A stretch of DNA of 64,000 bases from Cryptosporangium arvum DSM 44712. Lineage in GTDB: Bacteria; Actinomycetota; Actinomycetes; Mycobacteriales; Cryptosporangiaceae. Position numbers and translations under genes: made by a program. The stretch lies in NCBI RefSeq assembly GCF_000585375.1, contig NZ_KK073874.1:7475913-7539912 (forward strand). The letters are read 5' to 3'. Numbering within the stretch: position 1 is the first letter of the stretch; the number at the start of each line of letters is the position of its first letter. This document shows positions 1 to 64,000 of this stretch, piece by piece. Below the pieces are notes generated by a model. That model was not told where the DNA came from. It did not search any database and saw only the letters and a program-made list of their open reading frames with translations.

Positions 1-1
1 C

Positions 2-85
2 GTGGCGGTCGACGGATTGCCGCTCTCCTACTTCAGCGACGCGTCCCAGCCCCGCCCGCCCGGCTACGAGCAGCTCTCCCCCTCC
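2..85 (+). repeat. Papain-like copy 0 (only its C-terminal tail in window)
   Basis: The first residues, VDGLPLSYFSD followed by PPGY, match the closing segment of copies 4 and 5 (VDGLPLSHL, VDGLPLSPFS then PPGY). This shows that another papain-like domain lies just upstream of the window edge and that the listed GTG at base 2 is not the gene start. Confidence 0.75.
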
Positions 86-3000
86 CACTCCCGGCCGAGC
101 GCGCCCGTGGCCCCGGAGATCGGCTCGCCGCGCGAGGTCGCGGCGAACGGTCCGCTGGACCGGAGCATCCTCGGTCATCCGCTGGTGCGCGCCGATCCGT
201 CGCTGGAGCAGACGCTCCGGCGGGTCGTCGCGCGGCACCTCGACGCCGACCGCGCCGACGCGCAACCGCTCCGCGACCGGCTGACCGCGCAGAAGCGGCA
301 GCTCGACGGCTTGCGAGCGGGTCTTGCCGCCCTGGAAGCCGGCCGTTCCGACGACGAGGCCTCGTTCCGGTCCCAGCTCGACACCGCGCAAACCGCCCAC
401 ACCGACGCCGTCGCCGCGCTGGACCTCGCCACGCAGAACGTCGCGCGGTACCGCCGGGAATCGACGGAGCTGCGATCGGCGGCCGACCGGATGGCGCCCG
501 ACGAAGTGCGCCGGCGGGCCGCGGCGCTCGACGCGTCCCTCGCCGAGTGGGAGCTCGCCGAGCAGCGGTCCGCACAGGCCGTCGACACGGCCACCCGGAG
601 CCTGGACGACGCGCGCTCGGCCTTCCGGCGACACTTCCCCGGCGTCCTCGAGACCACCGAGGCCGTCGCCGCGACCACGGACGCGATCGACGCGACCCGC
701 CGGGCGCTGGCCGAACCCGCGCACCGACTCCTGACCGTGCTCGACCCGGAGACACTCCGCGCCGACCTCTCCGTGCTCACGGAACCGGCCGTCCGCGCCG
801 AGTTGGAGCTGATCTCCGATCGCTACTTCACCACGGCGGCGCAGGCGCACGACCGGCTGCGGGCTCTCGCCGCCGAACTCGCCGCCGACCGGGAGGAACT
901 GGCGGGCCGACGGCACGAACTGATGCAGCACGAGGCCGCGATCCGTTTCTGGACCGACGAGGTGCCCGACATCGAGGCCGCGTTGGACGAGGCGCGTGAG
1001 CGTCTCGGCGCGGCGAACACCGCGAAGGATCGGGCGGAGGCCGCGGCCGCCGGCGCGCGCGGCGACGCCCACCGGTTGCGTGAGAACGAGCAGCGCTACC
1101 GCCGGCTGGCTCGGTGGTCGCGGCTGGCCAGCGCGTGGATCGTCTCGAGGCTCACCTACCGGGCCCAGACGGCGGAGGCCGCGGCAGCCGACGCCGACCG
1201 CGCTGCCCACCGCCACGACCAGGGGGCCGCCGCGGCTCAGGAGGCGGTGGCCGCCGCCCGGAGGAGCCTCGACGAGCTCGTCGACCGGCTCACCGCGGCC
1301 GGTCTGTCGGTCGAGCACCACACCGAAGTCCAGCGCGACGTCCTCATCCGCATCAAGCAGCTCGAAGTCGTGATTCCGGCGGCGGAAGCGCGGATCGTCG
1401 CCCCGGAGTCCGACGATCGGCGCCACGGTCACTCGCCCGGCGCTCCGATGACCGTCGACGACATCGTCCTCGCCGACGGCGTCGACCCCGCTCTCCGGCA
1501 GCGCGCGTACGACACCTTGTACGGCCGGGCGGGGGTGGTTCCGCCGCGGTCGGACCAGCTGCTCCACCTCGGAGCCACGCTCGGCGAGCACGGTCGGCTG
1601 CCGGTGCACGCCCGGCCCCGCACGGCGACCGCCGCGCCGGGCCGCGCGCAGGTCGCGGACTGGTGGCAGTGGAACGGCGTCCACGCCGTCGCCGCCCGCA
1701 CGCCGGCCGAGGACGACACCGGCCGGGCCGCGGTGGAAGAGGCGACCGGAGGCCGGTTCCAGGAGCTCCTTCCGGACCGGGAGCACCCCGAGGATGCTCT
1801 GCGGGAGGCCGAGCGGCAGCTCCACGAGACGCTGCGCTCGGCGGGCGCCTCCGCCTACGTCTTCGTCCGCACTCGACCGGGCTCCGGCGACGAGCAGGCG
1901 TGGAGCGTGGTCGCCGCCGACGGGGGGATCTGGTACCGCGACCTGCGCAGCGGCGCCGAGACCGACGTCTTCCCGTTCGGACCCGACACCCGGTTCCTCG
2001 ATCTGCTGGTGACCCGCGGCGCCTCGCCTGTCGTCGTCGACGCGTTGCGCTTCGCCGACGACCGGAGCGCGTCGTCGCACTTCGACGGCCTCGTCCGGGA
2101 CCGGGAACAGCTGCGTATTCTGCTCGACCTGCTCGGCGACCAGCGCCGTGACCTCGAGTCGATGCGCCGGGACCTGTCGGCGATCACCACCGAGCTGACG
2201 ACGCGCGAAGCGTCGATGCCCGGCCTCCGCGAACGCCTGGACATCGCGGCCGAGCGCGTCGCCGTCGCCGCGAGGTCCATCGCCGGCCTGGAGCGTCGGA
2301 TCACCGAGATCACCGTCGCGGACGGGGACCCCGGCGAGCAGATCCGCGCCCTCCGCCGGACCCATCCGCTCGTCGACGCCGCGATGGACGCGGTGGCGGA
2401 GCTCGTCCGGGCCGGAGCGGACGTCGAGGAGCTCTCCGACCGGCAGGACCAGGTGCTGGCACGCGCCACGGCCACGAGCCGGGCGATCCGCGAGACCGAA
2501 CGCCGCCTCCTCACGCTCACCGCCCGCGCACCACGCACCGCGCCAGCCGGAACCGACGTTCCTTTACCGGCTGGAACCGACGTCCGGTCGTGGGCGGACA
2601 CCCCGGCCGCGCTGCTCCGGCAGCCCGGCGCGCTCACCCACCCGGCGGTCGTCGCCAGGCTCCACGAGGTCAGCGCCCGGTACTTCGCGGACGTGCGGGA
2701 CCAGCGCCCGCACCGCACCGTGCTCGACGAGCTCGCCGGCCGTGCGGCGGCACTCGCCACGCTCGGCCAGGATCTCCGGCAGCTCGAAGCGTCCACCGAC
2801 GAGGTCGACGTCCTCCGCGCCGCCGTCCGCGCCGCGGAGGTGGCGGTGCGGGCGGCACACGCCGAGTACCGGAGCGCGACGCGGATCGCGGAGCAGTTCC
2901 GCACCACCGCGGGAACGCTCACGCGGGAGGCGGCCGGGCTCCACGTCGCGAACCCGCCCGCTGCTCACGACCTGCGCACGCGGGCGGTCCGGCTCCGCGA

Positions 3001-6000
3001 CCTCGCCGAAGCCTGGGAGCGCAGCGTCACCGCCGACCGTGTCGTCGACCGGGCCGACGACGCCGTGGCCGCGGTCGGGGACCAGCCCGGGCCGCTCGCG
3101 GACCGGCTCCGCGTCCTCGTCGAGCGCGCGGACGCCGTGCGCGCCACGGCGACGGCGACCGGAGCGCTGCTCGGCCCGTCACCGACCGACGACGCCGAGG
3201 CCGTCAGCCGTGCGCTGCAGACCGTCCTCGCTACGGCCGAGACCGCGATGACCGCCGCGACCGGCCACCTGAACCAGTCGAGAAGTGCGGCCGCGCGGTT
3301 CCGGCTCGCCGACGACGCGACGACGGCGACGTCCGAGGAGCGGCTCCGGGCGGCGGTCGAGGCGTGGAACCGGATCAGTGAGGACGCCGCGGCCACCGTC
3401 GACCGCGCGGCCCGCCGTCTCGCCGAAGCCCGGGCGGCCGTCCGGGACCACCGGTCGCTGCCCACCGAGCCGGCGGACACCGGCGCGCGCGACGACGACC
3501 TCACCGCGTCGGAAACCGAGCCGGGCACGACCCGGTGGGACCTGGCCGGTCGGCCGTTGACCATCGACGACGTGCTCGCCGCGCCCACGGCCGACCTGGA
3601 CGCGGTCGCGCCGATCCTCGAGCATCTTCTCGGCCCGCAGGATCCGCGCTCCGGGCAGGAGATCGCGCCGCTGGCGCAGTACCTGCTGCTCGTCGGCACG
3701 GCGGCCGGGCCCGGCGGCACGATCCCGGTCCACGTGCTCTCGGCGCAGACCCTCGCCCTGATCAATCCCGATCTCGCTCTCGACCCGGCGCGTCGCGTCA
3801 ACTGCGTGGTCGCCCAGCTGGCGGCGTCGCTCACCTGGAGCGGCGTTCCGATGGTCGCCGGGCCATCGCTGCGCGTCGACACCGGAGACCCGGACGCGCG
3901 CCGCACGGTGGAGCGGATCACCGGCGCCCGGCTCCAGGAGCTCGTGCCGTTCGGCTCGCCGTCGGACGACGCACTGCGGGACGGCGAGCGACGCTTCACC
4001 GAGGCGCTGCGCTCGACCGGCCCCGGCGCCCAGGGGTTCCTCTACCCCGCATGGCGTGACGGCGGTGGACACGCCTGGAACGTGTTCAACGACGGCGGAC
4101 GCCTCGTCTACGTCGACGCGCAGACCGGGCAGCGGACCGAGACGTTCCCGTTCCGTGCCGCGCAGCTCGGCTTCCTGGACGGTTTTGTCCTCGACGCCGG
4201 CCGCGCTCCCGTGGGGATCGAGGAGGCGCCGCTGTCGTTCTTCGGCGACCGGCACCTGGCCGTACCCGACGCGTACCGCTCCGTCGTCGACGCCGCTCCG
4301 GCCGCGTCGACCCCGGTGCCCGGTTCCACCGTCGACGCGCGGGTGGGCTCCGGGCCCGCCGCACCGATCGACGTCGAAGCGCTGCTCGCCGACCCCCGCG
4401 CCGCACTGGACGATCCCGAGCTGCCCGAAGCCCTGCACCGGACCGCCGCCGCCCAACTCGCCGGGCTGCCGGTCGACGAACGGGTCGTCGGGGAGACCGC
4501 CGGGTATCTGCAGCGCCGGGTGCCGGTTCTGCTCACCGAACTCCAGAAGCAACGGCGGCTCGCGGACGAGGCCGCTGAGCGGGCCGCCCGTCGCGCCGAG
4601 CAGAAGCGCGAGCTGACGGCCCGGCTCAGCCCGGACCCGTTGGCCGACGACGACGTTCTCCAGCACACCATCGGCAGCGCGCAACGCGACGAAACCCGGG
4701 CGCGCCGGGAAGAGCGCACGGCCGGGGAGCGCGTCGCGGCACTGCGCACCGGGCTCCGCCTGCTGCTCACGGTGCCCGCCGATACGCCGTCGGCCGGCTC
4801 CGGATCGACGGATCCGCGAGCCGCGCTCGACCAGCTGCTCGACGCGTTCGCACGGTTCGACACCGAGTCGGGGGTCGCCCCGGGCCACCCCGCGGAGTTC
4901 ACGTCGGTGGCCGGAAGGATCTCCGAGCTCCGGCCGCTGCTGGAGGAGGCTCGCCGGACCCACGACGAGCAGACCGTCCGGATCGAGCAGCTGACCGCGG
5001 AGTACCGAACCGCACGCGACCAGGCGGCCGCGGCGCAGCAGACAGCGGAAGACTCCGGCCGGACGGCCGACGACTACGGCCGGTGGTCCCGGAAGGCTCA
5101 TTCGGCGGCACTGGGCACCGCGGAGCAGGCGAACAAGATCCGGCTGTTGAACCCGCTGCGAGCCCGCCAACTGGACCTCGAGACCGGTGAGTACAACTGG
5201 CTGGTCAGGTTGGACGAGCGGATCTGGGCTTTCTCCCGGGCGGACGAGCTCGAGGCCCGGGTCACCGCGGCCCAGGAGAGCCGGCGGGCCGAGCGGGCCG
5301 CGACCGAGCTGGCCGCGGTCGACGCGACGCTCCAGCAGCGTCGAGCCGACCTGACCGGGCACGGTCGGCGGTTGGCGACGGTGCTCGGCGCACTTCACCG
5401 GGCTCTCTCGCAGGACGGTCATCCGGCGATCGCCGAACTGGTCGGCGCAGCGCGGGCCGCACTCGACGAGATGGCGACCGCCCTGCTGTCCACGCCGGAC
5501 ACCTCCACCGCCGCTGAGTTCGACGGGATGCTGGCGGAGGCGCGGGCCCGGTCCGCCGCCTCCGCCGAGGCGCTCACGGCAACGGCCAGCGGTTTCGACC
5601 TCTCCCGCTGGCAGTCGAACCAGCGGGAGTGGATCCACCGGCGACGTGTGCAGGCGCGTCGTCACCGGCCGCTCGGAGCCGCTGATCCGAAGCCGTCGGA
5701 GACCGAGAGCGACGAGCGGGAACTCGACGAGATCACGGCGCTCGTCACCGGCCTGCGCAGCGAGACCCGACCACCGGCGCTCCCGGAGGCCGTCGCCGAG
5801 CCTCCGGCCACCGAGGTCGGCCCGGCCGACCTCCAGCGGTCGCTCGACGCCCTACGCGACGCCATGGCTCAGTTCGAGGCCCGACACGACGAGGTCGGTC
5901 TGGACAAGTTCGCCGCGTTGACGCCGGCGGTCGCGGCCCTCCGCTCCGCCGTGACGCCCGCGGCGGAGCGAACCGGCAACGAGCGAGTGGTCCAGCTCGT

Positions 6001-9000
6001 CGCACTGGCGGAGGACTACCGGACCGCGCTGGACCGGGCTCAGCAGGCCCGGCGCACCGCCGACGAACGTCACCGCGAGATCAGCGACGAGCACAACCCC
6101 TGGATCGCCCACCTCACCGACGCGGCTGCGGGCCGGCAGGCACGCGTCGACGACGGGTCCGTCAAAGGGCTCGAGGCTCGGCGTCTCCGCTCGGAAGCGC
6201 GCGTACTGCAGCGCTTGGTGGACCGGGCCGAGACCGAGCGCAGCCAGGTCATGGAGGACGCGCGGAGCGCCGGGAACACCGCCACCGCCGAGGCCGGCAC
6301 GGCGGCCGACGCCGCCGCGGTCCTGATCGCACGGCTCACGCCGGACGTGCTCGAGATCATCGGGAACCAGGCCGCGCGACCGGCGACGCCGCGCGACCTC
6401 CCTACCCTGCTCGCAGGTCTCGACGCGGCCACGAACGATCCGGCAATCACCGATCCCGAGGTGCGGGAGCTGCTCCGCGACATCCGGAGCACTCAGGACC
6501 GGCTGACCGTGCTCGATTCCCGGCCTGCCGACGTCGAGCCGGAGCACCGACGCGACGCCGAGGACGCCCGGCGGCACCTCGCCGCGCTGATCGCCGGTCT
6601 CGACCAGCGCGTCCAGCCACCCGCCCGACCGGCCGAGGACCCCGCCGAAGGACTTCCGGAGCTCGACCGGCTCCAGCGGGAACCCACCGCCGCACTGGCC
6701 GACGCGACGTTCCTGGCCGCGGTTCACGACGCCGCCCGGCGCTCCCTTCCGGACGCCGAGAGCCGCGGATCCCGGCTGCGTCAGCTGTTCGACGCCGCCG
6801 AAGGACTCGACCGGCAGATCGACGCGGCACAGCGGCCGATGTCCGAGGTGCCGGTCGTCCGCGACCGCGCGGAGCAGGTCGTCGCGATGGCCGGGGAAGC
6901 CGCCCGCGCCACGGCCGCGGCGAGCGAGACCGCCGCCGCGGTCGAGCGGCTCGACGACACGATCACCGAGCTCCGGTCGGCCGTCGAGCCGGGCCGGACC
7001 CCGCCGCGCGAGAAGATCATCGAACTGCGCGGCCAGCTGCTCCGGGCTCGGCAGGCCGCCACCGAGGCCGCCGAGATCCGCGACCGAGCCGTCCGAGAGT
7101 GGACGGATGCGCGTGAGCAGCACGACCGTTACCTGCGCACGGCGGAGGAGAGCGCCACCGCCGCGGTCGACGACGCCCGTCAGCGGCTCGACCGGCTCGT
7201 GCGCGAGGTCTTCCCCGACTACGTCGGCCCCGCTTCGTCGACGGAGCACGCCGCGACCGAACCCGCCGCCCCCGACGAGCCGGAGCCGCGCCCCCACGAG
7301 GACCTGCGCCGGGAAGCGGAGCAGGTCGCCGCTGAGATCAGCCGGCTCGACGCGCTCGCACGCCTCTCCGCACGCGAGGCGATGGAGGCGGCGGCCACGG
7401 CCGGCGAACTCCAGGCCACGATCGCGGAGGCCGAGTCCCGGGGTGAGGAGAACGAGGGGGCCGTCCGCGCGCTGGGCCGCGCGACGCGTCGGCAGGCGGA
7501 GCAGCAGAAGCGTGAGTCGGCTGCCCGAGCCGGGATCGGGGAACTGCAGCCTCGGCTCGACCGGCTTCGTCGCCTGATGTTCCCCGGCTCGGCCGCCGTC
7601 GCCCCGCTCGGCGACGTGCCGGGGGCGGGACCGGACGCGGCCTGGCTGCGTGATCCCGACGTCGTCACGGCGCTGATCACCGCGGCCGAGCGGCACTTCG
7701 ACGAACTGCGCACCGGACACGAGGGCCTCTCCTCGGTCGTCGACGTGGTCGAACTCCTCCGGCAGTTGCTCGCCGCGCTCCGGGACGAGCTGCGTCCGCT
7801 GCACGCCGCGCTGCGCCGGTCGGACGTCACGCTGGCCACGGAATCGACCGCGGTGGCCACCGCGGTCGCGGAGACCGAGCGCGCGCTGCGGACCGCGTCG
7901 GAAACCGCCGACCAGCTGGGCGAGGCCGTGGCCGATCGGGACGCGACGAGCGATCTGATGCGCGCCCTCCGCCATCGGGCAACGACCCAGTACGAGGCCG
8001 CGGTCGCGGCGAACTACGACCCGACGCTCCTCGACACGGCCTATCGGCTGAATGCCGCCGCGCTCGAGCGGCACCTCGGCGAACGAACGACGATCGACGA
8101 CCACAGCAGCGAACTCCGGGCGGTGTTGGCCGGCTCCCTCGCCTCGGTGACCGCAGGAAGCGCCGCGGTCCGGGCCCTGCTGACCGCACGGACGACCCAC
8201 GACGAACTGTCGGGGCGAGTCCGGGCCACCGCGAACGCGATCGCCGCGATCGAGGCGACGTTGAATCGCGTCGGCCGTCTCGTCGGCCGCTCGGCGCTGG
8301 CCGACACGACACGCGAGGACACGCTCCCACCGGCGGCTCGGGACGGGCAGCCACTCGGTCGGGCCGCGGCGGAGCGCACCCCCGCTGAGCGTCGGGAACT
8401 GGCGGACGACCCGACCGTCGCGCAAGCCCTCGAGAGCGCACGGACCAGCTACCTGAACCAGCGGCTCGTCGTTTCGCGGGCGGCCGAGTACATGCGCGGG
8501 CACATGGTCGCGCTCGTCGACGAGCTCCGCGCGCTCGACGCGGACGCCGACCGGGCCGCCGAGGAGCTGGCCCGCGTCGAAGAGCTCGTCGCCGAGTACC
8601 GGGGAGCCCACCCGTCCCCCTCCCGCCCGGCCTGGGACGCGCTGATCGCGACGATCGCGCGCGCCGAGGCCGCCCACGACCGGATCCGCCAGGAACGCGA
8701 GCTGGTCGAAGACGAACTGAGCATGTTCGGCGAAGCGCTGTCGCCGAGTGCGCACGCCCATCCGGACCTGCGGACCGTACCCGTCAACTGGAGCGAGTTG
8801 CACGGGGGCGCGGCGGCGCCGGCGTGGATGCACCTCGGCCTGGAGCTCGCGCTGGCCGACGAGGACGGCACGATTCCCGCGCGCCCGGCGATCGACGAAC
8901 GATGGTTGTCGTGGATCGACGCCGTCGCCCGGCCGTTCGACCTCACGCGCCAACTCGACGACGGGGCCAGGGCCCGATGGGCGGCCGTGCGGACGCTGTC

Positions 9001-12000
9001 GGGCGACCCGCAGGTGGCGGCGGGCACGGCACTGGCCCTCGACCGGACCACGCTGCGGTTGCGCCCTCTCGGTGACTCGCGTGCGGCCGACGAGATCCGA
9101 ACCGGCGGTCGCTACCAGGAGCTCGTGGCGTTCCAGCACCACGGTTCCGCGGGCTCGCCGGAGACCGAGCAGGCGCTGCGGAACGCCGAACAGCGGGTCG
9201 CCGAGGCGCTCCTGGCCGCCGGCGACGGCGCGTTCGCGCTGATCGACGCGGTAGGGCGGGACCGCACCGGAACGGCCGCCTGGGCAGCGGTCAACGAGGG
9301 CGGCCGAATCCGGTACCTGAACGCCAAGGAGGTCGGATCCGGGAACCCGTGGCTGACCGACGACTTCCCGTTCGACGCCGACCGGACCCTGTTCCTCGAC
9401 CTGCTCGTCGTCGGTCCCGACGGGGAGCCGGTGCCCGTCGACGGAGCGCCGCTCTCCGCCTTCAGCGACCGGACCCACCCGCTGCCCGACCCCTACGTCG
9501 CCGCCACCGCCGCCGCACCGCCGGCGTCCCGGCCGCCCGACTCGCTCGCTCAGCTGGACCCGAGCCGGCTGCTCGCCGATCCGGTCGGTGCTCTCGCCGA
9601 CCCGGCCCTGATCGCCGTGCTGTCCGAGGCGCTGGGCCGCATCTACCCCGACGAGCGTGACGCGGACCGCGCGCTCCGAGCTCTGCTCGACGAGGCCGGC
9701 GCGATCCGGGCCGAGTCGTCCACGACCGCGAGCTCACACGTCGTCACCGACGCCGAACGCCGCCTCATCGACCTGACCGCGCAGCACGCCGACGCCGCGA
9801 CCATGGTGACCGACGCCGCGGGCGCCATCGCCCGGCTCGAGGAGGCGCCCCGGGGTGCCGGCCACGAGTCCCGGCTGGACGTGCTCCGAGCGGTCGAGAG
9901 CCAGCGCGTCGGCGCACGCGATCTGCTCGCCCGGCAACTGGCCGACGCGCGCTCGGCGCTGGAGACGGTCCGCGGCCTCGCTCGCGACGTCGCGACCGGC
10001 CGGCTCGAAGCGCTGCGTCACGAGCTCGCCCGGCTGACCGACACGATCGAGGCCGGTGCCGGCCGCCCGGACGCGACCGGGGCCGACCACCGCCGGCCGG
10101 CGGCGCCGGTGGACGTGGAACTGCTGCGTACGGACCCCTGGGCTGCCCTGAACGACCAGGCGTTCAGCACGCAGCTGTTCGACCACGCGAGGCGTTTCCT
10201 CATCGCACGGTTCGACGAAGACGAAGAGCTGACGCGCTGGCTCGGGCGCGCACGAACCGATCTGGAGCAGATCACCCGTCTCGAGGAGTCCGCCGCCGAG
10301 GCGGAAGACCAGGCCGCCACGATCCGGCGCGACGCCGAGTCGGAGGTCGCTTCCGCGGCCAGGCGCAAGGACGACGCCGAGCAGCGCCGGGCGGACCTCG
10401 ATCGCGGACGCAAGCGGTGGCAACGGCTTCCGGGCTACCGGCGGCGGCGAGCCGCTGCGGCGGCCCGTGACGTCGAGGCGGCCGCAGCGGCCCTCGACCA
10501 GAAGGTCGCGAGGCAGCTGGACGAAGAGCAGCACGCTCAAGACGTGCGGCACGGGGCGGTGGAGCAGCGGGCGGAGATCGCACGGTTGCGGGCCGGCGTC
10601 GATCAGCTGGTGCGCGCGCTCTCGCCCGGTACCCACGACGATCCCGATCTCGCCGACGCGCCCACGAACTGGCTGCGGATCAACGCGCCCGCCCACGGGG
10701 ACGACCCGCTCGCCCGTCCGGCGACCGAGTTCCCGATGGACTTCGCGGACGTGCCCGCGCCCGGGGCCGCCGAGCGTCCGCGACCGAGCACGCTGGCCAC
10801 GAACCATCGGATGCCCACGCTCGGCGAACAGCTCCGGCTGCTCGTCGCCCTCGTCGCGGCCGGCAAGCACCCGCCGGACCTGGGTCGCTGGGTGTCGCTG
10901 GGCAACAGCGCCGGCCCGGTGGATCCGGGCCGGCGGGACAACTGCATGGCCGCGTCCCGGACGTTCACCTCGATCTGGTCCGGCGTCTACGAGGTCGCCC
11001 CGGCGACCCACGTCTCGGCCACGCTTCACGGGAGCGACCTCGACGTCGGTTCGCCGGGTGAGGCCCGCTCGGTCAACGAGCAGTACTACGGCGGTCGGTA
11101 CCAGGAGGTCGTGCCGTTCCAGCCCTCGGAAGCCGACGTCCGGGACGGCCTCCAGCGGGTCACCGACACGCTGCTGCGCTCCGGTGACCGCGCGAACGCC
11201 AAGCTCGTCGTGCTCTGGCCGGACGGCGGTACCCACGCGTTCGACGCGGTGAACCAGAACGGCCGCGTCTACTGGGTCGACCTGCAGATCGGGACCTTCA
11301 CCACCGACTTCCCGTACCCCGTCGACCAGGTCAGCTACCTGGACATGCTCCTGCTCGACCCGGAGAGCCGGCCGGCCGCGGTCGACGGGCTACCGCTCTC
11401 CCATCTGACGACCAGGTCCCTTCCGGTCCCCGAGGCCTACGCCGACGCGGCCGCGCTGGAGCCGTCCGCTCCCCCGCCCGGCGACGAGGTGCCCACCCTG
11501 GTCCGGGGCGAGTCGTCCGGCGACAACGGCCTCTCGGTTCTCCGCGACCGGCGTCTCTCGCCGCAGGACCGGCTGGCTCTGGTCACCGACGCGCTGCTGG
11601 CCGACCCCCGGTTCGAGGCCGACGTACGCCGATCGGTCGACGGCTATTACGCCCGGTTGGCCGCGGCCAACCTGGTGGTGCGCGACCACCTGAAGGCGAT
11701 GAGCTCGCTCTCCGACCGGATCGACCGGCTCGACATCGGTGTCCAGGACGCTCTCACAGCGATCGACTACGGAGTCCGCCGGATCGCCCGCCTGAACACC
11801 CAGCAGCAGGAGGCCCTGGACCGGGCGGCCGCCGCCAGGGAGGCCGCCCGGTTCCGGCGCGAACAGGCCCGCGCGCTGGCGGCCACGAGCCGCGACCTCC
11901 GTGCCGCGGCCGACGACCTCTCCGCTCAGGCCACCGACACGTGGCAACCCGGCCGGGCGCACCGGCTGGCGGCGCGGAGCCGCCGCTACGCCGACGAGGC

Positions 12001-15000
12001 CGCGGCGTACGCGAATCGCTCCGCCGAGCTGCGCTTCGCCGCCCTGCGCTCGGAGCACATCGCGCTCGTCCACGGGGAACGAGCGGGCCGGATCGTCACC
12101 GCGGCCGACGACGTCCGGGCGGGTCAGCAGGACGACGCCACCCGAGCCGAGGAGCAACGGGCTCGAGCCGAGGAGCTCCGGCAGGACCTCGACCGCTTGG
12201 AACGCGTCATGCTCCCGCAGTCGTTCCGGGACGACGATCTGGCCGACATCCGGGCGGACCCGAACCGGACCGACTGGGGCCGGATGAACCTCCCCGGTCT
12301 CGACGAGCCGCTCTGGCACCCGGTCGACCACGGCCGCACGGCGCTCACCGAAGCGATCCCGGCGACCCTGGTCGAGGAGATCGCGCTGCGTGTCGAGCTG
12401 TTCCGGGCGACCGGCGAACAGGCGCCGGTGAACCCGCCGGTGCTCGAGGGCAACTGGGTGTTCCTCGGGAACGGCCACGGCTACGTCGACAGCGGACGGC
12501 GTGAGAACTGCGTCTACACGGTCCTCTCGTTCTGGAACACGCTGCGCGGACGGCCGGAGGTCGCCCCGCGACTGATGCGCGAGGGCTTCACGGAGTTCGA
12601 CTTCGACGCCCCGATCCAGCCGTACGCGGACCCGACCGTCCAGGACCTCGAGAGCCGGTTCGGCGGCCGGCTGCAGGAGGTGGTGCCGTTCCTGGACGAC
12701 GTCGACCCCGGCACTCCGGAGGCCGAAGCCGCCCTCGACACCGCGGTGGCGCGGATCACCGCGGCACTACGCGCGGCCGGCGAGAACTCGATCGCGTTCC
12801 TCAACCACGCCTACCGGGACAGCAGCCTCGCCCACGCCTGGGTCGCGGTGCACCAGGACGGGAAGATCCTCTTCGTCGACACCCAATCCGGCGTGGTCAG
12901 CGAGAAACTCCCGTTCCGGGCGGCCATCGGGTTCCTGGAAATGCTGGTTCTCGACGCCGGCGACCGGCCGTACCCGGTGGACGGACTGCCGCTCTCCCCG
13001 TTCAGCATCGGGGACCCTCCTCCGGGCTACGCGCTCGCCACCGCGACCGCGGGACCGCCGTCGGCCGTCCCGGATCGCATGCGGTCCGGCCTCCAGCTCC
13101 GCGCGGGCGACCCGCCTGGCGTACCGGACACCGCGGAGGCCACGAAGGCCGAGGTCCGGGCGTACTTCGCGAACAGCGAACGCCTCACCCGGCTTCGCGA
13201 CGTCCTCGCCGGGCTGCGGGCGGTCCGCGCCCACAGCGCCTACCTGGAGACGAAAGCCGACTCCGGCGCGCTCGACGAGAACCGCCGCGCCTACCGGCGG
13301 ATAGCCCTCGCCGCCGGGCTCGACCCGGACACCCCCGTCGACGTGAACTCCGACGTCGGCCGGTTGATGCGGCCGGAGGACCCGGCGGCACGCGTGAGCC
13401 GGGCGCCGGGCGCGCCCGACCGGGAACCCGTCGAGGCGACCCGCGGGGAGTACTACCGCCCACCGCTTCGGGTGCACCAGTGGGCGGTCGAGGAGGTCGT
13501 CCCGAACGAGGGCGGCGAGTTCGAGCGGCACTTCTCGCTCGTCGACCATCCGGACGTGGTCCCGCGGATCAACCCGGGGCACCAGGTCGACGCCACGTTC
13601 CGCGCGAACTGCGCCGACGCGGTCATGGCGTTCATCGACACCTGGGTGTACGGCCGGCCCAGGGTCGCCGCGCCCCTCGCCCGGGACGTCTACTCCGACG
13701 ACACCGGCCACTACGACCTCGACGAGATCAGGGCCCGGGAATCCCGGCGGGTCCAGGACTGGCTGGGGAGCCGGTTCCAGACCGTCGTCGCGAGGGAACC
13801 GGGCAACCCCGCCGCCTCCGCCCGTGGCCTCCAGTCCGTCGCCGACGCCGTGCGCCGGGGCGGGCCCGGCACCGCGGCGGTCGTCACGCTCGACTGGAAC
13901 GCCGGCTCTCATCTGGTCTCGGTGGTGAACGACCACGGCACCGTCCGGTGGATCGATCCGCAGATCGGCGCAGTGGACACCGAACCGATGTACCGGCCGG
14001 ACCAGGTGGCCGGACTGAGCATGATCCTGATCGCGCCGGACGGGACCGCCGTCGACGTGCCCGGCCTGCCGTTCGCCGAGAACCTGCCGCAGCTGACCGG
14101 CGCCCCGGCCACCGGCGGCGCGGAACCCCCCGGCGGCGCGGAAAGCACCGACCCGCCGCAGGCCGCCGCTGATCTGCTCGACACGTTGTCCGATCCGGCG
14201 GCCCTCCGCGAATTCGTCGTCGCGAACCGTCGGTACTACGCGCAGCGCGCGAGGCTGCGGCTGAGCGACTGGGACTACTACTCGTTCGCGGCCCGCGTGC
14301 AGCCGGAGATCGAACGCCTCTCCACGGCCCTCGCCACCGCACCCACCGGTGACGAGGGCAGCCGCGACGCGGCGCTCGACCGGGCGACCGACGCGGCGCA
14401 GGACACCGCGGTCGCCGCTCACGGCGCCGCCACGGCGGACGCACGCGCGCGACGACTGCGGAGCGAGGCGTCCGATCGCGCCGCGACCACCGGCGAACGA
14501 CCGGGTGACCGAGCGGAGGCCTACCGCGCCGCCGGGGAGGCTCGGCGAGCCGACGATCTCGCGCAGGTGACCGACGTCGCCGCCGCGCGTGCACTGTCCG
14601 GGCTGGAGCCGGCGATCCGGGCGGCGGCCGACGCCGCGGTGGACGCGGCGGCCGGCTCCGACCGACCGGTGGAGGCACCGGCGGCGATCCGGGCGCGGAT
14701 CGACCAGCTGGTCGCTTCGCTGGAGTTCGTGCGCCGGTCGCTCTTTCCGGAGACCGAGGCCGTGCGGCTGCCGGTCCGGCCCGACACCGGTCCGGCCTGG
14801 CGCACCGACCCGGAAGCCGTCCGGCAGCGCGAGGCCGAGGCGGTCGCGTACTACCAGGCCGCTGACCGGATCGAGCGCCTGCACGACGTGTTCCGCGAGG
14901 CTCACGACCTCAAGCGACGGTGGGTGAACGCCGAACGCCGGCTGGCCCGGCTCACGGCCGAGCGGCAGCCACTCGCCGACCCCGCCGGGGCCGACCCCGC

Positions 15001-18000
15001 GACCGTGGCCGACCCCGGCCTCGAAGCGGCCCGGGCGGGGGCCGACCAGGCCCGGCGCGCTTATGAGAACGCGACCGAACCCCACGTCGACGCACTGCGC
15101 GAGGCCTACTCGGCGCTCTTCCCGGTCGCCGCGCCGCCCACCGACCTGAGCGCCGCCGACCTGCTCGATCGGATCGACCGCGACGCGGACTTCGGTGAGC
15201 TGGTGGGGCCCGAGGACCGGTTCGCCCAGTACCTGCGGACGCCGTCGACCGGCGACCGCGTCCCCGCCGGGTTGCTCTCCCTCTTCGGACCGCACAGCTA
15301 CCGTCCCCCGCTCCGCCAGCAGGACCAGGCGATCAAAGAGGCGCTGCGCACCCCGGACGGCGGGTACCGCAGACACCGCCCGGTCGCCGACGACGGGTCG
15401 CCGGACTTCGTGGACTGGGTACCGCTCCTCAACCCGGCCTGGCGGCACGACCCGTACTCCCGGCTGAACTGCGCCGACGCGGTGCGCAAATTCTTCGACG
15501 TCTGGGACGGGCGGGAGCCGTCCGTCGCCGCACCCAGCTCGCGCAGCACGATCGTCACCCGGTCCGAGGCCGAGTCGACGCAGGCCTACGGGCGGACCTG
15601 GCAGAACGTCGACGAGGCGTGGCTCGGACGCCCGACCCAGCCGGTCGTCACGGTTCCCGGCGGGACCGAAGCCGATCAGCACCGGGCCGCGATCGACGCG
15701 GGCGTCCGCACGATCGTGGACGCGGTGGACGCGGAGGGGCCCGGCGCGAGCGCGTACATCGCGCTCTCCTGGACCGAAGGGGGCGCCGGCCACGTCTGGG
15801 CCGTGGTCAACCAGGGCGGATCCGTCAAGTGGGTCGATCCGCAGACCGGCCGCGTCGGCGACGGTCCGTTCAACCGGTCGCTGAGCCTCAGCGGGCTCTG
15901 GGTGATCCTGCGCGACGCGAACGGCGTGGCGAAGCCCGTACCGGGGTTGCCCGACCCGGGAACCGACCCGGCCGCGCCGTCCCGCGCCGAGGCCCGCGGC
16001 GGCCCGACCGGTGGCGCGACCGGTGGCGGGACCGGTGGCGCGGTCCCGGTCGACCGGATTCGCGAGCTGCACCGGGCCACCACCGCACGCAACCCGCGCA
16101 CCCGGGAGCGGGCCGTCCGGCAACTGGACGAGTTGCTCGGCACCGAGAACCTGGTCGCACCACGCGTCGACCCGGTCACCGGGGCGCCGGTCGGTGGCTC
16201 GCCCGGCTTCGCCGACCGGGTGGCGCAGCTGCCGGCCGACGTCCGCACGATCGTCGAGAACCGCCCCCACGACCGGGCGGCGCAGCGCGAGGCGGCTCTG
16301 GGCGCCCGGGCGCGCGCGGTCCGGGAGGCGGCGCTCGACCAGGCGCGGACCGGCCGGGACGCGGCGACGCTCGAACGCGAGCGCGCGCAGCTGACCGCCG
16401 CACGGCACCGGCTCGACGCGCGGCTGGCCGCCCTCGCGGCCGGGCAGCCGGATCCGGGACCGGCCACGTCGTCGCCGCTCGCGCTCGCGCAGCGCGCCCG
16501 GCAGGTCGCGGAGTCGTTCAGCGGACCGGGGACCCCGTTCACCGACGTCCGCGTCGATCCGGCCGGGACGGTGCGGTTGACCGGCGACGACGGCGAGTTC
16601 CGGCTGCGGATCGAGACGGGATCCGCGACCGAGCCGGTGCGGATCACCGTGCTGCCCGACGGTCCGACCCGGCCCGTCGACGCGGCCACGGTCACCGACG
16701 ACGTCCAGCGGGCACTGCGCGACGCGGTGAGCGGGCGGGCGTCGGCGAACGTCCTCGCCGGTGGCGCTGCCGACGGTCCGATCGATCCGGACGCGTTCAC
16801 GAGCCGTGACCACCAGCGCCTGGCCGCGATCGGTCAGACGCTGGACCGGCTCGACCAGGCGGCCAACCGGCCCGCCGAGGCGGGCCGGTTGCGGGCCCGC
16901 GCACGCGCCCAGATCGCCGCGGCCGGGCTGGCTCCGGCACTCGACGAATCACCTCCGCGGCCCGGCGCGGACCTCGATCCGGACGCGGCCGGGTGGCCCC
17001 GTCGCCGGGCGGCGATCGATCCCGGCCTGGCTGATCGGATCGCCGCGCTCGACCCGCAGCCGAACGTCGGGCTCGCGGCGCAGACACAGCGGCTCGCGGT
17101 GGTGGGTGACGTCGGGCGTCGCCAGCAGCGGAGCGCGGCGGCGCGGGCCGAGGAGTACCTGCGCGAGCTTCGCGACGGCGTCGCACAGGAGCGGGCGGCG
17201 GTACGGCAGCGGGAACAGTCGCTGGCCGCGGTGCTCGGTGCGGGCTCGACGCCGACGATCACTCCCCCGACGCTCCGTCCCGCGTCGCCCGGTGCCACCG
17301 CCCCGGCGGCGACTCCGACGACCGGTCCGGCCGCGCCGAGCACCACCGTCCCGCCCCTACGGCCCGCCGCCCCCGCCGCAACCGCCACGCCGGGCAGCAG
17401 CGCCACGCCGGGCGTCCCCGCCGCACCAGGCGGACCGGGAGGCTCGGGCGGACCGAGTTCGCCCGGCGGACCGAATTCGCCCGGCGGACCGGTTTCGCCC
17501 GGCGGACCGGTTTCACCCGGTGGGCCGCCACCGGGTGGGCCGCCGCCCGGCGGATCGGTTCCGCCCGGTGGGCCGCCGCCCGGTGGGCCGCCACCGGGCG
17601 GAAACCCGAACAGTGCCTCCCACCCGGACGGCCCGCTGTTCGGCACCGATCCGTCGGACAACCTCCGCAACGCGGCCTGGATCGCGGAGATCGCCGGTGT
17701 CGCGGGCATCACCCCCGCCGGCCGGCCCGGCGCCTTCTTCGTGACGACGAACAACGGCCGTCAGCTGCCGCTCGTCCTCTCCGAAGCGGACGATCTCGCG
17801 CCCGGTACGGTCCGCGCGGCCTGGGTGCGCCGGGCCGACCCGGCCCAGCCCCCGATCCTCGGCATCGCGCGCCCGGTACGCGGCCGCCGCGTGGAGGTCC
17901 AGATCGAGGTCGCCGCCCAGATCGCGGCCTACGTCGCCGTCGCCACCGGAACCGCGGGCCCGACGAACCTTCTCGGCAGCGGCCCGCCCGACGTCCAGCT

Positions 18001-21000
18001 CCGCGCCGACAACGCCGCTCCTCGGTTCTCGGCGGCCGACCACCAGGCGCTGGCCCGCGTCCGCGGTACGGCCCGCGCCGTCGACGAGGTCCATCCACTG
18101 CGTCGCGGCCCGGCCCGGGAACGGTTCCGCCAGACCCTGGTGGACGCCGCGCTCCTCCCCCTCGACCCGGCCACCGGGGCACTCGACCACACCGCGCCCC
18201 GCCTGGCCGCCGCGGTCCGGGCCGGTCTGCTCGACCCCGCCCACCTCGACGCCGTCGCCACCGAGGCCGGGACACCACGCACTCCGGTCACCCGGCGGGT
18301 GGAGGACGCCGTCGCCCGCGCGGTCACGACGTTCGGCGGCACCGCACAGGCCCGCGGCGGGGCCCTCGTCGACCTCGTGCCCCCGGGCTTCGCCGGGCTC
18401 ACCGCGCAGGTCGTCGTCGGCGACGCCGGGGACCCACCGGCCACGGTCACGTTCGGCGCCGGAACAGTGCGGGTGACCGTCGCCGCCGACGCCGACCCGA
18501 CCGCGGCCGCGATCGACGCCGCGACGCAGATCGCCCGGACGATCGGGTCGACCCTGGTCACGACGTCCACCTCGCTCGGAAGGCGACCGGCCACCAGGAC
18601 ACCGGTCTTCGGCAACCACCCCTTGCCCGCCGACGTCGACCGGTCGGACTTCCGGATCGGCGACTACACGGCCCGGGCCCGGTTGACCGAGCTGATCGAG
18701 ACGGCCAGATCCGGCCACCGCGCACAACGCCGGGAGGCGCTGGCCGAGCTCACCCGGACGGCCGGGCGCCTCGGCCTGCGCCTGGGTGCCCCCGACGCCG
18801 CCCGCCGTCGCGCGCTGCTCTCGCGCGGGGCCGCGTCGGCCGCGGCACCCGGCTCGCTCGCGCCGGCCTCCACTCCCGACTCCGGCGGGACCGACGTCGC
18901 CGCGGCGCTGGCGGAGCTGATCGACGGCCGCCTGCCCCGTCCCGACCCGGACGCGGTGCTGCGCTCGCTGTTGGCCGGCGCCGAACGCGCGACCGGCGAG
19001 TTGCGCGGCCTGGCCGACGCACTCGGCGTGCGGAGCACGCGAATCGACCGGTCGGAGCCGGACATCCTCCTGGTCACGCCGCACGGTGGTGCGCCCGAGC
19101 GGGTCCGTCTCGTCTTCGCCGCGGTGCCGAGCGGTGCGGTCGCGGTGGTGGACACCCCGAGCGGCGCCGTGGTGCTCGATCACCGGGCGGCGCCGACCGA
19201 CGCCGCGATCGGCCTCGCCGGCGCCGTCGCCGAACTGCGCGCGATCCGGGCCGGGGTGGCCGTCGGCCCTCCGGTTCTCCGGACCGGCGTGGAGGCGGCG
19301 CGGATCACCGAGGACGACCTGGTCGTCGCCGATCACCGGAGCCGGGCCGAACTGGGCCTGGCGCAGGCCCAGCGGACCGTCCGCGGACGGTCGGTGCCGG
19401 CTACCGAAGCACTGCACGCGCTCGCCCGTGAGACCGGCGTGCTGGCCGGGGACGTCCGCCCGCCTGCTCGCTCGGCGGCGGAGATCACCGCGGAGCGCGC
19501 CGAGCGCGATCAGATCGCACGTCGCCGCTCGGTCCTGGACGCGGCCACCGAGCGCGCGTTGGCCGTCGTCGGTGGAGCGGAGCCGCCGAACCTCACCCGG
19601 GCCCGCCGGCAGATCGAGGACGTCACCCGCCGGCACGCGATCGCCGGTGGTGCGGCGCAGCCCGTCCGGCTCGGCGTCGGCGAGGTGTCGTTGCGGGCCG
19701 GTAGCGGGGTGAGCACGCTCACGATCCGAGTCGGCGACCGGGTTCCGGGCGACCCGCGGAACGCGCCGGCCCGGATACGGCCCGCCACCGCCACCTCCGG
19801 TCCACTGGTGACCGTTTTCGCGGACGCCGATCCCCTCGCCCTCGATCGGGCGATCGCGCGGGCCACCGCCGTGGAACTCGCCCGGCTCTCGGGACTGCCC
19901 ACCGACATCACCGTCGACGACGTCGCCGCGGCGGCCGAGCTGGTCGAGCTCGGCCGGCAGGCGTCGGATCCGGGACTCGGACCGCTCCGCCGACGGGCGG
20001 CCGCACGCGCGTCGACCCGGCTGCGCACCGAGTCCCGCCTGGACCCGGACCGGCCCGGCGGCGAGCGCCACTACGCGCGGCTCCGCGCCGCGGGCCTGAT
20101 CCCCGATGCCGACCACCAGCGCCTCGACACGCTCCTCGACCAGGAGGTCGTCCGCCTCCGCCAGGAGACCAGGGAGAGGATGGTGCAGGCGGCCACCGAC
20201 GCCGGGGCGACCGGGGTGGAACGCATCGGGCACGGCGCCGCCCGCGTCACGCTGCCGGGCGGCGACCAGGTCACGATCGAGGTGGCGATCGACCGGGACC
20301 CGGCGGAGGTCCGGGTCCCGGAGCGCGACGTGCTGACCGTGACACGCAGCCGCCCACCGATCTACGTCGGCGAGACGGAGGCGCACACGCTGGCGCTGGC
20401 GGCCGAGGTCGCCCGGCATCTCGCCGAGCGACGCGGGCTGCCCGAGGACACCGTGGTTCTGCGTCCCGGCGCGCAGTCCGAACCGGTCCGGCCCGAGGAC
20501 TACGGCGCTCGCGACGTGATCGCGGTCGCCCGCCTGCGCCGACTGCTCACCGACACCCCGGGGATCGCGCGCCCGCTCGTCGAGGAACTCGGCCTCGGGC
20601 ACGACACGATCGGCGCCGCCGAGCGTCGGGCATCCCTCCCGGCCGATGTGCGGAGACTCCTCGAGACCCACGACGGCAGGCTCGGCACGCACGAGACGGT
20701 CACGACCGGGCTGCTAGCCGCCGAAGCCGCCCTGCTGTTCGCGAATCCCACCATCAAGATTCCGGACGCGCCCGACGAGGCAGCGAAGTACGAGGCAGCC
20801 ACCATTCAGGTCGAGCGGCTCGCCGACCGGCCGAACGTGCTCCGGGTGATGATCCCCGACGTGCCCCGCCCGGGAGGCCGGACGGAGTCCGTGGTGGCCG
20901 AGGTCGCCGTCTACCGCGATCCGAGCGACACCGCCGATCTGGCCGTCTTCCCCCCGGACGCGCGCACGAGAGCCCCGGACGAGCCGCAGAACTTCACCGT

Positions 21001-24000
21001 CGTCCTCAAGCCGGGAGCGAACGCCACCGACATCACCATGGCGGTGGCCACCGAGGTGACCCGATGGGTACGGGGCCAGGTCACTCCCCCGCGTCCCCGG
21101 AACAAGAACTACGACCGGCTGACCCTGCCCCTCGATCCGCGCGCCTGGCGCCCCCGCCACTACGCCGAGATCGCGACCCTCCGGGTGCTGCTGGCGAAGC
21201 TCGGGACCGCCCAGCAGCGGACGATCCGCAACGTCCCCCACGAGTCGGTCATCCGCTCTCAGATCCGGGAGGTGTCGCGCGCCCTCGAGCTCGACCGCGG
21301 TGTCGCCCGATCGACGTCCCGCCTGACCGTTCTCGTCGCGGAGGGGCAGCTCAGCCCGGAGCAGGCCCGGCTCATGCGCAAAGTCGACCGGCCCAGCTGG
21401 CGTCGGGTGGTCCTGCGTTGGGACGACAAACGAACCCAGCGGATGCTCGCGCGCGTCGGCAACTCCCTGGACCAGGTGAGCGACCTTCCCAGCGTCATCG
21501 AGGTCGTCTGGAAGCCGGCGCCGTGGGCCGCCGAGAACGACCTCACCGGGACCTACCTCGTCGCCCTCGAGAACGGCCGCACGATCGAGCTGGAGCTCAT
21601 CGGCGGTGCGCTCGTCGAAACCGAATCGACCGATCAACCCTCCGAGCCGACCGGCCGGCTGGCCACGATCGTCATCAACCAGCGTCGCCCGTCGAACATC
21701 CGCCCGGCCGAGTGGATGCGCTGGCTGCTGACGCCACCGGCCGAGCGCGGAGCCTCGCCGCTGCACACCAAGGCCGAGTGGGAACGCGAGACCGAGATCA
21801 GCGCCATCCGCCAGCTGGTGGCGCTGGCCGTCCTGCAGCCTCCCGCGGGCCGATCGGCAGCCGAGGCCGCGGCGGACCGCCCCACCGACCGCGTCCTGCA
21901 CCGAGGTGAGCCGAACCCCGATCCCGACGCGCTGACGCCGGAGGACGAGATCGAGCTCGGGGTGTTCAGCGCCCGGGTCCGGATGCTCGGTGCCGCCTGG
22001 ACCGAGGCCAGGCAATCGACGTGGAGAGCCGGTGTCACCCCGTTCATCGCCGGCCGGCGGGTCGCCAAGCTGAGCGCCCAGGTGCGGGCCGAGGCCCACC
22101 GCCTGGGTCTCGACCCGGGCGCACCCGGTGTCACCGGCCTTCGCGCCCAGCTCACCGAGGACGTCCGCAGGAAACTCGACCAACTCGACGGCGGGCGCGA
22201 AACCCGGGCCCCGCAGACCGTCACGTACCGCGCCGTGCGGACGCTGGACACCGTGGCCCGCCTCGGCGGGTTCCGGGTGGAGCGACCGGCGCCCGGCCTG
22301 TTCCGCCTCACCGATCCGGGAACCGGGGTCGTGAAGGAGTTCCGGCTCGGCTCCGGCGACCACGCGGGCTTCGGTACCGGAGTCGTCGACCTGGAAATGC
22401 CCGGCGACGGGTCCCTCATGCTGGCGTTCTCCCCGTGGCTCGACGACGCCCAGGTCGAGCAGGCCCTGGCCCGCCGGCTCGGCGAACTGATGGCCGACGA
22501 CCCGGACCGCGCACCGGACGCCGGCCGGACGCTCGAGGTCGCCATGCTGGTCGACCAGCTCCGGCGCACCGACCCGCCGGCCGGCGCGGAGGTCGTCCGG
22601 GACCGCCTGGACCGGGTGACCGGCTGGCTCGGACTGGATCGCGACGTGCCCGGCGTCGACGCTCACCGGGAGACGATGTTCCGACGGCATCCGGAGGTGC
22701 TCACCGAGTTGGCGGCCGCCGACGGTCTGGGCTCGTACCCGGCCGCGGACTTCGCCGCACTCGCCTCGGAACTGACGGTACTGGCTCCCGCGGCCGGGCT
22801 CGTCGTCGCCCGCGACCAGGGCGATCCGCGCCGGGTCGTGGTGCGGCTGCCCGGACGGGCCGACGTGCAGGCGACGCTGCTCCTCGTGGTCGATCAGGCC
22901 GGCCCCGGCCGGTTGGCCCGCGGCGATTTCGCGGCCGGGACGTTCCATCTCGACACCCGGGGTGAGGGCGTCGCCCGGCAGGCCGCCGTGGTCCGCGAGC
23001 TCGCCCGCATCGCCGCCGAGCTGGAAGGCAGCACCCCGGCCGACGCTCGACCGCGCCTCGTGCCGGGGCCGCTCGACGCCGACGTCCGGCCCGCGGACCT
23101 GACTCCGGACGACTGGGCCATCGCGGCCGAGGGCCGGTTCCTCGCCCGCGCATACCGGGCGAGCTCGAAGCGCGCCGATCGGGCCACCCGGCAGTTCATC
23201 CGCCGTCGTGTCGACGCGCTGGCTCAGGCCATCGGCGCGCTACCGGACGAGCCGGGAGGCCGGCACCGCATCGCGGCGCTTCCGGCCGAGTTCGGGACGC
23301 TGCTGGCGAATCTCCAGTACGGCGAGACCACCGACGAACGGGCCCTGGTCGCCGAGACCGCGCTCACCGGGCTGGCCGAGCGGCTGGGTGTCACGGTCAG
23401 CCGGGTCAGCCGCGGCCCGCAGGAAGTCGGCCGCGGCGCCGAGGAGCCCGCACCGCGCTACCTCCTCACGATGCCGGACGGTTCGACGATCCGGCTGCGC
23501 ATCTTCGTCGACTCGCTCGGCAAGGGTGTCGTGGCCAAGTCGACGCGAGCGGAGGACACCGGGACGGAGACGGTGTGGACGCTGGACGTCTCCGAGAAGC
23601 ACTCGGCCGCGGAAATCGACGCGGCGGCCACCCGGGCGCTCGCCGACGTGCTCCGCACCCAGATCACCACCGCCGGATCCGACGTGCCCAGCTTCCACCT
23701 GGGAACCCCGGATGCGGACGCCCAGAAGCTGGCTCGCGTCCGAAGCGGCGGACGGCCGCAGGCCGGGTTGCTCGCCGCGCTCGAAGAACTACGCGTCCTG
23801 GATCGGATCGCGTACCCGTCGGCCGGCGCCGCGGACGACGGACGGACCACTCGTTCCCAGCGACGCGCTCGGCGGGCCGCCCAGGATCTGCTCGTCCGGA
23901 TCGGTATCGCCGTCGGGGCCGACGATCCGCACGGGCTGCGCGGCCGGATACCCGTCGGCTATCACGAACTCGTCGCACGCCACGACGGCAGTCAGGCCGC

Positions 24001-27000
24001 GGCCGACCCGGGAGCGGCGCTGGCCGCCGCCCGACGCGCCGTCGAAGACGCCGCGCGCTTCCGCACCCACGACTACGACGCCGGAACCAAGGTGACGCCG
24101 GGCGCGGGCAACGACGTCCTGACCGTCCGCTTCGAGACGGGCCAGGAGATCAAGCTGCAGGTCGTCACCGCTCCTCCGCCCGGGGTGGACGCGCTGCGCC
24201 CCGGGGAAGCGGCGATCGCGTTCGATCTCCCGGACGGCCCCGGACAGCCGGCCGTCCGGGGCCTGCTGGTGTCGCCGACCGCGCCGCCCGACGCCGTCGC
24301 GATGGAGGCGGCCGTGCAGGCCGCGGATCTTCTGCACACGATCGATCCGCCCGTCGATCCACCGCATGCCGACCCGTCGACGGTCGCGCGGTTGCGGGTC
24401 CTGCTCGAACGGCAGAGTCATCTGCGTGCCCGGGCCCGGCACCGAGCGACTCCGGACGCGGCCTCGGGCGCGCCGAGGCGGCCGGTGCTGCGTCCGCAGA
24501 GCGGTCGTCAGGACGAGTCCCGGCTGCGTTTGCTCCTGGCCCGGGAGGGCTACCTCGCCGACCATCCCGCGGTGACCGCCAATCGTGCCGGGCTTCCCGC
24601 GACGCTGCGCGAGGAGCTGGCGGCCCGCGACGGAGCCGCGAGGACGGCGAGCGACCGGCGGGTCCGTGGCACCGTGTCGTCCGGGCTGCGCCGCCTCGCC
24701 ACGGTGACCGGGGCGCATCGGATCACCGTCGACGACGCGGCGACCGGGCGGCAGCGCGTCACGGTGGTGATCAACGCGGACGACGGGCCCGATGAGCACA
24801 TCACGTTCGACGTCGCCGCCGCGCCCCTCGACTCCGGAGTGAGCAGCCGCCCGGACCCGAACGACGGGAACGTCCTGCTGTTGTCGGACACCGCGGCGCC
24901 TAACCGTCTGCGCGCCGCGCTGGCGCGGGAGGTGGCACGCCGGATCGTCGAAGCGTCCTCCCTGACCCCTGGCGTCCCGGCCGCCGGGGCGACCCCCGTG
25001 CTCTGGGAGCCCGGCGCGGACGGGGACCCGGTCATCACGCCCGAGGGGCACGGCGAGATCGCCTACCTGCACACGGTCGCGCTCTCCGCGGGTATGCGCA
25101 GCGCGGAGTTCGAGGAGACACTGGCCCGGCTGGGCCTGCACCCGACGCAGCCCGATGCGGTCGATCGCGCACGCGCTCTCGACTCCGGGTTGGTGAAGAA
25201 GGCCCGGCGAGGCATCGCGAAGCTGGACGACCCGTGGTCGCGCTCGCGGCGCAACGAGGACGAACTCGGGACACCGCCCGCGGTTCCGGCCGTGGGCTGG
25301 TACGTCCTGAAGGCCGCGCTCGGCTCCGCGGGCGTCGGGCTGGCCGGGAGCAGCCTCGCGACGCTCGCCAGTGGCCGTCCGATGGTGGCGGCCCTTACCG
25401 GAACGCTCACCGTCGTGACGTCGCTCGGCGGTGGGTGGGGGGAATGGCGGTTGATCCGCAGCACCCAGCGGAACGCGGAGATCAAGGCGATCGCCGGGCG
25501 GAAGAAGGCGGCGACGGAGTCCCGCGCGCGGCTCCGGAGCTATCAGGGGCTGCTCGACGACCTCAACGACCGGCTCGGGCCACTGAGTACGGTGAGCGTG
25601 CCGGCGGCACCCCGGCCCGGGGAGGTCTACGGGAACCGCCTCCTGGATCCCAACGCGGTACCGCTTCCGCCGCGCCCGGCGCAGAGCGCCCTGTTGACGG
25701 CTCGGCTGCTGCTGCGCAAGTTCGCCGTCACACCGCTGGTCTCCGCGGGTATCGGCACCTGGTTGATCGTGGAGGCCGGCGTCGCGCTGTCGCCCTGGGT
25801 CATCAGTGCCGGAGTCGTCGCGGGCGTCGGCACCGCGGTGGGCGACTGGCTGCGCCGGCGCAAGGAGGAAGAGGAGGCGAACCGCGACGCCGACCGGCAA
25901 CGCGACCGGGATTACGAGCACAGCCGCCACGTCGTGGCCGAGGAGCAGCGCGTCCTCGACGAGTTGCAGTTCAAGGCCGCACTCCTTCTCGAGGAGCGGG
26001 CGCGGCTCGCTCGACAGGCCGGGGTCCCGGACTCCGACCCACCGCCGAGCCGGCTGCCGGTGGTCGGCGCGACACCGGCGCCGGAGGGGGGCCGGGTGTC
26101 CTGGTCCTGGAAGCGGGAGATGCCCGGATTCATCCCGCACCTGATCAAGTCCGCATCGACCGTCGGGCTCGGCGCCGGGGCCGCTGCCGTCGGAACCGTG
26201 CTGGCCGGTAAGTACTTCAACATTCCGATCTCGTGGGACGTCGTCGAGGTCGGCCTGTACGGCGGCGCCGCGGGCACGCTCGTCGGCGGTTCCTCCGAGT
26301 CGCGCATGATGTACCACGCGGACCAGCGCAAAGCTCGCAAGGAGCGGGACCAGGCGAACCTCAACCTCCGGGTCAAGGTCAAGCGCCTGGAACAGATCGA
26401 GGCGATCGTCACCGATCTCCGGCACGCCCAGTGGCTGGGGAAGCAGATCGGCGAAGGCTGGCAGGAGCCGCTGTTCGACCGGGAGATGCTGCCCCGCATC
26501 GAGCCGAGCCCGGTTCCCCCCAAGGACGTCCCCGTGCTGACGTTCAAGCAGTTCGTCAATCGGGAGTATTTCGAAGCCTACGGATGGCCGGGGTACGTCT
26601 ACCTCGGGGCGAGCATGGTCATCGGCGCGGCGAGCAAACTCTTCCTGCCGTCGCTCTACACCGCGAACGCGGCGACGACGGCACCCGGCACCGCGGCACC
26701 CGGCACCGCGGCACCCGGGACGGCGACGGGCGCCCAAGCAGCGAGCCAAGGCGCTCTGATGCAGCAGGGCCTCGCCGGCCAATCGGCCCGCGGTGCCGTC
26801 ACCGCGATCACGGGCAGCTGGAGCGATCGTTATGCCGACACCCACGCCGACTACCGCGCCGCCGCACGCAAAGCCCCCTACGAGAGGCGGGAAGCCGAGG
26901 TCGACGCGGCGATCGTCGCGGCCGAGCGCAACATCGCCGCCACGCTCCTGGACCTGGATCTGGAGCAGGAGGCGTTGGAGCGGGTGATGTCACGACGGCG

Positions 27001-27061
27001 GCCGGGCGGCAACGGCCCGAACCCGCTCGCCGGTCCCACGGCCAACCCCGACCAGCCCTGA
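2..27061 (+). CDS. Giant multi-domain protein with an array of papain-fold (glutamine-deamidase-like) domains and C-terminal membrane segments; 5' end outside window
   Basis: The frame is open from the left edge to the TGA at 27059-27061, 9,019 codons here, and begins inside a repeat, so the true start lies upstream. Residue numbers count from base 2. Order: tail of a papain-like copy (1-28); helical spacers alternating with seven papain-like copies (about 480-5320); helical and strand-rich modules (about 5500-8400) with a Pro-Gly linker (about 5810-5870); hydrophobic hairpins (about 8430-8890); a polar tail. Intact copies carry (R)xNC, then GxHAW-like and DxQxG-like motifs, the Cys/His/Asp triad expected of the Tox-PL / papain-fold toxin family. 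That family deamidates glutamine or cleaves peptides in polymorphic toxin systems. Whether this protein is secreted, surface-bound or an internal scaffold cannot be seen without its N-terminus. The long ORFs on the other strand here are GC-skew shadows. Function of the whole is unknown. Confidence 0.9.
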   Translation: MAVDGLPLSYFSDASQPRPPGYEQLSPSHSRPSAPVAPEIGSPREVAANGPLDRSILGHPLVRADPSLEQTLRRVVARHLDADRADAQPLRDRLTAQKRQLDGLRAGLAALEAGRSDDEASFRSQLDTAQTAHTDAVAALDLATQNVARYRRESTELRSAADRMAPDEVRRRAAALDASLAEWELAEQRSAQAVDTATRSLDDARSAFRRHFPGVLETTEAVAATTDAIDATRRALAEPAHRLLTVLDPETLRADLSVLTEPAVRAELELISDRYFTTAAQAHDRLRALAAELAADREELAGRRHELMQHEAAIRFWTDEVPDIEAALDEARERLGAANTAKDRAEAAAAGARGDAHRLRENEQRYRRLARWSRLASAWIVSRLTYRAQTAEAAAADADRAAHRHDQGAAAAQEAVAAARRSLDELVDRLTAAGLSVEHHTEVQRDVLIRIKQLEVVIPAAEARIVAPESDDRRHGHSPGAPMTVDDIVLADGVDPALRQRAYDTLYGRAGVVPPRSDQLLHLGATLGEHGRLPVHARPRTATAAPGRAQVADWWQWNGVHAVAARTPAEDDTGRAAVEEATGGRFQELLPDREHPEDALREAERQLHETLRSAGASAYVFVRTRPGSGDEQAWSVVAADGGIWYRDLRSGAETDVFPFGPDTRFLDLLVTRGASPVVVDALRFADDRSASSHFDGLVRDREQLRILLDLLGDQRRDLESMRRDLSAITTELTTREASMPGLRERLDIAAERVAVAARSIAGLERRITEITVADGDPGEQIRALRRTHPLVDAAMDAVAELVRAGADVEELSDRQDQVLARATATSRAIRETERRLLTLTARAPRTAPAGTDVPLPAGTDVRSWADTPAALLRQPGALTHPAVVARLHEVSARYFADVRDQRPHRTVLDELAGRAAALATLGQDLRQLEASTDEVDVLRAAVRAAEVAVRAAHAEYRSATRIAEQFRTTAGTLTREAAGLHVANPPAAHDLRTRAVRLRDLAEAWERSVTADRVVDRADDAVAAVGDQPGPLADRLRVLVERADAVRATATATGALLGPSPTDDAEAVSRALQTVLATAETAMTAATGHLNQSRSAAARFRLADDATTATSEERLRAAVEAWNRISEDAAATVDRAARRLAEARAAVRDHRSLPTEPADTGARDDDLTASETEPGTTRWDLAGRPLTIDDVLAAPTADLDAVAPILEHLLGPQDPRSGQEIAPLAQYLLLVGTAAGPGGTIPVHVLSAQTLALINPDLALDPARRVNCVVAQLAASLTWSGVPMVAGPSLRVDTGDPDARRTVERITGARLQELVPFGSPSDDALRDGERRFTEALRSTGPGAQGFLYPAWRDGGGHAWNVFNDGGRLVYVDAQTGQRTETFPFRAAQLGFLDGFVLDAGRAPVGIEEAPLSFFGDRHLAVPDAYRSVVDAAPAASTPVPGSTVDARVGSGPAAPIDVEALLADPRAALDDPELPEALHRTAAAQLAGLPVDERVVGETAGYLQRRVPVLLTELQKQRRLADEAAERAARRAEQKRELTARLSPDPLADDDVLQHTIGSAQRDETRARREERTAGERVAALRTGLRLLLTVPADTPSAGSGSTDPRAALDQLLDAFARFDTESGVAPGHPAEFTSVAGRISELRPLLEEARRTHDEQTVRIEQLTAEYRTARDQAAAAQQTAEDSGRTADDYGRWSRKAHSAALGTAEQANKIRLLNPLRARQLDLETGEYNWLVRLDERIWAFSRADELEARVTAAQESRRAERAATELAAVDATLQQRRADLTGHGRRLATVLGALHRALSQDGHPAIAELVGAARAALDEMATALLSTPDTSTAAEFDGMLAEARARSAASAEALTATASGFDLSRWQSNQREWIHRRRVQARRHRPLGAADPKPSETESDERELDEITALVTGLRSETRPPALPEAVAEPPATEVGPADLQRSLDALRDAMAQFEARHDEVGLDKFAALTPAVAALRSAVTPAAERTGNERVVQLVALAEDYRTALDRAQQARRTADERHREISDEHNPWIAHLTDAAAGRQARVDDGSVKGLEARRLRSEARVLQRLVDRAETERSQVMEDARSAGNTATAEAGTAADAAAVLIARLTPDVLEIIGNQAARPATPRDLPTLLAGLDAATNDPAITDPEVRELLRDIRSTQDRLTVLDSRPADVEPEHRRDAEDARRHLAALIAGLDQRVQPPARPAEDPAEGLPELDRLQREPTAALADATFLAAVHDAARRSLPDAESRGSRLRQLFDAAEGLDRQIDAAQRPMSEVPVVRDRAEQVVAMAGEAARATAAASETAAAVERLDDTITELRSAVEPGRTPPREKIIELRGQLLRARQAATEAAEIRDRAVREWTDAREQHDRYLRTAEESATAAVDDARQRLDRLVREVFPDYVGPASSTEHAATEPAAPDEPEPRPHEDLRREAEQVAAEISRLDALARLSAREAMEAAATAGELQATIAEAESRGEENEGAVRALGRATRRQAEQQKRESAARAGIGELQPRLDRLRRLMFPGSAAVAPLGDVPGAGPDAAWLRDPDVVTALITAAERHFDELRTGHEGLSSVVDVVELLRQLLAALRDELRPLHAALRRSDVTLATESTAVATAVAETERALRTASETADQLGEAVADRDATSDLMRALRHRATTQYEAAVAANYDPTLLDTAYRLNAAALERHLGERTTIDDHSSELRAVLAGSLASVTAGSAAVRALLTARTTHDELSGRVRATANAIAAIEATLNRVGRLVGRSALADTTREDTLPPAARDGQPLGRAAAERTPAERRELADDPTVAQALESARTSYLNQRLVVSRAAEYMRGHMVALVDELRALDADADRAAEELARVEELVAEYRGAHPSPSRPAWDALIATIARAEAAHDRIRQERELVEDELSMFGEALSPSAHAHPDLRTVPVNWSELHGGAAAPAWMHLGLELALADEDGTIPARPAIDERWLSWIDAVARPFDLTRQLDDGARARWAAVRTLSGDPQVAAGTALALDRTTLRLRPLGDSRAADEIRTGGRYQELVAFQHHGSAGSPETEQALRNAEQRVAEALLAAGDGAFALIDAVGRDRTGTAAWAAVNEGGRIRYLNAKEVGSGNPWLTDDFPFDADRTLFLDLLVVGPDGEPVPVDGAPLSAFSDRTHPLPDPYVAATAAAPPASRPPDSLAQLDPSRLLADPVGALADPALIAVLSEALGRIYPDERDADRALRALLDEAGAIRAESSTTASSHVVTDAERRLIDLTAQHADAATMVTDAAGAIARLEEAPRGAGHESRLDVLRAVESQRVGARDLLARQLADARSALETVRGLARDVATGRLEALRHELARLTDTIEAGAGRPDATGADHRRPAAPVDVELLRTDPWAALNDQAFSTQLFDHARRFLIARFDEDEELTRWLGRARTDLEQITRLEESAAEAEDQAATIRRDAESEVASAARRKDDAEQRRADLDRGRKRWQRLPGYRRRRAAAAARDVEAAAAALDQKVARQLDEEQHAQDVRHGAVEQRAEIARLRAGVDQLVRALSPGTHDDPDLADAPTNWLRINAPAHGDDPLARPATEFPMDFADVPAPGAAERPRPSTLATNHRMPTLGEQLRLLVALVAAGKHPPDLGRWVSLGNSAGPVDPGRRDNCMAASRTFTSIWSGVYEVAPATHVSATLHGSDLDVGSPGEARSVNEQYYGGRYQEVVPFQPSEADVRDGLQRVTDTLLRSGDRANAKLVVLWPDGGTHAFDAVNQNGRVYWVDLQIGTFTTDFPYPVDQVSYLDMLLLDPESRPAAVDGLPLSHLTTRSLPVPEAYADAAALEPSAPPPGDEVPTLVRGESSGDNGLSVLRDRRLSPQDRLALVTDALLADPRFEADVRRSVDGYYARLAAANLVVRDHLKAMSSLSDRIDRLDIGVQDALTAIDYGVRRIARLNTQQQEALDRAAAAREAARFRREQARALAATSRDLRAAADDLSAQATDTWQPGRAHRLAARSRRYADEAAAYANRSAELRFAALRSEHIALVHGERAGRIVTAADDVRAGQQDDATRAEEQRARAEELRQDLDRLERVMLPQSFRDDDLADIRADPNRTDWGRMNLPGLDEPLWHPVDHGRTALTEAIPATLVEEIALRVELFRATGEQAPVNPPVLEGNWVFLGNGHGYVDSGRRENCVYTVLSFWNTLRGRPEVAPRLMREGFTEFDFDAPIQPYADPTVQDLESRFGGRLQEVVPFLDDVDPGTPEAEAALDTAVARITAALRAAGENSIAFLNHAYRDSSLAHAWVAVHQDGKILFVDTQSGVVSEKLPFRAAIGFLEMLVLDAGDRPYPVDGLPLSPFSIGDPPPGYALATATAGPPSAVPDRMRSGLQLRAGDPPGVPDTAEATKAEVRAYFANSERLTRLRDVLAGLRAVRAHSAYLETKADSGALDENRRAYRRIALAAGLDPDTPVDVNSDVGRLMRPEDPAARVSRAPGAPDREPVEATRGEYYRPPLRVHQWAVEEVVPNEGGEFERHFSLVDHPDVVPRINPGHQVDATFRANCADAVMAFIDTWVYGRPRVAAPLARDVYSDDTGHYDLDEIRARESRRVQDWLGSRFQTVVAREPGNPAASARGLQSVADAVRRGGPGTAAVVTLDWNAGSHLVSVVNDHGTVRWIDPQIGAVDTEPMYRPDQVAGLSMILIAPDGTAVDVPGLPFAENLPQLTGAPATGGAEPPGGAESTDPPQAAADLLDTLSDPAALREFVVANRRYYAQRARLRLSDWDYYSFAARVQPEIERLSTALATAPTGDEGSRDAALDRATDAAQDTAVAAHGAATADARARRLRSEASDRAATTGERPGDRAEAYRAAGEARRADDLAQVTDVAAARALSGLEPAIRAAADAAVDAAAGSDRPVEAPAAIRARIDQLVASLEFVRRSLFPETEAVRLPVRPDTGPAWRTDPEAVRQREAEAVAYYQAADRIERLHDVFREAHDLKRRWVNAERRLARLTAERQPLADPAGADPATVADPGLEAARAGADQARRAYENATEPHVDALREAYSALFPVAAPPTDLSAADLLDRIDRDADFGELVGPEDRFAQYLRTPSTGDRVPAGLLSLFGPHSYRPPLRQQDQAIKEALRTPDGGYRRHRPVADDGSPDFVDWVPLLNPAWRHDPYSRLNCADAVRKFFDVWDGREPSVAAPSSRSTIVTRSEAESTQAYGRTWQNVDEAWLGRPTQPVVTVPGGTEADQHRAAIDAGVRTIVDAVDAEGPGASAYIALSWTEGGAGHVWAVVNQGGSVKWVDPQTGRVGDGPFNRSLSLSGLWVILRDANGVAKPVPGLPDPGTDPAAPSRAEARGGPTGGATGGGTGGAVPVDRIRELHRATTARNPRTRERAVRQLDELLGTENLVAPRVDPVTGAPVGGSPGFADRVAQLPADVRTIVENRPHDRAAQREAALGARARAVREAALDQARTGRDAATLERERAQLTAARHRLDARLAALAAGQPDPGPATSSPLALAQRARQVAESFSGPGTPFTDVRVDPAGTVRLTGDDGEFRLRIETGSATEPVRITVLPDGPTRPVDAATVTDDVQRALRDAVSGRASANVLAGGAADGPIDPDAFTSRDHQRLAAIGQTLDRLDQAANRPAEAGRLRARARAQIAAAGLAPALDESPPRPGADLDPDAAGWPRRRAAIDPGLADRIAALDPQPNVGLAAQTQRLAVVGDVGRRQQRSAAARAEEYLRELRDGVAQERAAVRQREQSLAAVLGAGSTPTITPPTLRPASPGATAPAATPTTGPAAPSTTVPPLRPAAPAATATPGSSATPGVPAAPGGPGGSGGPSSPGGPNSPGGPVSPGGPVSPGGPPPGGPPPGGSVPPGGPPPGGPPPGGNPNSASHPDGPLFGTDPSDNLRNAAWIAEIAGVAGITPAGRPGAFFVTTNNGRQLPLVLSEADDLAPGTVRAAWVRRADPAQPPILGIARPVRGRRVEVQIEVAAQIAAYVAVATGTAGPTNLLGSGPPDVQLRADNAAPRFSAADHQALARVRGTARAVDEVHPLRRGPARERFRQTLVDAALLPLDPATGALDHTAPRLAAAVRAGLLDPAHLDAVATEAGTPRTPVTRRVEDAVARAVTTFGGTAQARGGALVDLVPPGFAGLTAQVVVGDAGDPPATVTFGAGTVRVTVAADADPTAAAIDAATQIARTIGSTLVTTSTSLGRRPATRTPVFGNHPLPADVDRSDFRIGDYTARARLTELIETARSGHRAQRREALAELTRTAGRLGLRLGAPDAARRRALLSRGAASAAAPGSLAPASTPDSGGTDVAAALAELIDGRLPRPDPDAVLRSLLAGAERATGELRGLADALGVRSTRIDRSEPDILLVTPHGGAPERVRLVFAAVPSGAVAVVDTPSGAVVLDHRAAPTDAAIGLAGAVAELRAIRAGVAVGPPVLRTGVEAARITEDDLVVADHRSRAELGLAQAQRTVRGRSVPATEALHALARETGVLAGDVRPPARSAAEITAERAERDQIARRRSVLDAATERALAVVGGAEPPNLTRARRQIEDVTRRHAIAGGAAQPVRLGVGEVSLRAGSGVSTLTIRVGDRVPGDPRNAPARIRPATATSGPLVTVFADADPLALDRAIARATAVELARLSGLPTDITVDDVAAAAELVELGRQASDPGLGPLRRRAAARASTRLRTESRLDPDRPGGERHYARLRAAGLIPDADHQRLDTLLDQEVVRLRQETRERMVQAATDAGATGVERIGHGAARVTLPGGDQVTIEVAIDRDPAEVRVPERDVLTVTRSRPPIYVGETEAHTLALAAEVARHLAERRGLPEDTVVLRPGAQSEPVRPEDYGARDVIAVARLRRLLTDTPGIARPLVEELGLGHDTIGAAERRASLPADVRRLLETHDGRLGTHETVTTGLLAAEAALLFANPTIKIPDAPDEAAKYEAATIQVERLADRPNVLRVMIPDVPRPGGRTESVVAEVAVYRDPSDTADLAVFPPDARTRAPDEPQNFTVVLKPGANATDITMAVATEVTRWVRGQVTPPRPRNKNYDRLTLPLDPRAWRPRHYAEIATLRVLLAKLGTAQQRTIRNVPHESVIRSQIREVSRALELDRGVARSTSRLTVLVAEGQLSPEQARLMRKVDRPSWRRVVLRWDDKRTQRMLARVGNSLDQVSDLPSVIEVVWKPAPWAAENDLTGTYLVALENGRTIELELIGGALVETESTDQPSEPTGRLATIVINQRRPSNIRPAEWMRWLLTPPAERGASPLHTKAEWERETEISAIRQLVALAVLQPPAGRSAAEAAADRPTDRVLHRGEPNPDPDALTPEDEIELGVFSARVRMLGAAWTEARQSTWRAGVTPFIAGRRVAKLSAQVRAEAHRLGLDPGAPGVTGLRAQLTEDVRRKLDQLDGGRETRAPQTVTYRAVRTLDTVARLGGFRVERPAPGLFRLTDPGTGVVKEFRLGSGDHAGFGTGVVDLEMPGDGSLMLAFSPWLDDAQVEQALARRLGELMADDPDRAPDAGRTLEVAMLVDQLRRTDPPAGAEVVRDRLDRVTGWLGLDRDVPGVDAHRETMFRRHPEVLTELAAADGLGSYPAADFAALASELTVLAPAAGLVVARDQGDPRRVVVRLPGRADVQATLLLVVDQAGPGRLARGDFAAGTFHLDTRGEGVARQAAVVRELARIAAELEGSTPADARPRLVPGPLDADVRPADLTPDDWAIAAEGRFLARAYRASSKRADRATRQFIRRRVDALAQAIGALPDEPGGRHRIAALPAEFGTLLANLQYGETTDERALVAETALTGLAERLGVTVSRVSRGPQEVGRGAEEPAPRYLLTMPDGSTIRLRIFVDSLGKGVVAKSTRAEDTGTETVWTLDVSEKHSAAEIDAAATRALADVLRTQITTAGSDVPSFHLGTPDADAQKLARVRSGGRPQAGLLAALEELRVLDRIAYPSAGAADDGRTTRSQRRARRAAQDLLVRIGIAVGADDPHGLRGRIPVGYHELVARHDGSQAAADPGAALAAARRAVEDAARFRTHDYDAGTKVTPGAGNDVLTVRFETGQEIKLQVVTAPPPGVDALRPGEAAIAFDLPDGPGQPAVRGLLVSPTAPPDAVAMEAAVQAADLLHTIDPPVDPPHADPSTVARLRVLLERQSHLRARARHRATPDAASGAPRRPVLRPQSGRQDESRLRLLLAREGYLADHPAVTANRAGLPATLREELAARDGAARTASDRRVRGTVSSGLRRLATVTGAHRITVDDAATGRQRVTVVINADDGPDEHITFDVAAAPLDSGVSSRPDPNDGNVLLLSDTAAPNRLRAALAREVARRIVEASSLTPGVPAAGATPVLWEPGADGDPVITPEGHGEIAYLHTVALSAGMRSAEFEETLARLGLHPTQPDAVDRARALDSGLVKKARRGIAKLDDPWSRSRRNEDELGTPPAVPAVGWYVLKAALGSAGVGLAGSSLATLASGRPMVAALTGTLTVVTSLGGGWGEWRLIRSTQRNAEIKAIAGRKKAATESRARLRSYQGLLDDLNDRLGPLSTVSVPAAPRPGEVYGNRLLDPNAVPLPPRPAQSALLTARLLLRKFAVTPLVSAGIGTWLIVEAGVALSPWVISAGVVAGVGTAVGDWLRRRKEEEEANRDADRQRDRDYEHSRHVVAEEQRVLDELQFKAALLLEERARLARQAGVPDSDPPPSRLPVVGATPAPEGGRVSWSWKREMPGFIPHLIKSASTVGLGAGAAAVGTVLAGKYFNIPISWDVVEVGLYGGAAGTLVGGSSESRMMYHADQRKARKERDQANLNLRVKVKRLEQIEAIVTDLRHAQWLGKQIGEGWQEPLFDREMLPRIEPSPVPPKDVPVLTFKQFVNREYFEAYGWPGYVYLGASMVIGAASKLFLPSLYTANAATTAPGTAAPGTAAPGTATGAQAASQGALMQQGLAGQSARGAVTAITGSWSDRYADTHADYRAAARKAPYERREAEVDAAIVAAERNIAATLLDLDLEQEALERVMSRRRPGGNGPNPLAGPTANPDQP
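1447..2075 (+). repeat. Papain-like copy 1, catalytically degenerate
   Basis: The copy starts with TVDDIVLADG, paralleling TIDDVLAAP of copy 2. It keeps the central GGRFQELLP motif and the closing FPFG...RFLDLLV segment. The Asn-Cys nucleophile motif is absent: the aligned stretch reads DWWQWNGVHAV. The catalytic His is Gln632 (QAWSVV), while Asp647 is kept (WYRDLRSG). It is therefore a fold-retaining, probably inactive copy. Confidence 0.7.
3554..4285 (+). repeat. Papain-like copy 2, intact triad
   Basis: The motif DPARRVNC gives Cys1268. GGHAWNVFN gives His1357 and VYVDAQTG gives Asp1372. GARLQELVPF lies between. Spacing and order match papain-fold toxin domains of the glutamine-deamidase type, so this copy could be active. 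Confidence 0.75.
4286..8758 (+). other. Longest helical spacer of the giant protein
   Basis: About 1,490 residues rich in Ala, Arg, Glu, Asp and Leu, with heptad-like Leu/Ala spacing and almost no Cys, His clusters or long hydrophobic runs, so probably coiled coil or helical bundle. It consists of several diverged units that open with an L...RYF-like or similar helix and close with short L-F/S-P motifs (for example REVFPDY, RLMFPG, ALSPS). Similar units separate the other papain copies (about 86-1446, 2076-3553, 9500-10640, 11440-12235, 14090-15295). No enzymatic motif was seen. Confidence 0.6.
8759..9500 (+). repeat. Papain-like copy 3, catalytically degenerate
   Basis: It keeps GGRYQELVAF, the VNEGGRIRYL strand pair, DDFPF and the VDGAPLSAFSD tail. 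No Asn-Cys motif is present in the first third, the His position is Ala3093 (TAAWAAVN), and the Asp motif is replaced by LNAKEVGSG. All three catalytic positions appear lost. Confidence 0.7.
10640..11440 (+). repeat. Papain-like copy 4, intact triad
   Basis: DPGRRDNC gives Cys3648, GTHAFDAVN gives His3745 and YWVDLQIG gives Asp3760. GGRYQEVVPF and the VDGLPLSHL tail are present. The linker before it (LSPG...DPDLADAP) resembles those before copies 3 and 5. Confidence 0.75.
12235..13050 (+). repeat. Papain-like copy 5, intact triad
   Basis: DSGRRENC gives Cys4170, LAHAWVAVH gives His4278 and LFVDTQSG gives Asp4293. GGRLQEVVPF and VDGLPLSPFS complete the repeat. Confidence 0.75.
13450..14090 (+). 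repeat. Papain-like copy 6, intact triad, second subtype
   Basis: It opens with YYRPPLRVHQWAVEE, shared with copy 7 but not with copies 1-5. FRANCADAV gives Cys4537, GSHLVSVVN gives His4637 and RWIDPQIG gives Asp4652. The central motif is SRFQTVVA. Confidence 0.75.
15295..15960 (+). repeat. Papain-like copy 7, intact triad, second subtype
   Basis: It opens with SYRPPLRQQDQAIKE as in copy 6. SRLNCADAV gives Cys5157, AGHVWAVVN gives His5264 and KWVDPQTG gives Asp5279. It is the last papain-like copy; a Gly/Thr-rich linker follows at about 15990-16040. Confidence 0.75.
16500..25190 (+). repeat. Array of about 13 degenerate strand-plus-helix modules in the giant protein
   Basis: Units recur about every 600-700 bases. 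Each has a short helix, two or three beta strands with a turn (for example RVTLPGGDQVTIEVAI, LTMPDGSTIRLRIF, VALENGRTIELELI), then a stretch like ADADPTAAAIDAATQIA and a charged helical segment. Approximate strand-core positions are 16540, 17730, 18400, 19080, 19690, 20250, 20880, 21570, 22320, 22840, 23460, 24120 and 24760. The repeats are visible in protein only, so they are old. I do not recognise the family. Confidence 0.55.
17440..17610 (+). repeat. Pro-Gly-Ser minisatellite linker
   Basis: Tandem 15-18 base units encode repeats of SPGGP, PPGGP and VPPGG (residues about 5810-5870). A Pro/Ala/Thr-rich stretch precedes it from about 17255. This is a low-complexity extended linker between the first and second strand modules; DNA-level similarity of the units indicates recent expansion. 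Confidence 0.85.
25290..26680 (+). other. Hydrophobic hairpin region at the C-terminus of the giant protein
   Basis: Hydrophobic, Gly/Ala-rich stretches lie at residues about 8432-8480, 8569-8617, 8714-8763 and 8868-8890. The first three are long enough for two membrane passes each. Highly charged helical segments (for example RRRKEEEEANRDADRQRD) separate them. This suggests membrane insertion or pore-type hairpins near the C-terminus. Confidence 0.55.
26680..26730 (+). repeat. Short tandem repeat encoding TAAPG
   Basis: Three near-identical 15-base units (gcacccggcaccgcg type) encode APGTA repeats just after the last hydrophobic segment. Low complexity. Confidence 0.75.
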
Positions 27062-27069
27062 CCCCTCGC

Positions 27070-28428
27070 CTACGGCGCGACGTCCAGGTAGGCGACGCCG
27101 GCCTCGACGAGGTCACGGATCGCGTGGAAGCCCCGCGCGGTCAGCAACTCGGAGGGGTCGGTGAGCGTCGGGTCGGCCACGCCGAGACGCTGGAAATGAT
27201 CGGCCTGCGCGACGAGCGTGTCCCAGAGCGTCGGCCACTGCCCGGCCGTGCGCCAGAGCAGTGAACTGTCGATGCCGGACCGCGCCGCCCATCGCCCGGG
27301 TACGCCGTAGGTGAAGACGCGGGAGTCGTCTTCGGGGGTGCCGAGACCGTGCAGCAGCGGGAAAACCCGATAGCTCCGCGCGAACTCCTCGGCCTGCGCG
27401 GTGCCCGGGTGCACCTCGACCACGACGGCCCGGTCGATCAGGTCGTCGAGCGGGACGGCCGCGTCGGCGACCCCCTGCTCGACCGCCGCCGCGACCACGG
27501 CGCCGCGTGTCCACAGCCGCCGGGGATCGGCGCCGCGGACGATCTCCCACAGTCGGGCCCCGGTCGCGTCGAGCCGATGGTCCGTCGCTCCGATCCGGAC
27601 GACGCGCGTGACGAACACGCCGTCGTCGGGACGGTGGAACGGGCCGCCGTCGTGCCCGACCGCGAACAGCCAGCCCGCGGCCCCCGGATGTCCCGGGTCG
27701 GTCTTCCAACGCGGTACCCCGGCCGTCGGCGAGTCCGGCCGCCCCGGAACGTAGGGCAGTTCCAGGACCTCTTCCGGCTCCTGCGCCACGGCCGGGTCGG
27801 CCGGCTCCGCCGCGGGCAGTGACCTCGCGGCCGCTCCGACCAGGTTCACGGACGTCGCCGGCTGGAGCGCGGCGGTCCACCCGGACACGGACACGGCCGC
27901 CAGCCGAACGGCCTGCTCCACGAGCGCGTCCAGCGGCACCGGGGCGTCTATCGACATCGGGGCGTCCGGCGGCATCGGGGCGTCCGTCGACTCGCACAGC
28001 TCGGCCAGGGATCGGGTCGCGCCGGCCCACCGCCACATCCCGTAGACGAGCGGGCCAAGCTCCGCCCACGCCCCGGACAGCCCGGTCCAGCGTCCGATCC
28101 GCTCGCCCGGCAGCCCGACGCGAAAGCGGCCCGCCGCGGCGCCCGGCGCGTTGCCGAGCCCGTGGAGCAGCGGCTCCAGGCGGTACCGCGCCACGAATCC
28201 GGCGTTCTCGTCCGGCCCGGTCGGCAGCTCCGCCAGCAGGCCGCGCCGGTGGAGCCGCGAGACCACCTCGGACGGTTCCGGCTGGTCGTCGTGGGTGAGC
28301 AGCCAGGTCGTGTGCTCGGCGTCGTCGAGCGACACGAGCTGCGTCCCCAGCCGCACGAGATGCGTCACCGGCTCGCCGTGCAGCGTCCCGTGGTAATGGC
28401 CGACCGGGATCAGCGGCGGTCCGCTCAT
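27070..28428 (-). CDS. Uncharacterised protein with two copies of a locus-specific domain
   Basis: Encodes 452 residues. The ATG at 28426-28428 overlaps the TGA of the upstream gene by ATGA, which fixes the start and implies translational coupling. The N-terminal half (about 5-190) begins IPVGHYHG and contains LLHGLGNAPG. The C-terminal half (about 245-450) begins FAVGHDGG and contains VVVEVHPGT, FPLLHGLG, a Trp-rich LWRTAGQWPTLWDTL segment and a closing AYLDVA. The same features occur in the two neighbouring minus-strand genes, so this is a duplicated-and-fused member. No signal peptide or membrane segment is seen. It ends 8 bases from the stop of the giant gene, convergently. I do not know the family; a role as partner or antidote of the giant protein is only a guess from position. 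Confidence 0.8.
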   Translation of the reverse strand: MSGPPLIPVGHYHGTLHGEPVTHLVRLGTQLVSLDDAEHTTWLLTHDDQPEPSEVVSRLHRRGLLAELPTGPDENAGFVARYRLEPLLHGLGNAPGAAAGRFRVGLPGERIGRWTGLSGAWAELGPLVYGMWRWAGATRSLAELCESTDAPMPPDAPMSIDAPVPLDALVEQAVRLAAVSVSGWTAALQPATSVNLVGAAARSLPAAEPADPAVAQEPEEVLELPYVPGRPDSPTAGVPRWKTDPGHPGAAGWLFAVGHDGGPFHRPDDGVFVTRVVRIGATDHRLDATGARLWEIVRGADPRRLWTRGAVVAAAVEQGVADAAVPLDDLIDRAVVVEVHPGTAQAEEFARSYRVFPLLHGLGTPEDDSRVFTYGVPGRWAARSGIDSSLLWRTAGQWPTLWDTLVAQADHFQRLGVADPTLTDPSELLTARGFHAIRDLVEAGVAYLDVAP

Positions 28429-29042
28429 CCCCGTGGTCCCGGTGACGCGCGATGGTCGAGGTAGGCGGCGCCGTGGGCGACCAGGTCCTGCAGCGCACCG
28501 AGGACGAAGGACAGCACCTGGTCCGGGTCGGTCTCGGACGCATCGAGGGAGCCGGTGTCGCGCGCGGCCTCGGCCAGTGCCTCGCAGGCCGACCAGAGGT
28601 CGGGCCACAGGTGGGCCCACTCCCAGACCTCGATCACCCGCGGGCGGGCCCGCAGCGCCACCGACAGCCCGGGAATGCCGAGGCCGTCGAGCTCCTCGCC
28701 GTCCGGGCGACCGAGCCCGATCAGCAGCGGCGCCACGCGGTGGTAGCCGGCGAACTCCCGGGCGCCGTCGGTGCCGGGCGTCACCTCCACGACCAGACCC
28801 CGGTCGAGCAGGGCGTCGAGGATCGGTTCCGCGTCCTGGACGCCGACGCCGACGGCGGCCGCGATCACCTCGGACCGGTCCCAGGCACCCTCGTGTTCCG
28901 GCAGGCCGTGCGCGAAGCCCCAGACGTCGAGCGGGCCGTCGTCGTCGAGCGGAATCGGCTCCCAGCCCATCCGGACGACGTGATGGCCGGATGGGTGGAC
29001 CACCCCCTGGTAGTGGCCGATCGGAAGCACGATTGCGTTCAT
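28425..29042 (-). CDS. Uncharacterised single-domain paralogue of the locus-specific family
   Basis: Encodes 205 residues from the ATG at 29040-29042. It shares with its neighbours an opening LPIGHYQG, a VRMG...LDD strand, a DALLDRGLVVEVTPGT segment, a VAPLLIGLGRPDGEE segment, a tryptophan cluster (WEWAHLWPDLWSACE) and a closing AYLD. It is predicted cytosolic with a mixed helix-strand composition. It is the first gene of a two-gene overlapping unit with the tandem-domain gene downstream, and divergent from the YrhB/Imm35-like gene across 47 bases. The function is unknown. Confidence 0.82.
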   Translation of the reverse strand: MNAIVLPIGHYQGVVHPSGHHVVRMGWEPIPLDDDGPLDVWGFAHGLPEHEGAWDRSEVIAAAVGVGVQDAEPILDALLDRGLVVEVTPGTDGAREFAGYHRVAPLLIGLGRPDGEELDGLGIPGLSVALRARPRVIEVWEWAHLWPDLWSACEALAEAARDTGSLDASETDPDQVLSFVLGALQDLVAHGAAYLDHRASPGPRG

Positions 29043-29050
29043 CGGCCTCG

Positions 29051-29056
29051 ATCGTA
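29051..29056 (-). promoter_or_regulatory. -10 hexamer TACGAT, near-leaderless start
   Basis: On the minus strand TACGAT lies 8 bases before the ATG of the gene ending at 28425. No good ribosome binding site lies between, consistent with a leaderless or nearly leaderless transcript. Confidence 0.4.
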
Positions 29057-29076
29057 GGGCGGGTGGCCACTCTGGC

Positions 29077-29082
29077 TACAGT
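29077..29082 (+). promoter_or_regulatory. -10 hexamer TACAGT, leaderless start
   Basis: TACAGT lies exactly 7 bases before the ATG at 29090 with no Shine-Dalgarno sequence, the usual layout of leaderless actinobacterial genes. Confidence 0.45.
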
Positions 29083-29089
29083 GGGCACC

Positions 29090-29770
29090 ATGGCGGCTTT
29101 GGATCGCACGGATGCCGAGGAACGAGCACGGCAGTGGGTCGAGTCGGTGGCGCCGGGCGCCGAAGCCGTCCTCCACGAGTTCGATCTCGGCTGGGTGATC
29201 TCCGCCCGCTTCCCCCCAGCGGTCCCGTACCCCCTCGGGCTCCCGAGCATGGTGCTCGACCGGGAGTCCGGCGAGCTGGTCGTCGGTGGCACGATCCCGC
29301 CGGAGGACATCGCCGAGGCGTACCGGCGCGGCTTCCGGCCGCCGGAGCCGCCGGACGGGCCAGGGCCCCGGATGTTCCCGTCGACGATGAGCAAGCTGAC
29401 GATCGCCGAGCGGTCCTGGGTCGCGCGCAGCCGCCGGTCGGACACCGACCGCATCCTGCACCCGATCGTCTCGACGTTCTTCGACGCGATGCCGCCGGAG
29501 TACAAGGAACGCGGCGTCGAGCGCTCGGCCGAGGCCGCGGTCTTCTCCGAGATGCTCATCGCCGAGGAGATCGCGCGCGCCGAGGCCGGCCGTCCCCGGC
29601 TGACGCTCGAGGACGCGCGCGAGCTGGTGCAGGGCGCCCGGCTGGAGACCTACCGCATCCGCGAGGACGACGACCCGGCCACCGGTACGGTGCACCGCTC
29701 CACGCTGCCGATCCTGCTGTTCCTGGACTTCCTGGGGCTGAGCCCGGCGGCCGCCGAGCCGTCCCGCTAG
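29090..29770 (+). CDS. YrhB/Imm35-like small protein, candidate immunity-type protein
   Basis: Encodes 226 residues; the ATG at 29090 is chosen for the TACAGT hexamer 7 bases upstream. Residues about 1-70 read like the YrhB / immunity protein 35 class: a GWVISARFP strand, a short Pro-rich turn, then SMVLDRESGELVVGGT and a helix. The remaining two thirds are helical and charged (for example EEIARAEAGRPRLTLEDARE) and unrecognised. Imm35-type domains are known as neighbours of toxins in polymorphic toxin systems. Here the gene sits 2 kb from the giant papain-domain gene, between three genes of the unknown family. Its TAG overlaps the TAG of the convergent neighbour in a shared CTAG. The domain call is from pattern memory only. 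Confidence 0.55.
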   Translation: MAALDRTDAEERARQWVESVAPGAEAVLHEFDLGWVISARFPPAVPYPLGLPSMVLDRESGELVVGGTIPPEDIAEAYRRGFRPPEPPDGPGPRMFPSTMSKLTIAERSWVARSRRSDTDRILHPIVSTFFDAMPPEYKERGVERSAEAAVFSEMLIAEEIARAEAGRPRLTLEDARELVQGARLETYRIREDDDPATGTVHRSTLPILLFLDFLGLSPAAAEPSR

Positions 29771-30351
29771 GCCGCCCGGTCCAGGTAGGCGGCGTTCGGG
29801 CCGAGCAGCCCGTGCAACGACTCCAGCGTTGCCGCGAGGATCAGCTCCGGCGTCTCCTCCGCCACCCCGCCGGTGGCCTCGCAGGCCACCCAGAGGTTCG
29901 CCCGCAGATGTCCCCACAGGTACAAGTGCGCGAGCGTGGCGCCGAGCCGGACGAGCGGCTCCCCGGGCAGCCCCACCTCGTACGTCTCCGGGTCGTCCGG
30001 CCGGTTGCCCAGGCCGAGCATCAGCGGCCGGAGCTGGTGGGTGCGCGCGAACGCGAGGGCCTCCGGCGCCCCCGGCACGACCGAGGCCACCAACCCGTCC
30101 TCGATCAGCCCGGCCAGCGCGCCACCCGGGTCCGCCACCCCGACCGCGGCGTCGAGCACCTCGTCCGGGCCCCAGAGCTCGCCCTCCACCCGCTCCGGCG
30201 CCCCGTGCGTCAACGCCCACACGAAGAACCGGTCGTGCGGGAGCCGGACCACGTCGGGGCCGACACGCACCCGGTGGAACGGCTCACCGGTGGCCGGATC
30301 AGCGGAGACACCCAGCGAGTGCCCGATAGGCAGCAGCATCCGGTCGCTCAC
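29767..30351 (-). CDS. Uncharacterised single-domain paralogue of the locus-specific family
   Basis: Encodes 194 residues from the GTG at 30349-30351. That start is preferred over the ATG at 30337-30339 because a TATCGT hexamer lies exactly 7 bases upstream of the GTG. It opens LLPIGHSLG and has VRVG...LPHDRFFVWALTHG, LRPLMLGLGNRPDDPETYE, a Trp-containing LYLWGHLRANLWVACEA helix and a closing AYLDRAA, like the other three copies at 27070-29042. It overlaps the stop codon of the convergent Imm35-like gene. No membrane segment; function unknown. Confidence 0.8.
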   Translation of the reverse strand: MSDRMLLPIGHSLGVSADPATGEPFHRVRVGPDVVRLPHDRFFVWALTHGAPERVEGELWGPDEVLDAAVGVADPGGALAGLIEDGLVASVVPGAPEALAFARTHQLRPLMLGLGNRPDDPETYEVGLPGEPLVRLGATLAHLYLWGHLRANLWVACEATGGVAEETPELILAATLESLHGLLGPNAAYLDRAA

Positions 30352-30358
30352 GTGAGGC

Positions 30359-30364
30359 ACGATA
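30359..30364 (-). promoter_or_regulatory. -10 hexamer TATCGT, leaderless start
   Basis: Minus-strand TATCGT lies 7 bases before the GTG at 30351. It decides between two in-frame starts. Confidence 0.45.
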
Positions 30365-30460
30365 GCCCAACGCCCCACGCGCCCCTGACCGCCGTCGGAA
30401 GCAGCGCAAGGTACCGTGAGGCCGGTCGAGTCCCACCCCGGCGAGAGGGTTTCCGGCCCG

Positions 30461-33400
30461 ATGAGTGGTGACAGATCTCCGGCCGGGCTCGACGTCTTCG
30501 CCTCCGACCCCGAGGTCGGCGCCGACCTGGCCCGGGTGGACTGGCGCGCGACGCCGCTCGGCCCGCCCGCCGGGTGGTCGCAGAGCCTGCGCACCGCGGT
30601 CAACATCCTGCTCCCCTCCCGGTTTCCGATGTGGATGGCCTGGGGCCCGGAGCTCACGTTCTTCTGCAACGCCGCCTATCGACGCGACACGCTGGGGCGC
30701 AAGTACCCGTGGGCGCTCGGCCGCAACTCGAGCGAGGTCTGGCGGGAGATCTGGGGTGACATCGGGCCCCGGATCCGCACCGTGCTCGACACCGGCAAAG
30801 CCACCTGGGACGAGGGGCTCCTGCTGTTCCTGGAGCGCTCGGGTTTCCCGGAGGAGACCTACCACACGTTCTCCTACAGCCCGCTGCGCGACGACGACCA
30901 GGCGCTGGTCGGGATGCTCTGCGTCGTCAGCGAGGACACCGAGCGCGTCATCGGCGCCCGGCGCATGTCGACGTTGCGCGACCTCGGCTCCGACCCGAGC
31001 GTCGTGCGCACCGAACGCGAGACGCTCACGTTCGCCGCCGACCAGCTCCGACGCAACCTGCGTGACCTGCCGTTCTCCGCGATCTACCTGTTCGACCAGG
31101 ACGGAACCGCGGAGCTCGCCGCCACCTCGGGCATCGAGGCCGGGCACCCGGCCGCGCCGCTCGCGCTGACCGACGGCTCGCCCTGGCCGCTCGACCCGAC
31201 CCGGCAGGAGCCGACGCTCGTCGACGTGGACAGCGCGTTCTCGGCGACGCTGCCCCGCGGCGACTGGCCGTTGCCGCCGACGAAGGTCCTGCTGGTGCCG
31301 CTGCTCCGGCCGGGCGGAACGTCCTACGGCGTCCTGGTCGCCGCGCTCAACCGCTACCGCGACCCCGACGACGCGTCCTACCGCTCGTTCGTCGAGCTGA
31401 CCGCCACCCACGTGGCCAACGGCCTCGCGAGCGCACGCAGCTACCAGGCCCAGGAGCGTCGCGCCGAGGAACTGGCCGAGCTCGACCGCGCGAAGACCGC
31501 GTTCTTCTCCAACATCAGCCACGAGTTCCGCACCCCGCTGACGCTGATCAGCGGCCCGGTGCAGGAGCTGCGTGAGCGCCTGGCCGCCGACGACACCCGC
31601 TCCCGCGACGACGTCGAGATGATCCACCGCAACAGCTTGCGGCTGGCGAAGCTGGTCAACACGCTGCTCGACTTCTCGCGCATCGAGGCCGGCCGGATGG
31701 AGGCCCGGTTCGAACCGATCGACCTGGCGCTGTTCACCGCGGAGCTCGCCAGCGTGTTCCGGGCGGCGGTGGAGCGCGCCGGCCTGACGCTCGACGTCGA
31801 CTGTCCCCGGCTCGACCAGCCGGTCCACGTCGACCGGGGAATGTGGGAGAAGGTTGTTCTCAACCTGCTCAGCAACGCGCTGAAGTTCACGTTCGACGGC
31901 ACGATCCGGGTCGCGGTGACCCAGGACGCGGCCGGGCCGGTCGTGCGGGTCGCCGACACCGGGATCGGCGTTCCGCCGGAGGAGATCCCGCGGCTGTTCG
32001 AACGGTTCCACCGCATCCCGATGCCGCGCTCGCGCTCGAACGAGGGCAGCGGCATCGGCCTGGCTCTGGTGCGTGAGCTCGTCGAGCTGCACGGCGGCGA
32101 GATCACCGCGGAGAGCGAGCGGGACCGCGGCACGACGTTCACGATCCGCCTGCGGTTCGGGTCCGCGCACCTGCCGGCCGACCAGATCACGGCGACGACC
32201 GACGTCGAGCTGCCGGCGAGCACCGCCGAACCGTTCGTCCAGGAGGCCCTGCGGTGGCTCCCCGACGACTCCGCCGCCCTCGGCGACGCGTCCGTCGTCC
32301 GGCCGCTGACCGCGGGCGACGCTCCCCGGGCCCGGGTGCTGGTCGCCGACGACAACGCGGACATGCGCGACTACCTGCAGCGGCTGCTGCGCGGCCGGTA
32401 CGACGTCACGACGGTCGTCGACGGCACCGCCGCCCTCGGTTTCGCCCGCGCGCACACTCCCGACCTGATCGTCAGCGACGTCATGATGCCGGGCCTGGAC
32501 GGCTTGGAGCTGGTCGCCGCCCTCCGGTCCGACACCCGCACCGCCGGCATCCCGGTCCTGCTGCTGTCGGCGCGGGCCGGGCAGGAAGCCGCGGTCGAGG
32601 GCCTCTCCGCGGGCGCGGACGACTACCTGGTCAAGCCGTTCGCGGCCCAGGAACTGCTCGCGCGGGTGCGCACGATCGTCGACCTCGCGAGCCTGCGCAA
32701 CCATCACGCGCAGTGGCGCGCGGCGCTCGTCGACTCGCTGCAGGAAGGGTTCTTCGTCGCCGACGGCGACGGGGCGGTCGTCGAGGTGAACGCGGCCTTC
32801 ACCGACATCCTCGGCTACCCGGCCGAGGACCTGCCGTACCCGGCGCCCCAGCCCTGGTGGCCGGACGCGCGCGCCGACCCCGCCGCGTACGAACAGGTCG
32901 TTGAGGCCTACCGCCGGGTGGTGGAGGGCCCCTACGGGGCTTTCACGATCCCGCTGCAGCACCGCGACGGTCACCGGCTGTGGGCCGCCGTGTCGATCAA
33001 CTTCGTCGACGACGACCGCAGCGAGAAGATGATCGTCGGCACGATCCGGAACGTCACCGCGGAACACCGGGCCGCGCAGCGTGACGCCGCGCTGAACGCG
33101 ATGAACGAGCGGCTCGGGGCGGCCAGGACCGTGCCCGAGGTGTTGCAGGCCGGCGTAGACCAGCTCCGCCAGCAGTGGCGGGCGAAAGCGGTGTTCGCCC
33201 GCGGTTCCGGGGTGGCCGCCCAGTCCGGCCCCGGTGACGAACCGCCCGGCCACCTCGACACCGGCTCGCCGGGCATCCGCATCGAGGGGGACCGCGGCCG
33301 CCCCACCGGGGCCGGGACGACCGTCGACTCCGCGCTCGGCCCGGTCGCGCTCTGGCTGGTGCTCGATCCGGCTCGGGGGTTCGGCCCCGAGGACGACGCC

Positions 33401-34537
33401 CTGCTGGGGCTGCTGCGCGGGTCACTGGCCCAGGCACTGCAGCGCGCGTACGCGTTCGACCAGCAGCGCGCCGTCGCCGAAGCGCTCCAGCGCTCGATCC
33501 TCGGACCCTCGGTGCTGCCCGGCGGTTTCGCGGTGCGCTACCAGCCGGCCGGGCGTCCGCTCGAGGTCGGCGGGGACTGGTACGACGCGGTCGACCTGCC
33601 GGACGGGCGGATCGGCATCATGGTCGGCGACTGCGTGGGCCGGGGACTGGTCGCGGCCACGGTGATGGGGCAGCTGCGCAGCGCCGGGCGCGCGTTGCTG
33701 CTGCAGGAAACCGGTCCGGCCGCGGTGCTCACCGCGCTCGACAAGTTCGCCCGGCTGCTGCCGGGAGCCGCGTGCACCACCGCGTTCTGCGGCATCCTCG
33801 ACGCCGACACCGGCCGGCTCGTCTACAGCAGCGCCGGCCACCCGCCGGGCATCGTGACCCACCCCGACGGGAGCACCGAGCTGCTCGAATCCGGGCGCGG
33901 GACGCCGCTGGGCCTGCGGCGCGAGAACGGGCGTACCGACGCCACGATCATGCTCCCGGGCCGGTCGGTGCTGCTGCTCTACACCGACGGGCTGGTCGAA
34001 CGGCGGCGCCTGTCGATCGACGTCGGCATCCAGCAGGCCGCCGGTACGGTGCGGGACCACCGCACGCTTCCGGTGGAGGAACTCGCCGACCAGGTGATGG
34101 ACGAGTTGGCCGGCCAGGACGGCACCGCCGACGACGTGGCCCTGCTGCTCTATCGCCACCCGGCACCGCTCGACGTCTCATTCGACGCCCGCGAGCGCGA
34201 ACTCGCCGGGGTCCGCTCCACGTTCCGGGAGTGGCTCGGTCGCGCCGGGCTGCGGCCGCTCGACGCCCAGAACGTCCTGATCGCCACCGGTGAAGCATGC
34301 GCCAACGCCGTCGAACACGGATACCGTGGCGCCGACGGGCGCGTCCGGCTGGTCGCCAGCACCCTGGGCGACGATCTGCGCGTGACCGTGTCCGACGAGG
34401 GTAGTTGGAAAGACACCACGGGCACGCCGCACCGCGGTCACGGGCTCCCCCTGATCCGCTCACTGATGGCCGATGTCACCCTGCACACCGGTGCGACCGG
34501 CACCACCGTAGAAATGGCCACGAGGATCGCTACATGA
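30461..34537 (+). CDS. Hybrid sensor histidine kinase / response regulator / SpoIIE phosphatase / RsbW-type ATPase
   Basis: Encodes 1,358 residues. Order: PAS-like sensor (about 20-165), GAF (about 170-340), HisKA with HISHEFRTP (His354), HATPase with DTGIG and GSGIGLALV (about 450-565), receiver with phosphoacceptor Asp673 in SDVMMPG (about 622-740), PAS (about 750-870), a GAF-like stretch (about 885-1005), SpoIIE/PP2C-type phosphatase with GGDWYD near 1038 (about 1015-1215), and an RsbW-like ATPase with GEACANAVEHG and GHGLPLI (about 1225-1358). No membrane segment, so cytosolic. Known biology: SpoIIE phosphatases dephosphorylate STAS anti-anti-sigma factors and RsbW-type kinases phosphorylate them. 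Both activities plus a two-component front end are fused here, and a STAS protein gene overlaps the stop by ATGA. The target sigma factor is not in the window. Confidence 0.9.
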   Translation: MSGDRSPAGLDVFASDPEVGADLARVDWRATPLGPPAGWSQSLRTAVNILLPSRFPMWMAWGPELTFFCNAAYRRDTLGRKYPWALGRNSSEVWREIWGDIGPRIRTVLDTGKATWDEGLLLFLERSGFPEETYHTFSYSPLRDDDQALVGMLCVVSEDTERVIGARRMSTLRDLGSDPSVVRTERETLTFAADQLRRNLRDLPFSAIYLFDQDGTAELAATSGIEAGHPAAPLALTDGSPWPLDPTRQEPTLVDVDSAFSATLPRGDWPLPPTKVLLVPLLRPGGTSYGVLVAALNRYRDPDDASYRSFVELTATHVANGLASARSYQAQERRAEELAELDRAKTAFFSNISHEFRTPLTLISGPVQELRERLAADDTRSRDDVEMIHRNSLRLAKLVNTLLDFSRIEAGRMEARFEPIDLALFTAELASVFRAAVERAGLTLDVDCPRLDQPVHVDRGMWEKVVLNLLSNALKFTFDGTIRVAVTQDAAGPVVRVADTGIGVPPEEIPRLFERFHRIPMPRSRSNEGSGIGLALVRELVELHGGEITAESERDRGTTFTIRLRFGSAHLPADQITATTDVELPASTAEPFVQEALRWLPDDSAALGDASVVRPLTAGDAPRARVLVADDNADMRDYLQRLLRGRYDVTTVVDGTAALGFARAHTPDLIVSDVMMPGLDGLELVAALRSDTRTAGIPVLLLSARAGQEAAVEGLSAGADDYLVKPFAAQELLARVRTIVDLASLRNHHAQWRAALVDSLQEGFFVADGDGAVVEVNAAFTDILGYPAEDLPYPAPQPWWPDARADPAAYEQVVEAYRRVVEGPYGAFTIPLQHRDGHRLWAAVSINFVDDDRSEKMIVGTIRNVTAEHRAAQRDAALNAMNERLGAARTVPEVLQAGVDQLRQQWRAKAVFARGSGVAAQSGPGDEPPGHLDTGSPGIRIEGDRGRPTGAGTTVDSALGPVALWLVLDPARGFGPEDDALLGLLRGSLAQALQRAYAFDQQRAVAEALQRSILGPSVLPGGFAVRYQPAGRPLEVGGDWYDAVDLPDGRIGIMVGDCVGRGLVAATVMGQLRSAGRALLLQETGPAAVLTALDKFARLLPGAACTTAFCGILDADTGRLVYSSAGHPPGIVTHPDGSTELLESGRGTPLGLRRENGRTDATIMLPGRSVLLLYTDGLVERRRLSIDVGIQQAAGTVRDHRTLPVEELADQVMDELAGQDGTADDVALLLYRHPAPLDVSFDARERELAGVRSTFREWLGRAGLRPLDAQNVLIATGEACANAVEHGYRGADGRVRLVASTLGDDLRVTVSDEGSWKDTTGTPHRGHGLPLIRSLMADVTLHTGATGTTVEMATRIAT

Positions 34538-34860
34538 CTGCCCCCCTGCGCATCACCACCGGCGTCACCGAGGACGGCCGCGCCCGGCTCACCGCCACCG
34601 GCGAGATCGACCTGAGCAACGCCGCGGACTTCCGGGACCGCCTGGCGGCCGAGGTGACCCCCGACGGCAGCCGGCTCCTCGTCGACCTGACCGGCGTCGA
34701 CTACCTCGACAGCGCGGCGCTCGCGGCGCTGTTCGTGCACGCGGACCGGATCGAGGTGCACATCGCGCCGCTGAACGAGTACCTGCTGACGGTGTGCGGC
34801 CTCACTCAGCTGACCGACGTGCACGTGATCCGGCCGGAGGATTCCGAGTCCCGCTCATGA
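34534..34860 (+). CDS. STAS-domain anti-sigma factor antagonist
   Basis: Encodes 108 residues, overlapping the kinase/phosphatase gene by ATGA, so probably translationally coupled to it. A single STAS domain: TATGEIDLSNAADF is the family strand-helix, and VDYLDSAALAALF holds the phosphorylatable Ser60. RsbV/SpoIIAA proteins bind an anti-sigma kinase when unphosphorylated. This one is the obvious substrate of the RsbW-like and SpoIIE-like domains encoded just upstream. Confidence 0.88.
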   Translation: MTAPLRITTGVTEDGRARLTATGEIDLSNAADFRDRLAAEVTPDGSRLLVDLTGVDYLDSAALAALFVHADRIEVHIAPLNEYLLTVCGLTQLTDVHVIRPEDSESRS

Positions 34861-34866
34861 TTCGCG

Positions 34867-34898
34867 GCCCGCTGCCGACGAGGTAGACGGGCTGTTTT
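34867..34898 (+). terminator. Possible weak intrinsic terminator
   Basis: A 5-base stem (gcccg / cgggc) with a 16-base loop is followed by a run of seven T, rare in this GC-rich DNA. It lies just after the STAS gene stop. The stem is weak. Confidence 0.35.
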
Positions 34899-34944
34899 TT
34901 TCCGACGCCCCGACTCCTGATCTCGGACGCGAGGGCGTGAGGTC

Positions 34945-36252
34945 ATGCGGAAGCCCAGGAGAACGAGCCGGCCACTGTTCGCCGGCGGGATGGTGGCCAC
35001 GGCCGCACTGGCCGCGGGCGTGCTGACACCGGGCACCGGAGCCGCCGCCGACACCGAGCCCGTCGTCACGGCAATCGCGGTCCGCGCGGGCGGGTCCGCG
35101 TCGACCGGCGCGAGCGCGCGCGGGTCCGCGTCGGCCGGCGCGGGTGCGGACGGGGTGGTGCGGGTGGCGCGGCGGATGGAGCTGGGTAGTGCGGCCGCGC
35201 CGTCCGGTGGGGCGCTGGCGTTGGCGGCGCAGCCCGCGGGGGTACCGCTCGCCGGCGACCACGAGTTCACGCCCGACGGCCGGAACCGGGTCCTGCGGGC
35301 CTCGGCCGGCGGTCCGCGGTTCGCCGCGGTCGGCGTGAGCTGGCGCCGCGACGTGCGCCTCGGCGACGTGAGCGTGGCGATCCGCACCCGGCCCCGCGGA
35401 ACCCCGAAGTGGTCCGCGTGGACCGCGAACGCCTACCACGGCGCGAACAACCGGGCCGGGCGAACCGGCCCCGGCCTGACCTGGACCGGCGACGCCGACG
35501 CGGTCGAGGTCGTGCTCACCGGCGTGCGCGGCCGCCCACCGAAGGACGTCACGGTCGACCTGCTCGACCCCGGCCCCGAACGGACGACCTTCCAGGGCCT
35601 GCCGGCCGCAGCCGCGCAGCCGACGCGCTACGGCAACGGCGTGGTCGCCGTCCACCGCCGCAGCACCTGGGGCGCCAGCGGATCCTACCTGCGCAAACGT
35701 CCCCAGTACGCGGCCGCGGTCCGCGCCGTCGTGCTGCACCACACCGCCACCACGAACGACTACCGGGCCGACGACGTGCCCCGCATCATCCGGTCGATCT
35801 ACTACTACATGTCGGTCACCGAACGGTACGGCGACATCGGCTACAACGTGCTCGTCGACAAGTTCGGACGCCTCTGGGAGGGCCGCGCCGGTGGCCTCGA
35901 CAAGCCGGTCATCGGCATCCACGCCGGTGGCTTCAACTCCGGCACCTCGGGCATCGCCGTGATCGGCAGCCACGACACCCAGCCGATCAGCCCGGCCGCA
36001 CGCGAGGCCATCGCCCGCTACGCGGCGTTCAAGCTGGGCCGGTACGGCATCGACCCGCTCTCGACCCAGCGGCTCACCGGCGGCCCGTCGACCCGCTTCA
36101 CCCGACGCGCGACCGTGAGCATCCCGGCGATCTCCCCGCACCGTGCCACCAGCCGCACGGCCTGCCCCGGCGACGAGGGCCTCGCCGTCCTGCCGGCCGT
36201 CCGCGCCCGGGCGAAGACCTTGATCGGCCGGTACGGGCTGAACGCGGCCTGA
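34945..36252 (+). CDS. Secreted PGRP-type N-acetylmuramoyl-L-alanine amidase
   Basis: Encodes 435 residues. The N-terminus has a basic stretch (RKPRRTSR), a hydrophobic core and an Ala-rich cleavage-like region near 35, so it is exported. Residues about 50-230 are an Ala/Gly-rich region and a strand-rich domain. From about 233 a PGRP/amidase-2 domain begins: RSTWGAS, VVLHHTAT (His265/266), GYNVLVDKFGRLWEGR, GIHAGGFNSG (His326), then PHR (His399) and TACPGD (Cys407). His265 or 266, His399 and Cys407 fit the zinc ligands of active amidases. It would cut the amide bond between muramic acid and the stem peptide in cell-wall turnover. It is monocistronic. Confidence 0.87.
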   Translation: MRKPRRTSRPLFAGGMVATAALAAGVLTPGTGAAADTEPVVTAIAVRAGGSASTGASARGSASAGAGADGVVRVARRMELGSAAAPSGGALALAAQPAGVPLAGDHEFTPDGRNRVLRASAGGPRFAAVGVSWRRDVRLGDVSVAIRTRPRGTPKWSAWTANAYHGANNRAGRTGPGLTWTGDADAVEVVLTGVRGRPPKDVTVDLLDPGPERTTFQGLPAAAAQPTRYGNGVVAVHRRSTWGASGSYLRKRPQYAAAVRAVVLHHTATTNDYRADDVPRIIRSIYYYMSVTERYGDIGYNVLVDKFGRLWEGRAGGLDKPVIGIHAGGFNSGTSGIAVIGSHDTQPISPAAREAIARYAAFKLGRYGIDPLSTQRLTGGPSTRFTRRATVSIPAISPHRATSRTACPGDEGLAVLPAVRARAKTLIGRYGLNAA

Positions 36253-36259
36253 CGGGGGA

Positions 36260-36277
36260 CTCACCGTCCATGGTGAG
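36260..36277 (+). terminator. Small hairpin after the amidase gene
   Basis: A perfect 6-base inverted repeat, ctcacc / ggtgag, with a 6-base loop lies 7 bases after the stop. There is no T run. It overlaps the start of the VOC relic. Confidence 0.3.
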
Positions 36278-36366
36278 CTCATTCGCGCAGTGGACGCTGG
36301 ACGTGCGTGACGTCGGCCGGATGGCGGAGTTCTGGTCGGGGGCGGCGGCCACGGTGGACTGCCGGC
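36270..36366 (+). pseudogene. N-terminal relic of a VOC (glyoxalase-like) gene
   Basis: An ATG at 36270 opens a frame reading VSSFAQWTLDVRDVGRMAEF then WSGA. This is the typical first strand and helix of actinobacterial VOC proteins (xFAQWTLDVxDxxRMAxFW). Similarity stops after about 26 codons and the frame runs into the CoA-transferase gene in another frame. The rest of the domain, with the metal-binding residues, is missing. Probably the stub of a deleted gene. Confidence 0.45.
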
Positions 36367-36381
36367 CTCGGAAACCGGGCC

Positions 36382-36387
36382 TAGTGT
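36382..36387 (+). promoter_or_regulatory. -10 hexamer TAGTGT, leaderless start
   Basis: TAGTGT lies 6 bases before the GTG at 36394, with no ribosome binding site between. Confidence 0.45.
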
Positions 36388-36393
36388 CGAGTC

Positions 36394-37761
36394 GTGGAGA
36401 ATCAGGCGATCGCGGAGTTCCGGGGTGGGGCGCCGACGGCGTCGGCGCGGCTGCGGATCGAGGGGCCTCCGGAGACGTTGCCGTCGTTGCTGCCGGTGAC
36501 GGATCTGGCCGTCGCGGCCGTCGCGGCGGCCGGTCTCGCGGCCGCTGACCTGCTCGCCGCGCGGGGCGGTGGGGTCGGTGAGTGCGTGGTGGACCGGCGG
36601 GCGGTCGCGGTGGCGTTCACCAGCGAACGCCACCTGCGCCTCGACGGGGCCGAGGTCGGCGGCTGGGCCAGGCTGTCCGGTTTCTTCCGGACGCGAGACG
36701 GCTGGGTACGCACGCACGCGAACTATCCGCACCACGAGGAGCGGCTGCTCGCCGCGCTCGGACTGCCGTCCGGTTCCGATCGCGCCGCGGTCGCCGCGCA
36801 CCTGGCCCGGCGGAACGCCGCGGACGTCGAGGACACGGTCACCGCGGCCGGCGGCCTGGCCGTGGCCGTCCGCTCCCCCGACGCGTGGGCCGCGTCCCTC
36901 GCCGGCCGGGCCGCGTCCACCGGCCCGGTAGTGGACGTCGAACCCACGCCCGTCGGAGCGCCGGCCGCCGCCGGCCCAGGGTCGACGCCGGTCGCGGACG
37001 GTGGTGCGCCGGCGGCGGGAGTGCGGGTGCTGGACCTGACCCGGGTGATCGCCGGGCCGGTGGCCACGCGGACGCTGGCCTACCTGGGCGCGGACGTGCT
37101 CCGGGTCGACCCGCCCGGCCTGCCGGAACTGATCCCGCAGCACCTCGACATGGGCCTGGGCAAGCGCTCGACGCTTCTGGACCTCCGCTCGCCCGCCGAC
37201 CGCCACACGTTCGACGAACTCCTGGCCGGTGCCGACGTCGTGGTGACCGGCTACCGGTCCGACGCGGTGGACGCGCTCGGGCTCGACCCGGCCCGGTTGC
37301 GCGCCGCGCGTCCGGAGTTGGTGGTCGCCGGCCTCACCGCCTGGGGCGCGTCCGGGCCCTGGCGGACGCGGCGGGGCTTCGACAGCCTGGTGCAGGCCGC
37401 GACCGGTGTCGCCGCGCTCACCGCGGACGCCGAGGGTGCGCCGGGCGTATTGCCCGCGCAGGCCCTCGACCACGCCACCGGTTACCTGCTGGCCGCCGCG
37501 ATCCTCCGCGCGCTCGCCCGGCCGGCCACCGGCGCCACGATCCGGGCCTCGCTGGCCCGCACCGCCGCCTGGCTGCTGAACGCGCCGCGCCCGCAGCGCA
37601 CCGGGGGTGAGGCCGAGCGGAGCGACGCCTGGCTGGCCGAGCTGCCAAGCCCTTACGGCGTCGTACGGCACGCGGTGGCGCCGTTCCGCCTCGACGGACG
37701 GCCGGGCGACTGGACCACCGGCCCGGTCACCTGGGGCAGCAGCGAACCCGTCTGGCTCTAG
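36394..37761 (+). CDS. Family III CoA-transferase (CaiB/BaiF type)
   Basis: Encodes 455 residues. The canonical family start, VRVLDLTRVIAGPVATRTL, appears only at about residue 210, and RRGFDSLVQAATG carries the likely catalytic Asp330. The first 200 residues resemble a detached piece of the same fold (GFFRTRDGWVRTHANYPHHE is like the family's second lobe), so the protein looks like a permuted or partly duplicated version. Known family members move CoA between carboxylic acids through an Asp-bound anhydride. The substrate is not predictable here. The gene is not in an operon, and its TAG overlaps the TAG of the convergent DUF89 gene. Confidence 0.8.
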   Translation: MENQAIAEFRGGAPTASARLRIEGPPETLPSLLPVTDLAVAAVAAAGLAAADLLAARGGGVGECVVDRRAVAVAFTSERHLRLDGAEVGGWARLSGFFRTRDGWVRTHANYPHHEERLLAALGLPSGSDRAAVAAHLARRNAADVEDTVTAAGGLAVAVRSPDAWAASLAGRAASTGPVVDVEPTPVGAPAAAGPGSTPVADGGAPAAGVRVLDLTRVIAGPVATRTLAYLGADVLRVDPPGLPELIPQHLDMGLGKRSTLLDLRSPADRHTFDELLAGADVVVTGYRSDAVDALGLDPARLRAARPELVVAGLTAWGASGPWRTRRGFDSLVQAATGVAALTADAEGAPGVLPAQALDHATGYLLAAAILRALARPATGATIRASLARTAAWLLNAPRPQRTGGEAERSDAWLAELPSPYGVVRHAVAPFRLDGRPGDWTTGPVTWGSSEPVWL

Positions 37762-38900
37762 GGCCGCACGTGGATCACCGCGTACTCGCCGGTGAGGCGC
37801 CACGCCTTGCCGGTCGCGTCCAGCCGGTTGACGGTCTCCTCACGAAGGCCGACGGCGACGTCGCACTTGAGCGTGCGCAGGGCCGCCACCGGGCTCGGGA
37901 AGTGTTCGGTGAGCTCGGCGAACGACGCGGTGGTGGCCCAGTGCCGGTCCCCCACCAGGCGGCGGTAGTTCAGGTCGCCCTTGCTGATCGTGAGCGACGC
38001 TCCGGCGAACCGTTGCCGCAGGTCGGTCGGGAGCGCCTGGTAGGTCAGCGGGCCGCAGAAGAACTCGTGCGCGTCGAGTTGGAGCCGCCCGTCGCGCAGG
38101 AGACCGGTGAGGCGTTCGCCGACGGCGGCGGCCCGGCCCGGCGCGGCACGGAGCCGGGTGAGCGCGGCCAGCACGTCCGCCGCGGTGGCGTCGGAGACGT
38201 AGTAGGGGTGCGGTTTGACGTGCAGCACGACGCCGGTCGCGAGCCCCGCGCCGAGCAGATGGTCGATCAGGATCAGGTCGGGCAGCAACTCGCGGCCGGA
38301 GTTGTCGGCGATCAGGTGCACCTCGCCGGCCGGGCGGTCGTGCACGAGCGTGTGCAACTGGGCGCTGTCGTCGGCGATCAGGCCGCCGGTCTCGTGGCCG
38401 GCGGTGGGGCCGGCCTGGAAGCTCAGGTCGGCGCGGTTGCCCCACAGCGACGAGGAGACCAGCGCGTCCCAGCCCGGCTCCGCGTCGAGCGCGGCGAGTT
38501 CGGCGTCGACCGCCGCCCCGGCCAGCTCACGCGACTTCGTGGGCGCGAACGGGTCGATGCCGCGCCACGGGCCGGGCACGAAGTAGCCGACCGCGTCGAG
38601 GACACGGCGGTAGAAGTAGCTCTCGGCCCAGAGGAACGGGGTCTCGCCCCAGGGCAGGTCGCGGTACTCCGGGCGCCACCAGGGCCACGGCTCGTGACGC
38701 AGCGCGTCGACGTCGGGCGCGGTGATCGTGCCGGTGGTCGTCTCGGCGAGCAACGCGTCGAGCGCGGCGCGCTGCGACGCCGGGCGCGGCACCTCGGTGG
38801 CCACCCGCTCGACGAGCACCGGGTGGCGGTCGTGGAACACGCTCCACGGGAACGACGAGGGATCGCTGCTGTCGATCTCCGGGGCGAGCGTCTCAGTCAC
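37758..38900 (-). CDS. DUF89 / ARMT1-like damage-control phosphatase family protein
   Basis: Encodes 380 residues from a GTG at 38898-38900, chosen because TACGTT lies 6 bases upstream. Key motifs are ETPFLWAESYFYRRVLDAVGY (about 86-106), SSSLWGNRADLS (149-160), LIADNSGRELLPDL with Asp199-Asn200, and SKGDLNYRRL. These match the eukaryotic ARMT1/C6orf211 branch of DUF89. Known DUF89 enzymes are metal-dependent phosphatases acting on sugar phosphates and similar damaged metabolites; the reported carboxyl methyltransferase role of ARMT1 is debated. Cytosolic. Its substrate here cannot be told. Confidence 0.82.
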   Translation of the reverse strand: MTETLAPEIDSSDPSSFPWSVFHDRHPVLVERVATEVPRPASQRAALDALLAETTTGTITAPDVDALRHEPWPWWRPEYRDLPWGETPFLWAESYFYRRVLDAVGYFVPGPWRGIDPFAPTKSRELAGAAVDAELAALDAEPGWDALVSSSLWGNRADLSFQAGPTAGHETGGLIADDSAQLHTLVHDRPAGEVHLIADNSGRELLPDLILIDHLLGAGLATGVVLHVKPHPYYVSDATAADVLAALTRLRAAPGRAAAVGERLTGLLRDGRLQLDAHEFFCGPLTYQALPTDLRQRFAGASLTISKGDLNYRRLVGDRHWATTASFAELTEHFPSPVAALRTLKCDVAVGLREETVNRLDATGKAWRLTGEYAVIHVRP

Positions 38901-38906
38901 GCGACA

Positions 38907-38912
38907 AACGTA
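38907..38912 (-). promoter_or_regulatory. -10 hexamer TACGTT, leaderless start
   Basis: Minus-strand TACGTT lies 6 bases before the GTG of the DUF89 gene. Confidence 0.42.
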
Positions 38913-38923
38913 AGCCACGTACA

Positions 38924-38962
38924 GCCCGCCCCGACGCGCGCAGTCGCAGCGCCGGGGCGGGC
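38924..38962 (-). terminator. Strong hairpin after bioY
   Basis: A perfect 10-base inverted repeat (gcccgccccg at 38924-38933, its complement at 38953-38962) has a 19-base loop. It begins 8 bases after the bioY stop on the minus strand and ends before the DUF89 promoter. There is no T run, as is common for actinobacterial terminators. Confidence 0.5.
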
Positions 38963-38970
38963 AGCCTGCG

Positions 38971-39555
38971 TTACTTCTCGATGCGGCGGACCAGGGCCCA
39001 GGCGCTGGGCAGCACGATCGCGGCCAGGGCCACCTTGACCGCGTCACCGATGAGGAACGGCGTCAGGCCGAGTTCGAGCGCCTTCGCGAAGCTGACGTCG
39101 ATCGACGCCATCAGCCACGGCACGCCGATCGCGTACACGGCCAGGTTGCCGGCGATCATCAGCGGCACCGCGCGCAGCGGGGTGCGGTCGGCGCCCCGCC
39201 GGGCCAGCGCACCGACGACGGCGGCGGCCAACACGTATCCGAGGATGTAACCGAACGACGGCATCGACCAGCCGGACGTCTGCTCGGAGAACCACGGAAC
39301 GCCCGCCATCCCGGCGAGCAGGTAGACGAGCATGCCCAGCACACCGCGCGCCGGGCCGAGGGCCGCGACCGAGAGCAGCACCGCGAACGTGCCGCCGGTG
39401 ATCGGCACCGGGGTGAAGGGCAGCGGAACGGCGATCTGGGCGGCGAGCCCGACGAAGAGTGCCGAACCGCCGACGAGAGCGGCGTCCCGAACGATGCCAC
39501 CGGGGATGACGTCGGCGAGGACGCGGGGGGACCGGGTGACGCTGAGCGTGGACAT
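38971..39555 (-). CDS. bioY: BioY, substrate-binding membrane component of the biotin ECF transporter
   Basis: Encodes 194 residues with about six hydrophobic segments. Family signatures are visible: AQIAVPLPFTPVPITGGTF, LGPARGVLGMLVYLLAGMAG and PSFGYILGYVLAA. BioY proteins bind biotin in the membrane and work alone or with an EcfAT energizing module. No bioM/bioN genes are adjacent, so it either shares a common ECF module or works solo. The ATG at 39553-39555 follows a strong GGAGGAGG ribosome binding site that is partly buried in a perfect hairpin (see the leader feature). Confidence 0.93.
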   Translation of the reverse strand: MSTLSVTRSPRVLADVIPGGIVRDAALVGGSALFVGLAAQIAVPLPFTPVPITGGTFAVLLSVAALGPARGVLGMLVYLLAGMAGVPWFSEQTSGWSMPSFGYILGYVLAAAVVGALARRGADRTPLRAVPLMIAGNLAVYAIGVPWLMASIDVSFAKALELGLTPFLIGDAVKVALAAIVLPSAWALVRRIEK

Positions 39556-39557
39556 GA

Positions 39558-39599
39558 GCCTCCTCCTGAGAACTTCTGTCAGGAGGCTATTTACTCAGG
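39558..39599 (-). promoter_or_regulatory. bioY leader with hairpin over the ribosome binding site
   Basis: In mRNA sense, CCTCCTGA, 9 bases, then TCAGGAGG form a perfect 8-base stem (39562-39569 with 39579-39586), enclosing part of the GGAGGAGG Shine-Dalgarno. An upstream CCTGAG (39594-39599) could instead pair with CTCAGG (39565-39570), giving a mutually exclusive fold. A TAAATA that could be a -10 lies between. It could control translation or be a DNA operator; the biotin link is inference. Confidence 0.5.
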
Positions 39600-39672
39600 T
39601 ATCTCGGGTTCCAGGGCGTTCCGCGACGAACGTCACGTCCAGCCATTTGGAGGAAACCTCCAACGAGGTTCG

Positions 39673-41934
39673 TCATCGACTACCGATGGTGAGCAGCTTC
39701 GAGGCCACCTCGTCCGCGTCGAGCGGCTTGGAGAACAGGTACCCCTGGCCTTTCCGGTACCCGAGCGCGGCCAGCTCCGCCGCCTGCTCCTCGGTCTCGA
39801 CACCCTCGGCCACGGTGCCCAGGTGCAGCGTCTGGCTGAGCCGGACGACGGCCTCGGCGATGGCCGCCCGCTGCGGGCTGCCGTCCAGGCGGCTGACGAA
39901 CGAGCGGTCGAGCTTGAGGATGTCGACCGGCATCTGGGTGAGGTACTGCAACGACGAATATCCGGTACCGAAGTCGTCGATCGCGATCCGGATCCCGGCC
40001 TCGCTCAACCGGCTCAGCGCGGGGATCGCCAGGTCCGGATCGACGAGCGCGCTCTCGGTCACCTCCAGCACCAGGTGTTCCGCGTCCAGGCCGGCGGCGG
40101 CGATCGTCTCCAGCACGATGTCGACGACGCGGGGCTGGTCGAGGTCGCGCGCCGACAGGTTCACCGACACGGAGAACTGCTGGTCCTCCGGCACCGAGCG
40201 CTGCCACTCGGCGACCTGGCGGCAGGCGTGTCCGAGCACCCAGCGCCCGAGCTCGTGGATGACGCCGGTCCGCTCGGCGATCGGGACGAACTCCGCCGGC
40301 GACACCGGCCCCCGGGTGGGGTGCGTCCAACGCATCAGCGCCTCGAACCCCCACAGCGAGCGGTCCTCCAGCAGGACGATCGGCTGGTAGACGACCGACA
40401 GCCCGCGCCCGGTCGCGAGCGCGACCCGCAGATCGTCCTCCAGCGCGGCCGCGGCGATCTCGGCCTCGTCGCGGCCCGGGCCCCCGGCCGCGTACGACGA
40501 CCAGCGGTTGCGTCCCTCCCGCTTGGCCCGGTACATCGCGTGGTCGGCCCGCCGGATCAGCTCGACAGCACCGGCCTCGTCGTCCGCGAGCGCGATCCCG
40601 ATGCTGGCGCCCACCTGCACCTCGGCCTGCGGGAGGCGCAGTGGGGCGCGGAGCGCACGCAGCATCCGCTCGGCGACCGCGACCGCGTCGCTCTCCCGGT
40701 TGATCCCGCCGAGCACGGCGACGAACTCGTCACCGCCGATCCGCGCCACCGTGTCGACGCCGAGCACGTTGCGCTCGAGCAGGCGCGCGACGGTCACCAG
40801 CAGGGCGTCGCCGCATTCGTGGCCGTAGGTGTCGTTCACCGGCTTGAAGCCGTCCAGATCGACGAGCAGCACCGCGACCGTCGGCGCGCCCTCGTCACCG
40901 GCGGCGGCCATCGTCGCGGCACGCAGCAGCAGCGCTTCGTCGAGCGCGCGGTTGAGCTCGACGCGGTTGGCCAGGCCGGTCAGCGCGTCGTGGGAGGCGT
41001 CGAACGCCAGCAGGTCGTGGTAGGCCCGGCGCTCGTGCACGTCCCGGCAGTTGAGCACGACGCCGGCGATCTCGGGGTCGTCGAGCAGGTGGTGGGCGGT
41101 GAGCTCGTGCCAGCGCCGGGTGCCGTCGGCGTGCCAGAGGCGCAGCTCGGCGCGGTGGTCGGCGGCGGGACGTCGCACCACGTCGTCGAGGAAGGCCGCG
41201 AACGGCTCCCGGTCGAGCGGGTCGACGATCGCGTCGGCCGGGCCGCCGAGCAGATCGGCCGGGCGGTGACCGAGCCGCTGCTCCGCGGCTTCGGAGACGT
41301 AGGTGTACAGGCCCGCGGAGTCCACGACCGTGATGACGTCGCTGGTGTTCTGCACCAGCGCCCGGAACCACCGCTCGCTTCGCCGGGCGGCGGCCCGCGA
41401 GGTGACGAGCGCCCGCTCGGTCTCCTCCCGCTGTTCGAGCAGCGCGCCGTAACCGCGGATCGCCAGGACCACGATCACCAGGATCAGCGCGCAGAGGAAG
41501 TAGGACACCGGCCGGCCGAAGTAGTCGTGGACCAGGCCGCGCTGAATGGCCAGCACCCCCGACGCCATGGCGACGCACGAGCACACCACGGCCAACCGCC
41601 AGACCCGCGCCCCGCTCCAGCGCATGTGCAGCGTCGCCAGGACGATTTCGGCGATCATGAAGACCGGTCCCCAGCCGGTGACGAACACGGCGACGCCGAA
41701 GAACACCACCATGTGCAGGAACATCCGCACGGCGACCCGCCGCCGGAGGTCACCGCCGGAGAGCCACGTCTGCGCCCTGGTCGTGCTGACGATCAGCAGC
41801 GGCGCGGTGAGCGCGAGCAGCACCGGGGTCGGATGACCGCCGTACCGGCCGAGCTCGTTGAGGACGGCGACGACCGACGCCGGCACGACGATCTCACCGA
41901 ATTCACGCACCAACTGCGCGCGGCGGGGCGCCAT
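39673..41934 (-). CDS. Membrane PAS-GGDEF-EAL protein (c-di-GMP cyclase/phosphodiesterase)
   Basis: Encodes 753 residues; the ATG at 41932-41934 has a GGGAGG ribosome binding site upstream. Residues about 12-165 form four to five hydrophobic helices; a coiled-coil linker follows, then a PAS domain (about 193-310). GGDEF (about 318-480) has an intact IGGDEF active site. EAL (about 500-745) keeps FEALMRW, NLSARDL, EVTES, DDFGTGYSSL, KLDRSF and EGVET. Both catalytic domains therefore look competent; in such tandems usually one dominates. It probably links a membrane or PAS signal to c-di-GMP level. It is transcribed away from the molybdenum hydroxylase operon. Confidence 0.9.
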   Translation of the reverse strand: MAPRRAQLVREFGEIVVPASVVAVLNELGRYGGHPTPVLLALTAPLLIVSTTRAQTWLSGGDLRRRVAVRMFLHMVVFFGVAVFVTGWGPVFMIAEIVLATLHMRWSGARVWRLAVVCSCVAMASGVLAIQRGLVHDYFGRPVSYFLCALILVIVVLAIRGYGALLEQREETERALVTSRAAARRSERWFRALVQNTSDVITVVDSAGLYTYVSEAAEQRLGHRPADLLGGPADAIVDPLDREPFAAFLDDVVRRPAADHRAELRLWHADGTRRWHELTAHHLLDDPEIAGVVLNCRDVHERRAYHDLLAFDASHDALTGLANRVELNRALDEALLLRAATMAAAGDEGAPTVAVLLVDLDGFKPVNDTYGHECGDALLVTVARLLERNVLGVDTVARIGGDEFVAVLGGINRESDAVAVAERMLRALRAPLRLPQAEVQVGASIGIALADDEAGAVELIRRADHAMYRAKREGRNRWSSYAAGGPGRDEAEIAAAALEDDLRVALATGRGLSVVYQPIVLLEDRSLWGFEALMRWTHPTRGPVSPAEFVPIAERTGVIHELGRWVLGHACRQVAEWQRSVPEDQQFSVSVNLSARDLDQPRVVDIVLETIAAAGLDAEHLVLEVTESALVDPDLAIPALSRLSEAGIRIAIDDFGTGYSSLQYLTQMPVDILKLDRSFVSRLDGSPQRAAIAEAVVRLSQTLHLGTVAEGVETEEQAAELAALGYRKGQGYLFSKPLDADEVASKLLTIGSR

Positions 41935-42157
41935 CGTGCCGACCTCCCTCCCGCGCGGCTCGCACGACCGCCTGACGGATCATCGGCACGGCGTGCGGGA
42001 ACCTGTGGGATCGGCCAGGCCGGGTGGGGTGCGCGGACGCCACGTTCGGAGAAAACGCCAGTAGCCGACGATCACCGCCAGTGATGTGATGATCAGCGGA
42101 AACAGTCCGACACTTCCACCGTCGGAGGTGCCCAAGCGCGAGGCACGAGGACTGCAC

Positions 42158-42952
42158 GTGGACCTGAACACGATCGACGAGGTGGCCGGCGCGCTCGACG
42201 CCGGTGCCTGGCGGCCCGGTGACGGCTGGCTCGCCGGGGGCACCTACCTGTTCTCCGAGCCGCAGCCGCACCTGCGCCGGCTCCGCGACCTCACCACGCT
42301 CGGCTGGCCGGCGCTCACCGAGACCACTGACGGGCTGGAGATCGCCGCGACCTGCACGATCGCCGAGCTCGACGCCTACGGTCCCCCGCTCTTCGGCCAG
42401 TGCTGCGACGCGTTCCTGGCCAGCTTCAAGATCCAGTACGTGGCCACGGTCGGGGGCAACATCTGCGCCGCGCTGCCGGCCGGGCCGATGACGTCGCTCG
42501 TCGCCGCGCTCGACGGCTCGTGCACGATCGAGGCGTGGAGCGGCGAGCGCCGCCGGGTCGCGGCCGTCGACTTCGTCACCGGTGACGGCATTACCGTGCT
42601 GAGCCCCGGCGAGTTCCTCCGCTCGGTCTTCCTGCCGCGGTCGGCGCTCGCGGCGCGTTCGGCGTTCCGCCGGGGATCGCTGCACACGCTGGGCCGCTCG
42701 GCCGCGCTGGTGATCGGCCGGGTCGACGCCGACGGCACGTTCGTCCTCACGATCACCGCGTCCACCCGGCGGCCGGTCCAGCTCCGCTCGGCGACGGTCC
42801 CGTCCGCGGCCGCGTTGCGGTCGAGGTTGAGTGACCTTTTCCGGCCCGACGACCTCTGGCTCGACGACGTCCACGGGTTGGCCGCGTGGCGTCGGCACCT
42901 GACCCTGCGTTACGCCGGCGAGGTCCGCGACGAGCTGGCGGCGACCCCGTGA
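42158..42952 (+). CDS. FAD-binding subunit of a molybdenum hydroxylase (xanthine dehydrogenase family)
   Basis: Encodes 264 residues if started at the GTG 42158, preferred because GAGGA lies just upstream and the protein then begins VDLNTIDEV as in the family; an in-frame ATG at 42086 would add 24 unlikely residues. The domain is CoxM/XdhB-like: [12 protein letters not shown] is the FAD pyrophosphate loop and [17 protein letters not shown] the second FAD motif. It passes electrons from the iron-sulfur centres of its partner to NAD+ or another acceptor. The stop overlaps the next start (GTGA), so the two genes are coupled. The 223 bases upstream to the GGDEF-EAL gene hold only promoters. Confidence 0.85.
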
Positions 42953-45642
42953 TCGTCGACGGCGTCCACCACGACCGGCAACCGCGGCCCGGTCAGTGCC
43001 TCCGGACGCACCTGCGCGACCTCGGGCACTTCGGCGTCAAGAAGGGTTGCGACGCCGGTGACTGCGGCGCCTGCACGGTCCACGTCGACGGCGCCCCGGT
43101 GCACAGCTGTGTGTACCCGGCGGTGCGCGCGTCGGACAAGACGATCACGACGATCGAAGGGCTGGCCGACGGGGACGAGTTGCACGTCGTCCAGCAGCGC
43201 TTCCTGGACGCGCAGGGCTTCCAGTGCGGGTTCTGCACGGCCGGGTTCGTGATGACGACCGCCGCGCTCGACGAGCGGCAGCGCGCGGACCTTCCCCGCG
43301 CGTTCAAGGGCAACCTCTGCCGCTGCACCGGCTACCGCGCGATCGAGGACGCGGTGCACGGCGTCCGCCATGCCGTCGAGGCGGGGGTCGGCGGCAACGC
43401 TCCCGCACCGGCCGGCCCGCTCGTGGTCACCGGAGCGGCCCGCTACACGTTCGACGTCGACGTCCCGGACCTGCTGCACCTCACGGTGCTGCGCTCCCCG
43501 CACGCCCACGCCCGGATCGTGCGCATCGACACGTCGGCGGCCCGGGACGTCCCCGGGGTGCACGCCGTGCTCACCCACGCCGACGCTCCGGCGAAGCGGT
43601 ACTCCACCGGGCGCCACGAACGCGACCAGGACGATCCGCTCGACACCCGGGTGCTCGACGACGTGGTGCGCTTCCGTGGCCAGCGGGTGGCCGCGGTGGT
43701 GGCCGAGTCCGAGGGCGCCGCGGAGGAGGCCTGCCGCCGGATCGTCGTCGAGTACGACGTCCTGGACGCGGTTCTCGACGCCGAGGAGGCGCTGCGGCCG
43801 GGAGCGCCGGTGCTCCACGCCGACAAAGGCCCCGGCGACGGTATCGCCCGCGCCGAGGCGAACGTCGCCGGCGAGGTGCACGGCGAGATCGGCGACGTCG
43901 AGGCCGCGCTGGCCGCCGCCGACGCGACCTGGACCGGCACGTTCCGGACGCAGCGGGTACAGCACGCGAGCCTGGAGACCCACGGTTCGGTGGCCTGGTT
44001 CGACCGGGCCGGACGGCTGGTCGTGCGCTCCAGCAGCCAGGTGCCGTTCCTGACCCGGCGAGCACTCTGCGCGCTCTTCGACCTGCCGCTCGACCGGGTG
44101 CGGGTGCTCACCGGCCGGGTCGGCGGCGGGTTCGGCGGCAAACAGGAGATGCTCGCCGAGGATCTCGTGGCGCTGGCCGCGCTCACCACGAAACGCCCGG
44201 TCAAGTACGAGTACACCCGCTCCGAGCAGTTCGAGGCCGCGACGACCCGGCACCCGTTCACGACCCGGGTCCGGCTGGGCGCCACCCGCGACGGCACGCT
44301 CACCGCGATCGACCTGCGGATCGTGTCGAACACCGGCGCGTACGGCAACCACGGCCCGGGCGTGCTGTTCCACGCGTGCGGCGAGTCGATGGCCGTGTAC
44401 CGGTGCGACAACAAGAAGGTCGAGGGGTACGCGGCCTACACGAACACGGTGCCGTCGGGCGCGTTCCGCGGGTACGGGCTCGGGCAGGTGCTGTTCGCGG
44501 TGGAGTCGGCGCTGGACGAGCTGGCGCGTGAACTCGGTCTCGACCCGGTCGAGTTCCGGGCCCGCAACGTGATCCGGGCCGGGGATCCGCTGGTGACCCC
44601 GGCCGGGCACGAGGCGGACCTGACCGTGGCGAGCTACGGCCTCGACCAGTGCCTCGACGTCGTCCGCGCGGCGCGGGCGGCGCCCGGCGAACCGGCTCCG
44701 GCGGGCTGGCTCGTCGGCGAGGGCAGCGCGGTGGCGATGATCGCCACCACGCCGCCGAACGGCCACTACTCCGACGCGACGCTCACGCTGCTCGCGGACG
44801 GGCACTACGACCTCGCGGTGGGCACGGCCGAGTTCGGCAACGGCAGCACGACCGTGTTCCGGCAGATCGCCGCGGACGTGCTGGGCACGAGCACCGACCG
44901 GGTGACGGTCCGGCAGTCCGACACCGACGTCGTCGGTCACGACACCGGGGCGTTCGGCTCCACCGGCACCACCGTGACCGGCAACGCCGTCCTCGCCGCG
45001 GCCGGGTCCCTCCGTGCCGTCCTGCTCGCCGCCGCGGCCCGAACAGCCGGCGGCGACGCGCGGCTCGAGGCCGACGCGGTCGTCGGGAACGGCGTCCACG
45101 TGACGCTGAAGGATCTGTGGGAGGCGGCGGACCGCGCGGGGCGCCGCCTGCGCGCCGACGGGCACTTCGGGGGGACGCCCCGGTCGGTGGCGTTCAACGC
45201 GCAGTGGTTCCGGGTCGCGGTGGACCCGGACACCGGCGAGATCCGGATCCTGCGCAGCGTCCACGCCGCCGACGCGGGCACGGTCATGAACCCGATGCAG
45301 TGCCGGGGCCAGATCGAGGGCGGGATCGCCCAGGCCCTCGGCGCCGCGCTGTTCGAGGAGGTCCGGATCGACGCCGACGGCGCCGTGACGAACCCGACGT
45401 TCCGTACGTACCACCTCCCGACCTTCGCCGACGTCCCCCGTACCGACGTCCACTTCGTGACCGGCGTCCACGACCCGGTCGGTCCGCTGGGCGCCAAGTC
45501 GATGAGCGAGAGCCCGTTCAACCCGGTGGCGCCCGCGCTCGCGAACGCGGTCCGGGACGCGACCGGCGTCCGGTTCACCGCACTCCCGCTGGCGCGCGAC
45601 GTCGTGTGGCGAACCCTCACCGAGGGCACCGGGGCGCGGTGA
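42949..45642 (+). CDS. Molybdenum hydroxylase: fused 2Fe-2S and molybdopterin subunits
   Basis: Encodes 897 residues starting at a GTG overlapping the FAD subunit stop. Residues 1-150 carry two 2Fe-2S clusters: Cys34, 39, 42 and 54, then Cys93, 96, 124 and 126 (QCGFC, LCRCTGY). From about 155 the large molybdopterin domain follows, with [21 protein letters not shown] and the catalytic Glu854 in [12 protein letters not shown]. The family hydroxylates purines, aldehydes or N-heterocycles. In most bacterial enzymes the iron-sulfur subunit is separate; the fusion recalls Desulfovibrio aldehyde oxidoreductase and XdhD. The substrate is unknown, and no XdhC-type maturation gene is adjacent. Confidence 0.88.
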
Positions 45643-45698
45643 GAAAGCTGTAACCAGGCCCGCCGCGACCGCGTCACGTCGACGAAACCGCCGCTTCC

Positions 45699-45704
45699 CA
45701 GACT
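45699..45704 (+). promoter_or_regulatory. -10-like hexamer CAGACT, leaderless start
   Basis: CAGACT lies 6 bases before the GTG at 45711; no ribosome binding site between. The first base departs from TANNNT. Confidence 0.33.
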
Positions 45705-45710
45705 CGGGAC

Positions 45711-48700
45711 GTGTCGGAACGCGTCAGGACCGTGTGCTCGTACTGCGGCGTCGGCTGCGGAATCGTGCTGGAGATCGGGCGGGACGCCGACGGGCGGCGG
45801 CGCGCGCTCACGGCGTCCGGGGACAAGGAACACCCGGCGAACCGGGGCCGGCTCTGCACCAAGGGAGCCACCAGCGCGGATCTGCTGTCGGCCGGAGGCC
45901 GGCTGACCACGGCTCACACCCGCCCGGAGCGGCAGGCGGCGCTGGTGGCCGCCCCGGTCGACGAGGCGATCCGCGCGACCGGCCAGCGGCTGCGGCGCAT
46001 CCTCGACGAGCACGGCCCGGACGCGATCGCGCTCTACGTCTCCGGCCAGATGACGCTGGAGGCGCAGTACCTGGCCACCAAGCTGGCCAAGGGCTACCTG
46101 CGCACGAACCAGATCGAGTCGAACTCCCGGCTCTGCATGGCCAGCGCGGCGAGCGGCTACAAGCTCTCGCTCGGCGCCGACGGGCCGCCCGGCTCCTACG
46201 CCGACTTCGACGAGGCGGACGTGTTCCTGGTGATCGGCTCGAACATGGCCGACTGCCACCCGATCCTGTTCCTGCGGATGCTCGACCGGCTCAAGCAGGG
46301 CGCCAAGCTCATCGTCGTCGATCCGCGGCGCACCGCCACGGCCGCGAAAGCCGACCTGTTCCTGCCGATCGAGCCGGGCACCGACCTGGCCCTGCTGAAC
46401 GGGTTGCTGCACCTGCTGCCGGTGGACGAGCAGTTCGTGGCCGAGCACACCGAGGGCTGGGAGACGATGCCCGCGATGCTGCGCGACTATCCCCCGGCCC
46501 GGGTCGCCGAGATCACCGGCGTTCCGGAGGAGTCGCTGCGCGAGGCGGCGCGGCTGATCGCCGGGGCCGGCCGGCGGTGGGTGAGCTGCTGGACGATGGG
46601 GCTCAACCAGAGCACGCACGGCACCTGGAACACGAACGCGCTGATCAACCTGCACCTCGCGACCGGCGCGATCGGCCGCCCGGGAGCGGGTCCGTTCTCG
46701 CTCACCGGCCAGCCGAACGCGATGGGTGGCCGGGAGATGGGGTACATGGGCCCCGGCCTGCCCGGGCAGCGGTCGGTGGTCTCGGCGGCCGACCGGGCGT
46801 TCGTCGAGGACCGCTGGGGGTTGCCTCCGGAGACGATCCCGGCCTCCGGCGGCGCGGGCACGATCGACCTCTTCCGGCGGATGGCCGACGGTGAGGTGAA
46901 GGCCGCCTGGATCATCGGCACCAACCCCGTGGCGTCGGTGGCGAACCGCCGCACGGTGATCGAGGGCCTGGAGGCGGCGGAGTTCGTGGTCACCCAGGAC
47001 GTGTTCGCGGACACCGAGACGAACGCGTACGCCGACGTCGTGCTCCCGGCGGCGATGTGGGCCGAGGCCGACGGCGTGATGGTGAACTCCGAGCGGAACC
47101 TGACGCTCGCCCGGCAGGCCGTCGACGCGCCCGGGGAAGCGCTGCCGGACTGGCTGCTGATCGCCCGGATCGCGACCGCGATGGGGTTCGACGGGTTCGC
47201 CCACACCTCCGCGGCCGAGGTGTTCGACGAGCTGACCGCCTTCGCGAACCCGGTGACCGGGTACGACGTACGCGGGGTGACGCACGCGCGGCTGCGCGGT
47301 GGGCCGGTGCAGTGGCCCGCTCCGGCCGGTGACGCGGCCGACCGGCACCCGCAGCGGTACCTGACCGACGAGGCGCGGCTGGTGTTCCCCACCGCGAGCG
47401 GGCGGGCGGCGTTCTACCCCCGGCCGCACGTGCCACCGGCCGAACTGCCCGACGACGACTACCCGTTCGTGCTGAACACCGGGCGGTTGCCGCACCAGTG
47501 GCACACGATGACGAAGACCGGGAAGGTCGAGAAGCTACGCAAGCTGAACCCGGAGCCGTTCGTCGAGATCCACCCCTCGGACGCGGCCGCGCTCGGGGTG
47601 CGGGACGCCGACCGGATCGAGGTGGCGTCCCGGCGGGGACGCGCGGTGCTGCCCGCCGTGGTCACCGACCGGGTGCGGCCGGGTACGTGCTTCGCGCCGT
47701 TCCACTGGAACGACGTCTTCGGCGAGTACCTGAGCGTCAACGCCGTCACCAACGACGCGGTGGACCCGATCTCGTTCCAGCCGGAGTTCAAGGTGTGCGC
47801 GGTGTCGCTCACGGTCGTGGCCGGTCCGGACGCTCCGGCGACGAACCTGTTCGACCTGGGTGACGTGCGGCCGCCGGTGCTCTCGGAGTCCGAACGCCGG
47901 TACCTGGCCGGGTTCATGGCCGGGCTGCGGATGTCGCCGCCGGTCGACGGCCAGGTGCCGGTGCTGCCGGAGGGTTCGCTCTTCGCGCCGGAGAACGCGC
48001 AGTGGATCAACGGGGCGCTGGCCGGTACGTACTCCCGGGCCGGCGTCGTGGTCGCGGAGTCACCGTCGCCGCCGTTGATGGTGCTGTGGGCTTCGCAGAC
48101 CGGGAACGCGGAGGAGTTCGCGTCGTCGGTGGCCACGCGGTTGTCGGCGGCCGGGCGGGCGGTCACGGTGGTCGAGATGGCGGACTGTTCGCTCGACGTG
48201 CTGCGCCGGGCGTCGGACCTGTTGTTCGTGACCAGCACGTACGGCGACGGTGACGCGCCGGACAACGGCGGGGCGTTCTGGGACGCACTGGCGGCGCCGG
48301 ACGCTCCCCGGCTGGACGGGCTGCGCTACGCGGTGCTGGCCTTCGGCGACTCCAGCTACGACAACTTCTGCGGGCACGGCCGCCGCCTCGACGCCCGCCT
48401 GGCCGAGTTGGGCGCCGACCGGCTGGTCGACCGGGTCGACTGCGAACCCGACTACGAAGGAACGGCCACGACCTGGGCCGACGCCGTCCTGGCCGCCCTC
48501 TCCGTCGCCACCGGCCACGGCGACGAGAACGAGGCCGGGCACCGGCCGACCAAGGCGGCGCCGGTGGGGGCCCGGCTGGTGGGCAACCGGCTGCTGAGCG
48601 AACCCGGCGCGGTCCGGGAGGTGCGCGAGTTCACGTTCGCCGCGGACGGCCTGGAGTACGACGTCGGCGACGCACTCGGGGTCTGGCCGGTGAACTGCCC

Positions 48701-49655
48701 GAAGCTCGTCGACGAGTGGCTCACCGCGACCGGCCTCCACCCGGCGACCCCGGTGACCGTGGCCGGGAAGGACCTGGACTTCGAGGACGCGCTCCGCCAC
48801 CACCTGGAGATCGCCGCGATCACCCCGAAGCTGCTGCGCTTCGTCCTCGACCGGACCCAGAACCGGGAGCTCGGCAAGCTGCTCCGCCCGGAGAACAAGG
48901 GCGAGCTGGCCCGCTGGACCTGGGGCCGCCAGGCCGTCGACGTCCTCGCCGACCACCCGGTGGACGCGGCCGCCCAGGAGTGGGCCGACGCCCTGCCGGC
49001 CCTGCAGCCCCGCCTCTACTCGATCTCGTCGAGCCCGCTCGAGGACCCGAGCGCGATCCGCACGACGGTGTCCGTGGTCCGCTTCGACAACGAGGCCGGC
49101 CGGCAACGCAAGGGGGTGTGTTCCACCTTCCTCGCGGACGCTCCGCCGAACATCAGCGTGCCGGTGTTCGTGCAGCGCTCAGCGCACTTCAAGCCGCCGG
49201 CCGATCCGGCGGCACCGGCCGTCATGGTCGGGCCCGGCACCGGGGTCTCGCCGTTCGTCGGGTTCCTGCAGGACCGCCGGGCCCGCGGCGCGACCGGCCC
49301 CAACTGGCTGTTCTTCGGTGCTCCGCGCGGCGCCACCGATCACTACTACGCCGACGAGCTGGCTCAGCTGCGCGACGACGGCACGCTGACCCGCCTGGAC
49401 CTGGCGTTCTCCCGCGACCAGCGGGCGAAGATCTACGTCCAGGACCGGATGCGCGAGCACGGCGCCGCGCTCTGGGCGTGGCTGCGCGACGGTGCGCACT
49501 TCTACGTCTGCGGTGACGCCCACCGGATGGCCAAGGACGTCGACGCGGCGTTGCGCGACGTGGTCGCCACGCACGGCGGCCTCTCCCCCGACGAGGCCGC
49601 CGCGTACGTCAAGCAGCTGGCAGCGGATCGGCGGTACGTGCGCGACGTGTACTGA
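45711..49655 (+). CDS. Assimilatory-type nitrate reductase fused to a CysJ-like diflavin reductase
   Basis: Encodes 1,314 residues. The N-terminus binds a 4Fe-4S cluster (Cys9, 12, 16 and 49), followed by a molybdopterin oxidoreductase domain of the NasC/NarB/formate dehydrogenase type (to about 600; for example [16 protein letters not shown]) and the MopB C-terminal barrel (about 590-720). From about 785 comes a flavodoxin domain ([28 protein letters not shown]), then FAD-binding (RLYSISSSP) and NADP-binding parts ([23 protein letters not shown]). The fusion would let NADPH electrons run directly to the Mo centre, reducing nitrate to nitrite for assimilation. Annotations of this bifunctional architecture exist in other actinobacteria. 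No nitrite reductase or transporter is adjacent. Its last 47 bases overlap the convergent MFS gene. Confidence 0.9.
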
Positions 49656-51006
49656 CCTCGGCGGCGGCCAGCCACGCGGCCGCGAGCACGCCGAGCGTTG
49701 ACGCGCCGATCAGCCACCAGAACGCGCGGTGGAACGCCGGGCCGGCGCCGTCCGGCAACCCGTTGGCGACCACGACGGCGAAGATCGCGCCGCCGAGCGC
49801 GCCACCGACCCGGTTCACGATGTTGACCTGGGCCGCCGCGTCGGGCAGCTGCGCGGGGGTGACCGCGGCGAACGCCGCGGTCACCGCCGGGGTCAGCGCA
49901 CCGGCCAGGCCCGCTCCGCGGACGAACAGCAGCCCCTGCACGAGCCACTCCCCGGCGTCGAGCGGCAGCAGGGCGAACGGAACCGTGGACACGACCGTCA
50001 CCAGGCTGCCGGCCAGGCTGACCCAGCCACCGCCGATCCGGTCGGAGAGCCGCCCGGCCAGCGGCAGCGCGATCGTGGTGCCCAGGCTCATCGAGAGCAG
50101 GAGCACGCCGGTCCCCAGCGGGTCGGCGCCGCGGCCGAGCTGGAACCACAGCGGGTAGAGCAGGCCGGCGCCGAACAGCGCCGCGCCCGCGAACGCTCCG
50201 GTGGCGACCGCGGCCCGGTACGACCGGTGACCGAACAGCCGCAGGTCGAGGATCGGCGTGGCGAGCCGCCGGGAGTGCGCGCCGTAGAGCAGGAGCGACG
50301 CGGCCCCGGCCGCCAGCACGGCCAGCGAACCGGGCTGGCGCGTCTCACCGAACCGCGTGCACCCGTACACGACGAGCGGCAGCCCGACGCTGAGCAGCGC
50401 CAACCCCACGACGTCGAGCCGCCCCGGATCGGTCCGGGCACCCCGAGGGACGTGTCGCAGCCCCAGCCCCACCCCGGCGATCCCGATCGGCACGTTGAGC
50501 AGGAACAGCCACGGCCATGACCACAGGTCGATCACCACGCCGCCGACGACCGGCCCGAGCGCGGGCGCCAGCGTCACCGCGACGCCGAGCGCCGCCATCA
50601 CCCGGCCGAGCCTGCTCGGCCCCACGGCCTGGCCGATCACGGTCTGACCGGCCGGAATGAGCATGCCGGCGGCGAGGCCCTGGAGCACACGCAGACCGAT
50701 GAGCCAGCCGATCGTCGGCGCGAGCGCGCACGCCGCCGACGTGAGCGTGAACGCGGCCGCGCAGGCCAGCCAGAGCCGGCCGACGCCGACCCGACGCCCC
50801 AGCCAGCCGCAGATCGGCAGCGACGCCGCGAACGCGACCAGGTAGCCGGTCGCGATCCACTGCGCGGTGCCGAGCGTGGTGTCGAGGTCACGGGTGATCG
50901 TGTCCAGGCCGACGTTGACGACCGATGCGTCGAGACCGGTCAGGAACGCGCAGGACGCGATGATCGCGCAGACCCGCCAGACGGTCCACGGGATGGGGTC
51001 GTTCAC
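49609..51006 (-). CDS. MFS multidrug exporter, DHA2 (EmrB/QacA) type
   Basis: Encodes 465 residues with about 14 hydrophobic segments. [15 protein letters not shown] is the motif-D1 region and [20 protein letters not shown] the next helices, typical of 14-TM proton-driven exporters. The GTG at 51004-51006 is chosen over the GTG at 51010 because GAGGAG then sits at a normal spacing. It is divergent from a TetR gene, with a perfect palindrome over the shared promoter region, so it is probably repressed by that regulator and induced by its substrate. The drug or metabolite is unknown. The 3' end overlaps the nitrate reductase gene. Confidence 0.87.
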
Positions 51007-51029
51007 GGGCACTCCTCAGCGGCCTGGTC

Positions 51030-51052
51030 GTAAAGTAATCGTTTTACTTTAC
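51030..51052. promoter_or_regulatory. TetR operator palindrome between the MFS exporter and its regulator
   Basis: A perfect 9-base inverted repeat, gtaaagtaa / ttactttac, is separated by tcgtt (23 bases in all). It is AT-rich in GC-rich surroundings and sits midway between the divergent starts at 51006 and 51082, just upstream of the TetR -10. Confidence 0.8.
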
Positions 51053-51068
51053 AAAGGGTGCCGTCGTC

Positions 51069-51074
51069 TAGGCT
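51069..51074 (+). promoter_or_regulatory. -10 hexamer TAGGCT, leaderless start
   Basis: TAGGCT lies 7 bases before the ATG at 51082 of the TetR gene. This supports that ATG over the GTG at 51058. Confidence 0.45.
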
Positions 51075-51081
51075 CGTCCGC

Positions 51082-51714
51082 ATGACTGCGCCCGGGCGTC
51101 TGCAGGCCGAGAAGCGCGACGCGATCACCCGGGCCGCCCGGATCGTGTTCGGGCGCGACGGGTACGCGCGGGCGGCGGTCGACGCGATCGCCACCGAGGC
51201 CGGCGTCTCCACCCGGACGCTCTACAAGCACTTCGCGAGCAAGGACGTGCTGTTCACGTCGGTGCTCGAGGCCAGCGCGACGCAGGTCGCGGACGGGTTC
51301 CTGGCGCGGCTGCGTGACGTGCCCGGCGCCGAGCGCGCGGACGACGTGCCCCGGGAGCTCCGCGCGGTGGGCCACGCGCTGGTGCGGCAGGCGATCGACC
51401 ACCCCGAGCACTTCGCGATGGTGCGTCAGATCGTCGCGGAGTCCACCCATTTCCCGGAGCCGGTGATCACCCTCTGGCAGGAGGCCGGGCCGCGCCGGGT
51501 CGAGCGCGAGGTGGCCAGGCGGCTCGTCGCGCTGGACGAGCGGGGCCTGCTCGCGGTGCCCTCGGTCGATCGCGCGGTGATGCACTTCATGGCGCTGACG
51601 ACGATCGAAGCGAGCCCTCGACCGCTCAAACCGGCCGGGTACCTGGGGGCGGAAGGCACCGAGGAGGCGGTCTCCGCCGCCGTCCAGGTCTTCCTGACCG
51701 GTTATCAGCAGTAG
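51082..51714 (+). CDS. TetR/AcrR family repressor
   Basis: Encodes 210 residues. The N-terminal helix-turn-helix (about 8-60) has [20 protein letters not shown] then [15 protein letters not shown], the standard TetR signature. The helical C-terminal ligand domain is diverged, with a TetR_C-like end ([11 protein letters not shown]). It probably represses itself and the divergent MFS exporter through the perfect palindrome at 51030-51052. The ligand is unknown. Confidence 0.9.
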
Positions 51715-51717
51715 CGT
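51712..51717 (+). promoter_or_regulatory. -10 hexamer TAGCGT, leaderless start
   Basis: TAGCGT begins on the TetR stop codon and lies 7 bases before the ATG at 51725. Confidence 0.4.
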
Positions 51718-51724
51718 TTCGCGC

Positions 51725-52666
51725 ATGCCCTCGCCGATCGGACCCGTCGACAACTCGCTGATCCCGCGGTACGCCGGGCCACCCACGTTCGCCCAGCTCC
51801 CGCGGGCCGACCAGGTGCCGAGCGCCGACGTCGCGGTACTGGGCGTCCCGTTCGACTCCGGGGTCAGCTACCGGCCGGGCGCGCGGTTCGGGCCCGCGCA
51901 CATCCGCGCGGCCAGCAAGCTCCTGCGCCCGTACAACCCGGCGCTCGACGTCGCCCCGTTCGCGGCCCAGCAGGTCGTCGACGCTGGTGACCTGGCCGTC
52001 AACCCGTTCGACATCGGCGAGGCGGTGGCCACGATCGAGGCCGCCGCCCGCACCTACGGGAACACCAAGCTGCTGACGCTCGGCGGCGACCACACGATCG
52101 CGCTCCCGCTGCTGCGCGCCGTCCGCGCGAAGCACGGTCCGATCGGGGTCGTGCACTTCGACGCCCACCTGGACACCTGGGACACGTACTTCGGCGAGCC
52201 CACCACCCACGGCACGCCGTTCCGCCGCGCGTCCGAGGAGGGCCTGCTCGACCGGGAGCGGTGTCTGCACGTCGGCATCCGCGGCCCGCTCTACACCCCC
52301 GACGACCTCACCGCCGACGGCGTGCTCGGCTTCCAGGTGATCCGGGCCGACGACTACGAGACGAGCAGCGTCACCGACGTCGTCGCCCGGATGCGCCGCC
52401 GCCTGGGCGGCGGACCGGTCTACGTCTCCGTCGACATCGACGTCCTCGACCCGGCGCACGCCCCGGGCACCGGCACCCCGGAGGCCGGCGGGCTCACCAG
52501 CCGCGAACTGCTCAACACGCTGCGCGGGCTGGTCGGGCTCGACGTGATCGGCGCGGATCTGGTCGAGGTGGCCCCCGCGTACGACCACGCCGAGATCACC
52601 GGCGTCGCCGCGGCGCACGTCGCGTTCGAGCTCTTGTCGGTTCTCGCGCGGAACACCATCAGATAG
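51725..52666 (+). CDS. speB: Agmatinase-family ureohydrolase
   Basis: Encodes 313 residues, the usual family size. The binuclear manganese site is complete: His123 (GGDHT), Asp146, His148 and Asp150 (FDAHLD), Asp237 and Asp239 ([19 protein letters not shown]). [17 protein letters not shown] is the family's N-terminal motif. Enzymes of this group cut urea from agmatine, guanidinobutyrate or guanidinopropionate; the exact substrate cannot be told, so the symbol is tentative. No arginine decarboxylase is adjacent, arguing for a role in guanidino-compound catabolism or use of imported agmatine. It starts 10 bases after the TetR stop, probably from its own promoter. Confidence 0.88.
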
Positions 52667-52698
52667 CGTCCGTAATAGGGTTTTTGTCGTTTTTGTTC

Positions 52699-52704
52699 TA
52701 GCCT
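52699..52704 (+). promoter_or_regulatory. -10 hexamer TAGCCT, leaderless start, with T-rich upstream tract
   Basis: TAGCCT lies 6 bases before the ATG at 52711. The 20 bases before it (52680-52698) are T-rich (two runs of five T), striking in this GC-rich DNA. They may help the promoter or act as the U-tract ending the agmatinase transcript, though I saw no hairpin. Confidence 0.42.
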
Positions 52705-52710
52705 GAGCCC

Positions 52711-53979
52711 ATGCTCGTGCGCCCACCGACCGATCTCTCGGCTCCGCTCGTCCACGTGGGGCGCCAGGGGATCTACGACCAGACCGGCGACGTGGTGGCC
52801 TACGAGCTGTCGTTCCGCGACGCCGCGGACGCGCCGAGGGCCTCCAGCCGCGGTCCGTACGCGACCAGCCGGGTCATCGTCTCGGCGTTCACCGACTTCG
52901 GCCTCGAGCAGCTGGTCGGCGCGAAGGCCTGCTTCATCAACGTGACCAGGGAGTTCCTGGTCGGCGAGCTGCCGATCCCGTTCGACACCGGGCACGCCGC
53001 GCTGGAGATCGTGCCGTCGGTCGAGGTCGACGACGAGGTCGTCGAGGGCGCCACGCACCTGGTCGAACGGGGCTTCACGATCGCGCTGAGCGCGTTCGAG
53101 TGGGGCAGCGGCCACGAGCGGCTCCTGGACATCGCCAGCTACGTGATGATGGACATGCGCGGAGCCGACCCGGCCCAGGTCGACTCGACGATCCAGCGTT
53201 GCCGCGACTACCCGCACCTGCGCCTGATCGCCGAGCGGCTGGAGACCGAGGAGCAGCTCCAGGTCGCGTTCCTGCTCGGGTTCGACCTGTTCCGCGGCAA
53301 CATCCTCGGTCGTCCCCACGTCCTGTCGACGACCGGCCTCTCCCCGGCCCGGGTGAGCCGGTTGCAGCTGCTCGCCGCGCTGAGCGCGGAGGACGTGAAC
53401 TACGACGACGTGGTCGACCGGGTCGCGATGGACCCGACGCTGGCCTACCGGCTGCTGCGGGCGACGAACTCGGCCGCGTCCGGGCTCACCGTGAAGGTCT
53501 CGTCGGTGCACGAGGCCGCGGTGTTCCTCGGGCTCGACAAGGTCCGCCAGTGGGTGACGCTGATGCTGCTCACCGACGTGTCGGAAGCCACCGAGGACCA
53601 GCTCGCGTCGACGATGACGCGGGCACGGCTCTGCCAGACCACCGCCGAGTTCCAGCACCTGCCGGGCAGCGTCGCGTTCACGATCGGCCTGCTGTCGGGC
53701 ATCGCCGAGCTGACCGGACGCTCGGTGCGGGCCCTCGCCGACGAGCTGCCGCTGGCCGACGAGGTCCGCGAAGCGCTCACCGAGGGCTCCGGCGACCTGG
53801 GCGAGATCCTCACCGCGGTGCGGCACTACGAGGAGGGCGCGGTGAGCGAGCTCGCCGCGCTGACCGGACCGGTGGAACCCACCGAGGCCTACCTGTCGGC
53901 GATCAGCTGGTCGACGAAGATGCTCGACGACGTGGGCGTGGAGGGCGCGCGGCGCCCGATGCCGAACCCCCCGGCCTGA
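52711..53979 (+). CDS. EAL-HDOD signalling protein with degenerate EAL motif
   Basis: Encodes 422 residues. The first half (about 12-210) resembles the EAL fold of YuxH-like proteins, but the catalytic EAL reads YELSFR, the DDFG motif reads LSAFEWG, and the rest (DMRG, AERLETEEQ) is also altered, so it is unlikely to cleave c-di-GMP. The second half (about 215-405) is an HDOD domain (LLAALSAEDVNYDDVVDRV, DPTLAYRLLRATNSA, FLGLDKVRQWV) without HD metal ligands. Such proteins act as scaffolds in signalling and motility regulation. It is convergent with the chemotaxis gene pair, 19 bases apart. Confidence 0.87.
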   Translation: MLVRPPTDLSAPLVHVGRQGIYDQTGDVVAYELSFRDAADAPRASSRGPYATSRVIVSAFTDFGLEQLVGAKACFINVTREFLVGELPIPFDTGHAALEIVPSVEVDDEVVEGATHLVERGFTIALSAFEWGSGHERLLDIASYVMMDMRGADPAQVDSTIQRCRDYPHLRLIAERLETEEQLQVAFLLGFDLFRGNILGRPHVLSTTGLSPARVSRLQLLAALSAEDVNYDDVVDRVAMDPTLAYRLLRATNSAASGLTVKVSSVHEAAVFLGLDKVRQWVTLMLLTDVSEATEDQLASTMTRARLCQTTAEFQHLPGSVAFTIGLLSGIAELTGRSVRALADELPLADEVREALTEGSGDLGEILTAVRHYEEGAVSELAALTGPVEPTEAYLSAISWSTKMLDDVGVEGARRPMPNPPA

Positions 53980-54003
53980 GCCTCCGGCGGGTAGCCGCTC
54001 AGG
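53975..54003. terminator. Hairpin between convergent HDOD and CheW genes
   Basis: A perfect 7-base inverted repeat (cctgagc / gctcagg) with a 15-base loop spans both stop codons. It could end both transcripts. No T run. Confidence 0.45.
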
Positions 54004-55606
54004 TCGAGGCGGCGAGCCGTTCGAGGTCGATCTCGGGAAGCATCCGGCCGGCGTCGGCCGTGCCGACCTTGATCAGGCGGCGGCTGAGCGGATCGGTGCC
54101 CACCCCGCGCTGCTCGTCCTCGACCTCTTCCCAGATCGATTCCTCGATCGCGTTCAACGACGGCACGATGAACCCGACGTACCCGCCCGCGGCGTCCACG
54201 AGCAGCACCCGCGCGGTGACCCGGTCGACCTCCTCGTACCGTCCGAGGAGCGTGGTCAGGCAGATCAGCGGCACCGTGGCCCGCCGGTGCGTGAAGACGC
54301 CCTGGATCATCGCGCCCACCGCGTCCAGCGGGATGTAGTCGGTCGGGTACGGCAGGATTTCCTTGATCTGGACGAGCGGGCTGGCCACGTCCACGCCGGC
54401 GTTGTACGTCAGCATCTTCTTGACGACCGGCACCACCCGACGGCCTTCCGGCGCGTCATCGGTCTTGACCTCGTCCTGGGCGCGCTTGCGGGCTCTCGCG
54501 GCCTCCTCGGCCAGGGCCTCCTCCGACCCCTCCACCGGCATGCCCATGTTGGCGAGGTTGTCCAGGTGGGCGTCGCTACGCAGCGCCTCCCCGTCCAGGA
54601 CCAGGTTCTGGCCCTTCCCCGGGATCAGAAGCGCACCCTGCACGAAGCGGTTCTGCGCCATCCCCGCGGTCGGCAGCGGCAGCACGTCGGTGGCCGGCAC
54701 CGACTCGATGTTCGTGACGTCCGAGACGCTCAGCACGACGAGGCCGCGTGACATCGTCAACACGATGCCGCGCTCGGTGTCGTTCTTGGGCAGCTGCCCG
54801 AACCCCAGCACCTGCAGCGAGTCGACGACCGGCACCGACTTCCCGCCGAGCGTCACCACGCCGAGGCAGGACTCCCCGACCAGCGGCGACGGGCGGATCA
54901 CCAGCTTCGGGATCACCGAGTGCACGTGGTTGACGTCGATCGACAACCCGATGTTCGCGCAGCGCAGCAGCATGACGACACGCCGGTTGGTGTCGCCGGC
55001 CTTGATGAACCCCGCGTCGGTCGTTTCGGGGCTGGTGGCCGCGGCGGCCAGCGCGCTCTGGTTGCGGGTGCCGGACTCCTTGACCACCGGGACGCCGGGC
55101 AGCTCGAAGATCGCGGCCGAGTCGAGCACGGTGACGATGCTGCCGTCGTCGGGCTGCTCGAAACTCTGCTGGAACAGCGGCACGCCCGATCCGCCGACCA
55201 CCATCTCCATCAGCGCGTCGTTCGGGATCCGGACGACGCCCCGGATCTCGTCCGCGAGCAGGCCGAACATCCGGCCCTCCCGGGCGACGATCACGATGAC
55301 GTCGGTGCCGGAGTTGTCCTCGATGCCGATCAGCTGGCGCAGGTCGAGCACCGGGATGACCAGGTGGCGCAGGTTCACCGCACCCAGCAGACCCGGCGCG
55401 CGGGTCGGCAGCTGGCTGAACTCCGACGGGCACGGGATGACCTCGCGCAGCTCGGAGAGCGGCAGGGCCACCAGCGCCGGCCCGATCGTGAACATCCCGT
55501 AGACCGTGGTGTCGGTGCCGGTGACGATTTGGACCAGGCTGCGGTTGTCGGGGACGGACCCCGACAGCAGCTCCTCCGCGGCCGGCCGCTCGGCCAGCAG
55601 GGTCAC
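53999..55606 (-). CDS. Triple CheW-domain chemotaxis coupling protein
   Basis: Encodes 535 residues, over three times a normal CheW. Three CheW folds can be read: about 28-175 ([39 protein letters not shown]), about 205-355 ([31 protein letters not shown]) and about 385-525 ([29 protein letters not shown]). An acidic Ala/Glu/Arg linker precedes the third. The GTG start overlaps the chemoreceptor stop (GTGA), so both are coupled. CheW bridges receptors to CheA; three in a chain could crosslink receptor arrays. No cheA, cheY or cheR gene is in the window. Confidence 0.87.
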
Positions 55607-58600
55607 ACCGAGACCTCTTCCTGCTTGTTGGCCGAGGTCAGCGCTTCGATGATCTCACCGACGCGGTGGGAAGCGGCCTGCTGCTCCTGCGTCGACGCGG
55701 CGATCCGCTGGATCGAGTCGCTGGTCTGCCGGACGCTCTTGAGGATCTCGGTGAACGCCTCCTGCGCCCGGCGGGAGACCGACGAGCCCTGACTGACCCG
55801 GTTGGCCGACTCGGCGATCAGCTTGCTGATCTCGCGCGCCGCCTCCGACGAGCGCTCGGCCAGCTTGCGCACCTCACCGGCGACGACCGAGAACCCGACG
55901 CCGTGCTCACCGGCCCGCGCGGCCTCGATCGAGGCGTTGAACGCGAGCAGGTTGGTCTGACTGGCGATCTCCCCGATCACGTTCACGATCGACGCGATCT
56001 CCTCGGAGGACTTCTCGATCAGGTCGATGGCCTCGATCGACTTGCGCAGCTCCTCGAAGCCGGTCTCGGCGTTCTCCTGCGTCGCACCGGCCATGCCGCT
56101 CGCGGTCTGCGCGCTCACCACGATCTCGTCGATCGACTTGGCCAGCGCGGTGACGTTCTCGCTCATCTCCAGCGTCTTGCCCGCCAGCAACTGCTCGAGC
56201 AGGACCTGCTCGGTGATGTCGGTGGCGTACTTGACCACCTTCACCGGCTCGCCGCCGAGGTTGAAGATCGGGTTGTACGAGGCCTGGATCCAGACGTCGC
56301 GGTTGTACTTGCCGACCCGGTGGAACCGCCCGCTGATGAACTCGCCCTTGCGCAGCCGCAGCCAGAAGTCGCGGTACTCCGGCGACGTGATGTAGTCGGG
56401 CGCGCAGAACATGCTGTGGTGCTGGCCCTTGATCTCCCGCGCCGAGTAGCCGATCGTCCGCAGGAAGTTGTCGTTCGCCTCGAGAACGTTGCCTTCGAGG
56501 TCGAACTCGATGACCGCCTGCGAGCGGTCGATCGCCTTGACCTTGCCTTCGAACTCGGCGTTGCGCAGCTTCTGCGCGGTGACGTCGATCGCGAACTTGA
56601 CGACCTTCACCGGCCTGCCGTCGAGGTTGAAGATCGGGTTGTAGGTGGCCTGGATCCAGACCTCCTTGCCGTCCTTACCGATCCGCTTGTACTCGCCGGC
56701 CTCGTACTCGCCGCGGCTCAGCCGTTCCCAGAAGTTCGTGTAGGCCTCGCTGCCGGCTTCCTGCGGGTCGATGAACATGCGGTGGTGCCGGCCGATGATC
56801 TCGTCCCGGTTGTAGCCGGTGACGTTGAGGAAGTTCTCGTTGGCGGTGAGGATGCGGCCTTCGAGGTCGAACTCGATCACGGCCTGCGCCCGGTCGATCG
56901 CCTTGACCTTGCCCTCGTACTCGGCGTTCATCTGCTTCTGCTGCGTGATGTCCGACGCGTACTTGACGACCTTGTAGGGCTTGCCATTGAGGTCGAAGAT
57001 CGGGTTGTAGCTGGCGTAGAGCCAGATCTCCTTGTCGCCCTTGCCGAAGCGCTTGTACTCGCCGGACTCGAACTCACCCTGGTTGAGCCGCTTCCAGAAC
57101 GACCGGTACGCGTCGGTGTTGGCGTAGTTCGGGTCGACGAACATCCGGTGGTGCTGGCCGATGATCTCGTCGCGCGTGTAACCGGTGACTTCCAGGAACA
57201 TTTTGTTCGCGTCGAGGACCCTGCCGTCGAGGTCGAACTCGATGGACGCCCGCGACCGGTTGATCGCGTTGACCTTTCCCTCGAATTCGGCGTTACGCAT
57301 CTTGTCGGCCGTCTCGTCGATCGCGAACTTCACGACCTTCACCGGCCGGCCTTCGAGGTCGAAGATCGGGTTGTAGGACGCCCGCAGCCAGATCTCCTTG
57401 CCGTTCTTGCCGTACCGCTTGTACTCGCCGGCCTCCATATCGCCCTGGCCGAGCTTCTGCCAGAACATCCGGTAGGCACTGCTGCGTGCCGTCTCGTCGT
57501 CGACGAACATGCGGTGGTGCTGACCGACGATCTCCTCGAGCGTGTAGCCCGTGGTCTTGAGGAAGTTTTCGTTGGCCGTGATGATCGTGCCGTCCATCTC
57601 GAACTCGATGATCGCGCGGGCGCGGCTCATCGCGTTGACCTTGCCCTCGTACTCGGCCGCCACCATCTTCGTGTCGGTGACGTCCATCGCGTACTTGACG
57701 ATCTTGTACGGCTTGCCTTCGAGGTCGAAGATCGGGTTGTAGGTGGCCCGGATCCAGACCTCGCGTCCGCCGCGGCCGAGCCGCTTGTACTCGCCGGATT
57801 CGATCTCGCCCTTGCGCAGCCGCTCCCAGAACTTCGTGTAGTCGGCGCTCTCGGCGTACGCGGGCGGCACGAACATCCGGTGGTTCTGCCCGACGACCTC
57901 GGAGAGCGAGTAGCCGGTGAGGTTCAGGAAGTTGTCGTTCGCGGTGAGGATCGTGCCCTCGAGGTCGAACTCGATGACGGCCTGCGACCGGTCGATCGCC
58001 GCGTAGCGTCCGCGCAGCTCACCGACCTGCTCGCGGTCCTTGGTGATGTCGTAGGCGGTGACCAGCACCTGATCGGGGTCTTTGCCGGCCGTGGCCTTGG
58101 TCGCAACCGCCTTGGTCGGTGCGGCCTTCGCGCCGGCCTTCGCCGCCGTGGCGCCCTCGACCGGCTTCTCCGGCACCGCGGCCGTGGCGGGCGCGGGACC
58201 GGTCGTGGCCTTGGCCGCCGACGTGCCCGCCGGCTTCTCCGGCTCGCCGGCCGTCTTCGCGGTGTCCACGCTGATCGGCCCGGCGGCCGGCGGCTCGCCG
58301 TTGCCGAGCACCGGCGCGCAGTTCAGCCGGAGCCAGCGAGGCCGGCCGGCGCCGTCGCTGATCTGGATGACCTCTTCGACGAACTCACCGCGACGTCCGG
58401 TGCTGAGCAGCTTCTCCACCGCCGCGCTGGAGATCGACCAGAGCACGTCGAGCCGCTGGCCGATCAGCGCCTCGATCGGACGGTCAGCCATGTCGACCAC
58501 ACGCTCGTTCACCGACAACACCGCGCCGGTCTTGGCGTTGACCGTGAGCACCAAGCGTTCTTGGACAAGCAGCGCCAAGGACGCCGCTTTGATCGCGGGA

Positions 58601-58638
58601 GTCGCGTTCGCGTCGATCAAGCTCGCGGGCTGCGTCAC
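55603..58638 (-). CDS. Soluble chemoreceptor (MCP) with N-terminal PAS and five tandem PAS repeats
   Basis: Encodes 1,011 residues from a GTG at 58636-58638 with AAGGAG upstream. A diverged PAS (about 20-115) and an Ala/Pro/Lys linker (about 117-190) precede five tandem PAS-PAC units from about 211, each exactly 122 residues and repeating IEFDLEG.IL.AN.NFL, GQHHRMF, GEYKR and YNPIFDL. The MCP signalling domain (about 825-1005) has the conserved tip [20 protein letters not shown]. There is no membrane segment, so it is a cytosolic receptor like Aer2 or BdlA relatives. The PAS units lack an obvious haem His or flavin Cys set that I can assign. It signals through the coupled triple CheW protein. 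Confidence 0.92.
56175..58005 (-). repeat. Five tandem PAS-encoding repeats with an exact 366-base period
   Basis: Matching landmarks (the codons for DRSQAVIEF-like starts) recur every 366 bases without indels near 58005, 57639, 57273, 56907 and 56541. DNA identity between units is visibly high, pointing to relatively recent duplication or ongoing gene conversion. Confidence 0.85.
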
Positions 58639-58678
58639 CGTTGCTCCTTCGAAACCACGGGAGAGAAACCACTACGAA

Positions 58679-58704
58679 CGTCGGCACGTGTGCGCCCGGC
58701 CTGA
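58679..58704 (-). promoter_or_regulatory. Possible sigma-28 (FliA/WhiG-class) promoter of the chemoreceptor gene
   Basis: On the minus strand TCAG, exactly 15 bases, then GCCGACG lies about 40 bases before the GTG start. It resembles the motility sigma consensus (TAAA/TCAA, N15, GCCGATAA). The -10 part matches only at GCCGA. Confidence 0.4.
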
Positions 58705-58757
58705 GACCAACGCACAACCGACCTGCACCGATATTTTTGGGAACTCGGGCCGGGCGG

Positions 58758-59696
58758 TTAGTGCGGGGTGGCTTCCCTGGCGACGCCGGGGCGGAGGTCG
58801 GCCGGGTCGATCAGCCGCTCCTGCGCGTGGTCGACCTGCAGGGTGGTGTGCCGGATGCCGTAGCGCTCGGCCAGGAGCGCGGCGATCTCCTCGCGCCGGG
58901 TGTGGCAGTCCTGGTCCTTGGCCAGCAGCAGGTGCGCGGAGAGGTTCGGGAACCCCGACGTCACCTCCCAGACGTGCAGGTCGTGCACGTCGACCACCCC
59001 GTCCACCGCGTGCAGGTCGCCGTCGATCCGGGCGACGTCGAGACCGCGGGGGGCGGCCTCGAGGAAGACGCGCCAGGAGTCACGCAGGAGACCCCATCCG
59101 GCCCAGGCCATCGAGATCGCGACCAGGAGCGTGGCGATCGCGTCGGCCCTGGCCCAGCCGGTGAACAGCACGATCGCGCCGGCGACGGCGGTGGCGATGA
59201 ACGCGAACAAGTCGTTGAGCAGGTGCTGGAAGGCACCCTCGACGTTGAGCGAGCGGCGGTCGGCGCGGGAGATCGCCCAGGTGGCGAGCGCGTTCACGCC
59301 GATGCCGACGACCGCGGTGGCGAGCACGAGGCCACCGGCGACGTCGGGCGGGTTGCGGAACCGGTCGATGGCCTCGACCACGAACACCGCCGCCAGCACC
59401 CACAGCGTGATGCCGTTGACCTGGGCGGACAGGATCTCGACCCGGCGCAGCCCGAAGGTGAAGTTGCCCTTGGGCGGGCGGGCCGCCAGGCGCATCGCGA
59501 TCAGCGCGAGGACGATCGCGGCCGCGTCGGTGAGCATGTGCGCCGCGTCGGAGAGCAGCGCGAGCGACTCGGCGATCAGGCCGACGATCACCTCGCCCAC
59601 CATGAACACGACGATCAGGCTCAGCGCCGTGATCAGCCAGCGCCGGTCGGCGTTCGGGCTGATCGAGTGGTCGTGATGGGCGTGGTCGTGGGCCAT
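58758..59696 (-). CDS. Cation diffusion facilitator (CDF) metal exporter, CzcD/ZitB type
   Basis: Encodes 312 residues. The ATG at 59694-59696 is preferred over an in-frame upstream start because the protein then opens with the His-rich HDHAHHDH and TATGTT lies 6 bases upstream. There are six hydrophobic helices; metal-site residues occur in SDAAHMLTDA (helix 2) and HLLNDL (helix 5). The C-terminal cytoplasmic domain has VHDLHVWEVTSG and a late HTTLQVDH. The family exports Zn2+, Cd2+ or Co2+ in exchange for protons. An AT-rich imperfect dyad at about 59706-59726 could be a metal-regulator site. No ArsR/MerR gene is adjacent. Confidence 0.9.
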   Translation of the reverse strand: MAHDHAHHDHSISPNADRRWLITALSLIVVFMVGEVIVGLIAESLALLSDAAHMLTDAAAIVLALIAMRLAARPPKGNFTFGLRRVEILSAQVNGITLWVLAAVFVVEAIDRFRNPPDVAGGLVLATAVVGIGVNALATWAISRADRRSLNVEGAFQHLLNDLFAFIATAVAGAIVLFTGWARADAIATLLVAISMAWAGWGLLRDSWRVFLEAAPRGLDVARIDGDLHAVDGVVDVHDLHVWEVTSGFPNLSAHLLLAKDQDCHTRREEIAALLAERYGIRHTTLQVDHAQERLIDPADLRPGVAREATPH

Positions 59697-59702
59697 GCCT
59701 TC

Positions 59703-59708
59703 AACATA
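59703..59708 (-). promoter_or_regulatory. -10 hexamer TATGTT, leaderless start
   Basis: Minus-strand TATGTT lies 6 bases before the ATG of the CDF gene. Just upstream is an AT-rich imperfect dyad (tatgcgg...cgctata). Confidence 0.42.
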
Positions 59709-59734
59709 TGCGGAGTTCGCTATATAACGCAAAG

Positions 59735-59753
59735 GTGGCGATGACCACGCCAC
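59735..59753 (-). terminator. Hairpin directly after the LysR gene
   Basis: A perfect 6-base inverted repeat (gtggcg / cgccac) with a 7-base loop begins right after the LysR stop on the minus strand and is followed by CTTT. Confidence 0.5.
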
Positions 59754-60683
59754 TCAGTGCAGCTGCGCGGCCGCGTCGGCGAAGAGGCGGCGCAGCCACT
59801 GGTGCGCCGGATCGGCCGCGTGCAGCGGGTGCCACCAGGCGGCCTCGACCAGATCGGTGACCTCGATCGGGCACGGCAGGACCCGCACCCCGGCCGCGTC
59901 GGCGAGCCGTTCGGCCAGCCGACGCTGCAGCAACGCCACTCGTCGCGTCCCCGAAAGCAGGAACGGAAGCGGCAGGAAACTCTCGATCACCAGATCGACG
60001 CGGTGCTCGAAACCGAGCAGCGCGAGCTGCCGGTCGGCGGTGGTGGCCGCGGTCGGGCGGTGGTACTGGGTCACCCAGGGCAGCGAGCGCAGTTCCTCGG
60101 CGCTGATCGAGTCGCCGACCGTCGGATGGTCGGCGGACAGGACGCAGACCCAGCCGTCGGAGTAGAGGTCCTGCGAGGGGTAGTCGCTGATGAACCCGTG
60201 CGGCAGCAGCAGGAGGTCGTTGCCGCGCAGCGTCGTCTCGGCGTCGTCGATGACGCTCGGCCCGTGCGGTTCCAGGCGCAGCCGGACGCCGGGCGCCCGC
60301 TCCTCCAGCAGGTTCGCGACGATCGGCCCGAGCACCATCAGCGCGTAGTCGCTGAGCAGCACGGTGAACTCGCGCTCGGCGGTGAGCGGGTCGAAGTCGG
60401 GTTGCGCGCCGAACACCCGTTCCACCGCGGCCACCGCCATCTCGGTGCGGTGCCGCAGCGCCACGCCCAGCGGCGTCAGCTCGTAGCGGTTGCCGTGGCG
60501 CACCATCAGCTCGTCACCGAAGTGCCGGCGCAGCCGGGCCAGCGCGGCACTCATCGCGGGCTGGGTGAGCCCGACCCGTGCACCCGCGCGCGTGACGTTC
60601 TGCTCCTCGATCAGCGCGTTGAGGGCGACCAGCAGGTTCAGGTCGAGGCCCGCCAGATTGACCCGACCGGGCATCGATGTCAC
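59754..60683 (-). CDS. LysR-family regulator divergent from an extradiol dioxygenase
   Basis: Encodes 309 residues. The GTG at 60681-60683 has GGAGG about 7 bases upstream and is preferred over the ATG nine bases in. The winged helix (about 9-70) contains LNLLVALNALIEEQNVTRAG and LTQPAMSAALARLRRHFGD, as in the NodD/NahR/LinR branch. The effector domain follows to the end. It sits 62 bases from the divergent dioxygenase gene, which it most likely activates in response to an aromatic inducer. That pairing is inferred from position. Confidence 0.9.
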   Translation of the reverse strand: MTSMPGRVNLAGLDLNLLVALNALIEEQNVTRAGARVGLTQPAMSAALARLRRHFGDELMVRHGNRYELTPLGVALRHRTEMAVAAVERVFGAQPDFDPLTAEREFTVLLSDYALMVLGPIVANLLEERAPGVRLRLEPHGPSVIDDAETTLRGNDLLLLPHGFISDYPSQDLYSDGWVCVLSADHPTVGDSISAEELRSLPWVTQYHRPTAATTADRQLALLGFEHRVDLVIESFLPLPFLLSGTRRVALLQRRLAERLADAAGVRVLPCPIEVTDLVEAAWWHPLHAADPAHQWLRRLFADAAAQLH

Positions 60684-60745
60684 CGATGACCTCCATGCCG
60701 ATTATCGATTTCCTTCATGTGTGATGTGGCTCGCATAGTAGCGTC
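60684..60745. promoter_or_regulatory. Divergent promoter region of LysR and dioxygenase genes
   Basis: The 62-base AT-richer spacer holds a central ATCGAT palindrome (60704-60709) within TTATCGATTT, flanked by two CATG boxes, a plausible LysR binding region. CATAGT at 60734-60739 lies 6 bases before the dioxygenase ATG and may be its -10. Confidence 0.4.
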
Positions 60746-61687
60746 ATGGAGACGCAGCGCCTGATCACCCACCTGCGGCACGTCGACCTGGCGGTGCCCG
60801 ACTTCGACCGGCAGGTGACGTTCTACCAGGACCTCTGGGGCCTCACCCGGGTCGCCGACGACAGCGGCGTGGTCTTCCTCGCCGCCGAGGGCTCTCCGGA
60901 GCAGTACGTCGTCCGGATCCGGGAGGCGGCCGAGAAGCGGCTGGACCTGGTCGCGTTCGGTGCGGCCACCCCCGCGGACGTCGACGCGCTGGCCGCGTCG
61001 CTGGCGGCGAAGGGCATCCGGCTCGTCTCCGAGCCCGGCACGGTCGACACCCCCGGCGGCGGCTACGGCTTCCGGTTCTTCGACATCGACGGCCGCACGG
61101 TCGAGATCTCGTCCGACGTCTCCCCGCGGGCGCACCGCAAGATCGAGGAACGCGAGTCGATCCCGGTGCGCCTCTCGCACGTCGTCCTGAACTCGCCGAA
61201 CGCGTCGGCGACCCGCGACTGGTACACCGAGAACCTGTCGTTCGCGCTCTCGGACACGCTTTCGCACCCGTACATCGGCGACGTCATGTACTTCATGCGA
61301 TGCAACCCGCAGCACCACAGCCTGGCGATCGCGCAGGGCCCGCACACGTCGCTGCACCACGCCTCGTTCGAGCTCCGGGGCATCGACGAGTACATGTTCG
61401 GCACCGGCCGGCTGCTGCGCGCCGGGGTCCAGAAGATCTGGGGTCCTGGCCGGCACATGGCCGGCGACAACACGTTCACCTACTTCTTCGACCCGCACGG
61501 CAACACGGTCGAGTACACGACCGAGCTCGAGCTGCTCGACGAGGACAGCTGGCACCCGCACGTCTACGACTTCTCGAAGCCCGAGGTCACCGACCAGTGG
61601 GGCACCGCGAACCCGATGAACGAGCTGGTCGCGAAGGAGTCCTTCAACGACCCGGACCGCGGGGTCTTCGTGGCGCCCCCGCTGTAG
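60746..61687 (+). CDS. Extradiol ring-cleavage (catechol 2,3-dioxygenase type) VOC protein
   Basis: Encodes 313 residues in two VOC modules (about 5-125 and 140-265). The Fe(II) ligands of the family are present in the C-terminal module: His145 (LSHVVLN), His204 or 205 (LHHASFEL) and Glu256 (GNTVEYTTE). HMAGDNTFTYFFDPHG is the conserved segment before the glutamate. Such enzymes open catechol rings beside the hydroxyls with O2. No other ring-cleavage pathway gene (hydrolase, dehydrogenase) is adjacent, so the substrate is open. A divergent LysR gene is its likely regulator. Its stop codon falls at the edge of a 14-base inverted repeat. Confidence 0.88.
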   Translation: METQRLITHLRHVDLAVPDFDRQVTFYQDLWGLTRVADDSGVVFLAAEGSPEQYVVRIREAAEKRLDLVAFGAATPADVDALAASLAAKGIRLVSEPGTVDTPGGGYGFRFFDIDGRTVEISSDVSPRAHRKIEERESIPVRLSHVVLNSPNASATRDWYTENLSFALSDTLSHPYIGDVMYFMRCNPQHHSLAIAQGPHTSLHHASFELRGIDEYMFGTGRLLRAGVQKIWGPGRHMAGDNTFTYFFDPHGNTVEYTTELELLDEDSWHPHVYDFSKPEVTDQWGTANPMNELVAKESFNDPDRGVFVAPPL

Positions 61688-61700
61688 GGGCGCCACGAAG
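61666..61700. terminator. Bidirectional hairpin across the dioxygenase stop codon
   Basis: A perfect 14-base inverted repeat (61666-61679 with 61687-61700) has a 7-base loop; the TAG at 61685-61687 lies in the loop and first stem base. A second, competing 7-base repeat pairs 61681-61687 with 61704-61710 (gctgtag / ctacagc). It probably ends both the dioxygenase and the convergent ABC-transporter transcripts. Confidence 0.7.
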
Positions 61701-61703
61701 GTT

Positions 61704-62435
61704 CTACAGCGCGGCGTCGCGCATGGCCCGGGCGCCCGCGGTCAGGCCGACCGCGGCGGTGAGCACCGCGCCGATCACGCCCCAGAGCACCGCGGAGTCG
61801 AAGAACTCACCGGCGAACAACGCCCGCTCGGCCTCGACCAGGTACGTCAACGGGTTGAGGCGGGCGGCCGTCGCGAGCCACCCCGGTGCGTCCTCGACCG
61901 GAAGCAGCACCCCCGACAGCAGCACCAGCGGGAACAGCAGGAACTGATGCGCACCCCAGAACGTCTCGGGCTGCTTGCGGGTGAGGATCGCGAGCGCGAT
62001 CGCCAGCGACCCGAGACCGATCCCGAACACGGCCAGCAGCGCCAACCCCGCCAGCACCGGAAGCGGATGGAGCCGGAAGCCCAGCGGCATCGCGACGAGC
62101 ACGATCAGCACCGCCTGCGCCAGCAGCGAGAAGCTCTCCTTCAGCGTCTTGCCGACCAGGATCGAGGCCCGGCTCACCGGCGCCACCAGGATCCGCTCCA
62201 TCGATCCGCTCTGCAGCTCGGCCTGGATGCCCCAGCCGGCGCCCGCAGTGGCGAACAGGCCGGTCATCACCAGGATGCCCGGCACGAACCACTGCCACCC
62301 GGTTCCCGGGACGTCGCTCAGCAGCGGCCCGAACAGCAGCAGGAAGACCAGCGGCTGGGCGACCGTGAACACCAGCCCGAGCGGATTGCGCAGCACGGGA
62401 GCGATCTCCCGCTCGAAGATGACGCTAGTCGTCAC
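61704..62435 (-). CDS. ABC-2 type exporter permease (DrrB-like)
   Basis: Encodes 243 residues from a GTG with GGAG about 6 bases upstream. Six hydrophobic segments; the motif pattern FVPGILVMTGLF, AELQSGSMERILVAPVSRAS and NPLTYLVEAERALF is typical of the DrrB/NodJ group. It overlaps the ATPase gene by 11 bases and forms an exporter with it. The substrate is unknown; the family includes daunorubicin and lipid exporters. Confidence 0.9.
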   Translation of the reverse strand: MTTSVIFEREIAPVLRNPLGLVFTVAQPLVFLLLFGPLLSDVPGTGWQWFVPGILVMTGLFATAGAGWGIQAELQSGSMERILVAPVSRASILVGKTLKESFSLLAQAVLIVLVAMPLGFRLHPLPVLAGLALLAVFGIGLGSLAIALAILTRKQPETFWGAHQFLLFPLVLLSGVLLPVEDAPGWLATAARLNPLTYLVEAERALFAGEFFDSAVLWGVIGAVLTAAVGLTAGARAMRDAAL

Positions 62436-63174
62436 GAAGGCTCCGTCCGGTGAGCTCGAGGAACACGTCGTCGAGAGAGTCCTTGGCGGTCTGTTCCTTC
62501 AAGCGGGCCGGATGGTCGTCGGCGATCACCCGGCCGTGGTCGATCACGATCACGCGCTCCGCGAGCGCGTCGGCCTCCGGCAGATAGTGCGTGGTCAGGA
62601 ACACCGTCGTGGCGAAGTCGTCGCGCAGCCGCCGGATGATCTCGGCGAGGTTCGCACGGTTCTGCGGGTCCAGGCCCGTCGACGGCTCGTCCAGGAACAA
62701 CAGCGGGGGACGATGGACGAGCCCGATCGCGATGTCCAGGCGCCGTCGCTGCCCGCCGGAGAGCGTGGCCGCGGTGCGGTTCGCGAGCGGTTCGAGGTCG
62801 AGGACGGTCAACAGCTCGTCCGCTCGCGTCCTGGCCAGTTTGCGGGTCAGCCCGTAGAGCCGCCCCTGGGTGACCAGCTCGTCGCGCACCCGGAAGTAGT
62901 CGCCGGCGCCGTGGCCCTGTCCGATGTAGCCGATCGTGCGCCGGGCTCCGGCCGGGTCCTCGCGGACGTCGTGCCCGGCGACGGTGGCCGTGCCTTCGGT
63001 CGGTGGGAGCAGGGTGGTGAGCATGCGGAGCGTCGTCGACTTCCCGGCGCCGTTCGGCCCGAGAAACGCCACCAGCTCCCCGGGACTGACGTCGAAATCG
63101 ATGCCGCGGACGGCCTCGACGATCTCTCCTCGCCGTAGCCGGAATCTTTTCGTGAGATTCCGTGCGGAGATCAT
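62425..63174 (-). CDS. ABC exporter ATPase (DrrA-like)
   Basis: Encodes 249 residues; the ATG at 63172-63174 has a strong GGAGGAG ribosome binding site. Walker A GPNGAGKST (about 38-47), signature LSGGQRRRL, Walker B LLFLDEPSTGLD and the switch His in TTHYL are all present. It is shorter than full DrrA because it lacks most of the C-terminal extension. First gene of a two-gene operon with the permease. Divergent from a MarR gene, with a perfect palindrome between, so probably MarR-controlled. Confidence 0.92.
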   Translation of the reverse strand: MISARNLTKRFRLRRGEIVEAVRGIDFDVSPGELVAFLGPNGAGKSTTLRMLTTLLPPTEGTATVAGHDVREDPAGARRTIGYIGQGHGAGDYFRVRDELVTQGRLYGLTRKLARTRADELLTVLDLEPLANRTAATLSGGQRRRLDIAIGLVHRPPLLFLDEPSTGLDPQNRANLAEIIRRLRDDFATTVFLTTHYLPEADALAERVIVIDHGRVIADDHPARLKEQTAKDSLDDVFLELTGRSLRDD

Positions 63175-63202
63175 TGTGTTCTCCTCCTGGGCATGCCGAA
63201 CC

Positions 63203-63220
63203 AGCCGCTTTGAGGCGGCT
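63203..63220. promoter_or_regulatory. Inverted repeat in the ABC/MarR intergenic region
   Basis: A 6-base repeat, agccgc / gcggct, with a 6-base spacer lies in the leader of the ABC operon, upstream of its ribosome binding site. It could be a second operator or an RNA hairpin. Confidence 0.3.
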
Positions 63221-63285
63221 AGTGAGGGATTGGGAGGCTTTCCGGCGCCGGAAGCCAGAGAAGCGTAGGCCGAAAAATGACGTAA

Positions 63286-63307
63286 CTGTCAGGGGCCCTG
63301 ACAGAAT
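63286..63307. promoter_or_regulatory. MarR operator palindrome overlapping the marR -10
   Basis: A perfect 9-base inverted repeat, ctgtcaggg / ccctgacag, is separated by one base (63286-63304). Its right end overlaps a CAGAAT hexamer (63302-63307) lying 6 bases before the MarR GTG. A regulator bound here would block the MarR promoter directly, fitting autoregulation. Confidence 0.75.
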
Positions 63308-63313
63308 GGGTTT

Positions 63314-63745
63314 GTGCGAGCTCCGGTGGCGTATCTGCTGGCGCACGCCGGCGGCTTGGCCACCCGCTGGTCCGACGCCGCGCTGCGGCCGTTCGACCTG
63401 ACCACGCGTCAGTACTGGCTGCTCGTCCAGCTCGATCTCGAGCCCGAACTGACCACGACCGAACTGGCCCGCCAGCTCGACGTCACCCGCCAGTCGCTGC
63501 ACGAGTCGGTCTCCGCCCTGGAGCGGGCCGGCTACCTGGTCCGGGCCCCTGGCGCGAGCGGCCGCACCCGCCGCCTGGCCCTGACCCCCCAGGCCGTGCG
63601 AAACCTCCCACGGATCGGCGAGGCCCTCCGGGACGCCGAGGAGTCCTTCTTCGACGGGGTCTCCCCCGCCGCCGTCGAGACCCTCCGCCGCCTGCTCCGA
63701 GCCACGCTGGCCCACACCACCGACGACGAGTCCTGGCTCAGCTGA
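63314..63745 (+). CDS. MarR-family regulator
   Basis: Encodes 143 residues from a GTG. The winged helix has TTTELARQLDVTRQSLHESV then SALERAGYLVRAPGASGR and RRLALTPQAV, the family recognition helix and wing. It is divergent from the drrAB-like operon and probably represses both itself and that exporter through the palindrome directly upstream. Ligand unknown; no Cys is seen that would suggest an OhrR-type redox sensor. Confidence 0.9.
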   Translation: MRAPVAYLLAHAGGLATRWSDAALRPFDLTTRQYWLLVQLDLEPELTTTELARQLDVTRQSLHESVSALERAGYLVRAPGASGRTRRLALTPQAVRNLPRIGEALRDAEESFFDGVSPAAVETLRRLLRATLAHTTDDESWLS

Positions 63746-63792
63746 GCGCGGCGAAGGGCTCAACGCGGCTTCCTGGTAGCCCGCGGCGTCGT

Positions 63793-63798
63793 TACCCT
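63793..63798 (+). promoter_or_regulatory. -10 hexamer TACCCT, leaderless start
   Basis: TACCCT lies 6 bases before the ATG at 63805. Confidence 0.4.
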
Positions 63799-63804
63799 CC
63801 GGTC

Positions 63805-64000
63805 ATGAAGGGCTTGCTGCTGCGGTTGTCCGCGCTCGACGCCGACGCCGAGGCAGCGGTTCGGGTGATCGCGTACTTCGACGCGCTCGTCGAGCACCGG
63901 GCGACCGCGGCGGCGCTGGTGCGGGCCACCGCGGGGCTCGCCGAGTGCCCGTGCGGCCTGGAACGGCCCGACGGCCCGGTCCTGCGCTACGACGCCGACG
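63805..64000 (+). CDS. N-terminus of a probable PucR/CdaR-like helix-turn-helix regulator, cut by window edge
   Basis: Sixty-five codons are visible from the ATG. The start, GLLLRLSALDADAEAAVRVI then AYFDALVEH and a GLAECPCGLERPD segment, resembles the N-terminal GAF-like part of actinobacterial CdaR/PucR-type regulators, whose helix-turn-helix is at the far C-terminus and so outside the window. The assignment rests on this short segment only. Confidence 0.45.
   Translation, partial: MKGLLLRLSALDADAEAAVRVIAYFDALVEHRATAAALVRATAGLAECPCGLERPDGPVLRYDAD

What the first reader, a model, noticed from the sequence alone, without database searches (positions are those of the whole stretch)
2..27061. 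A single giant protein carrying at least eight papain-fold deamidase-like domains
Polymorphic toxins normally carry one C-terminal toxin domain. Here the domain recurs eight times along one chain of more than 9,000 residues, separated by long helical spacers, and is followed by other modules rather than being terminal. This looks more like a multi-warhead or multi-site scaffold than a classical toxin. Triad motifs are seen directly; the Tox-PL / papain-fold toxin assignment is from family knowledge.
Basis: partly seen in the sequence, partly recalled or inferred. Interest (0 to 1): 0.85.

Follow-up and report, generated by a model that had tools for sequence, protein, structure and literature searches.

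The report
Giant protein with repeated enzyme heads
A bacterium, probably an actinobacterium, has beside a type VII secretion gene cluster one gene for a protein of about 10,900 residues bearing eight copies of a papain-like enzyme domain, six with an intact active-site motif; similar giants occur in some relatives, so this looks like a real but little-studied class of many-headed protein.

Summary
The frame is real and longer than the finding says: 10,929 aa, starting at an ATG 5.7 kb before the window, in a one-contig 9.2 Mb genome. [quoted passage not shown] Seven lie in the window: five with Cys-His-Asp motifs intact, two degenerate. The eighth, intact, lies just upstream. The whole chain has only seven cysteines; six are the active-site ones. 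The gene ends an ESX/type VII locus with EccC, EccD, EccB and WXG100. Its N-terminus is WXG100-like by homology with other giants, not by its own Pfam match. Giants with 1-4 copies sit beside ESX genes in other genomes. Best reading: a type VII substrate with several enzyme heads on a long chain, probably an effector against other cells; auto-processing is the main rival. No activity, export or fold was shown. Giant multi-toxin actinobacterial proteins, type VII-linked Tox-PL1 and a Salinispora protein with Tox-PL domains are in print: a new variant of a known kind.

The parts
2..27061 (+). Window part (residues 1911-10929) of a 10,929-aa gene whose ATG lies at window -5728 (genome 7470184)
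1616..2026 (+). Tox-PL1 copy 2 (residues 2449-2585), degenerate: no active-site Cys or His
   Evidence: own profile E 9.7e-16; Pfam 25.9 bits
3713..4207 (+). Tox-PL1 copy 3 (residues 3148-3312), intact: Cys3178, His3267, Asp3282
8885..9427 (+). Tox-PL1 copy 4 (residues 4872-5052), degenerate: no Cys, no His, DxQ replaced
   Evidence: own profile E 8.4e-25; Pfam 26.4 bits
10856..11371 (+). Tox-PL1 copy 5 (residues 5529-5700), intact: Cys5558, His5655, Asp5670
12419..12967 (+). Tox-PL1 copy 6 (residues 6050-6232), intact: Cys6080, His6188, Asp6203
13523..14047 (+). Tox-PL1 copy 7 (residues 6418-6592), intact: Cys6447, His6547, Asp6562
15383..15928 (+). Tox-PL1 copy 8 (residues 7038-7219), intact: Cys7067, His7174, Asp7189
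4208..8884 (+). Longest spacer between copies (1,559 aa), Ala/Arg/Leu/Glu/Asp-rich; parts of spacers resemble each other
   Evidence: composition; self-comparison; no Pfam match above cut-off at E <= 10
15929..27058 (+). C-terminal third (residues 7220-10929), cysteine-free, no Pfam match above cut-off; its last 519 aa match the giant frames of G001 and G002 and two frames on another contig of G003
25736..25837 (+). Hydrophobic segments near the C-terminus (residues 10489-10522), membrane-helix-like by hydropathy only

Best explanation
The gene encodes a large substrate of the ESX (type VII) secretion system beside which it lies. Shown or well supported: an N-terminal WXG100-like module (by homology), a Ser/Thr/Pro/Gly-rich stretch, then eight Tox-PL1 domains separated by long charged Ala/Arg-rich spacers, then a 3,700-aa tail of unknown nature. 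Six domains keep the full NC-H-DxQ set and two do not. Inferred: the WXG100-like end is recognised by EccC/EccD/EccB with the help of neighbouring small proteins. The chain is released or stays at the cell surface, where the six heads act as cysteine enzymes (glutamine deamidation or peptide-bond cleavage) on proteins of competing or predatory cells; the two degenerate copies serve as spacers or binding modules. Copy number changes by duplication inside the gene. The neighbouring 192-aa zinc-ribbon protein may be a protective or chaperone partner.
For: Locus: EccC (TIGR03924 926 bits, TIGR03925 888 bits), EccB (306 bits) and EccD (200 bits), all over their cut-offs; WXG100 gene PF06013 34.7 bits; subtilase and AAA genes. 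Synteny: of 15 stretches examined, chosen for PF15644 frames and not for ESX, 12 hold relatives of EccB, EccC, EccD and MycP, and 11 hold a YbaB-like gene, directly or one small gene before the giant. Signal: 12 of 14 frames share the N-terminal module by an iterated profile; PF25547 WXG100_2 reaches its cut-off in 6 of 7 other giant frames tested; the PDB list of the N-terminal profile includes EsxA at E 0.0044. Active sites: six of eight copies keep NC, H and DxQ, the Asp always 15 positions after the His. Cysteine rationing: 7 Cys in 10,929 aa against 73 expected at the rate of 56 neighbouring predicted genes; six of the seven are active-site Cys. In G002 4 of 6 and in G003 4 of 5 Cys are active-site ones. 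Fold: PF15644; a wider profile finds PfhB2 6u8t at E 0.0014, aligned over a His...Asp part. Expansion: the 16 copies from G000, G002 and G003 form one clade, several with their nearest relatives in the same gene.
Against: No secretion, activity or target was shown. The window protein's own N-terminus gets no Pfam match at E <= 0.1; its WXG100-like nature rests on homologues, and the nearest (G002) only just passes (27.2 bits against 27). The top PDB match of the N-terminal profile is not a WXG protein (7y9n, E 0.00071). The mycosin and EccA relatives score below their NCBIfam cut-offs. G059 and G024 have no ESX gene in the stretch fetched. The cysteine pattern is not general: in G001 1 of 5 Cys, and in f15 giants 3-4 of 13-16, are NC active-site ones. 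In f15 the heads are not clearly better conserved than the spacers (71-98% against 81-94% identity, G196 versus G247). The window copies alone give no significant PDB match (6u8t at 0.28). No gene of a known immunity family was found among the neighbours scanned.
Confidence: 0.5

Rival explanations
1. The internal Tox-PL1 copies are auto-processing peptidases that cut the giant chain into pieces after export, so the spacers or the C-terminal tail are the business end.
For: Zhang et al. 2012 propose this for internal Tox-PL1 copies (PMC3482391 section 12); [quoted passage not shown] All eight copies here are internal, with 3,710 aa after the last.
Against: No recognisable passenger: no Pfam match above cut-off in the C-terminal third or the longest spacer. 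Six intact copies seem more than release would need. No repeated cleavage-site motif was sought systematically.
Confidence: 0.25
2. A non-toxic surface or envelope scaffold: an extracellular fibre anchored at the cell, whose papain-like heads modify or cross-link the cell's own envelope or ESX proteins (transglutaminase-like chemistry).
For: Recurrent place beside ESX core genes. In four f15 genomes the copies are orthologous by position rather than swapped. Hydrophobic stretches near both ends. No known immunity family among the neighbours scanned.
Against: Copy number differs between close relatives: 8 here, 4 in G002, odd for a housekeeping scaffold. The family is known from toxin systems. 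The family is patchy: PF15644 in 139 of 397 genomes of the order.
Confidence: 0.2
3. Degenerating repeat array with no present function in most copies.
For: Two of eight copies have lost the active site; only 7 of 22 copies in the three G024 frames keep NC.
Against: The six intact copies are diverged (29-42% identical to copy 5; copies 1 and 3 are 49% identical; not every pair was computed) yet all keep NC, H, DxQ and the +15 spacing. The frame stays open over 10,929 codons with coding bias in 42 of 42 windows.
Confidence: 0.05

Closest known systems
Tox-PL1 / Pfam PF15644 Gln_amidase (Zhang et al. 2012, PMC3482391; section 12 read, other passages seen)
   Same: Same domain family and NC-H-DxQ signature; reported there in type VII (WXG) proteins of actinobacteria and in internal positions
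   Different: Eight copies in one chain, six intact and two degenerate, with almost no other cysteines, at the end of an ESX locus
Giant actinobacterial multi-toxin proteins, e.g. SACTE_5178, 13,652 aa (PMC3482391, passages)
   Same: Size class, actinobacterial, several enzymatic domains in one chain
   Different: That one combines different toxins (metallopeptidase, caspase, ART, MCF1-SHE); here one family is repeated and no other Pfam domain reaches its cut-off
Salinispora tropica calpain homologue with Tox-PL and YwqJ-deaminase domains (Rawlings 2015, PMC4631099, passages)
   Same: Tox-PL domains (the paper's plural) in one actinobacterial protein; the f15 giant G196 here also carries a calpain domain
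   Different: No calpain domain found in the window giant, which has eight copies; the Salinispora protein itself was not fetched
PF25547 WXG100_2 N-terminal domains
   Same: Giant frames in a congener, in other genomes and in the own second locus start with it
   Different: The window's own copy is diverged and not recognised by Pfam alone

Membership tests
Tox-PL1 / PF15644 | Profile match over the curated cut-off | tested here: met
   8 of 8 copies over 24.1 bits, the weakest 25.9 and 26.4
Tox-PL1 / PF15644 | NC-H-DxQ signature | tested here: met
   6 of 8 copies; copies 2 and 4 fail
Tox-PL1 / PF15644 | Papain-like fold | tested here: inconclusive
   Structure prediction switched off. PDB profile: PfhB2 6u8t at E 0.0014 with the wider alignment, 0.28 with window copies alone; that 6u8t is papain-like is recalled. 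No profile match to the calpain domain of f15 giants
Tox-PL1 / PF15644 | Glutamine deamidase or peptidase activity | not testable with these tools
   Needs an assay
Type VII (ESX) substrate | N-terminal WXG100-like module | tested here: inconclusive
   No Pfam match for the own N-terminus at E <= 0.1. Shared module in 12 of 14 frames by iterated profile; PF25547 at or over cut-off in 6 of 7 other giant frames
Type VII (ESX) substrate | Encoded with ESX core genes | tested here: met
   EccC, EccD, EccB, WXG100 upstream
Type VII (ESX) substrate | ESX-dependent export | not testable with these tools
   Needs a secretome of wild type and eccC deletion
Classical polymorphic toxin | Single variable toxin domain at the extreme C-terminus | tested here: not met
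   All eight copies internal; 3,710 aa follow the last
Classical polymorphic toxin | Adjacent immunity gene of a known family | tested here: not met
   No immunity-family match among the neighbouring proteins scanned with Pfam; a zinc-ribbon protein of unknown role is linked

The most novel reading that the evidence does not exclude
A class of polycatalytic type VII substrates spread over several families of the order: one chain of about a megadalton carries several separately evolving papain-like heads, in the window's gene rationed to one cysteine per active head. Head number is set by duplication inside the gene, and dead heads are kept as binding or decoy modules, so one exported molecule attacks or modifies many protein sites at once rather than delivering one toxin.
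Probability: 0.3. Interest if true: 0.72.

Novelty: new variant of a known kind. Interest (0 to 1): 0.52.

Why it matters
If the heads are active and exported, this is one chain with six active sites, and a test of how an ESX system handles a protein of more than 10,000 residues. The pattern of one cysteine per intact head gives a direct prediction: each head should be inactivated by a single Cys change. The zinc-ribbon partner and the YbaB-like gene near the giant are cheap handles for finding an immunity or chaperone protein of this little-studied class.

Tried and rejected
Chimera or frame artefact: rejected. Eight copies inside the window: rejected, seven. Further hidden copies: three extra stretches scored below zero bits. 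Repeat units in the C-terminal third: unresolved. Iterated profiles of three pieces found only themselves (a fourth key string was not found). Of nine pieces, one (u6) matched three other places in the giant at E <= 0.0025 (best 1e-31, next 4.2e-10) and, besides its counterpart, four places in the G002 frame at E <= 2e-10, so a short repeated element in the tail is likely; five other pieces gave only themselves and weak matches, one only itself, and two (u2, u9) returned no rows at all, not even themselves, so that test was not clean. A first self-comparison gave no rows and was redone in windows. Heads more conserved than spacers: not supported; gaps are almost all in the spacers. Named relatives: both genome-contig scans found nothing, so organisms are unnamed here. 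Papain fold by comparison with the calpain domain: no match. Cysteine loss as a general rule for exported actinobacterial proteins: not supported by PMC9974433 (passages), which says roughly 60% of them have even numbers of Cys. Literature: searches in the held library showed me no paper on multi-copy PF15644 giants in ESX loci beyond the three cited; of 46, 72 and 78 I saw 20 of 22, 10 of 17 and 8 of 164 listings, by title and abstract start; most subscription papers are not held.

Full report
What is there. The window is G000:C1:7475913-7539912 of a one-contig genome of 9,195,993 bases, at 63-78% G+C in 2-kb steps. No tool named the organism. The frame 2..27061 (+) continues upstream to an ATG at window -5728 with GGGGAGGAA just before it; the full protein has 10,929 residues. 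The frame looks coding throughout by codon-position G+C, 42 of 42 windows of 1.5 kb, and a frame this long is not expected by chance.

The repeated domain. Pfam reports PF15644 (Gln_amidase, papain fold toxin 1) and no other family above its cut-off in the giant. A search of the own genome lists 11 matches: 8 in this gene and 3 in two frames of a second locus at 0.30-0.31 Mb. A profile from the five named copies finds the same eight in the giant, with E between 9.7e-16 and 3.6e-79. Aligned, copies 1, 3, 5, 6, 7 and 8 have NC, then H, then DxQ, with the Asp exactly 15 positions after the His in all six (in copy 5 the pattern search also listed a second, unaligned His); copies 2 and 4 have lost Cys and His. 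Copy 1 lies just outside the window (-535..-2). So the window has seven copies, five intact, and the whole gene eight, six intact.

Cysteine rationing. The 10,929 residues contain seven cysteines: one at residue 15 and the six active-site ones. At the pooled rate of 56 neighbouring predicted genes (0.67%), 73 would be expected (binomial P about 3e-23). The neighbour set was picked by codon-position bias, so the figure is a guide. Two congeners follow: the G002 frame has 6 Cys, 4 of them active-site ones and 2 among its first 39 codons; the G003 frame (cut at its 5' end by the contig) has 5, 4 of them active-site ones. Others do not: G001 has 5 Cys for one copy, and the f15 giants 13-16 Cys for 3-4 copies. 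It is not a general rule for exported actinobacterial proteins, roughly 60% of which have even numbers of Cys (PMC9974433, passages). I take it as strong evidence that the six heads are kept as cysteine enzymes.

The locus. Going upstream from the giant: a 122-aa protein, a YbaB-like protein, a 192-aa zinc-ribbon protein and an SseB-like protein on the same strand; on the other strand an AAA protein with a beta-helix part and a subtilase; then on the giant's strand a 107-aa protein, WXG100, EccB and EccD, and EccC on the other strand. NCBIfam confirms EccB, EccD, EccCa and EccCb over their cut-offs; mycosin (216 against 278.75 bits) and EccA (246.6 against 466.65) are below theirs. Downstream in the window, after three short frames without Pfam matches, come a SpoIIE/histidine-kinase protein, an STAS protein, an amidase and metabolic genes, so the giant appears to be the last gene of the cluster.

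Relatives. PF15644 occurs in 139 of 397 genomes of the order (137 over the cut-off) and in 0 of 14 control genomes. Among the rows that call listed (the list was cut), 11 genomes besides the window's have one frame with three or more matches; one search adds G024, G036 and G059. The longest frame with matches has 20,955 codons (G059, three Pfam matches, two by my own profile). I fetched 14 further stretches, from 13 other genomes and the own second locus, chosen for large PF15644 frames; with the own locus that makes 15. Other listed frames (for example in G211, G314, G274, G337) were not fetched. Relatives of EccB, EccC, EccD and MycP are all present in 12 of 15, and a YbaB-like gene in 11 of 15. 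The misses for ESX are G003, whose stretch begins inside the gene, and G059 and G024.

The N-terminus. The own N-terminal 404 aa matched in 8 of 200 genomes, 11 rows, 8 of them in frames of 1,820-10,954 codons. An iterated profile links 12 of 14 frames, the two short one-copy frames being the misses. PF25547 (WXG100_2) reaches its cut-off in 6 of 7 other giant frames, one of these being the own second locus; G059 is below it. The own copy has no Pfam match at E <= 0.1. A PDB profile search lists EsxA at E 0.0044, behind a non-WXG chain at 0.00071. I conclude: WXG100-like by homology, not by direct profile.

Evolution. In a tree of 68 copies, the 16 from G000, G002 and G003 group together (support 99/87), several with nearest relatives in the same gene (G002 1861 with 2326, G003 1594 with 2180, copies 5 with 6, and copies 1-4 of the window gene). 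The single copy of the G001 giant instead groups with the own second locus, as its N-terminus does by eye, so G002 (4 copies) and G003 (at least 4, cut) are the fair comparisons for the window gene's 8. In four f15 genomes (G196, G204, G215, G247) the copies group by position. So copies multiplied inside the window's genus and stayed put in f15. The degenerate copy 2 has the longest end branch (1.62). In f15, identity of heads (0.71-0.98) and spacers (0.81-0.94) between G196 and G247 overlaps, but gaps are almost all in the spacers.

The C-terminal end. The last 519 aa match the giant frames of G002 and G001 and, in G003, two frames (380 and 2,499 codons) on another contig than its multi-copy frame; one further genome, G054, is at E 9.9e-4.

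A linked small protein. The 192-aa zinc-ribbon protein has no known family (best weak match in one of six members, E 0.0018). It matched 31 of 394 genomes. By my comparison of the two lists, 26 of these 31 also have PF15644, against 139 of 397 overall (Fisher P 8e-9; three of the 397 were not in the 394, and related genomes are not independent). It lies within about 3 kb of the giant or a one-copy frame in 9 of the 15 stretches, and about 12 and 16 kb away in G346 and G385. An immunity or chaperone role is a guess.

How it most likely works. Type VII export of a chain with six enzyme heads is the reading that uses most of the anatomy. The main rival is Zhang et al.'s proposal that internal Tox-PL1 copies are releasing peptidases (PMC3482391 section 12 read). 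No passenger domain is recognisable here, which weighs against it, but the C-terminal 3,710 residues are uncharacterised. The chemistry (deamidation, proteolysis or transamidation) is open. The family name says glutamine deamidase by annotation only.

Novelty. Type VII-linked Tox-PL1, internal copies, and actinobacterial giants above 10,000 aa with several toxin domains are all in PMC3482391 (section 12 and passages). A Salinispora protein with Tox-PL domains and a calpain is in PMC4631099 (passages), and the f15 giant G196 also has a calpain domain. What I did not find in the held library is a description of many-copy PF15644 giants as a regular part of ESX loci, of the mixture of intact and degenerate heads, or of the cysteine pattern.

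Noticed in passing
G000:C1:285000-324999 (L018, L019): A second ESX-like locus in the same genome, with a 2,806-codon frame (two PF15644 copies) and a 1,222-codon frame ending just after a single copy.
   Followed up: partly
L004:12625-13200 (+), window about -7288..-6710: A 192-aa zinc-ribbon protein of no known family, linked with PF15644 giants across the order; candidate immunity or chaperone.
   Followed up: partly
L046-L047 (G024:C112:217210-241382): Three consecutive overlapping frames with 5, 9 and 8 PF15644-like copies; NC-bearing and other types are mixed and fall into four groups in the tree.
   Followed up: no
L044, L045, L066, L068 (G059:C82:16939-79803): A single open frame of 20,955 codons with PF15644 copies and a WXG100_2-like start below cut-off; no relative of the own ESX proteins in the 100 kb read.
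   Followed up: no
L058:6224-6946 (-): The giant of G196 also carries a calpain-family domain (PF00648, 59.9 bits) in its C-terminal part; counterparts aligned from three more f15 giants are 87-95% identical.
   Followed up: no
giant, residues 541-10400 (in the window 2-25471): Lysine is rare: 55 found against about 185 expected at the neighbour rate, while the first 540 residues have 7.8% lysine. Some neighbouring genes have none, so the meaning is unclear.
   Followed up: partly
G001, G000b and f15 giants, about 97-168 residues before the first active-site Cys: Three extra cysteines at similar spacing (C ... CxxC), perhaps another small domain; absent from the window giant.
   Followed up: no
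L004:9974-11698 (-): The EccA-like AAA protein carries a right-handed beta-helix region before its ATPase part.
   Followed up: no
window 27062-30388: About 3.3 kb after the giant with only short frames without Pfam matches (185, 216 and 302 codons); coding status unclear.
   Followed up: no
window 20477-24673 and the G002 giant: An iterated profile of residues 9010-9320 matched three other places in the C-terminal tail and several in the G002 frame, suggesting a short repeated element there.
   Followed up: no
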